Assembly: GCA_015061295.1 (NCBI GenBank)
Contig: SUWU01000021.1
Span: 1 to 41,997 of the forward strand
Length of the DNA: 41,997 bases
Source of the DNA: Lentimicrobiaceae bacterium
Lineage (GTDB): Bacteria > Bacteroidota > Bacteroidia > Bacteroidales > F082
Direction: 5' to 3'
Shown: positions 1 through 41,997 of the stretch, one piece after another
How the letters are laid out: the number at the start of each line of letters is the position of its first letter
How positions within the stretch are numbered: the stretch's first letter is position 1
Notes under the pieces: model-generated
The model's input: the letters and a program-made list of their open reading frames with translations, nothing else
What the model was told of the DNA's origin: nothing
The model's database searches: none
Program-made: the position numbers and the translations under genes

Positions 1-2
1 AC

Positions 3-542
3 AATATTTCTGTTTCTGGAGAAGATAATCTCATAGTGAAAGCTCGTATTATCAGTGAATATTACGAACGCTTGCAGGCTGGAACGTATAAGGTTTATAT
101 TTTGGTGCAGACTGCCAAGAATCCAGCTTATTCTTTTGACGATGTGACAATCACTGATAAATATCCGTTTTCTGCAAGTGTATTCATCCCCGGCATGGCG
201 CAGATCAAAAAAGGTCAGACTGCAAAAGGCGTCTGCTTTATAGCTAGCGAGATTGTATTCTTGGGAGGCGTGTTAGTGTCGCAAAGTATGGTGACTTCTA
301 ATGTCAATAAGATTGGCTCTACTCATAACGCATCCTTGAAATATCAATATACTAAGAATGCAAACACTTGGACTACAATGCGTAATGTCTCTATAGCTGG
401 CGCTGTGGCTGTATATCTCTGGAATGTGATTGACGGCATCGCTTCAAAAGGTGAACAGCATGTGCTGTACGGACATAATGTCACCGTCGCTCCTTATTCC
501 GATTTCAATTCAGCTGGCATTGCATTAAACTTCAAATTTTAA
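3..542 (+). CDS. C-terminal part of a membrane-associated protein (DUF5683-like tail), 5' truncated by the window
   Basis: The reading frame is open to the left edge, so only the last ~180 residues are visible and the true start lies outside; the GTG at 36 is not a convincing start. The visible part holds a segment reading FIPGMAQIKKGQTAKG followed by a hydrophobic stretch (FIASEIVFLGGVLVSQ), then a second hydrophobic helix (VSIAGAVAVYLWNVIDGIAS). A 'PG.xQ..KGQ.xKG' motif followed by membrane helices is typical of DUF5683-type tails of Bacteroidetes envelope proteins. The last residues (AGIALNFKF) end in an aromatic residue like an outer-membrane strand. The function of the missing N-terminal part is unknown. 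It stops 4 bases before the next lipoprotein gene, so the two are probably co-transcribed. Family assignment is tentative. Confidence 0.6.
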   Translation, partial: NISVSGEDNLIVKARIISEYYERLQAGTYKVYILVQTAKNPAYSFDDVTITDKYPFSASVFIPGMAQIKKGQTAKGVCFIASEIVFLGGVLVSQSMVTSNVNKIGSTHNASLKYQYTKNANTWTTMRNVSIAGAVAVYLWNVIDGIASKGEQHVLYGHNVTVAPYSDFNSAGIALNFKF

Positions 543-546
543 AACT

Positions 547-879
547 ATGAGAAAATTAAGAATATTCGCATTATCGTTAATCATGCTTTCGTTTGTTTCT
601 TGCAATCCTATTGAATATGATATGTTTGGAACAATAGAAGGTACTGTTTTGGATTACGATACCAACCAACCTTTGGAATATGTCTCGGTACAATTGTCTC
701 CAGGTGGAAAAAACATGACAACATCTTATGACGGCAAATTCATCTTTGAAGAATTAGATGCCAATCAATATTCTCTTACCGTACAGAAAAACGGTTACGA
801 GACAAATATGAAGACGGTGAAAGTCATTGCGTCTGAAACATCGCCAGTAACGATAACAATGAAAAAGAAAAATTATTAA
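547..879 (+). CDS. small lipoprotein with one carboxypeptidase-regulatory-like domain
   Basis: 110 residues. The N-terminus is a lipoprotein signal with lipobox LSFVSC, so Cys19 would be the lipidated residue. The rest (about residues 28-107) is a single CarboxypepD_reg-like beta-sandwich, with the typical pattern G.I.GTV.D..TNQPLEYVSV...., a DGKF.F..L.A..Y.L.V...GY core and a final VTITMKK strand. The same domain type opens the following 657-residue lipoprotein (GSIYGVVTDKATGEPV...GQFEFNELEAGDYKLFVTKTGY), so the two genes look like domain-level paralogues, this one being a stand-alone copy. It is probably anchored in the outer or inner membrane facing the periplasm or surface. No enzyme activity is expected; such domains are usually structural or binding modules. 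A hairpin repeat separates it from the next gene. Confidence 0.8.
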   Translation: MRKLRIFALSLIMLSFVSCNPIEYDMFGTIEGTVLDYDTNQPLEYVSVQLSPGGKNMTTSYDGKFIFEELDANQYSLTVQKNGYETNMKTVKVIASETSPVTITMKKKNY

Positions 880-886
880 AACTGTA

Positions 887-939
887 GAGACGCGTCGATC
901 ACACCTATGAAAATTAACAATATGTGATTGACACGTCTC
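887..939. repeat. GAGACG...CGTCTC inverted repeat (REP-like hairpin)
   Basis: Arms 887-903 and 923-939 are 17 nt each and match at 15 of 17 positions when folded (left arm begins GAGACGCGTC, right arm ends ACACGTCTC), with a 19-nt loop. It lies between two lipoprotein genes. No T-run follows on the plus strand, so it is not a standard plus-strand terminator. Related GAGACG arms occur at 36511-36540, 38947-38961 and 41790-41853. Confidence 0.7.
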
Positions 940-955
940 AAAAAACATCAATCCT

Positions 956-2929
956 ATGAAAAGATTTTTAACATTATTGACAATCGCATTGAGTTTGGTT
1001 TTAATTAACCATTCGTGCAAGCCAAAGGAAGAAGAACCAGGTTCTATTTATGGTGTCGTAACCGACAAAGCCACAGGTGAGCCAGTGAAGACCGCTGGAG
1101 TAGAATTGCAACCTCTTGGTCTGAAGACTGTGACAGGTAGTGAGGGACAATTTGAGTTTAACGAACTCGAAGCCGGAGATTACAAACTATTTGTGACAAA
1201 GACTGGATATGTAGAGCTTGTTAGTAATACTATTGTTGTTAAATCAGCTCAGACAGCAAAAGGCGACGTTCAGATTGAGAAACTGCCTGCCGCATTAAAA
1301 GTTGTTGACGATAAAGGCGAAGAAATTAGCGAGCTTGACTTCGGAAACCAATACGACGATGTCTCCCGTATGTTCAGTATCTTTAACGATGGAACAGAGG
1401 TGCTTAACTATGAGATAGTAAAGACAGCATCTTGGATAACAAGCCTCAGCGTTACCGAAGGGACTCTGCAACCTGGCGCCACAAAACCTGTTGTCGTTAA
1501 TATTGACAGAGAGAAACTCCAAGTAGGAGAGAACACCACAACATTGCATATAACTTCAAACAACGGAAGTAAACAACTGACGATACATGTTGAAAAACTT
1601 AAGGTTCTGAATGTCGTAGACAATGACGGCAATGAAGTTAACGAGCTGGATTTCGGCAGTGACAACAATGACTTGTCTCGCACATTCAATATCGTAAATA
1701 ACGGCGGTTCTGTACTCAATTATCAGATAACTAAGAGTGTTGATTGGATATCAAGTTTAAGCAGTGCAGAGGGAAATATAGATGGAGGCGGAACACTCGT
1801 CATTGTCGTGACTATCGACAGAGCTAAACTTCCTATAGGAGACAATTCTTCAACTCTTATTATAACGACAAACAACGGTAATAAGCAGTTAGCTGTTAAA
1901 GCTAAGAAGTTGGCCCCTGAAATGCTGATAGTCAATAATAATGAGCAGGAGATTACAAAGTTAGACTTTGGTACAAGTAATGTTTCAATGACATTTAATA
2001 TCTTTAATAATGGTTATGAAACCATTAATTATCAGATTACAAAAACTGCAGATTGGATTGAGAGCATAAGCAATATGGAAGGAACGCTTGATGCTCGTCT
2101 TAAGAAACCGATAGTTGTTGTGATAAACAGAAATATTATTCCTTTAGGCGCAAACAACACCATGCTTCAGATTACTTCTGATATAGGAAGCAAACAGTTA
2201 GAAGTGAAATGTAACGGAGGTAATATAGTTACTTCCGCTGCAACCGATATAACAGAAACTTCAGCTAAATTAAAAGGATATACAACTAATTCTACATATA
2301 CCGAGAAAGGCTTTTATTTTGGAGATAATCTGAATGTTACTACGAAATATGTCGTAGAAGGCAATGATTTTTCATATCAGTTATCTGACTTAGGACGTGG
2401 TAAGACCTATTACTATAAAGCTTATCTGATACACAATAACATAACTTACTATGGCGATGTCAAAGAGTTTACTACGGAAGGTATACATGCTGGTCATGAA
2501 TGTGTTGATCTCGGTTTGCCATCTGGATTGAGATGGGCGACATGTAACTCCGGAGCGGGTTCTCCTGAAGAATATGGAAATTATCTGGACTTCTACGAGG
2601 CGGAAGATGCAACCTGGGGTGGTAACTGGAGGTGTCCTACAAAAAGTGAGTGGGAAGAACTTAAATCTAACTGTGCATGGACATGGACGACTAAGGACGG
2701 AGTAAACGGTTATGAGGTTGTGGGCTCTAACGGCAACAGTATCTTCCTTCCAGCTGCTGGTTATAGCAATGAGTCATCGCTTCACTACGTCGGAAGCAAA
2801 GGTTACTATTGGAGTTCTACGCCTAGCATTAGCGATTTCGCTTACTACCTTTACTTCGATAGTAGTGGACAGTATATGGACCACTACTACTGTTCCCGCG
2901 GTCGGTCTGTTCGCTTGGTTGCAGAATAA
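956..2929 (+). CDS. multidomain lipoprotein: CarboxypepD_reg, three BACON-like repeats, Fn3-like, FISUMP/C-type-lectin-like C-terminus
   Basis: 657 residues. The lipobox is LINHSC (Cys21). Domains in order: carboxypeptidase-regulatory-like (about 32-110); three ~100-residue repeats (about 112-213, 214-316, 320-420), each with the pattern 'V.D..G.E...LDFG....S..F.I.N.G...LNY.I.K...WI.S.S..EG.L', as in BACON/Ig-like Bacteroidetes modules; an Fn3-like domain (about 422-508, TDITETSAKLKGYTT...YYYKAYL); then a FISUMP (Fib_succ_major) domain from about 511 (HECVDLGLPSGLRWATC...WRCPTKSEWEEL...YYWSST...GRSVRLVAE). The last domain has a C-type-lectin/formylglycine-enzyme-like fold in related proteins. 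In its final loop region (2822-2902) 24 of 27 codons end in C or T and the residues are mostly Tyr, Asp, Ser, His, Phe and Cys, where homologues usually have runs of Asn; this resembles a diversified ligand-binding surface. Likely a surface-displayed adhesin or binding protein. Its ligand is unknown. Confidence 0.8.
   Translation: MKRFLTLLTIALSLVLINHSCKPKEEEPGSIYGVVTDKATGEPVKTAGVELQPLGLKTVTGSEGQFEFNELEAGDYKLFVTKTGYVELVSNTIVVKSAQTAKGDVQIEKLPAALKVVDDKGEEISELDFGNQYDDVSRMFSIFNDGTEVLNYEIVKTASWITSLSVTEGTLQPGATKPVVVNIDREKLQVGENTTTLHITSNNGSKQLTIHVEKLKVLNVVDNDGNEVNELDFGSDNNDLSRTFNIVNNGGSVLNYQITKSVDWISSLSSAEGNIDGGGTLVIVVTIDRAKLPIGDNSSTLIITTNNGNKQLAVKAKKLAPEMLIVNNNEQEITKLDFGTSNVSMTFNIFNNGYETINYQITKTADWIESISNMEGTLDARLKKPIVVVINRNIIPLGANNTMLQITSDIGSKQLEVKCNGGNIVTSAATDITETSAKLKGYTTNSTYTEKGFYFGDNLNVTTKYVVEGNDFSYQLSDLGRGKTYYYKAYLIHNNITYYGDVKEFTTEGIHAGHECVDLGLPSGLRWATCNSGAGSPEEYGNYLDFYEAEDATWGGNWRCPTKSEWEELKSNCAWTWTTKDGVNGYEVVGSNGNSIFLPAAGYSNESSLHYVGSKGYYWSSTPSISDFAYYLYFDSSGQYMDHYYCSRGRSVRLVAE
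2822..2902 (+). other. candidate hypervariable region (DGR-like variable repeat) in the FISUMP domain
   Basis: Codons from 2822 read Pro Ser Ile Ser Asp Phe Ala Tyr Tyr Leu Tyr Phe Asp Ser Ser Gly Gln Tyr Met Asp His Tyr Tyr Cys Ser Arg Gly. Of these 27, 24 are NNC or NNT, and first and second positions are highly mixed. This is what adenine-specific mutagenesis of AAC/AAT codons in a template repeat would leave. The invariant framing motifs YYWSST and GRSVRLV sit on either side. No template repeat or reverse transcriptase is in this window, so the assignment is an inference from codon pattern. Confidence 0.45.
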
Positions 2930-2971
2930 AAGCGTAGCGCATTCAATTTATTTAATTCATTTGATTTATTT

Positions 2972-2999
2972 CCGTCGGGATTCTTAAAAAGCCCGACGG
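2972..2999. repeat. GC-rich hairpin downstream of the hypervariable lipoprotein
   Basis: Perfect 8-bp arms CCGTCGGG (2972-2979) and CCCGACGG (2992-2999) with a 12-nt loop, in otherwise AT-rich DNA. No T-run follows on the plus strand (TTATTATAC), so it is a weak terminator at best. It may stabilise the upstream mRNA. Confidence 0.6.
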
Positions 3000-3064
3000 T
3001 TATTATACAGGTGAAGCCAGTCGTAATTTTGAGTTAAGGTTTAAATACAAAAACTTATCATACA

Positions 3065-3503
3065 ATGAAAGAACCTAAATTATTATTAACACTTGCTGTC
3101 TTTGCGCTGGCTTCTTCTCTGTATGCGCAAGATGATGATTTCGCTAAGTATAAAGAAAGACAAGGCAGGACATATAACGAGTTCAAAGATAGAGAGAAAT
3201 CTGAATATCGCAGTTTTCAAGATTCCATCAACAAAGAGTTCGCTTCTCATATCTCAAAGACGTGGAAAGAGTATTCTGTGTTCGTCGGCGAAGAGCCTGA
3301 GAAAGAGCCTAAACCTAAGAATATTCCTGTCGCTGAGCCTAATTACGCTCCCGAAAATGATGTGGAGATAGCAACTTGAAAACGGCAAATATATAGTCTG
3401 CGACCCGACGTATTATGGCGCAAGTGCCGGAATGTCAATGCCACAATATCAGAATTTGAAACTGTCTGTTATAGAATTAAATAGATTGAAGATGTATGAA
3501 TAA
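3065..3503 (+). pseudogene. broken secreted protein: N-terminus and frameshifted C-terminus of a larger protein
   Basis: The intact-looking frame 3065-3379 gives 104 residues: a signal peptide (MKEPKLLLTLAVFALASSLYAQ), then a charged helical stretch rich in FxxFKxxE patterns, then a Pro/Glu/Lys-rich linker, ending abruptly at 3377. A second frame, open from 3372 to the stop at 3501, reads ENGKYIVCDPTYYGASAGM followed by SMPQYQNLKLSVIELN. This second stretch looks like a protein C-terminus, with a DPTY motif common at the end of transglutaminase-like cysteine peptidase domains. Secreted Bacteroidetes proteins with a similar N-terminus are normally several hundred residues long. The simplest reading is an internal deletion plus frameshift that removed the middle domain. 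Whether the 104-residue product is made is unknown. A TAATTTTG at 3024-3031 could serve as the -7 promoter element. Confidence 0.55.
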
Positions 3504-3542
3504 TTGTATATTTTTTAGACAGATAAAGATGAAAATGTCGCC

Positions 3543-3586
3543 TAAAAAAAACAGCTGTCACTTTAATCAAATGGCAGCTGTTTTTT
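3543..3586. terminator. bidirectional terminator between convergent genes
   Basis: Stem ACAGCTGTCA (3551-3560) pairs with TGGCAGCTGT (3572-3581, one G-T pair), followed by T6 on the plus strand and preceded by A7, which gives a U-tract on the minus strand. It lies between the broken gene ending at 3503 and the minus-strand lipoprotein ending at 3604. Confidence 0.85.
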
Positions 3587-3603
3587 CGCGAACTTTCGCA
3601 GAC

Positions 3604-3975
3604 CTATTCTGTAAACTCAATAACATATCCCGAAACTATTACCTTGACATTGCTGTAGATTCCACCAATCGTTGATAAACTTACTTCCACAGTCTCGTTG
3701 ATGACAGCTTTTGAACTTCCCACCAAATTGGCGTTTTCTAACATATTTGCTCTCGCTTCTTCAATCAAGCCTTTCTTGCGGAATCCACCAAAATAGAAGA
3801 AGTAGTCGGCTTCCGATTCGCCTCTAACTTTCTGTACAATAGTGTAGTTGTTGTCTTGTAAAATCACGTTGGTGGAGTTTTGATTTAAATTGCGAGTCAT
3901 GCCGTCATGTACCGAACAGCTTGTCATGCCGAATAATGCTGCAAATAATGTGAAAAATAATAATGCTTTTTTCAT
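3604..3975 (-). CDS. small lipoprotein (DUF6567-like)
   Basis: 123 residues. It begins with a lipoprotein signal peptide MKKALLFFTLFAALFGMTSC, so Cys20 is the predicted lipid-anchored residue. The mature part contains NNYTIVQKVRGESEADYFFYFGGFRKKGLIEEARANMLENANL, then a beta-rich tail with VIVSGYVIEF. The combination of 'FxFGGF', an 'ArxxM' helix and 'A.iN..vE.....' resembles the TRL-like/DUF6567 lipoproteins of Bacteroidetes. The function of this family is not known. It is transcribed divergently from the lipase-like gene at 4065. A possible -7 box TATTTTTG lies at 4005-4012 on the minus strand. It shares a bidirectional terminator at its 3' side. Confidence 0.75.
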   Translation of the reverse strand: MKKALLFFTLFAALFGMTSCSVHDGMTRNLNQNSTNVILQDNNYTIVQKVRGESEADYFFYFGGFRKKGLIEEARANMLENANLVGSSKAVINETVEVSLSTIGGIYSNVKVIVSGYVIEFTE

Positions 3976-4004
3976 GTCTGTTATTTTTTAATGTTATAAT
4001 CACA

Positions 4005-4012
4005 CAAAAATA
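4005..4012 (-). promoter_or_regulatory. possible -7 box for the DUF6567-like lipoprotein
   Basis: Minus-strand TATTTTTG fits TAnnTTTG about 30 nt before the start codon. No clear -33 TTTG is seen. Confidence 0.4.
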
Positions 4013-4025
4013 AGATTATTTTGTT

Positions 4026-4033
4026 TACCTTTG
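4026..4033 (+). promoter_or_regulatory. -7 box for the lipase-like lipoprotein
   Basis: TACCTTTG fits the Bacteroidetes -7 consensus TAnnTTTG, 31 nt before the ATG at 4065. No good -33 TTTG is visible. Confidence 0.5.
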
Positions 4034-4064
4034 TAAGCATACATCATTTTTAAATTACACATTT

Positions 4065-5447
4065 ATGAAAAGGATATTTATACTTTTAACTTCATTATTA
4101 TTGTCAGTCACATTTTTATCATGTAATAAAAATAAAGGTGAGGAAGTCGATGGAAACGGGAACGGGAGTGGAAACGGAAACGAGGATATAGAAGTTTCTT
4201 ATTATAATGTGTTGTCGGATAACAAGTTTATGGTGGAGGATTATGTTGATATAGTTTTGTCTGACTTTGGCAATTCGCTTCCACAGATTGCTTCCTTGAA
4301 AGATGTTCTTGTCAATACATATGTAAGTACAGAGAATAAAATCAAGAGTGAGACTGGTATTGATAATGTGAAGATGGGTTATCGTAAGGTCGTTTATACA
4401 TATAACACTGTCGCTGTTGATGGCTCACCTATTGAATTGTCGTCTGCAGCTTTCTGGAGCGGATATTTCGAGAATGATAGCGTCTGGCATGATCTGTCGC
4501 CAGATAACATATGTTTGCTGGAGCATTACACGATAACATCTAATGATGAGTGTCCAACTCAAGGCAATCCTTTAGAATTGTTGATGACAGGTAATGTCCT
4601 CAACATCATGCCTGATTATATTGGTTATGGCATCACTCGCGATATGCCGCATCCTTATCTTAATCATGATGTATGTGCTCAAAATTCTATCGATGCCTTG
4701 CCTGCTGCTTATAGCATGTTTAAGGATTTGTCGTCGGCAGATGTCGATAACGATTGGAAATTGATAGTGATAGGTGCATCGCAGGGTGGCGCTAATGCTC
4801 TTGCTGTTCATAAGTATTTGGACGCTCATGGTGACTATGCCGATAAATGGCGCTTCGAATATTCCTTTGCTGCGGCAGGTCCTCATAATCCATCTCTTAC
4901 GATAGAGAAATATTTAGAAGATGGTAAGGTGGCTTATCCTGTTGCGTTACCTTTTACAATCAATTCTATGTTTGATTCTTATCCCGATATACTCGGAAAA
5001 TATGATGTCGATGATTTGTTTACCGATAATTATTTGAAAGTTAAAGATTCTATCGATAGAATGTTATTAAGTAAAGATTATACTGCCGCTGAGATTAATA
5101 ATGTGTTTTATGAGAAAGTGAGACTTGTTGAAGATGAAAATCTCGCTGATGATGAGATTTATCTTACTGACATCTTCAGTGATGTTATGTTTGATAAAGA
5201 TTCTGATTTCGTCAATGATTTGTATAAATGTTTAGATAAGAATGATCTTACTAAAGGATGGACGCCAAGACATCCTATCAAGATATTTTATAGCAAGGGC
5301 GACCGCACCGTCCCTTATGAGAACTCAGTCGCTGTGTATGATGCCTTTGGATCTGATGTCGTCACTGTTATAGAGACCCCCGACCCAGTTGATCACTTCA
5401 TGACATGTGGATTGTGGATGGTGAAGCTTTTTATTGAAGGGTTATAA
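4065..5447 (+). CDS. lipoprotein alpha/beta hydrolase (secretory-lipase-like)
   Basis: 460 residues. The lipobox is VTFLSC (Cys20), followed by a Gly/Asn linker (residues 30-39, GNGNGSGNGN) encoded by a 6-bp GGAAAC/GGGAAC-type repeat that probably spaces the catalytic domain from the membrane. The hydrolase core has PDYIGYG (about 183-189), the nucleophile elbow GASQGG (Ser239), a candidate acid in YSKGDRTVPYENS and a candidate histidine in DPVDHFMTCGLW near the C-terminus. This arrangement, with Asp and His in a late segment, matches secretory lipase/esterase-like alpha/beta hydrolases of Bacteroidetes. The substrate is unknown; lipid or acyl esters are plausible. It is a single-gene unit with its own promoter and a bidirectional terminator at 5476-5507 shared with the convergent peptidase gene. 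Confidence 0.8.
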   Translation: MKRIFILLTSLLLSVTFLSCNKNKGEEVDGNGNGSGNGNEDIEVSYYNVLSDNKFMVEDYVDIVLSDFGNSLPQIASLKDVLVNTYVSTENKIKSETGIDNVKMGYRKVVYTYNTVAVDGSPIELSSAAFWSGYFENDSVWHDLSPDNICLLEHYTITSNDECPTQGNPLELLMTGNVLNIMPDYIGYGITRDMPHPYLNHDVCAQNSIDALPAAYSMFKDLSSADVDNDWKLIVIGASQGGANALAVHKYLDAHGDYADKWRFEYSFAAAGPHNPSLTIEKYLEDGKVAYPVALPFTINSMFDSYPDILGKYDVDDLFTDNYLKVKDSIDRMLLSKDYTAAEINNVFYEKVRLVEDENLADDEIYLTDIFSDVMFDKDSDFVNDLYKCLDKNDLTKGWTPRHPIKIFYSKGDRTVPYENSVAVYDAFGSDVVTVIETPDPVDHFMTCGLWMVKLFIEGL

Positions 5448-5475
5448 GTCGTTAGTTAATATGTATCTTTAAAAT

Positions 5476-5507
5476 AAAAAAGCAATCACATTTCGTGATT
5501 GCTTTTT
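5476..5507. terminator. bidirectional terminator (lipase-like / S9 peptidase)
   Basis: Stem AGCAATCAC (5481-5489) and GTGATTGCT (5495-5503) with loop ATTTC, flanked by an A-run on the left and T5 on the right, so it can act on both converging transcripts. Confidence 0.85.
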
Positions 5508-5534
5508 CTTTCATATTACAGATATACTCGTACA

Positions 5535-5611
5535 ATTGTTAATTATTCATTGTTCATTGTACATTGTTAATTGTACATTGTTAATTGTACATTGTTAATT
5601 GTACATTGTAC
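5535..5611 (-). repeat. period-7 tandem array (11 heptads) after the S9 peptidase gene
   Basis: Read on the minus strand, starting one base after the TAA stop, eleven consecutive 7-mers are GTACAAT, GTACAAT, TAACAAT, GTACAAT, TAACAAT, GTACAAT, TAACAAT, GTACAAT, GAACAAT, GAATAAT, TAACAAT. The middle part also reads as a 14-bp tandem repeat. This is the longest of the period-7 arrays in the window. Confidence 0.9.
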
Positions 5612-5612
5612 A

Positions 5613-7685
5613 TTACTTCAAATAAGTGTCAAGCCAATTGAAGAATCTTCTTTGCCATAAGATACCGTTCTGTGCTTGAAGCACCCAGTGATTTTCATCT
5701 GGGAAATATAAGAACTCTGCTGGTATTCCTCTCAAGACAGCTGCGTTGTAAGCCTGCATACCTTGAGTATAAGCGATGCGGTAATCCTTAGCGCCATGAA
5801 TGACTAAGATAGGAGCTGTCCATTTATCTACGAATTTATGCGGTGAGTTGGCATACGACCATTGTACCACAGGATTGTCTTTCTCCCAGAAAGGACCGCC
5901 TAAGTCCCAATTGACAAACCACATCTCTTCTGTTTCAAGATATTGCGACTCGAAATTGAACATGCCATCGTGAGCTATCAAAGCCTTGAAACGTCCTTCG
6001 TGATGACCAGCCAACCAGAATACAGAGAAGCCTCCGAAACTTGCGCCGACAGCACCGAGTCTGTTCTCATCAATGAAAGGCTCTTTTGCCAAAGCGTCTA
6101 TAGCCGAGAGATAATCTTTCATACATTGTCCGCCGTAGTCGCCACTGATTGCCTCGCACCATTCCTGTCCGAAGCCTGGCAAGCCTCTACGGTTTGGAGC
6201 GACAACGATATAATCGTTAGCTGCCATCATCTGGAAATTCCAACGATATGACCAGAACTGACTTACTGTGCTTTGAGGTCCGCCTTCACAATAGAGCAGG
6301 GCAGGATATTTTTTGTTTTTATCGAAATGTGGAGGATATATTACCCATGTCAACATTCTCTTTCCATCGGTTGTCTCAATCCAGCGTTCTTCAACATTAC
6401 CCATTGTCAACTGATTGAAGATATTGTCGTTGACAGTCGTAAGTTGTTTCGCTTCGCCGCTTTGTGGATCAACGATATATAATTCGGTAGGACGCGACAT
6501 CGACTGACGAGCTGCTACTAACTTATCGCCAGCCCATGCGATACCTATGTAATTATGTTTGCCTTCTGTTATCTTTCTGATGCTACCAGTGCTGAGACTT
6601 AAAGCGTAAATCTGATCTGTCGCATTACGGTCGCTGATGAAATAAATTGATTGTCCGTCAGGAGCCCAGAGGAGATGAGTGGCGTTTTGGTCGAAGCCTA
6701 TAGAATAATCTTTTTTCTCGCCTGTCGTCAAATCCATTACGAAGAGACGTTGCTTGTCGGCTTCATAACCATCACGTTCCATACTTTCCCAAGCAATCTT
6801 GTCGCCTTGTGGAGAAACGACGACATTCATATCATAACCCATCATGCCTTCGGTAAGATTCTTACATTCGCCTGTTGGAATGTTATACTGATAAATGTCG
6901 GTATTGGTTGAAGTTGCATAATCTTTTCCTACTTTCTTTCTTGAAGAATAAAGAATGTTTTGTCCGTCCTTAGTCCATGCAATCTGTTCCATGCCGCCCC
7001 ATGGTCTCACAGGAGCTTCCCACATTTCACCTTCCATAATATCTAAATTGACTTTGCCATTATCTGAAGTCACGAAGATGTGACTGTAGGTGTCAACCCA
7101 TTGATCCCAATGACGATACATCAAATCGTTGTTTACTCTTCCGGAAGAAAGCGGAAGGTCTGGATAGATGTCTGCTACATTGTCTTTGAGTTTAACTTCA
7201 GCAATAAATAAAAGCTGCGACTCATCAGGAGAATACTTAAAACCATTGACGCCGCCTTCTACGAAGCTGACTTGTTTTCTCTCGCTGCCGTCAGGATTCA
7301 TTTCCCAAACCTGCATCTCGCCACTGTCGGCACACATAAACAAAATCTTAGATCCGTCCTTATTCCATGTAGGACTCAACTCGTTAGCAAAAGATTTCGT
7401 GAGACATCTGTTGTTGTTACCGTCGATGTCGATGATGTAGATGTCGGTCTTGCTTTTATTTTCAGCTATATTAAAATAGGTGAGGTTGTAAACGACATGT
7501 TTGCCATCAGGTGAGACAGCATATTCGCCGAGGCGGTTCATCGACCAGAGCGCTTCAGGCGTCATGATGTCGGAGTTTAGAATGATGTCTTGAGGCGGAG
7601 TGTAAGCAGTCTCTTTCTCGGACTTCTCTCCGCATGAGGCTAATGATAAAGCAACTAATGCCATGATAATTAGATTTTTTCTCAT
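5613..7685 (-). CDS. S9 family peptidase lipoprotein (DPP5-like)
   Basis: 690 residues. The lipoprotein signal is MRKNLIIMALVALSLASC (Cys18). Residues about 45-430 form a WD40-like beta-propeller with TolB-type repeats (YSPDESQLLFIA, WAPDGQSIYFIS), and the C-terminal ~250 residues are the prolyl-oligopeptidase hydrolase domain. Catalytic residues visible: Ser549 in GASFGGF, Asp634 in HGAKDYRI and His666 in DENHWV. Domain order, length and the GAVGASFGGFSVFWLAGHH segment resemble dipeptidyl-peptidase 5 of Bacteroidales, which releases dipeptides from oligopeptides in the periplasm. It is a monocistronic gene with a TATCTTTG -7 box upstream and an 11-unit heptad array directly after the stop codon. 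Confidence 0.9.
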   Translation of the reverse strand: MRKNLIIMALVALSLASCGEKSEKETAYTPPQDIILNSDIMTPEALWSMNRLGEYAVSPDGKHVVYNLTYFNIAENKSKTDIYIIDIDGNNNRCLTKSFANELSPTWNKDGSKILFMCADSGEMQVWEMNPDGSERKQVSFVEGGVNGFKYSPDESQLLFIAEVKLKDNVADIYPDLPLSSGRVNNDLMYRHWDQWVDTYSHIFVTSDNGKVNLDIMEGEMWEAPVRPWGGMEQIAWTKDGQNILYSSRKKVGKDYATSTNTDIYQYNIPTGECKNLTEGMMGYDMNVVVSPQGDKIAWESMERDGYEADKQRLFVMDLTTGEKKDYSIGFDQNATHLLWAPDGQSIYFISDRNATDQIYALSLSTGSIRKITEGKHNYIGIAWAGDKLVAARQSMSRPTELYIVDPQSGEAKQLTTVNDNIFNQLTMGNVEERWIETTDGKRMLTWVIYPPHFDKNKKYPALLYCEGGPQSTVSQFWSYRWNFQMMAANDYIVVAPNRRGLPGFGQEWCEAISGDYGGQCMKDYLSAIDALAKEPFIDENRLGAVGASFGGFSVFWLAGHHEGRFKALIAHDGMFNFESQYLETEEMWFVNWDLGGPFWEKDNPVVQWSYANSPHKFVDKWTAPILVIHGAKDYRIAYTQGMQAYNAAVLRGIPAEFLYFPDENHWVLQAQNGILWQRRFFNWLDTYLK

Positions 7686-7731
7686 AATGATATTTTTAAT
7701 AAAACTTTAATTTTATATATGAAATGATAGG

Positions 7732-7739
7732 CAAAGATA
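7732..7739 (-). promoter_or_regulatory. -7 box for the S9 peptidase gene
   Basis: Minus-strand TATCTTTG fits TAnnTTTG, about 46 nt before the start at 7685. It is divergent from the Fic gene promoter 14 bases away. Confidence 0.6.
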
Positions 7740-7752
7740 ATGATTTTATTAT

Positions 7753-7760
7753 TAAATTTG
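7753..7760 (+). promoter_or_regulatory. -7 box for the Fic gene
   Basis: TAAATTTG fits TAnnTTTG, 25 nt before the ATG at 7786. Confidence 0.55.
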
Positions 7761-7785
7761 TAATCTAAACTTTTAATATAAATCC

Positions 7786-8823
7786 ATGAGCAAAATGAAT
7801 GAAACAACGTATGTTCCGCCTTTTACGGTGACAGCAAATGCAATTAATTTGGTTGCAGAAATATCTGCTTTAATAGAACGATATGCAATAAGATTGGAGA
7901 AAGTTGACGGATTACGTCTGCGTAAAGTCAATCGTATCAAGACTATTCATAGTTCACTGGCAATTGAAGGTAACAAACTTTCAGAAGATCAAGTTAGAGA
8001 TATTATTGACGGAAAGAATGTTATTGCTCCTCTTCGTGAGATTCAAGAAGTTAAAAATGCGATTAAGACTTATGAGCTTTACCCTACATTGAATCCTTTT
8101 AATATTAAAGATTTACTGAAAGCTCATGGCGTGATGATGACTTCACTAACAAATGATGCAGGAAAATTTAGGCAAGGTGGAGTTGGTGTATTTGAAGGGA
8201 AAAGATGTGTCCATTTAGCACCTCCGGCACAACGAGTTCCAATTCTAATCTCAGAATTATTTGAATGGTTAAAGAAATCCAAAGATCATCTGTTGATCCG
8301 TAGTTGTGTTTTTCATTTTGAATTTGAATTTATTCATCCATTTTCTGATGGCAATGGTAGAATGGGACGCTTATGGCAATCTCTGATATTAGGAAAATTG
8401 AATCCTATTTTTGAATATCTTCCTATTGAAAATATGGTGTATGCTAATCAACAAAAGTATTATGATGCAATAAGTAAAAGTACTAAACTCAATGATTCTT
8501 ATCCATTTATTGATTTTATGCTTGGTGAAATTCTTAATACTTTAGAAAAATATATTGACACTAAAACAGAGGCTAAAATTCCTAATAAAATTCCTAATAA
8601 AATTCCTAATAAATTACTGAAAGAGCATCAGGAGTTCTCTGATGTTACTTGGAATGTTTTATCTCAAATTATTGGAAATCCAAATATTACTTCTAATGAA
8701 ATGAGTGCTATTTTAGGTATAGGAGACAGAATGATAAGGAATCATATTAAGATACTACGCGATGCTGGTATAATTCAACGTGTTGGAAGCAATAAAAAAG
8801 GTCACTGGGAAGTCTTGAAATAA
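7786..8823 (+). CDS. Fic family protein (class II, N-terminal inhibitory helix) with C-terminal winged helix
   Basis: 345 residues. The Fic core motif HPFSDGNGRMGR is complete, with catalytic His184, so transfer of AMP (or another phosphate-containing group) to protein hydroxyls is chemically possible. The N-terminal part carries the inhibitory motif (S/T)xxxE(G/N) as SLAIEG (Ser57, Glu61, Gly62), which marks class II Fic proteins that are auto-inhibited. The C-terminal ~65 residues (NPNITSNEMSAILGIGDRMIRNHIKILRDAG) form a winged helix-turn-helix. The two parts are joined by a linker made of three IPNK units (about residues 264-276), encoded by a 12-bp tandem repeat. The target is unknown; proteins of this build often regulate themselves or a neighbour. 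It has its own promoter and no visible antitoxin gene, consistent with built-in inhibition. Confidence 0.9.
   Translation: MSKMNETTYVPPFTVTANAINLVAEISALIERYAIRLEKVDGLRLRKVNRIKTIHSSLAIEGNKLSEDQVRDIIDGKNVIAPLREIQEVKNAIKTYELYPTLNPFNIKDLLKAHGVMMTSLTNDAGKFRQGGVGVFEGKRCVHLAPPAQRVPILISELFEWLKKSKDHLLIRSCVFHFEFEFIHPFSDGNGRMGRLWQSLILGKLNPIFEYLPIENMVYANQQKYYDAISKSTKLNDSYPFIDFMLGEILNTLEKYIDTKTEAKIPNKIPNKIPNKLLKEHQEFSDVTWNVLSQIIGNPNITSNEMSAILGIGDRMIRNHIKILRDAGIIQRVGSNKKGHWEVLK
8575..8610 (+). repeat. 12-bp in-frame tandem repeat in the Fic linker
   Basis: Three perfect copies of AAAATTCCTAAT (8575-8586, 8587-8598, 8599-8610) encode the repeated KIPN linker. Changes in copy number would keep the frame and change only linker length. 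Confidence 0.95.
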
Positions 8824-8847
8824 AATCTTAAAATCTAATGACACTCG

Positions 8848-8877
8848 TTTCTCATCAGCCTACTTTTATTATATTTG
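8848..8877 (+). promoter_or_regulatory. promoter of the PNGase F-like gene
   Basis: -7 box TATATTTG (8870-8877) with a -33-like TTTC (8848-8851), 18-nt spacer. The box lies downstream of an in-frame ATG at 8838, which argues that the real start is the ATG at 8895. Confidence 0.6.
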
Positions 8878-8894
8878 CAGAAAAAATATCATTC

Positions 8895-10586
8895 ATGAGA
8901 AAACTTATATTATCACTGTTATTTGTAACATTTTTATTGACTGCTAACGCACAGCAGCGTCTTGTTTATCAAATGTACGTTTTGGGTTCTACCGATGGCG
9001 ATACTACTTTCGTGGAAGTGAAACGCTCTGGAAATCAGCTGAAGATACAAGATATTAACGAGTTCGATGGTCAGCTTATTCCTGGAATATCTACCGATAT
9101 AACGTATGTCGATTATTCGCAAGACTCTGCTTTCTTCCAAATGTCTTATTCCGATGGCGATGAATATTTCTGTTCTTTCCCTCTGAAAAACAACAACGTG
9201 ACTTTCACCGAAGAAGGCGAGGAGATGATGAATGGATATAAATGCAAGAAATATCGTACGAGCATTAATTCCAATACCATCGAGGTGTGGATGACAGAGA
9301 CTCTCGGATATAACGCAACACCAAGTATCAGTCGTGGCGCATTAAACGGTGTGATGATAAAACAGCTCATCAACGGCAACAGAGTCTTCGAGTTAAAAAA
9401 TATTAAGAAAGACAGAAAACTGAAGAATGAAATCATACCCGACAATCTTGGAACTCGCGTCTCTGCTCAAGACATCGACAAAATCTCTAAAGAGAAACTG
9501 ATAATCAGAGTGCCTGTCTTTGATGAAGAACAAATTAACTTCGCTGAGATAGAGAAATTCCAAGGCGAGATTCCTTACGACAGTGTAATTCGTTTTGCAT
9601 ACGGAACATTGATCTTAAAGAAAATTAACTTACAAAATCTTCCAGAACATTATTCATATTTCATCGAGGTGGAACAACAGTCTAATGGCGATGCTTACGA
9701 CCGCTCAGGTTCTATATTCGTCATTCCTACCGAAAGAGAATTAAGTTTAAAAGACGCTTTGATTGATAGCATTCAGCTGCTTCATTCATATACCGACAGA
9801 AGAGACATCACATACAGAGCTATCAAGTTGGAAGACGACTTCCTTCCTGTGGTCGAACTGATGCGTTTCTTTACTCCATTCGGCGTAAATCATTATAACA
9901 ATGCTGTTTATATCGACGGATTGGAATGGCATGACGTGGCGTATTATAAACAAGATGTCACCGACGTGAGCAAGCATCTTCGTGGCGATGTCCTTATTGG
10001 AGCTTTCATCGGTAATTATGATGGCGGCGGACATAAGCTTAGTTTAGATGTCGTCGCATATCCAAGCGATTATTCTTGGGATTTAAGTCAGAACGACGAC
10101 TGGACTTTGCCTTTGTTCAACACATGCAACGTGATGGAAATGGCAGGTCAGCATTATGGAAGAATGTTTAAGACCGACAGCCTCACCGTAGAATTTGAAG
10201 TGCCTGAGAATGTCAGCGATTTAAGACTTAGATATATCAGCACCGGTCACGGTGGATGGGGCGGAGGCGATGAGTTCAACCCTAAGGAAAATACTATCAT
10301 CATCGACGGTGAGAAAGTATTTACTCACACTCCATGGCGTTGTGACTGCGCTACTTACAGAGAATATAATCCAGCATCAGGTAACTTCTGGAATGGAACT
10401 TCGTCTTCCGATTTATCACGTTCAGGCTGGTGCCCTGGAACAGCAACACAACCTGTATATTTCGACTTGTCATTCCTAAAACCAGGAAAACATACTATCA
10501 CGATAGCAATACCACAAGGCGAAGATGTAGGAAGTAGCTTCAACCACTGGATGGTATCGGGGATATTATTAGGAATTAACAATTAA
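8895..10586 (+). CDS. secreted PNGase F-type peptide-N-glycosidase with GLPGLI/DUF4412-like N-terminal domain
   Basis: 563 residues from the ATG at 8895, chosen because a signal peptide (MRKLILSLLFVTFLLTANAQ) starts there and the -7 promoter box overlaps the earlier in-frame ATG at 8838. About residues 21-170 resemble GLPGLI/DUF4412 proteins (IEVWMTETLGYN...). The C-terminal ~330 residues match the two jelly-roll domains of PNGase F: DVTDVSKHLRGDVLIGAFIGNY, then LRYISTGHGGWGGGDEF, TPWRCDCATYREYNPASGNF and SSSDLSRSGWCPGT. PNGase F cleaves N-glycans from asparagine, releasing the glycan and leaving aspartate. The signal peptide has no lipobox, so the product is periplasmic or exported. The GH20 lipoprotein at 14737 could act on the released glycans. 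Its last codons and stop come from a period-7 array (stop 10584-10586). Confidence 0.85.
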   Translation: MRKLILSLLFVTFLLTANAQQRLVYQMYVLGSTDGDTTFVEVKRSGNQLKIQDINEFDGQLIPGISTDITYVDYSQDSAFFQMSYSDGDEYFCSFPLKNNNVTFTEEGEEMMNGYKCKKYRTSINSNTIEVWMTETLGYNATPSISRGALNGVMIKQLINGNRVFELKNIKKDRKLKNEIIPDNLGTRVSAQDIDKISKEKLIIRVPVFDEEQINFAEIEKFQGEIPYDSVIRFAYGTLILKKINLQNLPEHYSYFIEVEQQSNGDAYDRSGSIFVIPTERELSLKDALIDSIQLLHSYTDRRDITYRAIKLEDDFLPVVELMRFFTPFGVNHYNNAVYIDGLEWHDVAYYKQDVTDVSKHLRGDVLIGAFIGNYDGGGHKLSLDVVAYPSDYSWDLSQNDDWTLPLFNTCNVMEMAGQHYGRMFKTDSLTVEFEVPENVSDLRLRYISTGHGGWGGGDEFNPKENTIIIDGEKVFTHTPWRCDCATYREYNPASGNFWNGTSSSDLSRSGWCPGTATQPVYFDLSFLKPGKHTITIAIPQGEDVGSSFNHWMVSGILLGINN

Positions 10587-10604
10587 CAATTAACAATTGA
10601 CAAT
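10577..10604 (+). repeat. period-7 array at the end of the PNGase F-like gene
   Basis: Four heptads in phase: TAACAAT x3 and TGACAAT. The gene's stop codon TAA is the first three bases of the second unit, and the final residues Ile-Asn-Asn are encoded at the array edge. Confidence 0.9.
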
Positions 10605-10625
10605 TAAGGACTTATTGACTTAAAA

Positions 10626-11756
10626 ATGAAGATTGCGGTTAATACACGATTGTTGCTTAAAGATAAGTTGGAAGGCATCGGCTGGGTGGCTTACGAATGT
10701 CTGCGCCGCATGGTGAAGTCGCATCCTGAGGTGAAGTTTTATTTCATCTTCGACAGGAAACCCGATGAGAGATTTATCTTCGCTGAGAACGTAAAACCTG
10801 TAGTACTTTTCCCGCAGGCTCGTCATCCTTTTTTATATATAGCATTCTTCGAGTTCGCAGTGGCGCGTTTCCTCCGTAAGTTAAAACCTGATTTATACCT
10901 TTCGACTGACGGATATTTAAGTCTGAGAAGTAAGACCAAACAGATAGCTGTATTTCACGATCTTAACTTCGAACATTTCCCTCAGGATTTTCCCAAGATT
11001 CATCTCTGGCATTACAAGAAATATTTTCCGAAATATGCAAAGAAAGCCGATCGTATCATCACGGTTTCTGAGTTTTCAAAGAAAGATATCTGTGAATGTT
11101 ACGGCATAAATCCAGATAAGATTGAGGTGGCTTATAATGGAGCTAACGAGATTTTTTCTCCTTTAAGTGAAGACGTTAAGATAAATATTAGAAATCAATA
11201 TTCTGAAGGCAAGCCTTATTTTATGTTTGTAGGTTCCCTGCATCCGCGTAAGAACCTCGCTCGACTTTTCACTGCTTTCGATTTATTTAAGAAGAAAAAC
11301 GATAACGACATAAAGCTCGTCATTGTCGGTAATAAGAAGTGGTGGACTGAGCCGATTAAGAACGCTTATGATGCTATGACACATAAAGACGATGTGATTT
11401 TTGTTGGAAGATTATCGGCAGAGGATTTGCGTTTTGTCACAGCAGCTGCGTTAGCATCGGTTTATGTCTCTTATTTTGAAGGCTTTGGTATTCCTATCGT
11501 AGAGGCTTTCAAGTGCGACACGCCTGTCATCACTTCCAATGTGACATCAATGCCAGAGGTGTCTGCCGACGCCGCGCTGCTCGTAGATCCTTTCAGTGTT
11601 GAGTCGATAGCCGATGCTATGGAAAAAATATTAGACGAAGAAGTGCGTAATGAACTGATAGAGAAGGGCAGGAGAAGAAGAGAAGATTTCTCGTGGGATA
11701 AAGCTGCAGAAAAATGGTGGAAAGTAATTGAGACACAAGGTCGCAAAGACATATAG
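10626..11756 (+). CDS. GT4-family glycosyltransferase
   Basis: 376 residues, GT-B fold, family 4-like. The N-terminal Rossmann half starts MKIAVNTRLL with a nearby GIGWV loop. The C-terminal half has FMFVGSLHPRKNLARL (donor-binding start), VIVGNKKWW, the conserved FVGRLSAEDL turn and the E-x7-E motif as EGFGIPIVE (about 288-296). These are typical of retaining nucleotide-sugar-dependent glycosyltransferases that act at the cytoplasmic side of the membrane on lipid-linked or polysaccharide acceptors. Donor and acceptor cannot be told from the sequence. It stands alone rather than in a polysaccharide cluster, lying 39 bases after the PNGase F-like gene, so co-transcription is possible. A period-8 array follows before purD. 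Confidence 0.85.
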   Translation: MKIAVNTRLLLKDKLEGIGWVAYECLRRMVKSHPEVKFYFIFDRKPDERFIFAENVKPVVLFPQARHPFLYIAFFEFAVARFLRKLKPDLYLSTDGYLSLRSKTKQIAVFHDLNFEHFPQDFPKIHLWHYKKYFPKYAKKADRIITVSEFSKKDICECYGINPDKIEVAYNGANEIFSPLSEDVKINIRNQYSEGKPYFMFVGSLHPRKNLARLFTAFDLFKKKNDNDIKLVIVGNKKWWTEPIKNAYDAMTHKDDVIFVGRLSAEDLRFVTAAALASVYVSYFEGFGIPIVEAFKCDTPVITSNVTSMPEVSADAALLVDPFSVESIADAMEKILDEEVRNELIEKGRRRREDFSWDKAAEKWWKVIETQGRKDI

Positions 11757-11766
11757 AATTATAAAC

Positions 11767-11798
11767 TCGTTGACATGATGACTCGTTGACATGTTGAC
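11767..11798 (+). repeat. period-8 array between the glycosyltransferase and purD
   Basis: Four octads in phase: TCGTTGAC, ATGATGAC, TCGTTGAC, ATGTTGAC, followed by TTTAAAAATAG and the purD ATG. Every unit contains TGA on the sense strand. Confidence 0.9.
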
Positions 11799-11813
11799 TT
11801 TAAAAATAGAATT

Positions 11814-13097
11814 ATGAACGTATTAGTATTAGGTTCCGGTGGTCGCGAATATGCTTTGGCATGGAAGATCGCTCAAAGTAAATCTGTTAATAAAATCTAC
11901 ATCGCTCCAGGTAACGCTGGCACAGATGCTATTGGCGAAAATATAAATATCAATATCGCTGATTTTAATATTGTAAAAGATACAGTCTTGAAACTCAATA
12001 TCGACATGGTCGTTGTCGGTCCTGAGCAGCCACTCGTTGACGGCATCGTCGATTTCTTTAAAAATGATAATGAGTTAAAAAATATTAAGAGTATCGGTCC
12101 AGACAAGAAAGGCGCTCAGCTCGAAGGCAGCAAGGCTTTTGCTAAGACTTTCATGGAGAAATATAATGTCCCGACAGCTTCTTGTTTCACAGTGACTTCA
12201 TCTAATCTTGAAGAAGGATTGAAATATCTCGAGACACAGAAAGCTCCTTACGTACTCAAAGCCGATGGTCTCGCAGCTGGCAAAGGCGTTCTCATCATCG
12301 AATCGTTGGAAGAAGCTCAGAACGAGTTGCAAGACATGCTCTCTGGCAAGTTCGGTTCCGCATCAGCAAAAGTCGTCATCGAGACTTTCTTGAAAGGCAT
12401 TGAGGTCTCTATGTTCGTGCTGACCGACGGCGAGCATTATGTGGTGCTTCCTGAAGCTAAAGATTATAAACGTATAGGCGATGGCGACACAGGTCTTAAC
12501 ACAGGCGGCATGGGCGCTGTTTCTCCAGTTCCTTTTGTGACAAAAGACTTCGTCAATAAGGTAGAAGAAAGAATCATAAAACCTACAATTCAAGGACTTA
12601 AAGAAGAAAAGATCGACTATAAAGGATTTATCTTCATCGGCTTGATGAACGTCGATGGCGACCCATACGTCATTGAATATAATGTGAGAATGGGCGACCC
12701 TGAGACAGAAGGCGTCATGACGCGCATCGACTCCGACTTATTAGAATTACTCGATGCCTGCGCTCAAGGCAGACTCAACGAAGTGGATTATAAGACATCG
12801 CCAAATACTTCTGTGACAGTGATGTTAGTATCAGGCGGCTATCCTGAAGATTATAAGAAAGGCATGGTGATGACAGGCTTCGATGAACTTTCAGAAGATT
12901 GTATCATAGCTCATGCTGGAACGAAACTCAACGATAAAGGCGAGGTCGTGACATCAGGAGGTCGCGTCATCGCGGTGACAGCTCACGGAAAAAATATCGA
13001 GGAAGCTCGTAACAAGGCTTACCTTAACGTTGAGAAGATCAAGTTTGAGGGTGTCAACTATCGTCACGATATAGGTTTAGATCTTATGAAATTCTAA
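11814..13097 (+). CDS. purD: phosphoribosylamine--glycine ligase (GARS)
   Basis: 427 residues, the usual length for PurD. It catalyses ATP-dependent joining of glycine to phosphoribosylamine, the second step of de novo purine synthesis in the cytoplasm. Visible signatures: N-terminal MNVLVLGSGGREYALAWK, the VVVGPEQPLVDGI turn, the ATP-grasp region KADGLAAGKGVLI (about 148-160), GDGDTGLNTGGMGAVSP, the metal/ATP-binding EYNVRMGDPETE (about 287-298), and a C-terminal GARS domain with GYPEDYKKG. No residues look missing. The downstream membrane protein gene starts one base after its stop, so purD heads a short purD-DUF6427-rnhB transcription unit. A period-8 array sits just upstream of the start; no TAnnTTTG promoter is obvious there. 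Confidence 0.97.
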   Translation: MNVLVLGSGGREYALAWKIAQSKSVNKIYIAPGNAGTDAIGENININIADFNIVKDTVLKLNIDMVVVGPEQPLVDGIVDFFKNDNELKNIKSIGPDKKGAQLEGSKAFAKTFMEKYNVPTASCFTVTSSNLEEGLKYLETQKAPYVLKADGLAAGKGVLIIESLEEAQNELQDMLSGKFGSASAKVVIETFLKGIEVSMFVLTDGEHYVVLPEAKDYKRIGDGDTGLNTGGMGAVSPVPFVTKDFVNKVEERIIKPTIQGLKEEKIDYKGFIFIGLMNVDGDPYVIEYNVRMGDPETEGVMTRIDSDLLELLDACAQGRLNEVDYKTSPNTSVTVMLVSGGYPEDYKKGMVMTGFDELSEDCIIAHAGTKLNDKGEVVTSGGRVIAVTAHGKNIEEARNKAYLNVEKIKFEGVNYRHDIGLDLMKF

Positions 13098-13098
13098 G

Positions 13099-14088
13099 AT
13101 GTTAAATTTTTTTAAGCATAGTTATATCTCGCAGCAAGTCGCTGTCGTTTTGATGGCACTTGTATTATGGATGCCGGCATTCATAACAAAGTCGGCATTC
13201 ATACCCAGCGAGCACACAACACCTTTATATAATACAATAATATCAATATTCGATTTCTCGCCATTATTGCTTAACATCATAGCATTGGTGGTGTTTTTAT
13301 TCAGCGTATTTTTCTTTAACTCAGTACTTTCTGCCAACCGATTAGTACAGAAAAATAACACCATAGGAGCGTTCGTCTTCGTACTCATGATGTGCAGCTC
13401 GCCAGAACTCCATTCGTGTTATCCATTCCTTTTCGCATGTCCCTTCATCTTGATGGCGATGCACACCTTATTCCTTATCTATCAGACAGAGAATCCTGAG
13501 AACTATATGATGAACATAGGATATTTCATAGCAATAGCCTCGCTATTCTATTATCCTTCAATATTTTTGATGTTATGGGTTATATTGTCTTTATTGATAT
13601 TAGGATTTAGGGAGATAAGATATCTGCTGATACCGATAACAGGATTTATGCTGATAAATGTAATTTTCTTAGGAATAGTATTTCTCTTTGGTGACATAAA
13701 TGTGCTGATAGACTCGTATTCGCATTATTTCAGAAATGTTAATTTTCATTATGATTTGAATTATATAAACAGAATATTGTTAATAATCTTTAGCATATTA
13801 TTTCTGATTTCATTATTAAGGACGTTTAGCAATAAGGCTTCAGATAAAGGAAATAACATTAGAAAAAGGTTAGGTGTGGCGATGCTCTTGACGATATTCG
13901 CTATCATTATGTTTTTCATAAATCAACCTTTGATGAATAATAGCCTGATATTTATGATGTTCGCTTTCTTCTATGCCATATTGTTATCAGATATTAAGAA
14001 GACAAGGTTGGCTAATATCATAACAATCATCATGACATTGATAATAATTTTTAATCAATATTTACCTTTATTAGATATAACTTTATGA
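13099..14088 (+). CDS. polytopic membrane protein (DUF6427-like)
   Basis: 329 residues, almost entirely hydrophobic, with roughly nine to ten predicted membrane helices spread over the whole length. It opens [13 protein letters not shown] followed by the first helix ([16 protein letters not shown]), ends in a helix ([19 protein letters not shown]), and has few charged loops ([28 protein letters not shown]). The layout of a short amphipathic start, an early 'LWMPAFI' helix and an 'ENPENY' loop fits the Bacteroidetes DUF6427 family, whose function is not established. It starts 1 base after purD and overlaps the rnhB start by 4 bases (ATGA), so translation of the three genes is probably coupled. 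No transport or enzyme motif is visible. Confidence 0.7.
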
Positions 14089-14681
14089 ATCTCATAGCAC
14101 ATTATAGTGACAATCTTATTGAAGCCGGCTGTGACGAAGCTGGACGCGGATGTTTGGCAGGCCCTGTGGTGGCAGCAGCTGTGATTTTAGATAGAAACAA
14201 AGACTATCCGATGTTAGATGATTCAAAGAAACTAACAGAGAAACAACGTAAGAAATTGCGTGAAGTCATTATGCAGGAAGCTCTTGCTTATGGGGTTGGC
14301 ATAGTCGATAACAAAGAAATTGACGAGATAAACATCTTAAACGCATCTTTTCTTGCTATGCATCGTGCCATCGAGCAGCTTGCTATAAAGCCAGAATTTC
14401 TGTTGATAGACGGCAACCGTTTTAATCCACATAAAGACATTAAGCATAAGTGTATTGTCGGTGGTGACGCTAAATATCAGGCTATAGCAGCAGCTTCTAT
14501 CTTGGCAAAGACCACTCGTGATGCTATGATGGAAGAATATGATTTACAATATCCGATGTATAATTGGAAGAAAAACAAAGGCTATCCCACATTAGAACAT
14601 AAAAACGCTGTTGCAGAATATGGCACTACGCCATTACATCGAATGACATTCAACATGACAATACAACTGAAACTATTTTGA
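14085..14681 (+). CDS. rnhB: ribonuclease HII
   Basis: 198 residues, normal for RNase HII. It removes ribonucleotides and RNA from RNA-DNA hybrids in the cytoplasm, using two metal ions. The signature [20 protein letters not shown] (Asp17, Glu18) gives the first two catalytic acids; LLIDGNRF supplies the third and the AKTTRDAMM helix the fourth. [15 protein letters not shown] is the conserved substrate-handling segment. Its ATG overlaps the end of the upstream membrane-protein gene by 4 bases, a typical coupled start. Confidence 0.97.
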
Positions 14682-14736
14682 TGTAAATATATGACTTGTC
14701 GTGTCTAATGTAGAATTAAAAATTAAATTTAAGTAT

Positions 14737-16995
14737 ATGAAAAAATTATTCTTACTGACATCAATTGCACTTTTGCTTTCATCTTGTGTAGAGAAAAAAG
14801 GTGAAGCAGTTAAAGCTAATCTCGACATCGTTCCTGTTCCACAGACGATGATAGTCAATTCTATAGAAGATGGCTTCATCCTTAACGATAATACAGTAAT
14901 CGTTTATAACGATGAGGCCAATCAATTTAATGCTGAATTTCTTCAATCGTATCTTAAAAATATCTTTAAGAAAGATTTAAAAACTACTTTAAAGTCTGAG
15001 TCAGAGTCAGCATCAATCAATCTTAATATCATAGATGCTTCTAAATGTGAAGAAATGGGTCTTGCCAATGATAAAGAGTCATATCTCTTATCCGTAAGTA
15101 TCGATAATATAAATATTTATGCTCTTGATGCTGCAGGTATATTCTATGGCATTCAGACATTGATACAGATGATGCCTAACGACATCTATTCTGTTGATGC
15201 CAATGAAGTTGCGGAGGTCGATATTCCATGTATGAATATCAACGACAATCCACGTTTCAAATATAGAGGCCTGATGTTAGATTGTTCACGTACATTCTTT
15301 GATGTTGATTTTATCAAACATCTTTTAAATGGTTTAGCACATTATAAGATAAATAATTTCCATTGGCATCTTGCTGATGATCAAGGATGGAGAATAGAGA
15401 TAAAACATTATCCAAAACTGACAGAACTCGGAGCGTGGCGTGGCGCTGATGAACTTCTTATGCCAGCTTATGGCTCAGGTAATGAACGTTATGGCGGTTT
15501 CTATACACAAGAAGAGATTAAGGATATAGTACAATATGCAGCAGATAGAAATATCAATATTATCCCTGAAATAGATTTACCTGGTCATAGCAAAGCTGTT
15601 GCTGTGACATATCCTGAGACAGTATGCGACATAGAATCGAAGCATCTTAGTGTTCAAGGAGAGTCGAACAACGTATGGTGTGTTGGTCGTGAAGAGAATT
15701 ATGAGATGTTAGAAAATATCATTGCTGAGATGACGACACTTTTCCCAAGTAAGATTTATCATATCGGTGCTGATGAAGTTAACATGAACTCATGGCGTGA
15801 CTGTGATGTATGCCAGAATCTTATGAGAGAGAAAGATATGAAAGAACTTGTTGAGCTTCAGAATTATTTTGTGAGAAGAGTGGAGAAGATACTTGCAAAA
15901 CATGGTAAGACAATGGCTGGCTGGGATGAGATTCTTGATGGAGGAGAGCTTTTGCCTACATCAATACCATATGTATGGCAGAACTCAGAGAGAGGAATAA
16001 AATCTGTCAAAGCAGGACAGCCAACAGTGATGCAGGTCTCGCAATATATGTACTTCGATATGAAGCAGTCGCCAGATGAACGAGGACTCAAGTGGGCAGC
16101 TATCATTCCTTTAGATTCAGTATATTCTTTCGACCCGATAGGTCATTTTGAATTGACCGATGCTGAGAAGAAATTGGTGCTCGGTCCACAAGGTGGTCTC
16201 TGGACCGAATGTGGCATCGTAGATGGATACGCTCATTATCAGCTCTTCCCTAAGGTGTTAGTGCTTTCAGAGATAGGATGGTCGGCATATGAAAACAGAG
16301 ACTTGAATCACTTCAAGAAGAGACTGTTCGATAGTCATATAGAGAAATTATATCACATGGACTTTGACTTTAGAGTGGCACCTCCAACAGTGAAATATGA
16401 AGATGGAAAACTTATCGCCAATAAAGATTATGACCAACTTGTGATACGTTATACTGATGATAAATCGACACCTACAACAGAGTCGAAAGAATATACAGAT
16501 GCTATAACGACCGATATGCCGGAGAATTATCGTTTTGCTACATTCTATAAAGAACGCTCAAGTATTGCAAGAGGCGCTCAAAATATCGACTTATACCATT
16601 ATCAAAAACCAAAGACTACTATAACATCAAATGTTCCTATGGAACAAGACATCAACGTCTTAGTTGATTATGACATGAATACTTATTGTAATACGGCGCG
16701 TCCTGTAGAATCGGGCGATTATTTCTTATATACTTTTGAAGAACCTATAGATTGTAAGAAGATATTAGTAGGTACAGGTCATTACGGATTAGCTATAGTT
16801 GGACTGCCTAATGCAAGGTTGGAATATTCTTATGACGGTGAAAACTTTATCGAAGGTGATGATTTTGTTTATGATTATTTTGATGGTTATTATGCAGAAT
16901 GTCACCCAGAGAAAGCTGTCAAAGCTGTTAAGATTGTCGTCACGGGAATAGGAGAGTGTGAGTATGCAATCTTGCAGGATCTTCGAATAGAATAA
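14737..16995 (+). CDS. GH20 beta-N-acetylhexosaminidase lipoprotein
   Basis: 752 residues from the ATG at 14737, where a lipoprotein signal begins (MKKLFLLTSIALLLSSC, Cys17); an in-frame GTG at 14701 would put 12 extra residues before it and is less likely. About 30-155 is the GH20b N-terminal domain. The catalytic barrel follows with FHWHLADDQGWRIEIK (about 199-213), INIIPEIDLPGHSKA and the catalytic pair Asp346-Glu347 in YHIGADEVNM, which acts through substrate-assisted retention. WTECGIVDGYAHYQLFPK closes the barrel. The last ~180 residues include a chitobiase C-terminal-like domain and a galactose-binding-like tail. It removes terminal GlcNAc/GalNAc from glycans at the cell surface or periplasm, fitting with the PNGase F-like enzyme at 8895. 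A strong bidirectional terminator follows. Confidence 0.92.
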   Translation: MKKLFLLTSIALLLSSCVEKKGEAVKANLDIVPVPQTMIVNSIEDGFILNDNTVIVYNDEANQFNAEFLQSYLKNIFKKDLKTTLKSESESASINLNIIDASKCEEMGLANDKESYLLSVSIDNINIYALDAAGIFYGIQTLIQMMPNDIYSVDANEVAEVDIPCMNINDNPRFKYRGLMLDCSRTFFDVDFIKHLLNGLAHYKINNFHWHLADDQGWRIEIKHYPKLTELGAWRGADELLMPAYGSGNERYGGFYTQEEIKDIVQYAADRNINIIPEIDLPGHSKAVAVTYPETVCDIESKHLSVQGESNNVWCVGREENYEMLENIIAEMTTLFPSKIYHIGADEVNMNSWRDCDVCQNLMREKDMKELVELQNYFVRRVEKILAKHGKTMAGWDEILDGGELLPTSIPYVWQNSERGIKSVKAGQPTVMQVSQYMYFDMKQSPDERGLKWAAIIPLDSVYSFDPIGHFELTDAEKKLVLGPQGGLWTECGIVDGYAHYQLFPKVLVLSEIGWSAYENRDLNHFKKRLFDSHIEKLYHMDFDFRVAPPTVKYEDGKLIANKDYDQLVIRYTDDKSTPTTESKEYTDAITTDMPENYRFATFYKERSSIARGAQNIDLYHYQKPKTTITSNVPMEQDINVLVDYDMNTYCNTARPVESGDYFLYTFEEPIDCKKILVGTGHYGLAIVGLPNARLEYSYDGENFIEGDDFVYDYFDGYYAECHPEKAVKAVKIVVTGIGECEYAILQDLRIE

Positions 16996-17006
16996 ATAAT
17001 TGACAT

Positions 17007-17044
17007 TAAAAAAAGAAACCAACATTATTGTTGGTTTCTTTTTT
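17007..17044. terminator. bidirectional terminator overlapping the end of the OMP gene
   Basis: Stem GAAACCAAC (17015-17023) and GTTGGTTTC (17030-17038), loop ATTATT, with an A-run before and T6 after. It terminates the GH20 transcript and, on the minus strand, the outer-membrane protein transcript, whose stop codon (17025-17027) lies in the loop. Confidence 0.9.
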
Positions 17045-17828
17045 CTTCTCTTGCTTGTTTCCTTTTCAACTTCCTAATTTTCTTGTCGATAGTCTTTTGA
17101 TGTATTCTTGGATTGTCGCCACGAAATTCATAGTCATCATAAACATATTTATCTCTATCTTCGTTAAAGACATAAATTAACCTTGCAGTGATAGAATTAT
17201 TATATTGGTTACGCGTGCAATCGAATTCTCCGTTGATGAGATAGAAATCGCGAGTCCTGATTTTTGCCATAGAATATTGGTATCTAACGCCTAGCTTTAA
17301 TCTCTCATAGATTCTGAATTTAATGTCGGCTATAAAAGCGAAGTCGTTTAAGTTATACTTGTCAGGACCGTTATAACTAAGATTAACATTTGTCAATTCG
17401 CCGTGTTCATATTCTTTTAAACCTACGAGACGTCCATATGAAGCTCCTAAGCCTATGGAATACATTCCCTTGTCGGTAAAATAAAATAAGACAGGTACCT
17501 CCAAATAATTCATATAAGTATCGTATTCACCTGTGTAAATCTTGCCGTTGACGGTATCGGTATATTGTCTTCCTTGATGAGAACCTCTCTGGTTAAAGGC
17601 AATTTCCATAGAGAAGTCGATGCTGAAGTTACCTTTTTGAAATACAGGTACCATGCCACCAAAACCTCCATGTAACCCAAATCTTCTGTAACCATAAGCC
17701 TTGTCGCCGTCAATTTGCGACAAATTCATACCTAAGAAAGCCTCACCTTTGACTATCTGCGCCTTGACTTCCATCGAGACCATCGACAGAATAAGACTAA
17801 TTGTTAATATTGTATAAATCTTTTTCAT
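17025..17828 (-). CDS. outer-membrane beta-barrel protein (porin/PorT-like)
   Basis: 267 residues with signal peptide MKKIYTILTISLILSMVSMEVKAQ. The mature part alternates hydrophobic and polar residues in short strands: GEAFLGMNLSQIDGD near the start, FSIDFSMEIAFNQRG, YLEVPVLFYFTDKGMYSIGLGASYGRL, FAFIADIKFRIYERLKLGVRYQYSMAKIR, ITARLIYVF. This is the pattern of the outer-membrane-protein beta-barrel (PorT/porin-like) family of Bacteroidetes. The tail after about residue 225 is highly basic (KKIRKLKRKQAREEKRNQQ) and is not part of the barrel. The role is unknown. It is the last gene of the minus-strand group TPR-DUF368-aroE-tex-OMP, 29 bases after tex, and its final codons are inside the terminator hairpin. 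Confidence 0.8.
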   Translation of the reverse strand: MKKIYTILTISLILSMVSMEVKAQIVKGEAFLGMNLSQIDGDKAYGYRRFGLHGGFGGMVPVFQKGNFSIDFSMEIAFNQRGSHQGRQYTDTVNGKIYTGEYDTYMNYLEVPVLFYFTDKGMYSIGLGASYGRLVGLKEYEHGELTNVNLSYNGPDKYNLNDFAFIADIKFRIYERLKLGVRYQYSMAKIRTRDFYLINGEFDCTRNQYNNSITARLIYVFNEDRDKYVYDDYEFRGDNPRIHQKTIDKKIRKLKRKQAREEKRNQQ

Positions 17829-17857
17829 AACATTACAACGATTTCTTTCTTATAAAA

Positions 17858-20005
17858 TTATTTTGATGTAACATTTTTCATGCTGAGACTTATTCTCTTT
17901 CTTTCTATATCTACTTCTGTCACTGTAACCTTCACCTTCTGATTGAGTTTTACTATGTCATTAGGATCTTTGATAAACTGATTCGACATCTGGCTGATAT
18001 GAACGAGTCCGTCTTGATGCACGCCTATATCGACGAAACAACCAAATGCTGTGATGTTTGTCACGATGCCAACTAGTTGCATACCAACTTTCAAGTCATT
18101 CATGGTACGAATATCTTTGTTAAACTCAAACACCTCAAAGGTCTTACGAGGGTCGCGACCAGGTTTCTCGAGTTCAGAAATAATATCGTTGATAGTCTCA
18201 ATGCCGAAGCTATTCTCTATGTAATCCTTAGGATTTATCTTAGCGATAAGCTCATTATTTCCTATCAAGTCTGCGACTTCTACATTGAGTCTCTTAGCCA
18301 TTTTCTCAACGATATGATAGCTCTCTGGGTGGACTGCACTTGCATCTAATGGCTGTGCAGCTCCGTGAATCCTAAGAAATCCAGCACATTGTTCGTAGGC
18401 TTTTTCACCGAGACGTGGCACTTTCAATAGCTGCTTACGACTCTTGAAACCTCCGTTTTCATTACGATATTTAACGATGTTACTTGCTATCTGAGGACCA
18501 ACGCCACTCACATATGAGAGAAGCTGCTCACTGGCTGTATTCAATTCCACACCAACAGCATTGACGCAACTCTCTACAACATGACCAAGCTCGTCATTGA
18601 GAAGTTTCTGATTTACATCATGTTGATATTGACCTACGCCAATAGATTTAGGGTCGATTTTAACTAACTCCGCGAGAGGATCCATGAGACGTCGGCCGAT
18701 GCTAACAGCACCACGAACGGTGATGTCGTATTCTGGAAATTCATCACGTGCTACTTTCGAGGCGGAATATACAGAAGCTCCACTCTCATTAACCATTACT
18801 GCTATTATCTCACGGTCGAATTGTATTGCCCTTATGAAATCTTCTGTCTCACGACCAGCGGTGCCGTTGCCAATGGCGATGACTTCAATCTTATAAGCAT
18901 TGACGAGAGAACGTATTTTATTTGTCGCTTGTCGTATCTCATTTTGAGGAGGGTGAGGGTAAATAGTCTCGTTATGAAGCAAAGCTCCATATTCATTAAG
19001 AATGACGACTTTACAACCCGTTCTAAATCCTGGGTCTAAAGCGAGGACACGTTTCTGTCCAATTGGTGCTGCAAGTAATAATTGACGTAGGTTCTCAGCA
19101 AAGACTTTTATCGCGACCTCATCTGCTTTTTCTTTGTAGATGCTTCTTATCTCAGTCTCTAACGAAGGTTCTAACAATCTCTTCCAAGCGTCATCTATGG
19201 CGTCTTGTACTAAGTCGGTCGAGGCGTTGTCGTTTTTTAGGAATATATTATCTAAAGTCTTTAAGGCTTCTTCGTCGTTGATTTTCAGTTTAACTTTTAA
19301 AAGACCCTCAGCTTCGGCACGGAACATAGCGAGGATTCGATGCGATGGTGCCTCTGCTATAGACTCTTTCCAATCGAAATATTGCTGATATGTCTTGGCT
19401 TCTTCCTCTTTGCCTTTGACAACTGTAGAAGAGATGACGCCTTCTTTGTGATATATCTTACGAATGATGTTACGACCTTTGATATTTTCAGAGACCCATT
19501 CAGCCATGATGTCGCAGGCGCCTTTGAGAGCATCTTGACTGTTTTCTACACCTTTTTCCTTGTCGATATATCTCTGGGCGAGACCTTCAACATCGTCATT
19601 ATTTTGCGACATGATTATTTTTGCAAGAGGCTCCAATCCTTTCTGACGTGCTATCTCAGCTCTTGTCTTACGTTTCGGCTTATAAGGAAGATATAAATCT
19701 TCTACATCTTGTAAGGTCTTTGCGTTCCTAATGTTCGCTTCCAATTCAGGAGTTAACTTCTCTTGCTCGGCGATAGACTTTAGAACAGCCTCTTTCCTTT
19801 TTTCGAGTTCTTCAAGCTGGAGAAGACGTTTTTGTATTGCCGCAACAACTTCCTCGTTCATAGTGTTGGTCATCTCCTTGCGATAACGAGCGATGAAAGG
19901 AACGGTACATCCTTCACCCAAAAGACGTATCACATTAGATGCGACATTTGTCGTCACAGAAAATTCTTTTGCTATCTGATTGCTAAAATCTAATATATCG
20001 TTCAT
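17858..20005 (-). CDS. tex: Tex family RNA-binding transcription accessory protein
   Basis: 715 residues, close to the family's usual ~720-780. Tex is a cytoplasmic nucleic-acid-binding protein linked to transcription and RNA metabolism. Domain order: helical N-terminal Tex domain with TVPFIARYRKEMTN (about 34-47) and DLYLPYKPKRKTRAEIARQKGLEPLA; the YqgF/RNase H-like domain with VLALDPGFRTGCKVVI (about 322-337) and IAIGNGTAGRETE; helix-hairpin-helix domains with VGPQIASNIVKYRNENGGF; and a C-terminal S1 domain (about 643-711) with LVGIVTNITAFGCFVDIGVHQDGLVHISQMS. All landmarks are present. It is transcribed after aroE; the intergenic gap is filled by one period-7 and one period-8 array. Confidence 0.97.
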   Translation of the reverse strand: MNDILDFSNQIAKEFSVTTNVASNVIRLLGEGCTVPFIARYRKEMTNTMNEEVVAAIQKRLLQLEELEKRKEAVLKSIAEQEKLTPELEANIRNAKTLQDVEDLYLPYKPKRKTRAEIARQKGLEPLAKIIMSQNNDDVEGLAQRYIDKEKGVENSQDALKGACDIMAEWVSENIKGRNIIRKIYHKEGVISSTVVKGKEEEAKTYQQYFDWKESIAEAPSHRILAMFRAEAEGLLKVKLKINDEEALKTLDNIFLKNDNASTDLVQDAIDDAWKRLLEPSLETEIRSIYKEKADEVAIKVFAENLRQLLLAAPIGQKRVLALDPGFRTGCKVVILNEYGALLHNETIYPHPPQNEIRQATNKIRSLVNAYKIEVIAIGNGTAGRETEDFIRAIQFDREIIAVMVNESGASVYSASKVARDEFPEYDITVRGAVSIGRRLMDPLAELVKIDPKSIGVGQYQHDVNQKLLNDELGHVVESCVNAVGVELNTASEQLLSYVSGVGPQIASNIVKYRNENGGFKSRKQLLKVPRLGEKAYEQCAGFLRIHGAAQPLDASAVHPESYHIVEKMAKRLNVEVADLIGNNELIAKINPKDYIENSFGIETINDIISELEKPGRDPRKTFEVFEFNKDIRTMNDLKVGMQLVGIVTNITAFGCFVDIGVHQDGLVHISQMSNQFIKDPNDIVKLNQKVKVTVTEVDIERKRISLSMKNVTSK

Positions 20006-20020
20006 AATGTTTTATTTTAA

Positions 20021-20052
20021 GTCACCAAGTCACCAAGACAACGAGTCAACTA
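20021..20052 (-). repeat. period-8 array upstream of tex
   Basis: On the minus strand four octads read TAGTTGAC, TCGTTGTC, TTGGTGAC, TTGGTGAC, followed by TTAAAATA and the tex start. It runs into the heptad array that begins at the aroE stop. Confidence 0.9.
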
Positions 20053-20083
20053 TTAACTATAAATTATTCATTATTCATTGTTC
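20049..20083 (-). repeat. period-7 array at the end of aroE
   Basis: On the minus strand five heptads: GAACAAT, GAATAAT, GAATAAT, TTATAGT, TAATAGT. The last aroE codons (Glu-Gln-stop) are inside the first units. Confidence 0.9.
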
Positions 20084-20827
20084 ATTCTCCCAAATCTTCC
20101 ATGCAGCTTCAGCTTGTTCGTGAAGCATTGTCAATCCGTTGAAAGTAGCGGCTCCTTTCTGACGAGCTTTCTTCAAGAATAATGTCTCTTCAGGATTATA
20201 AATCAAATCAATGAAAATGTTATGAGGTTCAACAGTAGAGTAGGGAAGTTCTAAACATTCATTAATATTTGGATACATACCCACAGGCGTCGTATTAATC
20301 ACTAATGAATAAGGTGAGAAACCTGTTTTATCAACATCATCATAACCAATTATTTCTAATTCCTCGTTCCTGATTTTTAATTTATTACGACTTACAACTT
20401 TAAACGGGATATTATTTTTTCTTAACACATATTGCACCGCCTTCGATGCTCCGCCACTGCCAAATATCAAACTCGTTGTCTTGTAGTCTTGTAGTCTTGT
20501 TGACTCTAATAACACTTCAAATCCGATGACGTCGGTGTTAAAACCTTTTAACTTTCCGCCTTCATAAACTTTCACTGTATTAACGGCACCGACTTCTTCA
20601 GCAATATCATCAATATCATCAAGATATTTAATAATACTCTCTTTATAAGGGACAGTAACGTTAAATCCTTTTAACTCTTTGTTATTACGAACAAACTCGA
20701 TAATATCACTTATCTCATCAAGTTCGATGTTGCTGTACGAATGACTGAGATTAAGTTTTGAAAACTTATTCATGAAATATTCCTTCGAAAAAGAATGACC
20801 TAATTTCTTACCAAGTAATCCGTACAT
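20075..20827 (-). CDS. aroE: shikimate dehydrogenase
   Basis: 250 residues, slightly short of the usual ~270. It reduces 3-dehydroshikimate to shikimate with NADPH in aromatic amino acid synthesis. Visible: MYGLLGKKLGHSFSKEYF (shikimate-binding Ser-x-Ser replaced by SFSK), the substrate loop GFNVTVPYKE with catalytic Lys, GAVNTV, GFNTDVIGFE, then the Rossmann GSGGASKAVQYVLRK and INTTPVGMYPN, and the closing GLTMLHEQAEAAWKIW. Between GFNTDVIGFE and the GSGGAS motif the linker STRLQDYKTTS is encoded by four period-8 units (20473-20504). The final residues ENEQ are encoded by the period-7 array at the 3' end. It sits in the minus-strand group after the DUF368 gene and before tex. Confidence 0.95.
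   Translation of the reverse strand: MYGLLGKKLGHSFSKEYFMNKFSKLNLSHSYSNIELDEISDIIEFVRNNKELKGFNVTVPYKESIIKYLDDIDDIAEEVGAVNTVKVYEGGKLKGFNTDVIGFEVLLESTRLQDYKTTSLIFGSGGASKAVQYVLRKNNIPFKVVSRNKLKIRNEELEIIGYDDVDKTGFSPYSLVINTTPVGMYPNINECLELPYSTVEPHNIFIDLIYNPEETLFLKKARQKGAATFNGLTMLHEQAEAAWKIWENEQ
20473..20504 (-). repeat. intragenic period-8 array in aroE
   Basis: On the plus strand four octads read TCGTTGTC, TTGTAGTC, TTGTAGTC, TTGTTGAC; on the coding (minus) strand they are GTCAACAA, GACTACAA, GACTACAA, GACAACGA. This is the same octad family as the intergenic arrays at 11767, 20021 and 37722, but in the stop-free orientation. Confidence 0.9.
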
Positions 20828-20888
20828 TTTTATGATGCTAATTTGCTAATTTACTGAGAAGTATTAATTATAATTAACTCATAACCCT

Positions 20889-21794
20889 TTATTCCTTTTC
20901 CCCCGTATTTTTTGCCATTTTTTCAGTAAGCACGATGATAGCAGCTCCTATTAGGATTATCACCAAAGCGATAGCAAATTCCATGTTAAATTCAGGGAGG
21001 TAATATTCATATCCTGTCACTTTAGCTTCACTGCCGAAATATGTTATCACGTCTTTTTTCCAAGGCCATATGATAGGCATGCTTCCGAGTATGAAACCTG
21101 TTAATACAGCGATTGTTATATCTCTATAATTTTTAAAAATCCAGGAGAGTAGATGAGAGAAGGCGAGGAGTCCTACCACGCCACCTATTACGACAGGAAG
21201 TAATATCTTAAGGTTTAAATCGTTGACAGCATCTATCATGATAAGTTGATAATTACCCATCAATACTAATACGAAAGAACCTGAGAGTCCTGGTAGAATC
21301 ATGCTGCAAGTAGCTACGGCACCGCAGATTAAAAGGTAGATGAAATTACTGTTTTCTTTTGCTGGTGTTCCGAATGTTATGAATAAAGCTATGGCAGTTC
21401 CTATCAAGAAAGAGACAATAACTTTCAGATTCCATTTTTCTATTGTGATTCCTACATAATATATTGAGACCAATATCATTCCGAAGAAGAACGACCAGAG
21501 ATATATTGGATATTCAGCAAATAAGAACTCGAATATTCTTGCTATTGAAAGTATCGCGACTAAGACGCCGCAACCTACTGATATCAAAAACCATAAGTCG
21601 GTGTGCTTAGCAAATTCCTTGAATTTGCCTGTGAAGAATAACTTAATAGCTGTTAGGTTAAAAGACTTTAACGCATTTATCAATCTTTCAAAAATGCCTG
21701 TTATCAAAGCTATTGTTCCACCTGATACTCCGGGAATAACATTAGCGGAACCGACTCCCATTCCTTTTAAAAAATTAGCGATGTACTGATTCAT
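20889..21794 (-). CDS. DUF368 polytopic membrane protein (undecaprenyl-phosphate translocase family)
   Basis: 301 residues. The N-terminal NFLKGMGVGSANVIPGVSGGTIALITGIFERLI is the DUF368 hallmark, and an internal ICGAVATCSMILPGLSGSFVLVLMGNY repeats the same 'PG.SG' theme, giving the expected inverted duplication. Eight to nine membrane helices cover the rest, ending EFAIALVIILIGAAIIVL. Members of DUF368 were shown in other bacteria to move undecaprenyl phosphate back across the cytoplasmic membrane for envelope synthesis; that role is transferred here by family only. It starts one base after the TPR gene stop, so the two are likely translated from one mRNA. Confidence 0.88.
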   Translation of the reverse strand: MNQYIANFLKGMGVGSANVIPGVSGGTIALITGIFERLINALKSFNLTAIKLFFTGKFKEFAKHTDLWFLISVGCGVLVAILSIARIFEFLFAEYPIYLWSFFFGMILVSIYYVGITIEKWNLKVIVSFLIGTAIALFITFGTPAKENSNFIYLLICGAVATCSMILPGLSGSFVLVLMGNYQLIMIDAVNDLNLKILLPVVIGGVVGLLAFSHLLSWIFKNYRDITIAVLTGFILGSMPIIWPWKKDVITYFGSEAKVTGYEYYLPEFNMEFAIALVIILIGAAIIVLTEKMAKNTGEKE

Positions 21795-21795
21795 T

Positions 21796-23211
21796 TTAGT
21801 TGTTTTTATATTCGTTAATCAAATTAATAATTCTTTCGTTATTTAATATGTATGTTGGGTCGAAATCGATAAATTCTTGTACACCTTCATAATCTTGACT
21901 CAAGGCATCTTCTAATGTCATCAATCCTAACTCTTCTTCTTCAAGTGCAAAGTGCATGAAAGCTAAACGATAAAGTAGTGCAGGATGTTTTTCTAATATT
22001 TTTAATCCATTGACAATAGATTGTTTAGCATTCTCTATATCATCTAAAAGAATATAAACCTCCATGTATGAGATATAAAGACTTACGTCATAGGGAAATA
22101 ACTCTTCGATTTCTTTAAGATATTTTAGTGAAGTCTCAAATTCTTCTATCTTGTTGTGCTGTTCCACTAAAACGTAGATATAATCGGTGTTATGTGGAGC
22201 AAGTTGATGTGCGCGTTTGAGGAACTTAATTGCCGATTTATGATTCTCTTCCTCGCAGAAGATAAAGCCTATTCCAGCATAAGCCTCGGCTATGTTTTCA
22301 TCTAATTCAATAGCTTTCTTGAAATTGCTCATAGCATCAATTTTGCTGCCTGTTTTCGCGAAAGCCTCGCCGTAAAGACAATATAAGATAGGTCGTTTCA
22401 CCTTGTTTCTGAAGGCTTCTTCAACAATATCTATAGTGTCTTGATATTTATCCAACTCGTTGTATATCGTCGCAATGTTGACATAAGCACTTGCATAATG
22501 TTGGTCGATGGCAAGCGCAAACTCATATTGTTCGGCAGCTTTTTCCAAGAGATTCAGTCGGAGGTAACAATTGCCGAGTGTCATCCATGCTGTTATGCTA
22601 TAAGGATTTTTATCAACCTCATTCTGAAAATATTTTACAGCATCGTCACCTCTGTCTAAGAAAAAAAAACAATTGGCTATTTCTGAATATTGTTCAGCAA
22701 GGTCTTGTGCTGCCTTGATGCCTTTTTTAAAATAATGGAGTGCGTTTTCAAAATCTCTCAGAAGCATGTATTCAACAGCCATAGAGTTGTATATGTCGTC
22801 ACAGTTTTCGTTATTCAGAGCAACAATAGCTTTTTTGTATGTCTCGATAGATAGTTTGCTTTTGTCTAACAGAGAATAACAAAAAGCAAGACTTAGGAGA
22901 TAATCGGGGTCGTCGGTGTTGTTGTTGCTGTTGTTGAGATAAATCATGGCATTGTCAGCATCTTGTATCGCTAAATATTTTTTTGCCATGATGAGATTTG
23001 TAAGAGGATTTCCTTTGTGATATGTTTCTGCTAGGTCGGCAACGATATTTATTTTTTTTATGTTGTTATTCTGAACGTAATGTTCCATTATGATGTTAAG
23101 CTCATCGGCATCATAATATGATAACATGTCGTTTTTAAGTTGATTTTCAAAACGTTCAATCAGCTCTTGAATTTCATAATCATCTAAAAAACTATCGTTA
23201 TCAAATCCCAT
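21796..23211 (-). CDS. tetratricopeptide-repeat protein
   Basis: About 471 residues from the ATG at 23211. A TTG at 23226 extends the frame by 5 residues but overlaps the -7 promoter box, so it is unlikely. No signal peptide is seen, suggesting a cytoplasmic protein. Roughly ten to twelve TPR units are visible, for example AWMTLGNCYLRLNLLEKAAEQYEFALAIDQ, ASAYVNIATIYNELDKYQDTID and AEAYAGIGFIFCEEENHKSAIKFLKRAHQL. The start is acidic and rich in Asp/Glu (DNDSFLDDYEIQELIERF). An Asn-rich stretch (YLNNSNNNTDD) is encoded by a short AAC-type repeat. TPR arrays bind partner proteins; the partner is unknown. It is the first gene of the minus-strand TPR-DUF368-aroE-tex-OMP group. Confidence 0.9.
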   Translation of the reverse strand: MGFDNDSFLDDYEIQELIERFENQLKNDMLSYYDADELNIIMEHYVQNNNIKKINIVADLAETYHKGNPLTNLIMAKKYLAIQDADNAMIYLNNSNNNTDDPDYLLSLAFCYSLLDKSKLSIETYKKAIVALNNENCDDIYNSMAVEYMLLRDFENALHYFKKGIKAAQDLAEQYSEIANCFFFLDRGDDAVKYFQNEVDKNPYSITAWMTLGNCYLRLNLLEKAAEQYEFALAIDQHYASAYVNIATIYNELDKYQDTIDIVEEAFRNKVKRPILYCLYGEAFAKTGSKIDAMSNFKKAIELDENIAEAYAGIGFIFCEEENHKSAIKFLKRAHQLAPHNTDYIYVLVEQHNKIEEFETSLKYLKEIEELFPYDVSLYISYMEVYILLDDIENAKQSIVNGLKILEKHPALLYRLAFMHFALEEEELGLMTLEDALSQDYEGVQEFIDFDPTYILNNERIINLINEYKNN

Positions 23212-23219
23212 CTCTTTTT

Positions 23220-23256
23220 TTTGCAAATTTAAAAAAATCTGTGTTATATTTGCAAA
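23220..23256. promoter_or_regulatory. interlocked divergent promoters (TPR gene / phosphosugar mutase)
   Basis: Plus: -33 TTTG (23220-23223), 21-nt spacer, -7 TATATTTG (23245-23252), then ATG at 23269. Minus: -33 TTTG (23256-23253), 21-nt spacer, -7 TAAATTTG (23231-23224), then ATG at 23211. Each -33 directly abuts the other's -7, so the polymerases would compete for the same DNA. Confidence 0.7.
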
Positions 23257-23268
23257 AAATAAAAAGTT

Positions 23269-24639
23269 ATGACATTAATAAAATCTATTTCTGGTTTTCG
23301 TGGAACCATAGGTGGAAAACCTGATGCTGGTTTGACTCCTGTTGATATTGTAAAACTTACATCAGCATATATTTGTTTGATACGTCGTTCAGGTATCAGA
23401 CGTCCTCGTATCGTTGTGGGACGTGACGGTCGTCTCTCAGGAACGATGGTGAATCAGTTGGTTTGTGGCAGCCTGCAGGCTATGGGCGCCGATGTTGTTG
23501 ATATAGGTCTTAGTACAACTCCTACAGTGGAAGTTGCTGTCACTGAGATGAAAGCTGATGGTGGCGTCATCCTCACAGCAAGTCATAATCCAAGAGAATG
23601 GAATGCTCTTAAATTATTGAATAGCAGAGGAGAGTTTATTTCTAAGGAAGAAGGCGAATGGCTGCTTGAGAAAGCCGCTGCCGACGATTATGAGTTTTCT
23701 AACATAGATGAGATAGGAACATATAGCGTAGAAAATGACTGGATAAAACGTCATGTTGATATGGTTTGTAATCTTCCTCTCGTCAATAAAGATATTATAG
23801 CAAAAGCCAAACTTAAAGTTGTAGTCGATGCTGTTAACTCAACGGGTGGTATCGCCATTCCTATGTTATTGAGAGAATTAGGAATTACAGATATTGTCGA
23901 ACTCAACTGTGAAGTTACGGGTGACTTCGCTCATAATCCAGAGCCGCTTGCTCAGAATTTAGTAGCGACATGTGCTAAGGTGAAAGAAGTAGGAGCCGAC
24001 TTTGGTATCGTCGTTGACCCCGATGTGGATCGTCTTGCTTTCATCGATGAGAAAGGCGAAATGTATGGAGAAGAATATACTCTTGTCACAGTAGCGTCAT
24101 ATATCTTACAACATAAGAAAGGTAACACTGTCTCTAACCTTTCCTCTACACGCGCCTTGCGTGATGTAACGCATCAATATGGAGCTGAATATTATGCAGC
24201 AGCAGTAGGTGAAGTTAATGTCGTGGAGAAGATGAAAGAGGTCAACGCTGTCATCGGTGGCGAAGGTAACGGCGGCGTCATTTATCCAGAGTTGCATTAC
24301 GGTCGCGACGCTCTCGTTGGCGTGGGTCTTTTCCTGACATATCTTTGCGAGTCGCAATGTACATGCTCTGAACTTAAGTCGAAGTTCCCATTGTACTATA
24401 TGTCGAAGAATAAGATACAACTTGAAGCTACAACAAATGTAGATGCAATATTGACAAAGATAGCCGACAAGTTTAAAGATGAGAAAGTCACTACTATCGA
24501 TGGTGTGAAGATAGACTTTGAAGAAGGTTGGGTGCATCTGAGAAAGTCGAACACAGAGCCTATCATCAGGATATATTCTGAAGGTAAGACGGAAGCAGAG
24601 GCAGAACGTCTCGCACAATTGATAGTTAATAGTTTATAG
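23269..24639 (+). CDS. glmM: phosphoglucosamine/phosphomannomutase family enzyme (GlmM-like)
   Basis: 456 residues, alpha-D-phosphohexomutase family. It interconverts hexose 6- and 1-phosphates; in most Bacteroidetes such a gene makes glucosamine-1-phosphate for peptidoglycan. Visible: SISGFRGTIGG at the start, GRDGRLSG, the phosphoserine loop TASHNPREWNALK (about 104-116), the metal-binding DPDVDRLAFID (about 246-256), the sugar-binding GEGNGGVIYPELHYGRDA (about 325-342) and the phosphate-binding RKSNTEPIIRIYSEG near the C-terminus. The ASHNPREWNALK form with EGNGG fits archaeal/Bacteroidetes-type GlmM more than ManB, but the substrate is not certain. The end (LIVNSL, stop TAG 24637-24639) lies in a period-7 array. 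Confidence 0.85.
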   Translation: MTLIKSISGFRGTIGGKPDAGLTPVDIVKLTSAYICLIRRSGIRRPRIVVGRDGRLSGTMVNQLVCGSLQAMGADVVDIGLSTTPTVEVAVTEMKADGGVILTASHNPREWNALKLLNSRGEFISKEEGEWLLEKAAADDYEFSNIDEIGTYSVENDWIKRHVDMVCNLPLVNKDIIAKAKLKVVVDAVNSTGGIAIPMLLRELGITDIVELNCEVTGDFAHNPEPLAQNLVATCAKVKEVGADFGIVVDPDVDRLAFIDEKGEMYGEEYTLVTVASYILQHKKGNTVSNLSSTRALRDVTHQYGAEYYAAAVGEVNVVEKMKEVNAVIGGEGNGGVIYPELHYGRDALVGVGLFLTYLCESQCTCSELKSKFPLYYMSKNKIQLEATTNVDAILTKIADKFKDEKVTTIDGVKIDFEEGWVHLRKSNTEPIIRIYSEGKTEAEAERLAQLIVNSL

Positions 24640-24654
24640 TTAAATGTTTAGAGT
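24620..24654 (+). repeat. period-7 array at the end of the mutase gene
   Basis: Five heptads in phase: TGATAGT, TAATAGT, TTATAGT, TAAATGT, TTAGAGT. The gene's stop TAG lies in the third unit. Confidence 0.8.
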
Positions 24655-24685
24655 AGTTTGAAGTTAATCTTTGAACTGCTCTAAA
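24647..24685 (+). promoter_or_regulatory. 17-bp RNA hairpin between the mutase and the small basic protein
   Basis: Arms 24647-24663 and 24669-24685 pair completely with loop TTAAT if three G-U pairs are allowed. The wobbles work only in the plus-strand transcript, which suggests an RNA structure. No T-run follows, so it may be a processing or stability element rather than a terminator. Confidence 0.5.
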
Positions 24686-24701
24686 TTTAATCGGGGAAAA
24701 T

Positions 24702-24962
24702 ATGTCAAGCATCAGGAACAAAAGAAAACCTCGTCGTCGGAGCTATAAATATCATTCGGTGACCTTCAAGTTGACTTCTGGACAGTATAAATCCTTGAAG
24801 AATTATTGCAAGGCGAGAAAGACCACACCGATAAAACTCATTAAAAGAAGCATCGAAAGATTTACTTCGCACTACGAATACGAAGTTCCTGCCGAGTTAT
24901 ATCTCACAGAAAATCAATTAAATCTTTTTGATCTTGAACAGTTGACAATGAATAATGAATAG
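24702..24962 (+). CDS. small basic protein of unknown function
   Basis: 86 residues. The N-terminal 15 are very basic (RNKRKPRRRSYKYH), followed by a beta-like stretch VTFKLTSGQYKSLKNYCK and a helix TPIKLIKRSIERF; the C-terminal quarter is acidic and aliphatic (ENQLNLFDLEQL). A 'V.FKLT..QY.SLK.YC..R..TP.KLIK..I' pattern resembles ribbon-helix-helix proteins, so nucleic-acid binding is possible, but I do not recognise a named family. It follows the phosphosugar mutase on the same strand across a hairpin. The last residues (TMNNE, stop TAG) are encoded by a period-7 array, so the native C-terminus may have been altered by the repeat. Confidence 0.7.
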   Translation: MSSIRNKRKPRRRSYKYHSVTFKLTSGQYKSLKNYCKARKTTPIKLIKRSIERFTSHYEYEVPAELYLTENQLNLFDLEQLTMNNE

Positions 24963-24970
24963 TTAATAGT
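24943..24970 (+). repeat. period-7 array at the end of the small basic protein gene
   Basis: Four heptads: TGACAAT, GAATAAT, GAATAGT, TAATAGT. Ten bases later a second array on the opposite strand ends recR, so the two converging genes both finish in such arrays. Confidence 0.9.
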
Positions 24971-24979
24971 TGCTCGATC

Positions 24980-25000
24980 ATTATTCATTATACATTATTA
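24980..25000 (-). repeat. period-7 array at the end of recR
   Basis: On the minus strand three heptads: TAATAAT, GTATAAT, GAATAAT. They encode the last recR residues Asn-Asn-Val and the stop TAA. Confidence 0.8.
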
Positions 25001-25599
25001 TAGGGTATTCTATTTGCTATGGATCTTCCGAGTGTTACTTCATCGGCATATTCCAAGGCATCGCCTACGGATATTCCTTTTGCTATCGTGCTGATGGTTC
25101 CCTTAAATTCTTTTAACACTCTTGAAAGGTAATAGTTGGTGGTGTCGCCTTCTATAGTTGCAGGCAAGGCTAAGATGATCTCTTTAATGTCTTCTTTTAA
25201 AGTTCTTTCTATCAGCTCGTTTATCCTTAAATCGTTTGGTGATACTCCTTCTATTGGGTTTATTATTCCTCCAAGTACATGATACAAACCATTGAAAGAA
25301 CAGGTGCGTTCTATGGCAAGTACATCTCTCATGTCGGCTACAACGCAGAGCAGACTCTCATCGCGCTTAGGATTAGAGCATATAGAGCATGTGGAAGAGT
25401 CGCTGATATTATAGCAGCGCTTACATAAAACAATGTTATTCCTCATATTTGTCAATGAACCGCACAACTGTTCAGTCTTTAACTTGTCTTCTCCTAAAAG
25501 ATGTAACGCTAAACGAAGCGCAGTCTTCTTGCCAATGCCAGGCAGCTTCGCTAACTCATCTACTGCTTTCTCTAATAAAATGGAAGAATATTCTGCCAT
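24988..25599 (-). CDS. recR: recombination protein RecR
   Basis: 203 residues from the ATG at 25599; a TTG at 25608 would add only 3 residues. It works with RecO (and RecF) to load RecA at gaps during DNA repair. Visible: helix-hairpin-helix LAKLPGIGKKTALRLALHLL (about 16-35), the zinc-binding CKRCYNISDSSTCSIC (four cysteines, about 55-70), the Toprim domain with LLCVVADMRDVLAIERT and LGGIINPIEGVSPNDL, and the ILALPATIEGDTTNYYL segment. The final residues (PYNNV) come from a period-7 array, replacing the more usual family ending. A TATCTTTG -7 box lies 20 nt upstream. Confidence 0.97.
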   Translation of the reverse strand: MAEYSSILLEKAVDELAKLPGIGKKTALRLALHLLGEDKLKTEQLCGSLTNMRNNIVLCKRCYNISDSSTCSICSNPKRDESLLCVVADMRDVLAIERTCSFNGLYHVLGGIINPIEGVSPNDLRINELIERTLKEDIKEIILALPATIEGDTTNYYLSRVLKEFKGTISTIAKGISVGDALEYADEVTLGRSIANRIPYNNV

Positions 25600-25618
25600 A
25601 TGAAACAACTTTTTCGTG

Positions 25619-25626
25619 CAAAGATA
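25619..25626 (-). promoter_or_regulatory. -7 box for recR
   Basis: Minus-strand TATCTTTG, 20 nt before the ATG at 25599; divergent from the MORN-gene box at 25647. Confidence 0.6.
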
Positions 25627-25646
25627 CGTTAATTCTTAAAAACTTT

Positions 25647-25654
25647 TAACTTTG
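25647..25654 (+). promoter_or_regulatory. -7 box for the MORN-repeat protein
   Basis: TAACTTTG fits TAnnTTTG, 17 nt before the ATG at 25672. Confidence 0.6.
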
Positions 25655-25671
25655 CAGAAAAATATAAAATC

Positions 25672-26325
25672 ATGAAGAAATTGTCTTTTATTTTTATGGC
25701 ATCGTTGGCCTTTATGATGTCTTTGTCTATCGAAAATGTTAACGCTCAGAATAATAATGTAGATAAGAATGGCTTACGTCAAGGTAAGTGGGTAGCTTAT
25801 CATGAGAACGGAAACGTGAAGTTTATGGGACAATTTAAGGATAACGAGCCATATGGAGAGTTTATGTATTATTCTCCGGAAGGTAAGATGATTGCTAAAG
25901 GTCAATATTTAAACAAAAATAAAGACGGTAAATGGCAATATTACAGCGATAAAGATGGATCCCTGATTTTAACAGAAGATTATCATAATGGAGTTCTTGA
26001 TGGTAAGACAGTAGTGTATCTGCAAGGGGCTGATGTTGTGACAGAAGTGACTAACTATGTCAATGGAATTAAACAAGGGGAATATACACGAAACTATGAT
26101 AATGGCACTTTGATGGTGAGAGCCAATTATAAAGATGACGCTCTCGATGGTGATTATGTATATTACTATTCCAATGGGGTTGTTAAAGAAGAAGGACGTT
26201 TTGCTGAAGGTATGAAAGTAGGAGAGTGGAAGACCTACGACATAGAAGGCAATGTCATCTCCACTGATAATCACGAAGAAGAGAATTACGATGACCCTGA
26301 GTTAAAAGGTGTAGAACTGAATTAG
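25672..26325 (+). CDS. secreted MORN-repeat protein (YwqK-like)
   Basis: 217 residues with signal peptide MKKLSFIFMASLAFMMSLSIENVNAQ. The rest is a series of about seven MORN-type units of ~22 residues: GLRQGKWVAYHENGNVKFMG, NEPYGEFMYYSPEGKMIAKG, KNKDGKWQYYSDKDGSLI, GVLDGKTVVYLQG, GIKQGEYTRNYDNGTLMVRA, DALDGDYVYYYSNGVVKEEG and GMKVGEWKTYDIEGNVIS. The ending is acidic. Such exported MORN proteins are common in Bacteroidetes and resemble YwqK-type 'antitoxin-like' annotations, but no toxin gene is adjacent, so a toxin-antitoxin role is not supported here. It converges with the TPR lipoprotein gene, 7 bases apart. Confidence 0.85.
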   Translation: MKKLSFIFMASLAFMMSLSIENVNAQNNNVDKNGLRQGKWVAYHENGNVKFMGQFKDNEPYGEFMYYSPEGKMIAKGQYLNKNKDGKWQYYSDKDGSLILTEDYHNGVLDGKTVVYLQGADVVTEVTNYVNGIKQGEYTRNYDNGTLMVRANYKDDALDGDYVYYYSNGVVKEEGRFAEGMKVGEWKTYDIEGNVISTDNHEEENYDDPELKGVELN

Positions 26326-26332
26326 AAACCTT

Positions 26333-26743
26333 TCAACGACAGTGTTTGGTGTAATCTTCCATGTTAGGTCTGCCTTTATCTTCTGCAATCTTGAAGTAAT
26401 AACAAGCCATATCATGATCGTTGATGCTTCTGTAATATAAGCCGAGATTGAAATATGCTTGAAGATATTCGGGATTTAATTCGATGGTTTTGAGATAATC
26501 GTTGACAGCGTCTTCTTTTTGGAAGATGTTATATTTGGCACAACCACGATAGAAGTAGGCTTCATGATTTTGAGAATCAAGTCTTATCGATTGATCAAAT
26601 TGTTCTATGGCTTCCTCAAATTGTGATGAATATAAATAATCCATGCCTTTGTCGTAGAACAATCTTGATTTCTCAACATTGTTGCCACAGCTGATTAATG
26701 ATAATAATGAAGCAAATACTAAAGTCTTAAATAATTTTTTCAT
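26333..26743 (-). CDS. small TPR lipoprotein
   Basis: 136 residues. The lipobox is LLSLISC (Cys19), and the mature protein is three TPR units: KGMDYLYSSQFEEAIEQFDQ, HEAYFYRGCAKYNIFQKEDAVNDYLK and LQAYFNLGLYYRSINDHDMACYYFK. It ends DYTKHCR. It is likely anchored in the envelope and facing the periplasm, a protein-protein interaction module. It has a TATCTTTG box upstream and is not in an obvious operon. Confidence 0.85.
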   Translation of the reverse strand: MKKLFKTLVFASLLSLISCGNNVEKSRLFYDKGMDYLYSSQFEEAIEQFDQSIRLDSQNHEAYFYRGCAKYNIFQKEDAVNDYLKTIELNPEYLQAYFNLGLYYRSINDHDMACYYFKIAEDKGRPNMEDYTKHCR

Positions 26744-26757
26744 ATAAATATTTTTTA

Positions 26758-26765
26758 CAAAGATA
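26758..26765 (-). promoter_or_regulatory. -7 box for the TPR lipoprotein
   Basis: Minus-strand TATCTTTG, 14 nt before the start at 26743. Confidence 0.6.
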
Positions 26766-26808
26766 ATAAAAGTTCAATTGCTAACAGCCAATAGATAAAA
26801 GCTTAAGT

Positions 26809-27741
26809 TTAAAAATACAGCCAATGCCAAGTGAAATCGCCATTAGTGTCAAGCATTACCGCTGGCATCGGGAATTTTATGAAACTTAGAACCTTTAACG
26901 TCGTCTTTAGAAATTTATTGTTTACAGGGATTCTTGTCAGGTCAATATCTGGGGAAAGGACGAACTGTCGTGTTCTTGTAAACTCAGGAATTGTTTTACC
27001 ATTATGTGCCAATGTATTGTCGAATGCTCCTGTCATTCCGTCGCCGCTATAACCCAAGGCGACGTTTATCCAAGAAGGAAATCTGCTTTCGTTGCTCATG
27101 AATAAAGATTTGATATTGAAAGAGAGCCATATTGTCTGTCCGTTATAATCTTTTAACATCCTTTCTGGAAGATTGCTTCCGAGCAGGTCGGGACGATATT
27201 GAGCGTATTGAGTGTGATGATACGAGTATTTCATAGATATTCTCTGTTCGTGCCAGAGAGCTTGCTGTCCCATAAACAATCCTGTTCCGAAAGCGTTGGC
27301 AGCGATGTCGCCCCACGAGAAGCCCCATCCGTCGGATAATCCATCGAAGACCTCTACTGTCGTTAGAAATATGAAGCCGATGGGACCGCCGTAGAGAATG
27401 GAGCGCTTTTCGTCACAGCCGGCGAGACGTAAGGCTTCGTAGCCCATGAGACCTACATGATATGACGACATGGAGTGACCTGCCTTATCCATCTGAAGCC
27501 ATTCTGCATTGTCGTTATAAAAATGAAACGACGACTGAGGATAACCGGCATACCAGAGATAATAGAGCCCTGTCATGGAGCCTACATAAAGAGCCGCTTC
27601 TGTGCCAAGGACAATGCCGACGTTTCGTTTTACATTTAGCTGTTGATTGTTGTCTATAGGCTGTTGTCTATAGGCTGTTGTCTGTTGGCTTCTAACATTC
27701 AACGATAAGAATATCAATATTATTAGGATTGTTTTTTTCAT
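26809..27741 (-). CDS. DUF2279 envelope protein
   Basis: 310 residues with signal peptide MKKTILIILIFLSLNVRSQ. The DUF2279 (YfiM-like) core is seen as AEWLQMDKAGHSMSSYHVG (about 83-101), GGPIGFIFLTTVEVFDGLSDGWGFSWGDIAANAFGTGLF and the ending NGDFTWHWLYF. The family is a set of predicted periplasmic/outer-membrane proteins with conserved His and Asp/Glu, function unknown. Residues just after the signal (about 19-37, QQTTAYRQQPIDNNQQLN) are encoded by an eight-unit period-7 array and look like a low-complexity insertion. It overlaps the mltG stop by 4 bases (ATGA), so it is translationally coupled to mltG. Confidence 0.8.
   Translation of the reverse strand: MKKTILIILIFLSLNVRSQQTTAYRQQPIDNNQQLNVKRNVGIVLGTEAALYVGSMTGLYYLWYAGYPQSSFHFYNDNAEWLQMDKAGHSMSSYHVGLMGYEALRLAGCDEKRSILYGGPIGFIFLTTVEVFDGLSDGWGFSWGDIAANAFGTGLFMGQQALWHEQRISMKYSYHHTQYAQYRPDLLGSNLPERMLKDYNGQTIWLSFNIKSLFMSNESRFPSWINVALGYSGDGMTGAFDNTLAHNGKTIPEFTRTRQFVLSPDIDLTRIPVNNKFLKTTLKVLSFIKFPMPAVMLDTNGDFTWHWLYF
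27635..27690 (-). repeat. intragenic period-7 array in the DUF2279 gene
   Basis: On the coding (minus) strand eight heptads in perfect phase: AGCCAAC, AGACAAC, AGCCTAT, AGACAAC, AGCCTAT, AGACAAC, AATCAAC, AGCTAAA. Eight units (56 nt) are not a multiple of three, yet the frame stays open through them. Confidence 0.95.
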
Positions 27742-28814
27742 TTCCAGATTCTCTTTTTATTCAATGCTTTTCTGTATTTGTTGGCGTTAATGTTATGTTC
27801 TCGCATCGTTCTTGCAAAGACATGATAACCCGACATGTCGTCTTTGGCACAGAAATACATATACTTATGATTCTCGGCATTCAGAACTGCGTCGATAGCT
27901 GCAATAGATGGAAGACAAATCGGTCCTGGTGGAAGTCCTACATATTTATATGTGTTATACGGCGACTCTATCTCCTTATGAACATCTAACACTCTCTTCA
28001 TCTCAAAGTCGCCATGTGCAAAGACTAAGGTAGGGTCGGCTTGAAGTAGCCAATTCTTATTTAATCTGTTGAGATATACGCCAGCAATGCGAGGCATCTC
28101 ACCGACTTTAGTAGTCTCTTTGTCAACGATAGAAGCTAAAACGCTTACTTCAACAGGTGAGAGCTTGATATTTTCTGCTTTCTTCAATCTTTCTTCATTC
28201 CAGAATCTGTTGTATTCCTTTAACATCTTTTCTATGAACTCTTCAGCGTTAATGTTCCAATACAATTCGTATGTGTTAGGAATAAATAATGTAGGTATTG
28301 TATATTTGTTGAAACCTAATTCTTTGAGATGAGGATTATTAACTATTGTGTTTAACAGTTCTGTGGAATCTATCTCAAGTTGTTCATCAACACATTGACA
28401 GAATTGTTCTAAGGTTCTTATATTGTTAAAAGTGAATTTGACAGGTGTCTGACTGCCGGAACGAAGCATGTTTAACAATTGGTTGTTGTTCATTCCATCT
28501 TTTATGACATAATGTCCCGACTTAAGATATTGAGGATAATCGAGTTTCTTGGCGAGCCATTCGAAAGTCTTTTTGTTAATGATTATACTATCTGAATAAA
28601 GTTTGTTTTTAATAGTCTCAAAATCATCCTCATCATAAATGTATAAAGAATAATTATCTTTTGTTGTGACGTTAGAGTTCATGATGGCTTTATACATTTT
28701 TGAAAATATAAATATCGATATTATGATGAGTATTCCGAAGATACTAAAGACAATACGTTTAATTTTTTTTGTCTTTTCAATTTGTTCGTTGTGATATGAG
28801 CGTAAAGTTTTCAT
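27738..28814 (-). CDS. mltG: endolytic murein transglycosylase MltG
   Basis: 358 residues. MltG cuts nascent peptidoglycan strands at the outer face of the cytoplasmic membrane. There is a short basic cytoplasmic start, one membrane helix (IVFSIFGILIIISIFIFSKM, about 21-40), a LysM-like part, and the YceG domain with LFIPNTYELYWN and catalytic Glu233 in ASIVDKETTKVGEMPRIAGVYLNRL. QADPTLVFA, SPYNTYKYVGLPPGPICLPS and the closing KYMYFCAK are family landmarks. It overlaps the upstream GNAT gene and the downstream DUF2279 gene by 4 bases each, so GNAT-mltG-DUF2279 forms a coupled cluster after dapF. Confidence 0.95.
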   Translation of the reverse strand: MKTLRSYHNEQIEKTKKIKRIVFSIFGILIIISIFIFSKMYKAIMNSNVTTKDNYSLYIYDEDDFETIKNKLYSDSIIINKKTFEWLAKKLDYPQYLKSGHYVIKDGMNNNQLLNMLRSGSQTPVKFTFNNIRTLEQFCQCVDEQLEIDSTELLNTIVNNPHLKELGFNKYTIPTLFIPNTYELYWNINAEEFIEKMLKEYNRFWNEERLKKAENIKLSPVEVSVLASIVDKETTKVGEMPRIAGVYLNRLNKNWLLQADPTLVFAHGDFEMKRVLDVHKEIESPYNTYKYVGLPPGPICLPSIAAIDAVLNAENHKYMYFCAKDDMSGYHVFARTMREHNINANKYRKALNKKRIWK

Positions 28815-29335
28815 CTGAAGTCTTTATTGATAAGTTGAAATTCAATTTCATCGATAAAGCCGTTAGGCGTCTTAATCCATTCTTTACGAAGTCCGCATTG
28901 TTCAAATCCTATGTTTGTAAATAGTTTGATGCTGTCGTTGTTTAATACATCGATGAGGCAATAGATCTGTTTAAGCATCAATGTGTTGAAACAATAATGT
29001 ATTATAAGTTCAAGGGCTTGTCGTGCAAAACCGAGTTTCCTGTAATCTTTTTGTATTAAAATTCCTATTCCAGCTCTCATATGGATGGGGTCGAAATCGT
29101 ATATGTCGATACATCCGATACAAGTGTTGTCGTTATTTTTCTCTATCATGATGCGAATCTGTCGCATGGAGAAGAGGTCGTTGTTCATCAGGAATTGTTC
29201 TATTTGATATAAAGAATAAGGTATATAAGTCTCACTGACTCTCCATATACTTTGGTCGTTTTCCCATTGGTAGATGAGCTTAGCGTCCTGAGGCTCTGCT
29301 GCTCTGAGTTTTATGTCGGTGTTTTTTGCGAACAT
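28811..29335 (-). CDS. GNAT N-acetyltransferase (RimJ/RimL-like)
   Basis: 174 residues, GNAT fold. ELRAAEPQDAKLIYQWENDQSIW-type opening (IKLRAAEPQDAKLIYQWEND), then IGCIDIYDFDPIHMRAGIGILI, the acetyl-CoA-binding QKDYRKLGFARQALELIIHY (pattern R/Q-x-x-G-x-A) and VLNDSIKLFTNIGFEQCGLRK-like tail (NNDSIKLFTNIGFEQCGLRK). This is closest to the SpeG/RimJ/RimL group that acetylates amines or N-terminal residues; the real substrate is unknown. It starts 11 bases after dapF and overlaps mltG by 4 bases. A TATCTTTG box lies within the last dapF codons, so it may have its own promoter. Confidence 0.85.
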   Translation of the reverse strand: MFAKNTDIKLRAAEPQDAKLIYQWENDQSIWRVSETYIPYSLYQIEQFLMNNDLFSMRQIRIMIEKNNDNTCIGCIDIYDFDPIHMRAGIGILIQKDYRKLGFARQALELIIHYCFNTLMLKQIYCLIDVLNNDSIKLFTNIGFEQCGLRKEWIKTPNGFIDEIEFQLINKDFR

Positions 29336-29346
29336 ACTTATGGATA

Positions 29347-30153
29347 TTATTTTGCAAAGATAAATATTCCGTCGAAGACGTGTGTTGCAGGACCTGATAA
29401 AACTACGTTTTTGAAGCAGTTGATATCTCTGTTGAAACGTACGTTGAGTTTTGCTATACGGGTGTTTATATCGATGTTGTCACCTCCAAACCAAAGCGAT
29501 GCTGCTATTGCAGAGGCTGTTACGCCTGTGCCGCAGGCAAGTGTCTCGTCCTCGACGCCTCTTTCATAAGTCCTGATATAAATGTCACCATTCTCTACCG
29601 ACATGAAATTCACATTGACACCATCTGTGGAGATGTTTTTGTCATATCGAATTTTAGCGCCTTCAGCTTTGATGTCAAGTTTATCTAAGTTATCGACTCT
29701 TGTCACGTAATGAGGAGAGCCCGTGTCGATGATGAGTCTTTCTTCATTGAGATCATAAGTCAAAATGTCACGCATTGTCAGACTAATGTTAAAATTATTA
29801 ACACTTGTCATGACAATGTCAGCTTTATGTATGCCATCGGCAGCTTCAAATGTAGTAAAATTATTAACAACACCTTCTTGATGAGCGAAGGCTGCCACAC
29901 AACGGCCGCCATTACCGCAGAATGTAGCTTCTTTACCATCGCAGTTGTAGTATCTCATTTTAAAATCGTGGGTCTCAGAGGGTAAAATCATAATCAATCC
30001 ATCTGCGCCGATACCTGTCCTTCTGTCGCACATCTTAAAAACAATTTCATCGTTGAGAAATATTTCATTTGAAAGAGCGTTTATCATAATGAAATCATTG
30101 CCTGCGCCATGATATTTGCTAAATTTAATATGTTGAGTATTAGTGTTGTACAT
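29347..30153 (-). CDS. dapF: diaminopimelate epimerase
   Basis: 268 residues, usual length. It converts LL- to meso-diaminopimelate for lysine and peptidoglycan synthesis in the cytoplasm, using two cysteines. Visible: KYHGAGNDFIMI near the start, DGLIMILPS, Cys79 in FCGNGGRC and Cys207 in LACGTGVTASA, plus YERGVEDET. The N-terminal eight residues before KFSKYHGAGND are slightly longer than usual; no better internal ATG is present. It leads the minus-strand group dapF-GNAT-mltG-DUF2279. A weak -7-like TATCTTTA is upstream at about 30200-30207. Confidence 0.97.
   Translation of the reverse strand: MYNTNTQHIKFSKYHGAGNDFIMINALSNEIFLNDEIVFKMCDRRTGIGADGLIMILPSETHDFKMRYYNCDGKEATFCGNGGRCVAAFAHQEGVVNNFTTFEAADGIHKADIVMTSVNNFNISLTMRDILTYDLNEERLIIDTGSPHYVTRVDNLDKLDIKAEGAKIRYDKNISTDGVNVNFMSVENGDIYIRTYERGVEDETLACGTGVTASAIAASLWFGGDNIDINTRIAKLNVRFNRDINCFKNVVLSGPATHVFDGIFIFAK
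29355..29362 (-). promoter_or_regulatory. possible internal promoter for GNAT-mltG-DUF2279
   Basis: Minus-strand TATCTTTG inside the last dapF codons, about 20 nt before the GNAT ATG at 29335. It fits TAnnTTTG; chance occurrence in coding sequence cannot be excluded. Confidence 0.4.
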
Positions 30154-30322
30154 GATGTGTTAATATTTGATAAATACCATTGTTATGGCAAGAATTTTGT
30201 TGTAAAGATAGCAAATAATTTAAAACAACCATTACAAAGATTTATTCTTTACTTTTTATTAAAGGAATGGTATCTTCCGAAGAAAAATGATGCCGATTAT
30301 TAACTAACTAATTTTTATATTC

Positions 30323-31813
30323 ATGAAAAGTAGATCAAAAGTATTATTTGTGACATTAAGTCTGCTCGTTGTGGCATTGGGTGCATTTACAATAAAATTA
30401 TATGTGTCACAACAAGAAATGAAAGATGCTTTATCAGAGGCAGAACCAAAAACAGTAACATTGTCGCCTGACGTGTCTAATATTTATAGAGCCTCATATT
30501 CGATGAATGATAATGAAGATGGATTTGTAAAAGCAGCAGAGAATACTGTTGACGCTGTGGTTCACATCAGAACTGAAATAGTTAGAAGAGGCAATAGTTA
30601 TTATGATTTCTTTGGTTCTTTGTTGGAACAACTTTATGGTAGTAACAACCTTCAGGTGCCAGAGAATATCTCTGTGGGATATGGTTCTGGTGTTGTGATA
30701 TCGCCTGATGGTTATATAGTTACAAACAATCATGTTGTTGAAGGCGCGAGTAAGATAGAGGTTACTTTCAACGACAAACACAAGAGAACCGCTACTATTA
30801 TTGGAACCGATCCAAGCACAGATTTAGCACTGATAAAGGTAGAAGGAGCTGATTATAAATACCTGACATTCGCCGACTCAGATCAAGTTAAGGTTGGAGA
30901 ATGGGTGCTTGCAGTAGGAAATCCTTTTAATCTTACCTCTACAGTGACAGCTGGTATTGTGAGTGCAAAGGCTCGTAATATCAATATCTTAGGCGATGGA
31001 AGTACTATCGAGTCTTTTATACAAACCGATGCAGCGATAAATCCAGGTAATAGTGGTGGAGCTTTGGTTGACATGGATGGCAACTTAATTGGTGTAAATG
31101 CAGCTATAGCTTCAAGAACAGGTAGTTACGAAGGATATTCGTTTGCGATACCATCAAATATTGTAAAGAAAGTGGTGGAAGACTTCTTGCAATATGGTTC
31201 TTTACAAAGAGCTTTCCTCGGAATTACTATAGTGGAAATTACAGAAGAGCTTGCAGAGGAGAAAGATATTAAAGAGATGTCAGGCATATATATCGTAGAT
31301 GTCGATGACAGAGGAGGCGCAAAAGCTGCTGGTATAAAAGAAGACGATATATTATTGTCGGTAAATGGAATCGATGTTAATAGTAACTCTCAACTGATAG
31401 GTGTCATCAGTCAGTATCGCCCTGGCGACAAAGTAAAGGTGAAGATTGTGCGTGATGATGAGGTCATGGAGAAAGTGGTGACATTGAAGAACATGCAAGG
31501 AACAGAAGAGATGCACAAAGAAGGAGAAGCATTTTATAATGAGATATTAGGTGTTAAGTTAAGAGCCTTGTCGTCATCGATGAAGTCGGAACTCGGTATA
31601 AATCATGGATTGGAATTGGTGGAGATAGGAGAGGGCGTGTTTAAACAAAGAGGTATCACCGATGACTTTATAATATTATCAGTAAATCATCAAAATGTAA
31701 GTTCGGAAAGAGATTTGAATAAGGCTTTGAATAATAGTAGAAACGGTAAAGTTAGAATAGAAGGAACCAATTCTACTGGAACATACAATATTACGTTTGA
31801 ATTTTACAGATAG
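30323..31813 (+). CDS. HtrA/DegQ-family periplasmic serine protease
   Basis: 496 residues. An N-terminal membrane helix or signal anchor (VLFVTLSLLVVALGAFTIKL) precedes a trypsin-like domain with His137 in TNNHVVEGA, Asp167 in DPSTDLALIKV and Ser244 in NPGNSGGALVD. Two PDZ domains follow: the first around 290-390 (FLGITIVEI...GGAKAAGIKEDDILLSVNGIDVNS), the second around 405-496 (GVKLRALSSSMKSELGINHGLELVEIGEG). HtrA proteases refold or degrade damaged envelope proteins. All catalytic residues are present. It is followed by rpoD after 47 bases on the same strand. Confidence 0.95.
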   Translation: MKSRSKVLFVTLSLLVVALGAFTIKLYVSQQEMKDALSEAEPKTVTLSPDVSNIYRASYSMNDNEDGFVKAAENTVDAVVHIRTEIVRRGNSYYDFFGSLLEQLYGSNNLQVPENISVGYGSGVVISPDGYIVTNNHVVEGASKIEVTFNDKHKRTATIIGTDPSTDLALIKVEGADYKYLTFADSDQVKVGEWVLAVGNPFNLTSTVTAGIVSAKARNINILGDGSTIESFIQTDAAINPGNSGGALVDMDGNLIGVNAAIASRTGSYEGYSFAIPSNIVKKVVEDFLQYGSLQRAFLGITIVEITEELAEEKDIKEMSGIYIVDVDDRGGAKAAGIKEDDILLSVNGIDVNSNSQLIGVISQYRPGDKVKVKIVRDDEVMEKVVTLKNMQGTEEMHKEGEAFYNEILGVKLRALSSSMKSELGINHGLELVEIGEGVFKQRGITDDFIILSVNHQNVSSERDLNKALNNSRNGKVRIEGTNSTGTYNITFEFYR

Positions 31814-31860
31814 AATGAACTTTTTGGATTATGTGTTGTTAGACTAAAGGAGAATGTAAA

Positions 31861-32727
31861 ATGAGACAATTAAAAATATCAAAATCTATTACGAACCGAG
31901 AGCTCGGCTCTATGGATAAGTATCTTGCTGATATAGCGAGAGAAGAGTTGGTGACACCAGAAGAGGAAGTAATCTTAGCCCAAAAGATAAGAGAGGGTGA
32001 TAAATACGCTTTGGAGAGATTGGTCAAGGCGAACCTTAGATTTGTAGTGTCAGTAGCAAAACAATATCAAAATCAAGGATTGAGTCTGCCAGATCTTATT
32101 AATGAAGGTAATGTCGGACTGATAAAAGCAGCTAAACGTTTCGATGAGACGAAGGGCTTTAAATTTATCTCGTATGCAGTGTGGTGGATACGTCAGTCGA
32201 TATTACAGGCAGTGGCTGAACAATCGCGTCTTGTGCGTCTGCCACTGAATCAAGTGGGGTCCTTGTCGAAGATAAAGAAGACATCTTCGCGTCTTGAACA
32301 ACTTTATCAGCGACAGCCTACAACTAAGGAGATTGCCGATGAATTGGATATGCCTGAACATAAGGTGATGGCAGCTTTCCGCATGAATGCTAAAGAAGTG
32401 TCGATGGACGCTCCCGTTGGTGATGACGACGAGATGTCATTGATAGATACTATCATACCTGATGACATAACCTATGCTGATGAGAAAATAACTCGTAAGT
32501 ACGACAATGAGGAGATTAATCGCTCGATGTTGGTACTTAATGAGAAAGAACGCGAGATTATCAACCTTTACTTCGGAATAAATACAAGTCATAACTATAC
32601 GTTAGAAGAAATAGCGTATAGATTAGACCTGACGCGTGAGAGAGTGCGTCAGATTAAAGACAAAGCTCTGAAGAAGTTGAAGCAATCTCCCAACAAAAAT
32701 CTTCAGAGAATGTATCTCGATCAGTAG
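31861..32727 (+). CDS. rpoD: primary sigma factor, Bacteroidetes RpoD type
   Basis: 288 residues, much shorter than E. coli RpoD because region 1.1 and the non-conserved region are missing, as in other Bacteroidetes primary sigma factors. Region 1.2 is SMDKYLADIAREELVTPEEEVILAQKI; region 2 is LRFVVSVAKQYQNQGLSLPDLINEGNVGLIKAAKRFDETKGFKFISYAVWWIRQSILQAV; region 3 includes RLPLNQVGSLSKIKK; region 4 is EEIAYRLDLTRERVRQIKDKALKKLKQ. It directs RNA polymerase to TAnnTTTG/TTTG promoters such as those seen in this window. No anti-sigma gene is adjacent. Confidence 0.95.
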   Translation: MRQLKISKSITNRELGSMDKYLADIAREELVTPEEEVILAQKIREGDKYALERLVKANLRFVVSVAKQYQNQGLSLPDLINEGNVGLIKAAKRFDETKGFKFISYAVWWIRQSILQAVAEQSRLVRLPLNQVGSLSKIKKTSSRLEQLYQRQPTTKEIADELDMPEHKVMAAFRMNAKEVSMDAPVGDDDEMSLIDTIIPDDITYADEKITRKYDNEEINRSMLVLNEKEREIINLYFGINTSHNYTLEEIAYRLDLTRERVRQIKDKALKKLKQSPNKNLQRMYLDQ

Positions 32728-32755
32728 GCCATCATTTCTCAATATATGACTTGAC

Positions 32756-32796
32756 TCTTACTATGAAATTCATGATGTTCATAGTAGGGTCTTTCA
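32756..32796 (+). terminator. weak terminator-like hairpin after rpoD
   Basis: Stem CTTACTATGAA (32757-32767) pairs with TTCATAGTAGG (32778-32788, with wobble), then a short TCTTTC stretch. The stem is good but the U-tract is poor. Confidence 0.45.
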
Positions 32797-32824
32797 TGTA
32801 AATTTATAAAAACAATTGAGATAA

Positions 32825-34540
<1,716 letters not shown>

Positions 34541-34553
34541 AATTTAGAAATTC

Positions 34554-36479
34554 ATGGATAAAAATTCTCTTATTGGTATCATCCTGATATTAGGTGTCCT
34601 GATAGGTTGGTCAGTATGGATGACACCATCTAAAGAAGAAATAGCTCAACAACGTCACATACAAGACTCTATCAACAAAGTTCAGAGAGAACGTTTCGTG
34701 AAAGACTCTATCAGCATGGCGCAGGCTAATGCTATCATGAACGAACAAGAGGAGACAAAATCACAAGATGAGACCTTCTCAACTCGATACAATCAGTATG
34801 GTTCTTTCGCTTTAGCATCAACAGGTGAAGACAAAACCTTCATCCTCGAAAATGAAGTGCTGAAAATGAACCTCTCATCAAGAGGCGCTTATGTTGAAAC
34901 AATAGAACTTAAAGACTATAAGACCTATGATTCCTTACCATTGATAGGCTTCGATGAAGAGACTTCAAGATTTAACTTAGAATTTATAGCTGACGGTAAA
35001 GGTATCAATTCTTATGATCTTTATTTTGAGCCTTATCTTAATGGTTATCCTTACGATGGAGAAGAGAATATCAGCGTAGGAACGAAAGACTCTTTAGTGA
35101 TGTCGCTCCGTGCTTATGTGGCTGATGCAGAAGGGAACAAAAGCTTAGATAAATATTTAGAGTTCCGTTATACGATGTACAAAGATCAGTATATGGTTGG
35201 TTTCGACATCGTGACAAATAACCTCAAAGGCATCATCCCATCAAACACACGTTTCATGACGATGGATTGGGCTGTCGATGTCCTTAAACAAGAGAAAGCT
35301 ACAGACCGTTTCAATGTGGAGACAATATATTATATGTTTACCAATGACGACGTTGAGACACTTTCTCAGACGGAAGTAGCTGATGCCGAAGAAGACTTAG
35401 GTACTGGCGTGAAATGGGTGTCATTCAAACAGAAATTCTTTAGCTATGCTCTTATCTCTAAAGATAGCTTCGAAGATGCTTTTGTCGAAATGCACACTAA
35501 GTCAAGACCTTCAAACTCACGCTATCAGAAGTCAATGAGTGCAATCATCGATATTCCTTTCGATGGATTGAATGAAGATAATAAAGTAGAGATGTCATAC
35601 TACTTCGGACCTAACGATTTTAAGGAACTGAAACAATATGACATAAATCTTGAGAAACAGATTCCTCTCGGTGGTAAGTTAGTAGCTTGGATCAACAGAC
35701 TCATCGTTATTCCTGTATTCGACTGGTTAGGACAATATGGATGGAGCTACGGCATTGTAATCTTGATATTAACTCTCATCATCAAGATTTGTTTGATGCC
35801 TATCGCTTTCAAGTCGTATCTGTCATCAGCAAAAATGCGCGTCTTGAAACCAGAAATAGATGCTATCAACGAGAAATATCCGAAACAAGAAGATGCCATG
35901 AAGAAACAACAGGCAATCATGGATTTGTACAAGAAAGCAGATGCAAGTCCAATGTCGGGTTGTCTTCCAATGTTGTTGCAATTTCCAATATTGATCGCTA
36001 TCTTCCGTTTCTTCCCATCAAGTATCGAGTTACGTCAACAATCGTTCTTATGGGCTGATGACCTTTCAACATACGACAGCATCTTGGATCTTCCATTTAA
36101 CATTCCATTCTATGGCGATCACGTCAGTCTCTTCACATTGTTGATGACAGCATCTACTTTACTTTATACATACATCAACAACAGACAGATGCAACAAGCA
36201 CAAGGCAATCAGGCAATGCCAGGTATGAAGTTAATGATGTATCTTATGCCTATCATGTTCCTTGGAATCTTTAACAGTTACTCAGCAGGCTTGAGTTATT
36301 ACTACCTCTTAGTTAACCTGTTCTCATTCTTACAGATGTATATCTTCAAGATTTCTATCAACGAGGACAGACTTCGCAGAAAGATAGAACAAGCTAAGAA
36401 GAAACCTGTTAAGAAGTCTAACTTCCAGAAACGTTTGGAAGAGATGCAGAAACAACAGCAACAGCAGATGAGAAGATAA
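34554..36479 (+). CDS. yidC: membrane protein insertase YidC
   Basis: 641 residues. YidC inserts and folds inner-membrane proteins, alone or with Sec. An N-terminal helix (LIGIILILGVLIGWSVWM) is followed by a large periplasmic beta-sandwich domain (about 80-360), then the conserved 60KD_IMP core of five helices: DWLGQYGWSYGIVILILTLIIKICLMPI, MSGCLPMLLQFPILIAIFRFFP, the HVSLFTLLMTASTLLYTY helix and MKLMMYLMPIMFLGIFNSYSAGLSYYYLLVN. The C-terminus is basic and Gln-rich (KKPVKKSNFQKRLEEMQKQ), suited to ribosome contact. It ends just before a period-7 array and a strong terminator. Confidence 0.96.
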   Translation: MDKNSLIGIILILGVLIGWSVWMTPSKEEIAQQRHIQDSINKVQRERFVKDSISMAQANAIMNEQEETKSQDETFSTRYNQYGSFALASTGEDKTFILENEVLKMNLSSRGAYVETIELKDYKTYDSLPLIGFDEETSRFNLEFIADGKGINSYDLYFEPYLNGYPYDGEENISVGTKDSLVMSLRAYVADAEGNKSLDKYLEFRYTMYKDQYMVGFDIVTNNLKGIIPSNTRFMTMDWAVDVLKQEKATDRFNVETIYYMFTNDDVETLSQTEVADAEEDLGTGVKWVSFKQKFFSYALISKDSFEDAFVEMHTKSRPSNSRYQKSMSAIIDIPFDGLNEDNKVEMSYYFGPNDFKELKQYDINLEKQIPLGGKLVAWINRLIVIPVFDWLGQYGWSYGIVILILTLIIKICLMPIAFKSYLSSAKMRVLKPEIDAINEKYPKQEDAMKKQQAIMDLYKKADASPMSGCLPMLLQFPILIAIFRFFPSSIELRQQSFLWADDLSTYDSILDLPFNIPFYGDHVSLFTLLMTASTLLYTYINNRQMQQAQGNQAMPGMKLMMYLMPIMFLGIFNSYSAGLSYYYLLVNLFSFLQMYIFKISINEDRLRRKIEQAKKKPVKKSNFQKRLEEMQKQQQQQMRR

Positions 36480-36507
36480 AAATAGTTAATGGTTAATAAT
36501 TAATAGT
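36480..36507 (+). repeat. period-7 array after yidC
   Basis: Four heptads immediately after the stop: AAATAGT, TAATGGT, TAATAAT, TAATAGT. The terminator hairpin starts 3 bases later. Confidence 0.75.
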
Positions 36508-36510
36508 TAT

Positions 36511-36546
36511 AGAGACGTTACATTATATTGTGGCGTCTCTTTTTTT
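36511..36546 (+). terminator. yidC terminator built on a GAGACG inverted repeat
   Basis: AGAGACGTTACA (36511-36522) pairs with TGTGGCGTCTCT (36529-36540) using two U-G pairs valid in the plus-strand RNA, loop TTATAT, followed by T7. The arms belong to the same GAGACG/CGTCTC family as the repeats at 887, 38947 and 41790. Confidence 0.85.
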
Positions 36547-36577
36547 GCTATTAGCCATTAGCTTTTGGCTATTGGCT
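36543..36577 (-). repeat. period-7 array (AGCYAAT type) at the end of the second ABC permease gene
   Basis: On the minus strand five heptads: AGCCAAT, AGCCAAA, AGCTAAT, GGCTAAT, AGCAAAA, preceded by the octad GTCAACGA. They encode the last permease residues (Pro-Ile-Ala-Lys-Ser) and the stop TAA. Confidence 0.85.
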
Positions 36578-37712
36578 CGTTGACTTTTTTATGTCTCCAT
36601 ATCAATGTAGCTATTACGAAATAAACCACACATTGAATCCATAATGTTATCATCTCAGGAGATGCATTAGATAAGTCGCCTCCCATACAATCGATTTTTA
36701 CAAATGCCATGGTTGCTGGTGCTACAGGAATGAGATAATGGAAAATCTTCCAATGCCATGGCATTAGTTCCAAAGGATAGGAAATACCTGTCAGAAAGAC
36801 CAATGGCACCGACATGAAGACGATGAGAAACAAGGGCATGTCGGCGTCGGTGAAAAATGGCTTCAAACACATACAGAAAAATGCCGATGCAAAGAGATAT
36901 GGTATCATCATGATGGCGATGTCCCAGAAATTACCGAGATGAGGAAGATGAAATATCAACGGTAGCAAGCCTAAGAAGAAAACCGAGAATACGATATAAA
37001 TCATGACGTTGGTGATCGCTTTGCCGAGAACGATTTTATATGACTTATTGACTATTGGTCTTGTGGTCTTGTTGACTGTTTCTCCTCCAATCCTCATCGC
37101 CATCGTTATCATCATGGTCTGGAAAATGATAATCACCATCACTGGCGGAATGAGGTACGTGCCGTACCCCTCTGTGCTGTTGTACAAAGGCTCACTCACA
37201 ATATTGACAGCCTTGTCATTTGCTAAAAATAAGACATCAATCATGTTGAGAGATTTTATCATCTCTGGAAGTAATTCGCTGTTAATCTTTAATGAAGCAA
37301 AATTAACAGCTTCTGATATGTTGAGATAATCTAAAAATGAAAGTGTTGAGCCGTAAATGGTACATTCTGTCTGTTCACCGCGCATGATGTTGTTTCTCAA
37401 ATCGGAAGGAATATAAAGAAAACCTATTATCTCTCTTTCTTTTAATTTTTGCTTCGCATGATGAAAATCCTGAGTCTTCATGACGACATCGACCTGTTGT
37501 GTTGCATCAATATAGTCGATGAAATGACGGCTTACATCACTTTGCGACATATCGACAACAGCGATAGGTGCTTCGCGATAGACGTTGGTATTATACATCA
37601 GATTATATAAAAATCCGTAGCCAACATTGCCAAGGATCAATACGATAAGAATCGGAATGTTGGTTCCAATCGCCTTAAATTCAGAGCATATTATTTTGAT
37701 GATGTCGTTCAT
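36558..37712 (-). CDS. ABC-2 family transporter permease
   Basis: 384 residues, YhhJ/YadH-like ABC-2 membrane subunit. It has one N-terminal helix (IPILIVLILGNVGYGFLYNLMY), a ~150-residue extracytoplasmic domain starting REAPIAVVDMSQSDVSRHFIDYIDATQQV, and five C-terminal helices, including YGTYLIPPVMVIIIFQTMMITMAM and LFLIVFMSVPLVFLTGISYPLELMPWHWKIFHYLIP. These proteins form, with a partner and an ATPase, exporters coupled to HlyD and TolC. It is the last gene of the TolC-HlyD-permease-permease operon. The C-terminal VNEPIAKS is encoded by repeat units. Confidence 0.9.
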   Translation of the reverse strand: MNDIIKIICSEFKAIGTNIPILIVLILGNVGYGFLYNLMYNTNVYREAPIAVVDMSQSDVSRHFIDYIDATQQVDVVMKTQDFHHAKQKLKEREIIGFLYIPSDLRNNIMRGEQTECTIYGSTLSFLDYLNISEAVNFASLKINSELLPEMIKSLNMIDVLFLANDKAVNIVSEPLYNSTEGYGTYLIPPVMVIIIFQTMMITMAMRIGGETVNKTTRPIVNKSYKIVLGKAITNVMIYIVFSVFFLGLLPLIFHLPHLGNFWDIAIMMIPYLFASAFFCMCLKPFFTDADMPLFLIVFMSVPLVFLTGISYPLELMPWHWKIFHYLIPVAPATMAFVKIDCMGGDLSNASPEMITLWIQCVVYFVIATLIWRHKKVNEPIAKS

Positions 37713-37721
37713 TATTTTTAA

Positions 37722-37745
37722 GTCTACAAGTCAACGAGTCAATAA
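37722..37745 (-). repeat. period-8 array between the two permease genes
   Basis: On the minus strand three octads: TTATTGAC, TCGTTGAC, TTGTAGAC, then TTAAAAAT and the next ATG. The upstream permease's stop TGA is inside the first unit. Confidence 0.9.
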
Positions 37746-38926
37746 GTTATGAGATGTTTGTGATTTTTCATTCTTAATTTCAAAAGTAATGTCGCTATTA
37801 TTATCAATAGGTTAAAAGAAATTAATATTATAAGTGATTTCCAATAAAAATTAAAGGCGTGACTTTCATAGCGAAGGTAGTCGGTGATTACGACGAAGTG
37901 TCGGATAGGGAAGAGGAAAGAGAGTTTTTCGAAGATAGGGTACATCGCGTTAACGGGGAAAGTCACGCCAGCAAAAGTGGCTCCCAACGAGCCGAACATC
38001 GAGATGAAACTGATGATAATCGGCAGGTTGGGATATATAGAGAAAAGGAATATTGAAACTGAACATGTCGCCATAATGAAAAGAATACAAATGATAATTA
38101 GCATAAAGACATTTGAGCTGAGATTGAAATCCATGAAGTTAAACATCAGTATATTGGCAAATATGGCGATGATGGAAAATATTATGACATAAGGGAATAG
38201 TTTTCCTAAAATTAGATTAATAAAATTATTGTTGCTTATTTTCAGACATTCTCTAATCTTATCTTTGTCATTGAAATCGTTGCCGAAAGAATAAGCTATG
38301 TTGAGCAGAATTAATATTTGGAACAGAACCCAGAAATAAGGAAACGTAAGATATGCGGAATAATTCAGTGATGGGTTATAAAGAGGATGCGACAGTATGC
38401 TTATTGGCGATGCCAATGTCTCTAATGTCTCGTTATTGATGCCAAGGAAGTCGGTTGTTTCTTTTAAAGGAGTGACAGCTATTATTCTTAACGCTTTGAG
38501 AAAACCTTGCATTACTTCGGAGCCGACACTTAGAAAAGCGTAGTGATAACATAAAGTCAGAGTAGTGTTTCTATTTGCCATGACATCATCCTGAAAATTA
38601 GATGGAATGATGAGGTAGCCGTATATTTCTTTTGAGAGGAGGGCGTCGCGAGCCTCGGCGGTGTTAGAGAATCTTTCTATAACAGAGATTTCAGGCACCG
38701 CCGAGCAGAGCCTCCCTATGTTACGAGACATTTCACTTTCATCTTCATCGACGATACCGACAGGAATACTATCAATCATGCCGTCGCCAAAAATAGTAGT
38801 CATGAAAAATAATGCAAACAACGGAAATATCACAACAGTGAAGAGATAGAGAGGCCTCGATACCAAGATTTTACATTCTCTCTTTACGATAGCAAATAAT
38901 CCACTATGATGTTTTACATTTATCAT
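37739..38926 (-). CDS. ABC-2 family transporter permease (first of two)
   Basis: About 395 residues from the ATG at 38926. An earlier in-frame ATG at 38953 lies inside a GACGCATCAATG repeat arm that is non-coding elsewhere in the window, and the shorter start places the first helix at the usual distance, so 38926 is preferred; the longer form is possible. It has an N-terminal helix (LYLFTVVIFPLFALFFMTTIF), a large extracytoplasmic domain (IPVGIVDEDESEMSRNIGRLCSA...), and five C-terminal helices ending with LIILISFNLLIIIATLLLKL. It is similar in layout to the next permease, so the two likely form a heterodimer. The stop codon lies in a period-8 array. Confidence 0.88.
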   Translation of the reverse strand: MINVKHHSGLFAIVKRECKILVSRPLYLFTVVIFPLFALFFMTTIFGDGMIDSIPVGIVDEDESEMSRNIGRLCSAVPEISVIERFSNTAEARDALLSKEIYGYLIIPSNFQDDVMANRNTTLTLCYHYAFLSVGSEVMQGFLKALRIIAVTPLKETTDFLGINNETLETLASPISILSHPLYNPSLNYSAYLTFPYFWVLFQILILLNIAYSFGNDFNDKDKIRECLKISNNNFINLILGKLFPYVIIFSIIAIFANILMFNFMDFNLSSNVFMLIIICILFIMATCSVSIFLFSIYPNLPIIISFISMFGSLGATFAGVTFPVNAMYPIFEKLSFLFPIRHFVVITDYLRYESHAFNFYWKSLIILISFNLLIIIATLLLKLRMKNHKHLITY

Positions 38927-38946
38927 CAGATATTTTTCATTATTTA

Positions 38947-38961
38947 GACGCATCAATGTTT
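38947..38961. repeat. half of a GAGACG-family repeat upstream of the first permease
   Basis: GACGCATCAATGTTT is identical to 41839-41853. It may be a remnant of the inverted repeat found at 41790-41853. Confidence 0.5.
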
Positions 38962-38995
38962 GTTTATATTTATGGTATCATTGATATGTCTTTAC

Positions 38996-39023
38996 ATTGT
39001 CAACTGTTAATTGTCAATTGTCA
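38996..39023 (-). repeat. period-7 array at the end of the HlyD gene
   Basis: On the minus strand four heptads: TGACAAT, TGACAAT, TAACAGT, TGACAAT. They encode the last residues Thr-Ile-Asp-Asn and the stop TAA. Confidence 0.9.
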
Positions 39024-39996
39024 TCAAACATGTCATTCCTGGTCGTAAATCATTGATTTTTATCGTAGGGATGGCTTGTATTTCAAATGTCTTTAAGTCG
39101 TAGCCTCCGCTGTCTTTGGTAGCTTTCCATGTAGCGAAGCTGCCGAGAGGGGCGATGTAGTTAATTGTAAAAGAAACATCTTTCAACGCGAGAGCGGGAA
39201 TGTCGCATGATATTATTTCACCTATCTTAAAATTTTTTAACAGATCTTCACGTATATTTATGACGAGATAAGGATTTTCAATATCTATAATTGTCATGAT
39301 AGAAGTTCCTATCGAAGATAGCTCGCCTTCATTCAATGCAATAGTGGCTACTTCACCCGAGATAGGTGATATAAGTTTCGAGTCGTTAAGCAGTGCTTTT
39401 ACTACCTCACTGTTGCTTTTAGCAGCTGATGCCATTGCCTTTGCAGAAGCCTTGTCTTGTTCCTGAGCGCCTTCGATGGCTATCTGATATTGATAGTAGG
39501 CTGCGCGTTCAGCAGCTAAAGCTGATTTATAAATCGCCTCGACTTCGTCTCGGCGCTGAAGACTCACAATAGAATCCTCGTAAAGAGTCTTAATCCTCTC
39601 ATATGTGGTCTTGGCTAATCTCAAATCGGCCTTAGCTCCGTCCCATAACTCTTTGGCAATAGAAATCAACTGCTTACGTGATCCAGCATCAATCTTCTCA
39701 CTCTGAAGTGATGCGACACTTTCTAAGGACTTCTGCGCTTCATATTCTGCTAACATTTCGCGAGAAATGATATGAACCAAAGTGTCGCCTTTCTCCACAC
39801 GCTCGCCTTTTTTGACATAAATATCCTCAATACGTCCTGGAAGTAAACCAGAAATGTTATATTCTTCTGCTTCAATCTGACCTTGTACGATGATGTCTTT
39901 ATCCCTCATCAAGAAGATGCCAAGAATTGATAAAGTTAATATTGTTAATAATATTACAGCAAAAGAAATAAATAATATCTTATTCGTCGTTTTCAT
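39007..39996 (-). CDS. HlyD-family membrane fusion protein
   Basis: 329 residues. One N-terminal membrane helix (ILFISFAVILLTILTLSILGIFLM) is followed by a lipoyl-like half-motif (IVQGQIEAEEYNISGLLPGRIEDIYVKKGERVEKGDTLVHI), a long helical hairpin (about 75-200, rich in Ala, Lys, Glu and Ser), the second lipoyl half (LISPISGEVATIALNEGELSSIGTSIMTII) and a beta-barrel domain. It links the inner-membrane pump to TolC in the periplasm. It lies between tolC and the permeases. Its start codon overlaps a period-7 array that ends tolC, and its own last codons are in another array. Confidence 0.93.
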   Translation of the reverse strand: MKTTNKILFISFAVILLTILTLSILGIFLMRDKDIIVQGQIEAEEYNISGLLPGRIEDIYVKKGERVEKGDTLVHIISREMLAEYEAQKSLESVASLQSEKIDAGSRKQLISIAKELWDGAKADLRLAKTTYERIKTLYEDSIVSLQRRDEVEAIYKSALAAERAAYYQYQIAIEGAQEQDKASAKAMASAAKSNSEVVKALLNDSKLISPISGEVATIALNEGELSSIGTSIMTIIDIENPYLVINIREDLLKNFKIGEIISCDIPALALKDVSFTINYIAPLGSFATWKATKDSGGYDLKTFEIQAIPTIKINDLRPGMTCLMTIDN

Positions 39997-40015
39997 TGTT
40001 TATTATTCATTATTC
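39995..40015 (-). repeat. period-7 array across the tolC stop and the HlyD start
   Basis: On the minus strand three heptads: GAATAAT, GAATAAT, AAACAAT. They carry the tolC stop TAA (40012-40010) and run up to the ATG of the HlyD gene. Confidence 0.8.
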
Positions 40016-41419
40016 ATTGATAAACGATTCAAAATACTCAGGTATTCCACAGAGACAACATATATTAGCTAATGCAATGTCGTACTCGAAATATGTTGTG
40101 AGTAATAATAACTTAGTCTTGTTTAAAAGATTCAAAGCATCGAGGACTTGCTGTGATGTGCATAATCCTTCTGTAAATGATTTCTTCCTTATTTTATAAA
40201 CTTCTTCGGCTAACTCCAAAGAGGATTGTAAATCTTTTGCATTGATGACTGATTGTTTCAATTGTGCATACCATTCATCAATAGCTACTTCCAAATCATT
40301 TTTAAGATTTTGCTGAGTGTCATTTATTATATCTGATTCAATCTTTGTTATCTGAATATTACGTTCTCTTGCTAAACCATCGAATAAATCCCAGGCGAAA
40401 TTAATACCAGCTATTGTATTGGGAATAATATTCTTAGGCACATGATATGAAGCTATAGTCTGCTTGCCGAAGACGGAAATAACTGGTAAATAATTCGATT
40501 GACTCATTCTTAATGTATTTTTAGAAATATCATCATGAAGCTCCGACTGTTTATATATGTAAGAGTTTTTACGCATCATGTCCTTAAACCAATCCAATGA
40601 GGGATAATTTTCGTTGAGAAACAATGAGGTGGAAGTAGAATTACTTTGACTCATTGTCTTCTTGTCTTCTTGTCCTATAATTTTATACAGTGCATTCCTC
40701 AAGACTTCATTCTGATTCTCTGAGCTTTTGAGATTACGGTCGCTTTCGTCAAGAGCTACCTTCACAATAAGTCGCTCTGCCTTGTCAAACATACCGATAT
40801 TCTCCATTTTAACAGCCTGTGAATAATGGCTCTTTGTCATCTCATGAGTCTCATTAAGAACATCTATTATTGATTCATTAAGATTTAATGAGAAATAAAT
40901 ATTAACGAGTTCTAAATACTTCGCAGCACTTACTGATTCTTTGTTAATCTCTGATAAGGTCTCGTTATTTTGGGCTAACTTATTAGCATATATTCTTTTA
41001 ACACCGGTAAATAAAGGATAGATTATTTCCAAATCTATCGAGCCAAAGTTATCATCGATGACAGGAACATCAAATGACAAGTCGCCTAATTCGTTGGAAA
41101 TAAAATTTAAAACATTAGGTACGAGAAAGTCATCAGCATATTTCTCCTTAAGAGGGTCGAGTAGGGGTGCATATTCCTGACTTACACCTATCTTATTCGA
41201 CATTAGAGTATAGGTTCCTGTCATAGCGATAGTGGGAAACCAACTGGCATTTATCATCTGAGATTGACGTTTGGCGAGTTCTGTGTTTTTCTCTGCAACT
41301 TTGATAGCCTTATTATTCTGTAACATCAAATCCACAGCATCTTGGAAAGATAATGATTGTTGACCGTTGGTTATTATCTGTTGACTTATCAATATCAAAA
41401 AGAGTAAAAAAGGTTTCAT
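40010..41419 (-). CDS. TolC-family outer-membrane efflux protein
   Basis: 469 residues with signal peptide MKPFLLFLILISQQIITNGQ. The mature protein shows the duplicated TolC/OEP pattern: LSFQDAVDLMLQNNKAIKVAEKNTELAKRQSQMINASWFPTIAMTG in the first half and WFKDMMRKNSYIYKQSELHDD...NTLRMSQSNYLPVISVFGKQ in the second, then the typical KSFTEGLCTSQQVLDALNLLNKTKL near the end. It forms the outer-membrane channel for the downstream HlyD-permease-permease genes. The loop between the halves (QEDKKTMSQSNS) is encoded by a period-8 array. No TAnnTTTG promoter is seen; a 7-bp palindrome lies 15 bases upstream. Confidence 0.93.
   Translation of the reverse strand: MKPFLLFLILISQQIITNGQQSLSFQDAVDLMLQNNKAIKVAEKNTELAKRQSQMINASWFPTIAMTGTYTLMSNKIGVSQEYAPLLDPLKEKYADDFLVPNVLNFISNELGDLSFDVPVIDDNFGSIDLEIIYPLFTGVKRIYANKLAQNNETLSEINKESVSAAKYLELVNIYFSLNLNESIIDVLNETHEMTKSHYSQAVKMENIGMFDKAERLIVKVALDESDRNLKSSENQNEVLRNALYKIIGQEDKKTMSQSNSTSTSLFLNENYPSLDWFKDMMRKNSYIYKQSELHDDISKNTLRMSQSNYLPVISVFGKQTIASYHVPKNIIPNTIAGINFAWDLFDGLARERNIQITKIESDIINDTQQNLKNDLEVAIDEWYAQLKQSVINAKDLQSSLELAEEVYKIRKKSFTEGLCTSQQVLDALNLLNKTKLLLLTTYFEYDIALANICCLCGIPEYFESFINE
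40643..40674 (-). repeat. intragenic period-8 array in the tolC gene
   Basis: On the plus strand four octads: ACTTTGAC, TCATTGTC, TTCTTGTC, TTCTTGTC; on the coding strand GACAAGAA, GACAAGAA, GACAATGA, GTCAAAGT. Same family as the intergenic octads, in the stop-free orientation. Confidence 0.85.
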
Positions 41420-41433
41420 AATATAAAGAGACT

Positions 41434-41457
41434 TTGTTCGAGGTGATAAACGAACAA
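41434..41457. promoter_or_regulatory. palindrome upstream of tolC (possible operator)
   Basis: Perfect 7-bp arms TTGTTCG (41434-41440) and CGAACAA (41451-41457) with a 10-bp centre, 15 bases before the tolC ATG. Such a site could bind a dimeric repressor or form an mRNA hairpin; no regulator gene is in the window. Confidence 0.4.
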
Positions 41458-41484
41458 GGAATGAGAATGTTCATGTGAGAGGAT

Positions 41485-41518
41485 AAAAAAAGGAAACCAA
41501 CTTCCGTTGATTTCCTTT
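41485..41518 (-). terminator. terminator after tRNA-Arg
   Basis: On the minus strand AAGGAAATCAAC pairs with GTTGGTTTCCTT (one mismatch), loop GGAA, followed by a T-run. It starts right after the tRNA CCA end. Confidence 0.85.
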
Positions 41519-41595
41519 TGGTGAACTGGGCGGGAGTCGAACCCACAACCTTCTGATCCGTAGTCAGGAGCTCTATCCAATTGAGCTACCAGTCC
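41519..41595 (-). tRNA. tRNA-Arg (anticodon ACG)
   Basis: Full cloverleaf on the minus strand: acceptor GGACTGG pairs with CCAGTTC (one G-U), D-arm GCTC...GAGC, anticodon loop CTACGGA with anticodon ACG, T-loop GTTCGACTC, discriminator A and an encoded CCA (41521-41519). The ACG anticodon, read as ICG after deamination, decodes CGU/CGC/CGA. Confidence 0.97.
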
Positions 41596-41610
41596 AGCTG
41601 ATTACGAGTG

Positions 41611-41644
41611 CAAAGATACAGCTTTTTTCTATTCTGTCAACAAA
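41611..41644 (-). promoter_or_regulatory. promoter of tRNA-Arg
   Basis: Minus-strand -7 box TATCTTTG (41618-41611), 15 nt before the tRNA 5' end, with TTTG at 41644-41641 (22-nt spacer) and an overlapping TTGACA. Confidence 0.7.
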
Positions 41645-41789
41645 AAAAATAAACTTTTTTTGATTATTTTTAAGTGCTTGATTGATAAGACAAAATATTT
41701 GTTTTTATAATAAGAAAGAGGCTTTTGCCATTATCGATAGAATAAATATTAAAAGAAAAAAGCAACTGAAATATCACGATACGAAAAAA

Positions 41790-41853
41790 GACGCGTCAAT
41801 GTTGATGCGTCTCTCATGAAATTGAAATGATTTTTTGAGACGCATCAATGTTT
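41790..41853. repeat. GAGACG-family double inverted repeat
   Basis: GACGCGTCAATG (41790-41801) pairs with the adjacent TTGATGCGTCTC (41802-41813), which also pairs perfectly over 12 bp with GAGACGCATCAA (41837-41848). The same words occur at 887-939, 36511-36540 and 38947-38961. The rest of the 41596-41877 gap is AT-rich with no coding potential that I can see. Confidence 0.8.
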
Positions 41854-41877
41854 ATTCATGTCGCAGGAATCATGATC

Positions 41878-41997
41878 TGACCCCAAAAAGTTGGACAGGT
41901 TAATAAAAAAGTTTACATACAAAGAGTTCGGTATTTCACTGGACTCTTTCCGTTTAATCTTAATTTAATACGTTCGTTATTGTAATAATGAATATAT
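41878..41997 (-). mobile_element. end of an IS3-family insertion sequence, truncated by the window
   Basis: The element end begins TGACCCCAAAAAGTTGGACA (41878-41897), a typical IS3-family (IS150-like) terminal repeat, and is followed inward by the 3' end of the transposase gene on the minus strand. The other end is outside the window, so target duplication cannot be checked. Confidence 0.85.
41913..41996 (-). CDS. IS3-family transposase (OrfB), C-terminal 27 residues only
   Basis: The minus-strand frame reads YIHYYNNERIKLRLNGKSPV followed by KYRTLCM and a stop at 41913. The motif 'Y..YYN..R....L...SP..YR' is the C-terminus of the integrase-type DDE transposase of IS3 elements. The catalytic region lies beyond the right edge of the window. 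Confidence 0.88.
   Translation of the reverse strand, partial: YIHYYNNERIKLRLNGKSPVKYRTLCM

Follow-up and report, generated by a model that had tools for sequence, protein, structure and literature searches.

Why does about one gene in ten of an uncultured gut bacterium and its relatives end in a tandemly repeated word of mostly 7 or 8 nucleotides? The question is raised by a contig of a Lentimicrobiaceae bacterium (SUWU01000021.1, assembly GCA_015061295.1), of which a stretch of 41,997 nt, here called the window, was analysed together with further parts of the same genome (G000) and with other genomes, given as G numbers, that belong to the same genus unless stated otherwise. The original prediction was that arrays of 7-mers and 8-mers are placed at gene 3' ends, mostly in the sense of the upstream gene, and that they could insulate against readthrough or tolerate frameshifts by offering stop codons in all three frames. 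Placement and function fared differently in our analysis: the arrays are indeed focused on stop codons, and they look like repeat DNA that spreads and that is tolerated at gene ends, not like a translation-stop safety device.

Results

Repeat arrays in the window and in the genome

All 13 predicted arrays were found where they had been placed, and in each case the claimed period was the best of periods 4-12 in a period scan and with TRF. The features of the window are as follows.

884..939, + strand: dispersed GTAGAGACG stem-loop element, about 5 nt past a stop codon (879), here with no array
5534..5614, − strand: heptamer array GTACAAT/TAACAAT/GAACAAT at the stop of an S9 peptidase gene
10568..10605, + strand: heptamer array TAACAAT/TGACAAT spanning the stop (10586) of a PNGase F-like gene
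11767..11798, + strand: octamer array TCGTTGAC/ATGTTGAC, 10 nt past a glycosyltransferase stop and ahead of purD
20021..20052, − strand: octamer array GTGACTTG/GTTGACTC, 22 nt past the aroE stop and ahead of tex
20048..20086, − strand: heptamer array GAACAAT/GAATAAT/TAATAGT spanning the aroE stop (20075)
20472..20500, − strand: in-frame octamer array inside a length-variable loop of AroE
24620..24654, + strand: heptamer array TAATAGT/TTATAGT spanning a phosphoglucomutase/phosphomannomutase stop (24639)
24943..24971, + strand: heptamer array GAATAAT/TAATAGT spanning the stop (24962) of a small ORF (24702-24962)
24978..25000, − strand: heptamer array TAATAATGTATAATGAATAAT spanning the recR stop (24988), inverted relative to array 24943..24971
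36480..36509, + strand: heptamer array TTAATAG/TTAATGG immediately 3' of the yidC stop
36510..36541, + strand: terminator-like TAGAGACG...CGTCTC stem-loop with T run, flush with array 36480..36509
36543..36577, − strand: heptamer array AGCCAAT/GGCTAAT spanning the stop (36558) of an ABC-2 permease gene
37722..37745, − strand: octamer array TTGACTCG/TTGACTTG spanning the stop (37739) of an ABC-2 permease gene
38996..39023, − strand: heptamer array TGACAAT/TTAACAG spanning the stop (39007) of an HlyD-like gene
39992..40018, − strand: heptamer array GAATAAT/AAACAAT spanning the stop (40010) of an outer membrane efflux-type gene

Each of the ten predicted heptamer arrays touches or crosses a stop codon (gap 0-1 nt), as had been claimed; one octamer array likewise spans a stop, and the other two only follow one at the distances listed. 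The loop of AroE contains other octamer or heptamer arrays in some relatives. Two in-gene octamer arrays (20472-20500 and 40654-40674) and a compound repeat (27640-27687) had escaped the first list, and an Rfam search of the window returned tRNA only.

At a score of at least 11, the window holds six arrays of period 7, three of period 8 and one each of periods 9 and 12, where 50 segment-wise dinucleotide shuffles gave 0.02-0.08 arrays for each period. In 400 kb of the same genome outside the window, 21, 37 and 28 arrays of periods 6, 7 and 8 scored at least 13, three had period 9, none had periods 4 or 5, and five shuffles gave at most 0.2 arrays per period; periods 12 and 14, being multiples of 6 and 7, contributed 18 and 29. 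The wider scan that the original prediction had proposed as its check was run on 770 kb of the genome (37%), with a gene caller written for this analysis, and the excess of periods 6, 7 and 8 stands far above the other periods and above shuffled sequence. Score thresholds vary between scripts from 8 to 13, which is why period-7 arrays number 87 (overlaps resolved) in one count and 88 in another. The stretches from G027, G045 and G052 were chosen on contigs with TAACAAT matches, and array density in these genomes is therefore biased upward.

Placement at native gene ends

Among the 87 period-7 arrays in the 770 kb, 71 lie outside genes, and 33 overlap a stop codon but only 3 a start. Between co-directional genes, 43 of 53 are closer to the stop than to the start, with median distances of 0 and 64 nt, respectively. 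When only co-directional heptamer arrays with space to sit elsewhere are considered, 32 of 49 start by position +7 of the stop in this genome (12.4 expected) and 34 of 80 in six congeners pooled (15.0 expected), with P values from 0.002 to 0.08 in single congeners. These counts strongly support the predicted 3'-end placement. Tolerance alone would account for so sharp a focus on the stop only if most of the 3' gap were constrained, and there may therefore be a benefit in sitting at the stop.

The stops concerned are native gene ends. Nine of 11 genes with stop-crossing arrays gave alignments with orthologues (two gave none); four weak matches of 31 were left unused, as were two paralogue-like matches and one cut by a contig end. 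Of the 21 orthologues retained, 16 end within two residues of the same place, two are longer by 4 residues, and three are shorter by 8, 8 and 13. Since these 16 ends agree so closely and none of the 21 is more than 4 residues longer, an origin by insertion at any point close to the 3' end, shortening the gene, was rejected in this form. Six of the 21 have a different array of their own at the stop. Overall, the distribution of arrays over orthologous gene ends is patchy (22 of 99), and neither empty sites nor within-species polymorphism were seen among the available genomes, the nearest relatives of which are about 92% identical in Tex.

A dispersed stem-loop beside some arrays

Some arrays adjoin the dispersed GTAGAGACG stem-loop, an extragenic palindrome of about 50 nt that begins with GTAG. 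In this genome, a 7- or 8-mer array lies flush on the GTAG side of 10 of 22 stem-loops, compared with 88 of 2400 random intergenic positions; the corresponding counts are 3 of 12 in G009 and 2 of 12 in G027. At the gene ends of this genome, array and element occur together 10 times, the array alone 65 times, the element alone 9 times and neither 545 times (odds ratio 9.3, p 1.2e-5). A TAGRGACG motif within 150 nt is absent from 65 of 75 gene-end arrays here, and none was found near 32 arrays in G070, G076 and G084; the pattern is short, and one of its four G009 cases belongs to another element. Among 36 genomes of the genus searched, the element is abundant only in G000, G009 and G027, with a single match each in G014 and G034.

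In an alignment of 30 of the 39 distinct copies, the stem is 94% paired, and its covariation score is above all 500 shuffles, though the count of pairs with changes on both sides (2 of 14) does not exceed them all. An identical 51-nt stem-loop with its flanking array occurs at three gene ends; these are the only loci with a shared array and stem-loop, and two of the three have longer similar neighbourhoods.

Species-specific words and the case for slippage

The words differ between species. Three consecutive TAACAAT units occur at 206 places in this genome, at 45 in G027 and at 0-2 in each of the other 34 congeners, G009 with its 2 included (whole genomes), and the word also turns up here and there in other families; for this word a reversed control is uninformative because TAACAAT reads the same backwards after rotation. 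Three GAATTAG units occur once here, at 138 places in G009 and at 153 in G027 (reversed control 0 across the genus), and three AAGTTTA units at 7 places here and 54 in G009, with at most 4 in the reversed control. TAACTGA is the dialect of G014: three units with up to 2 mismatches were found at 76 places there, at 42 in G057 of another family and at none in this genome. For octamers, the reversed control turned out to be another real octamer. At the same stop, different words are found in 3 of 6 species for aroE and in 4 of 6 for recR, and yidC ends in a heptamer array here and in an octamer array in G009. The comparison of orthologous junctions that had been proposed as a check on copy-number change thus revealed changes of word; a unit-sized length difference was apparent by eye at one junction, between G009 and G070, where the aligner gave gaps of 1 and 6.

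Plain replication slippage, in which each array grows from its own local seed, nothing spreads, and shared words reflect a species-wide mutational bias, has the advantage that heptamers outnumber other classes of such repeats in most of the genomes examined (Mrazek 2007, as cited in PMC4679880), and the G009/G070 junction fits it. Local seeds may exist, because dialect-like 7-mers are present near array-less ends: TTAACAA is the joint commonest 7-mer 15 nt downstream of such ends (4 of 522). At the stop itself, however, TAACAAT is absent from the 12 commonest 7-mers of array-less genes here (the 12th has 6 of 522), which speaks against arrays growing out of single dialect units that lie in register with the stop, though with similar 7-mers further down such growth may still occur. 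Slippage without spread also does not predict the focus on stop codons, the identical array and stem-loop at three loci, or words that recur hundreds of times in one species and hardly at all in a close relative, and we regard it as rather unlikely.

Orientation and stop codons

In seven genomes, heptamer arrays crossing a stop are A-rich in the sense strand 51 times and T-rich 5 times, and arrays inside genes, which mostly encode hydrophilic peptides such as SQQPTAN, show the same bias (30 versus 2). At the edge of the stop (−3 to +7) the counts are 24 and 16, and beyond +7 the bias is lost (40 and 35). The claim that arrays share the sense of the upstream gene therefore holds across the stop and fails further down: the orientation bias is tied to the codons that the array contributes.

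If the arrays were multi-frame stop cassettes under selection for ending readthrough or frameshifted translation, their position at native stops would make sense, and so would the earlier stop that array-bearing genes meet in their slowest frame (median 22.5 nt in 66 genes versus 94.5 nt in 528 others). In the window, 8 of 10 heptamer arrays and 2 of 3 octamer arrays indeed have three-frame sense stops, as predicted, but 8 of 20 octamers at the stop edge have no sense stop, and all eight have at least one antisense stop. Edge heptamers of this genome offer three-frame stops more often in sense (12 of 17) than in antisense (4 of 17), and among its non-overlapping heptamers those richer in sense stops outnumber those richer in antisense stops (21:8, with 4 ties); in six congeners, the respective figures are 16 and 14 of 23, and 23:22 in sum. 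Arrays of the TAACAAT family, whose unit has stops in all frames on both strands, nevertheless cross stops in one orientation only (16:0, other TAACAAT arrays 5:7). Sense orientation combined with stops downstream of the gene was thus not found as a rule, the 21:8 of this genome being the contrary case, and the loss of bias beyond +7, the stopless octamers and the patchy presence at orthologous ends all argue against the proposed insulation. According to a published test, eubacteria show no compelling evidence that additional in-frame 3' stops are selected for (PMC6764699). We consider selected stop cassettes improbable; the all-frame stops can be seen as a by-product, since the units are AT-rich and their length is not a multiple of 3.

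Transcript 3' ends and possible mobile hairpins

We give equally little credence to a 3' UTR device in which array and stem-loop shape termination or mRNA 3' ends, the array being an unstructured spacer between ribosome and terminator or a protein-binding site. The order at some ends is stop, array and stem-loop, and the stem covariation is in line with such a role. Neighbouring arrays form 24 inverted and 18 direct pairs among 91, 4 of the 8 inverted pairs of this genome lie between convergent genes, and convergent ends fold more strongly with arrays than without (median z −5.20, n = 15, versus −3.82, n = 63). Co-directional ends, however, fold alike with and without arrays (−1.47 versus −1.43), so that a terminator role for arrays alone was rejected; orientation is unbiased away from the stop, and T runs within 100 nt are fewer at array ends (0.14 versus 0.43), perhaps because the arrays push them out of range.

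REPs begin with GTAG. The dispersed hairpin does so too, yet it is very improbable that a RAYT transposase moves it as an element of the REP/REPIN type that the arrays flank. RAYT mobilisation was rejected because a Y1_Tnp search gave no match in this genome (94% complete) or in G027 (91%), which have 59 and 67 stem-loop matches. G009 had one match, and arrays are present in congeners without the stem-loop, such as G011.

Discussion

Our data favour, with modest confidence, the view that the arrays are a genus-wide class of repeats with units of 7 or 8 nt (here also 6), which spread through the chromosome as words particular to each species, take up positions chiefly on native stop codons or just past them, and turn over. 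Less often they would settle in variable protein loops, and turnover would affect both copy number and word. We infer that new arrays are seeded by copying of existing ones, possibly by template switching or conversion at short homologies, of which the stop codon itself may be one, in part as a joint unit of array and stem-loop, and that replication slippage may then lengthen them. Purifying selection would retain arrays where they cost least and in the orientation whose codons give a hydrophilic tail or linker. A bolder version, which we put forward only tentatively and hold to be doubtful, is that array and stem-loop are one replicating miniature element that lands on the stop codon with a 7-/8-nt word of the lineage's own and rewrites the last codons, stop and 3' UTR of about a tenth of the genes, so that gene ends would evolve by invasion and replacement of words and not by point mutation.

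To our knowledge, there is no settled account of why bacterial heptamer repeats have a period of 7, why they use given words, or how they spread. Small dispersed hairpins in or beside tandem heptamers, the SDR elements of Nostoc, were reportedly described by Elhai et al. in 2008 and are said to move through an RNA intermediate. Our stem-loops resemble them in that some lie flush with tandem arrays, and differ in sequence, host and their length.

The original prediction knew of no equivalent with this placement in Bacteroidales, which is too strong, as TAACTGA heptamers have been described from Beggiatoaceae, cyanobacteria and five Bacteroidetes, sporadically between species (PMC4679880). Like our arrays, these repeats are mostly intergenic and have stops in all three frames in one orientation, and some sets overlap ORF ends (MacGregor 2015, PMC4679880). 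In that account, they lie mostly just upstream of starts, in contrast to the arrays on or after stops seen here, and consist of one word, whereas we find many words of one period that switch by species at the same gene end. The arrays also belong with the long simple sequence repeats, tandem units of 5-11 nt in runs longer than chance, among which heptamers dominate and which are tolerated outside coding DNA (Mrazek 2007, as cited in PMC4679880); that description, in the summary given there, does not include a stop focus, dialects or a partner stem-loop. As far as the descriptions drawn on here go, archaeal Borg tandem repeats (PMC9879509) differ from our arrays, which are on bacterial chromosomes, are dominated by periods 7 and 8, and use the same words at many loci, and REPINs (PMC3116915) share the dispersed extragenic hairpin, while here tandem 7-/8-mers lie beside it and a RAYT candidate was not found in this genome.

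In summary, a single genus offers array densities of the same order and the same placement with different words, and orthologous stops at which the words differ, and therefore the origin, spread and selection of such repeats can be compared directly. Our analysis also carries two warnings: in such genomes, repeats may be the source of C-terminal residues and stop codons, and neither sense orientation nor multi-frame stops need be a sign of function.

Results

The original prediction listed 13 tandem arrays in the window, and on re-measurement the stated period, 7 (heptamers) or 8 (octamers), was the best among periods 4–12 for all of them; each of the ten heptamer arrays abuts or spans a stop codon. 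The window corresponds to contig C44 of the source genome, G000 (2.10 Mb, 63 contigs). In 400 kb of G000 outside it, period 6 had 21 arrays with a score of at least 13, period 7 had 37 and period 8 had 28; periods 4 and 5 had none, period 9 had three, and periods 12 and 14, being multiples of 6 and 7, had 18 and 29. Five dinucleotide shuffles of the coding and intergenic pieces of this DNA gave at most 0.2 arrays. Heptamer arrays are of the same order of density across genomes (88 in 770 kb of G000, 24 in 179 kb of G009; further congeners: G070, 20 in 170 kb; G076, 33 in 146 kb; G011, 13 in 200 kb). Because some contigs start or stop in or near arrays (C79 of G045, with an array up to base 12,524 of 12,525, C80 of G045, and C4 of G000), arrays may break assemblies and hence be undercounted. 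Period-6 arrays (GACAAT, GTCAGA and similar), which often encode DNDNDN or SQSQSQ, are common in G000 (50 with a score of at least 12 in 770 kb) and nearly missing from the stretches sampled in six congeners (0–1 each).

The window genes include a PNGase F-like gene, purD, tex, aroE, recR and yidC, and in a protein similarity search the nearest relatives of Tex were from uncultured Bacteroidales of herbivore guts (top identity 93%). Further features of the window are:

8574–8613: perfect 12-mer repeat TAAAATTCCTAA, 3.3 copies, within a Fic-domain gene
27640–27687: 7/14-mer repeat close to the start of a DUF2279 gene
41522–41595, minus strand: tRNA gene

The predicted placement at gene 3′ ends was borne out in 770 kb of G000, where one count gave 87 heptamer arrays, 71 outside genes, 33 over a stop and 3 over a start, and where 43 of the 53 between co-directional genes lie closer to the stop than to the start (median distances 0 and 64 nt). 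When each co-directional array with room was set at random within its own gap, a 5′ edge no further downstream than +7 from the stop was expected for 12.4 of 49 heptamer arrays in G000 and observed for 32; for six congeners pooled, 34 of 80 were observed and 15.0 expected (P 0.002 to 0.08 in single congeners). The corresponding octamer values were 8/16 against 3.7 in G000 (P = 0.013) and 6/21 against 2.8 in the six congeners (P = 0.05). Arrays touch 75/597 gene ends in G000, 16/191 in G027, 23/261 in G009 and G070, 25/130 in G076 and G084, and 11/161 in G011.

The units differ between species. In a census of 60 whole genomes (35 congeners), with three units and up to two mismatches, TAACAAT was found at 206 places in G000, 45 in G027 and 0–2 in the remaining 34 congeners; outside the genus, four other families had 105, 29, 18 and 8 places, and three more had 4, 1 and 1. 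GAATTAG occurs at 1 place in G000, 138 in G009, 153 in G027, 61 in G023, 12 in G008, 10 in G014 and 0–2 in all other congeners (reversed control 0 within the genus), and AAGTTTA at 7 in G000, 54 in G009 and 53 in G035, its reversed control reaching at most 4 in the genus. The published heptamer TAACTGA has 0 places in G000, 76 in G014 and 42 in G057, and CTTGTTGA has 23, 21, 7 and 4 in G000, G009, G027 and G001. The reversed control of the octamer search (AGTTGTTC, i.e. TGAACAAC) resembles a genuine octamer family, present in 25/35 congeners with a maximum of 51 places (G026) and 0 in G000.

Synteny of window genes g14–g30 is kept in five congeners, except that G070 has no match for g14 and g15, nor G084 for g21, and arrays start by +40 at 22/99 gene ends examined. 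Orthologous gene ends can carry different words. At one junction G009 and G070 seem, by eye, to differ in length by 14 and 7 nt, but the aligner split this into gaps of 1 and 6. The aroE end carries GAACAAT/GAATAAT in G000, GAATTAG/GAGTTAG in G084 and TAATTCA/TAATGCA in G076, the yidC end a heptamer array in G000 and an octamer array in G009, and the recR end an array in 4/6 species. Furthermore, aroE of G076 contains a heptamer block, in frame and aligned as two gaps totalling 33 nt, that is missing from G084 aroE.

Some arrays are separated from the downstream sequence by GTAG and a hairpin, GAGACGYRTCAATG...CATTGAYRCGTCTC, of ~50 nt; the window has two such hairpins, which had no match in an Rfam search of the window. 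The 17-nt stem-loop pattern, with one mismatch allowed, has 59 matches in G000, 34 in G009 and 67 in G027; G014 and G034 have a single match each, and the remaining 31 congeners searched have none (reversed control 0 in the genus). In an alignment of 30 of the 39 distinct copies, 94% of stem cells are paired and covariation scores higher than in any of 500 shuffles; two stem pairs are changed on both sides, a number that does not exceed every shuffle, and one pair is open in 16/30 copies. At gene ends, arrays and the TAGRGACG pattern of this element are associated in G000 (together at 10 ends, the array alone at 65, the element alone at 9, neither at 545; p = 1.2e-5) and in G009 (4/10/5/106, p = 0.009; one of these four is a different element). 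The association is not significant in G027 (1/12/5/170) or G011 (2/9/5/144), and the two never occur together at gene ends of G070, G076 and G084. An array lies flush on the GTAG side of 10/22 elements in G000, 3/12 in G009 and 2/12 in G027, compared with 88/2400 random intergenic places in G000, and the A-rich strand of flush arrays is the GTAG strand in 15/15. Three gene ends of G000 have a 51-nt element that is identical in all of them and is flanked on one side by the same heptamer array:

L011:18750–18800: stem-loop, array on one side
L030:8007–8057: stem-loop, array on one side
L030:15354–15404: stem-loop, array on one side

Two of these ends agree over a longer stretch, unlike the third, and the first two listed are also followed by similar genes, of which they share the beginning. 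Y1 transposases numbered 0 in G000, 0 in G027 and 1 in G009. A second dispersed sequence, AGTCCCGTTAGGGACGACAG...GGCAGGT...GAGCG, occurs at four places, in L204 and L193 (G009) and L035 (G000).

Discussion

As hundreds of places share a word in one species while a close relative is nearly without it, we argue for a spread of words by copying between loci, followed by slippage. Arrays may instead have grown from local seeds, because 7-mers resembling the dialect word, the unit favored by a species, occur slightly downstream of array-less stops; the dialect word is, however, uncommon in register with the stop at such ends.

The claim that arrays mostly share the sense of the upstream gene held for heptamers that cross the stop, and was lost further down: summed over seven genomes, the ratio of A-rich to T-rich sense is 51:5 for crossing arrays (−30 to −4), 24:16 at the edge (−3 to +7) and 40:35 beyond. 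Within genes it is 30:2 for heptamers, one of which ends at the stop, and 21:3 with two ties for octamers, and the encoded peptides are mostly hydrophilic (SQQPTAN, RLQDYKTT). The TAACAAT family has stops in every frame of either strand, and its arrays are biased only when crossing the stop (16:0, otherwise 5:7); array orientation therefore tracks coding, not stops. Octamers more than 60 nt beyond the stop are T-rich in sense in 14/14 cases. Five G076 proteins of 677–763 aa share the octamer-encoded peptide RLQDYKT(T/I) at 93–94% of their length, possibly a common linker ahead of a C-terminal domain.

It is improbable that the arrays are multi-frame stop cassettes insulating against readthrough or frameshift, as originally suggested. 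Edge heptamers of G000 do have three-frame stops more often in sense (12/17) than in antisense (4/17), and its non-overlapping arrays have more sense than antisense stops (21:8), but the six congeners give no clear excess (16/23 and 14/23; 23:22), and 8/20 edge octamer arrays (AAGTCAAC, AAGACTAC and similar) have no sense stop, with at least one in antisense in 8/8. Stops in all frames are a consequence of AT-rich units whose length is not divisible by three, as PMC4679880 already notes for TAACTGA. Orthologues of 11 genes with array-crossed stops were searched for in G009, G027 and G084, and nine of these genes gave 21 alignments. In 16 the orthologue ends no more than 2 residues away from the end of the protein with the array, in two it runs on for 4 more residues, and in three it is shorter by 8, 8 and 13, the array supplying an extra tail in G000. 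The arrays therefore do not truncate these proteins. Six of the 21 orthologues also bear an array at the stop, one that differs from that in G000.

The nearest work among the matches listed is that on TAACTGA repeats (MacGregor, 2015; PMC4679880). In that work these repeats lie mainly before start codons, whereas the G000 arrays lie at stops; some sets nevertheless extend over the ends of ORFs, and others, from Microcystis, are placed between stop codons. The view that no equivalent had been described is therefore too broad; among the matches listed from open-licence literature, none describes stop-codon focus or word dialects in Bacteroidales. Tandem repeats of Borgs (PMC9879509) come close to the arrays in composition and likewise start inside the ends of ORFs. 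Short homology with the stop codon, a low cost, or both may underlie the focus of the arrays on stop codons, as may a benefit.
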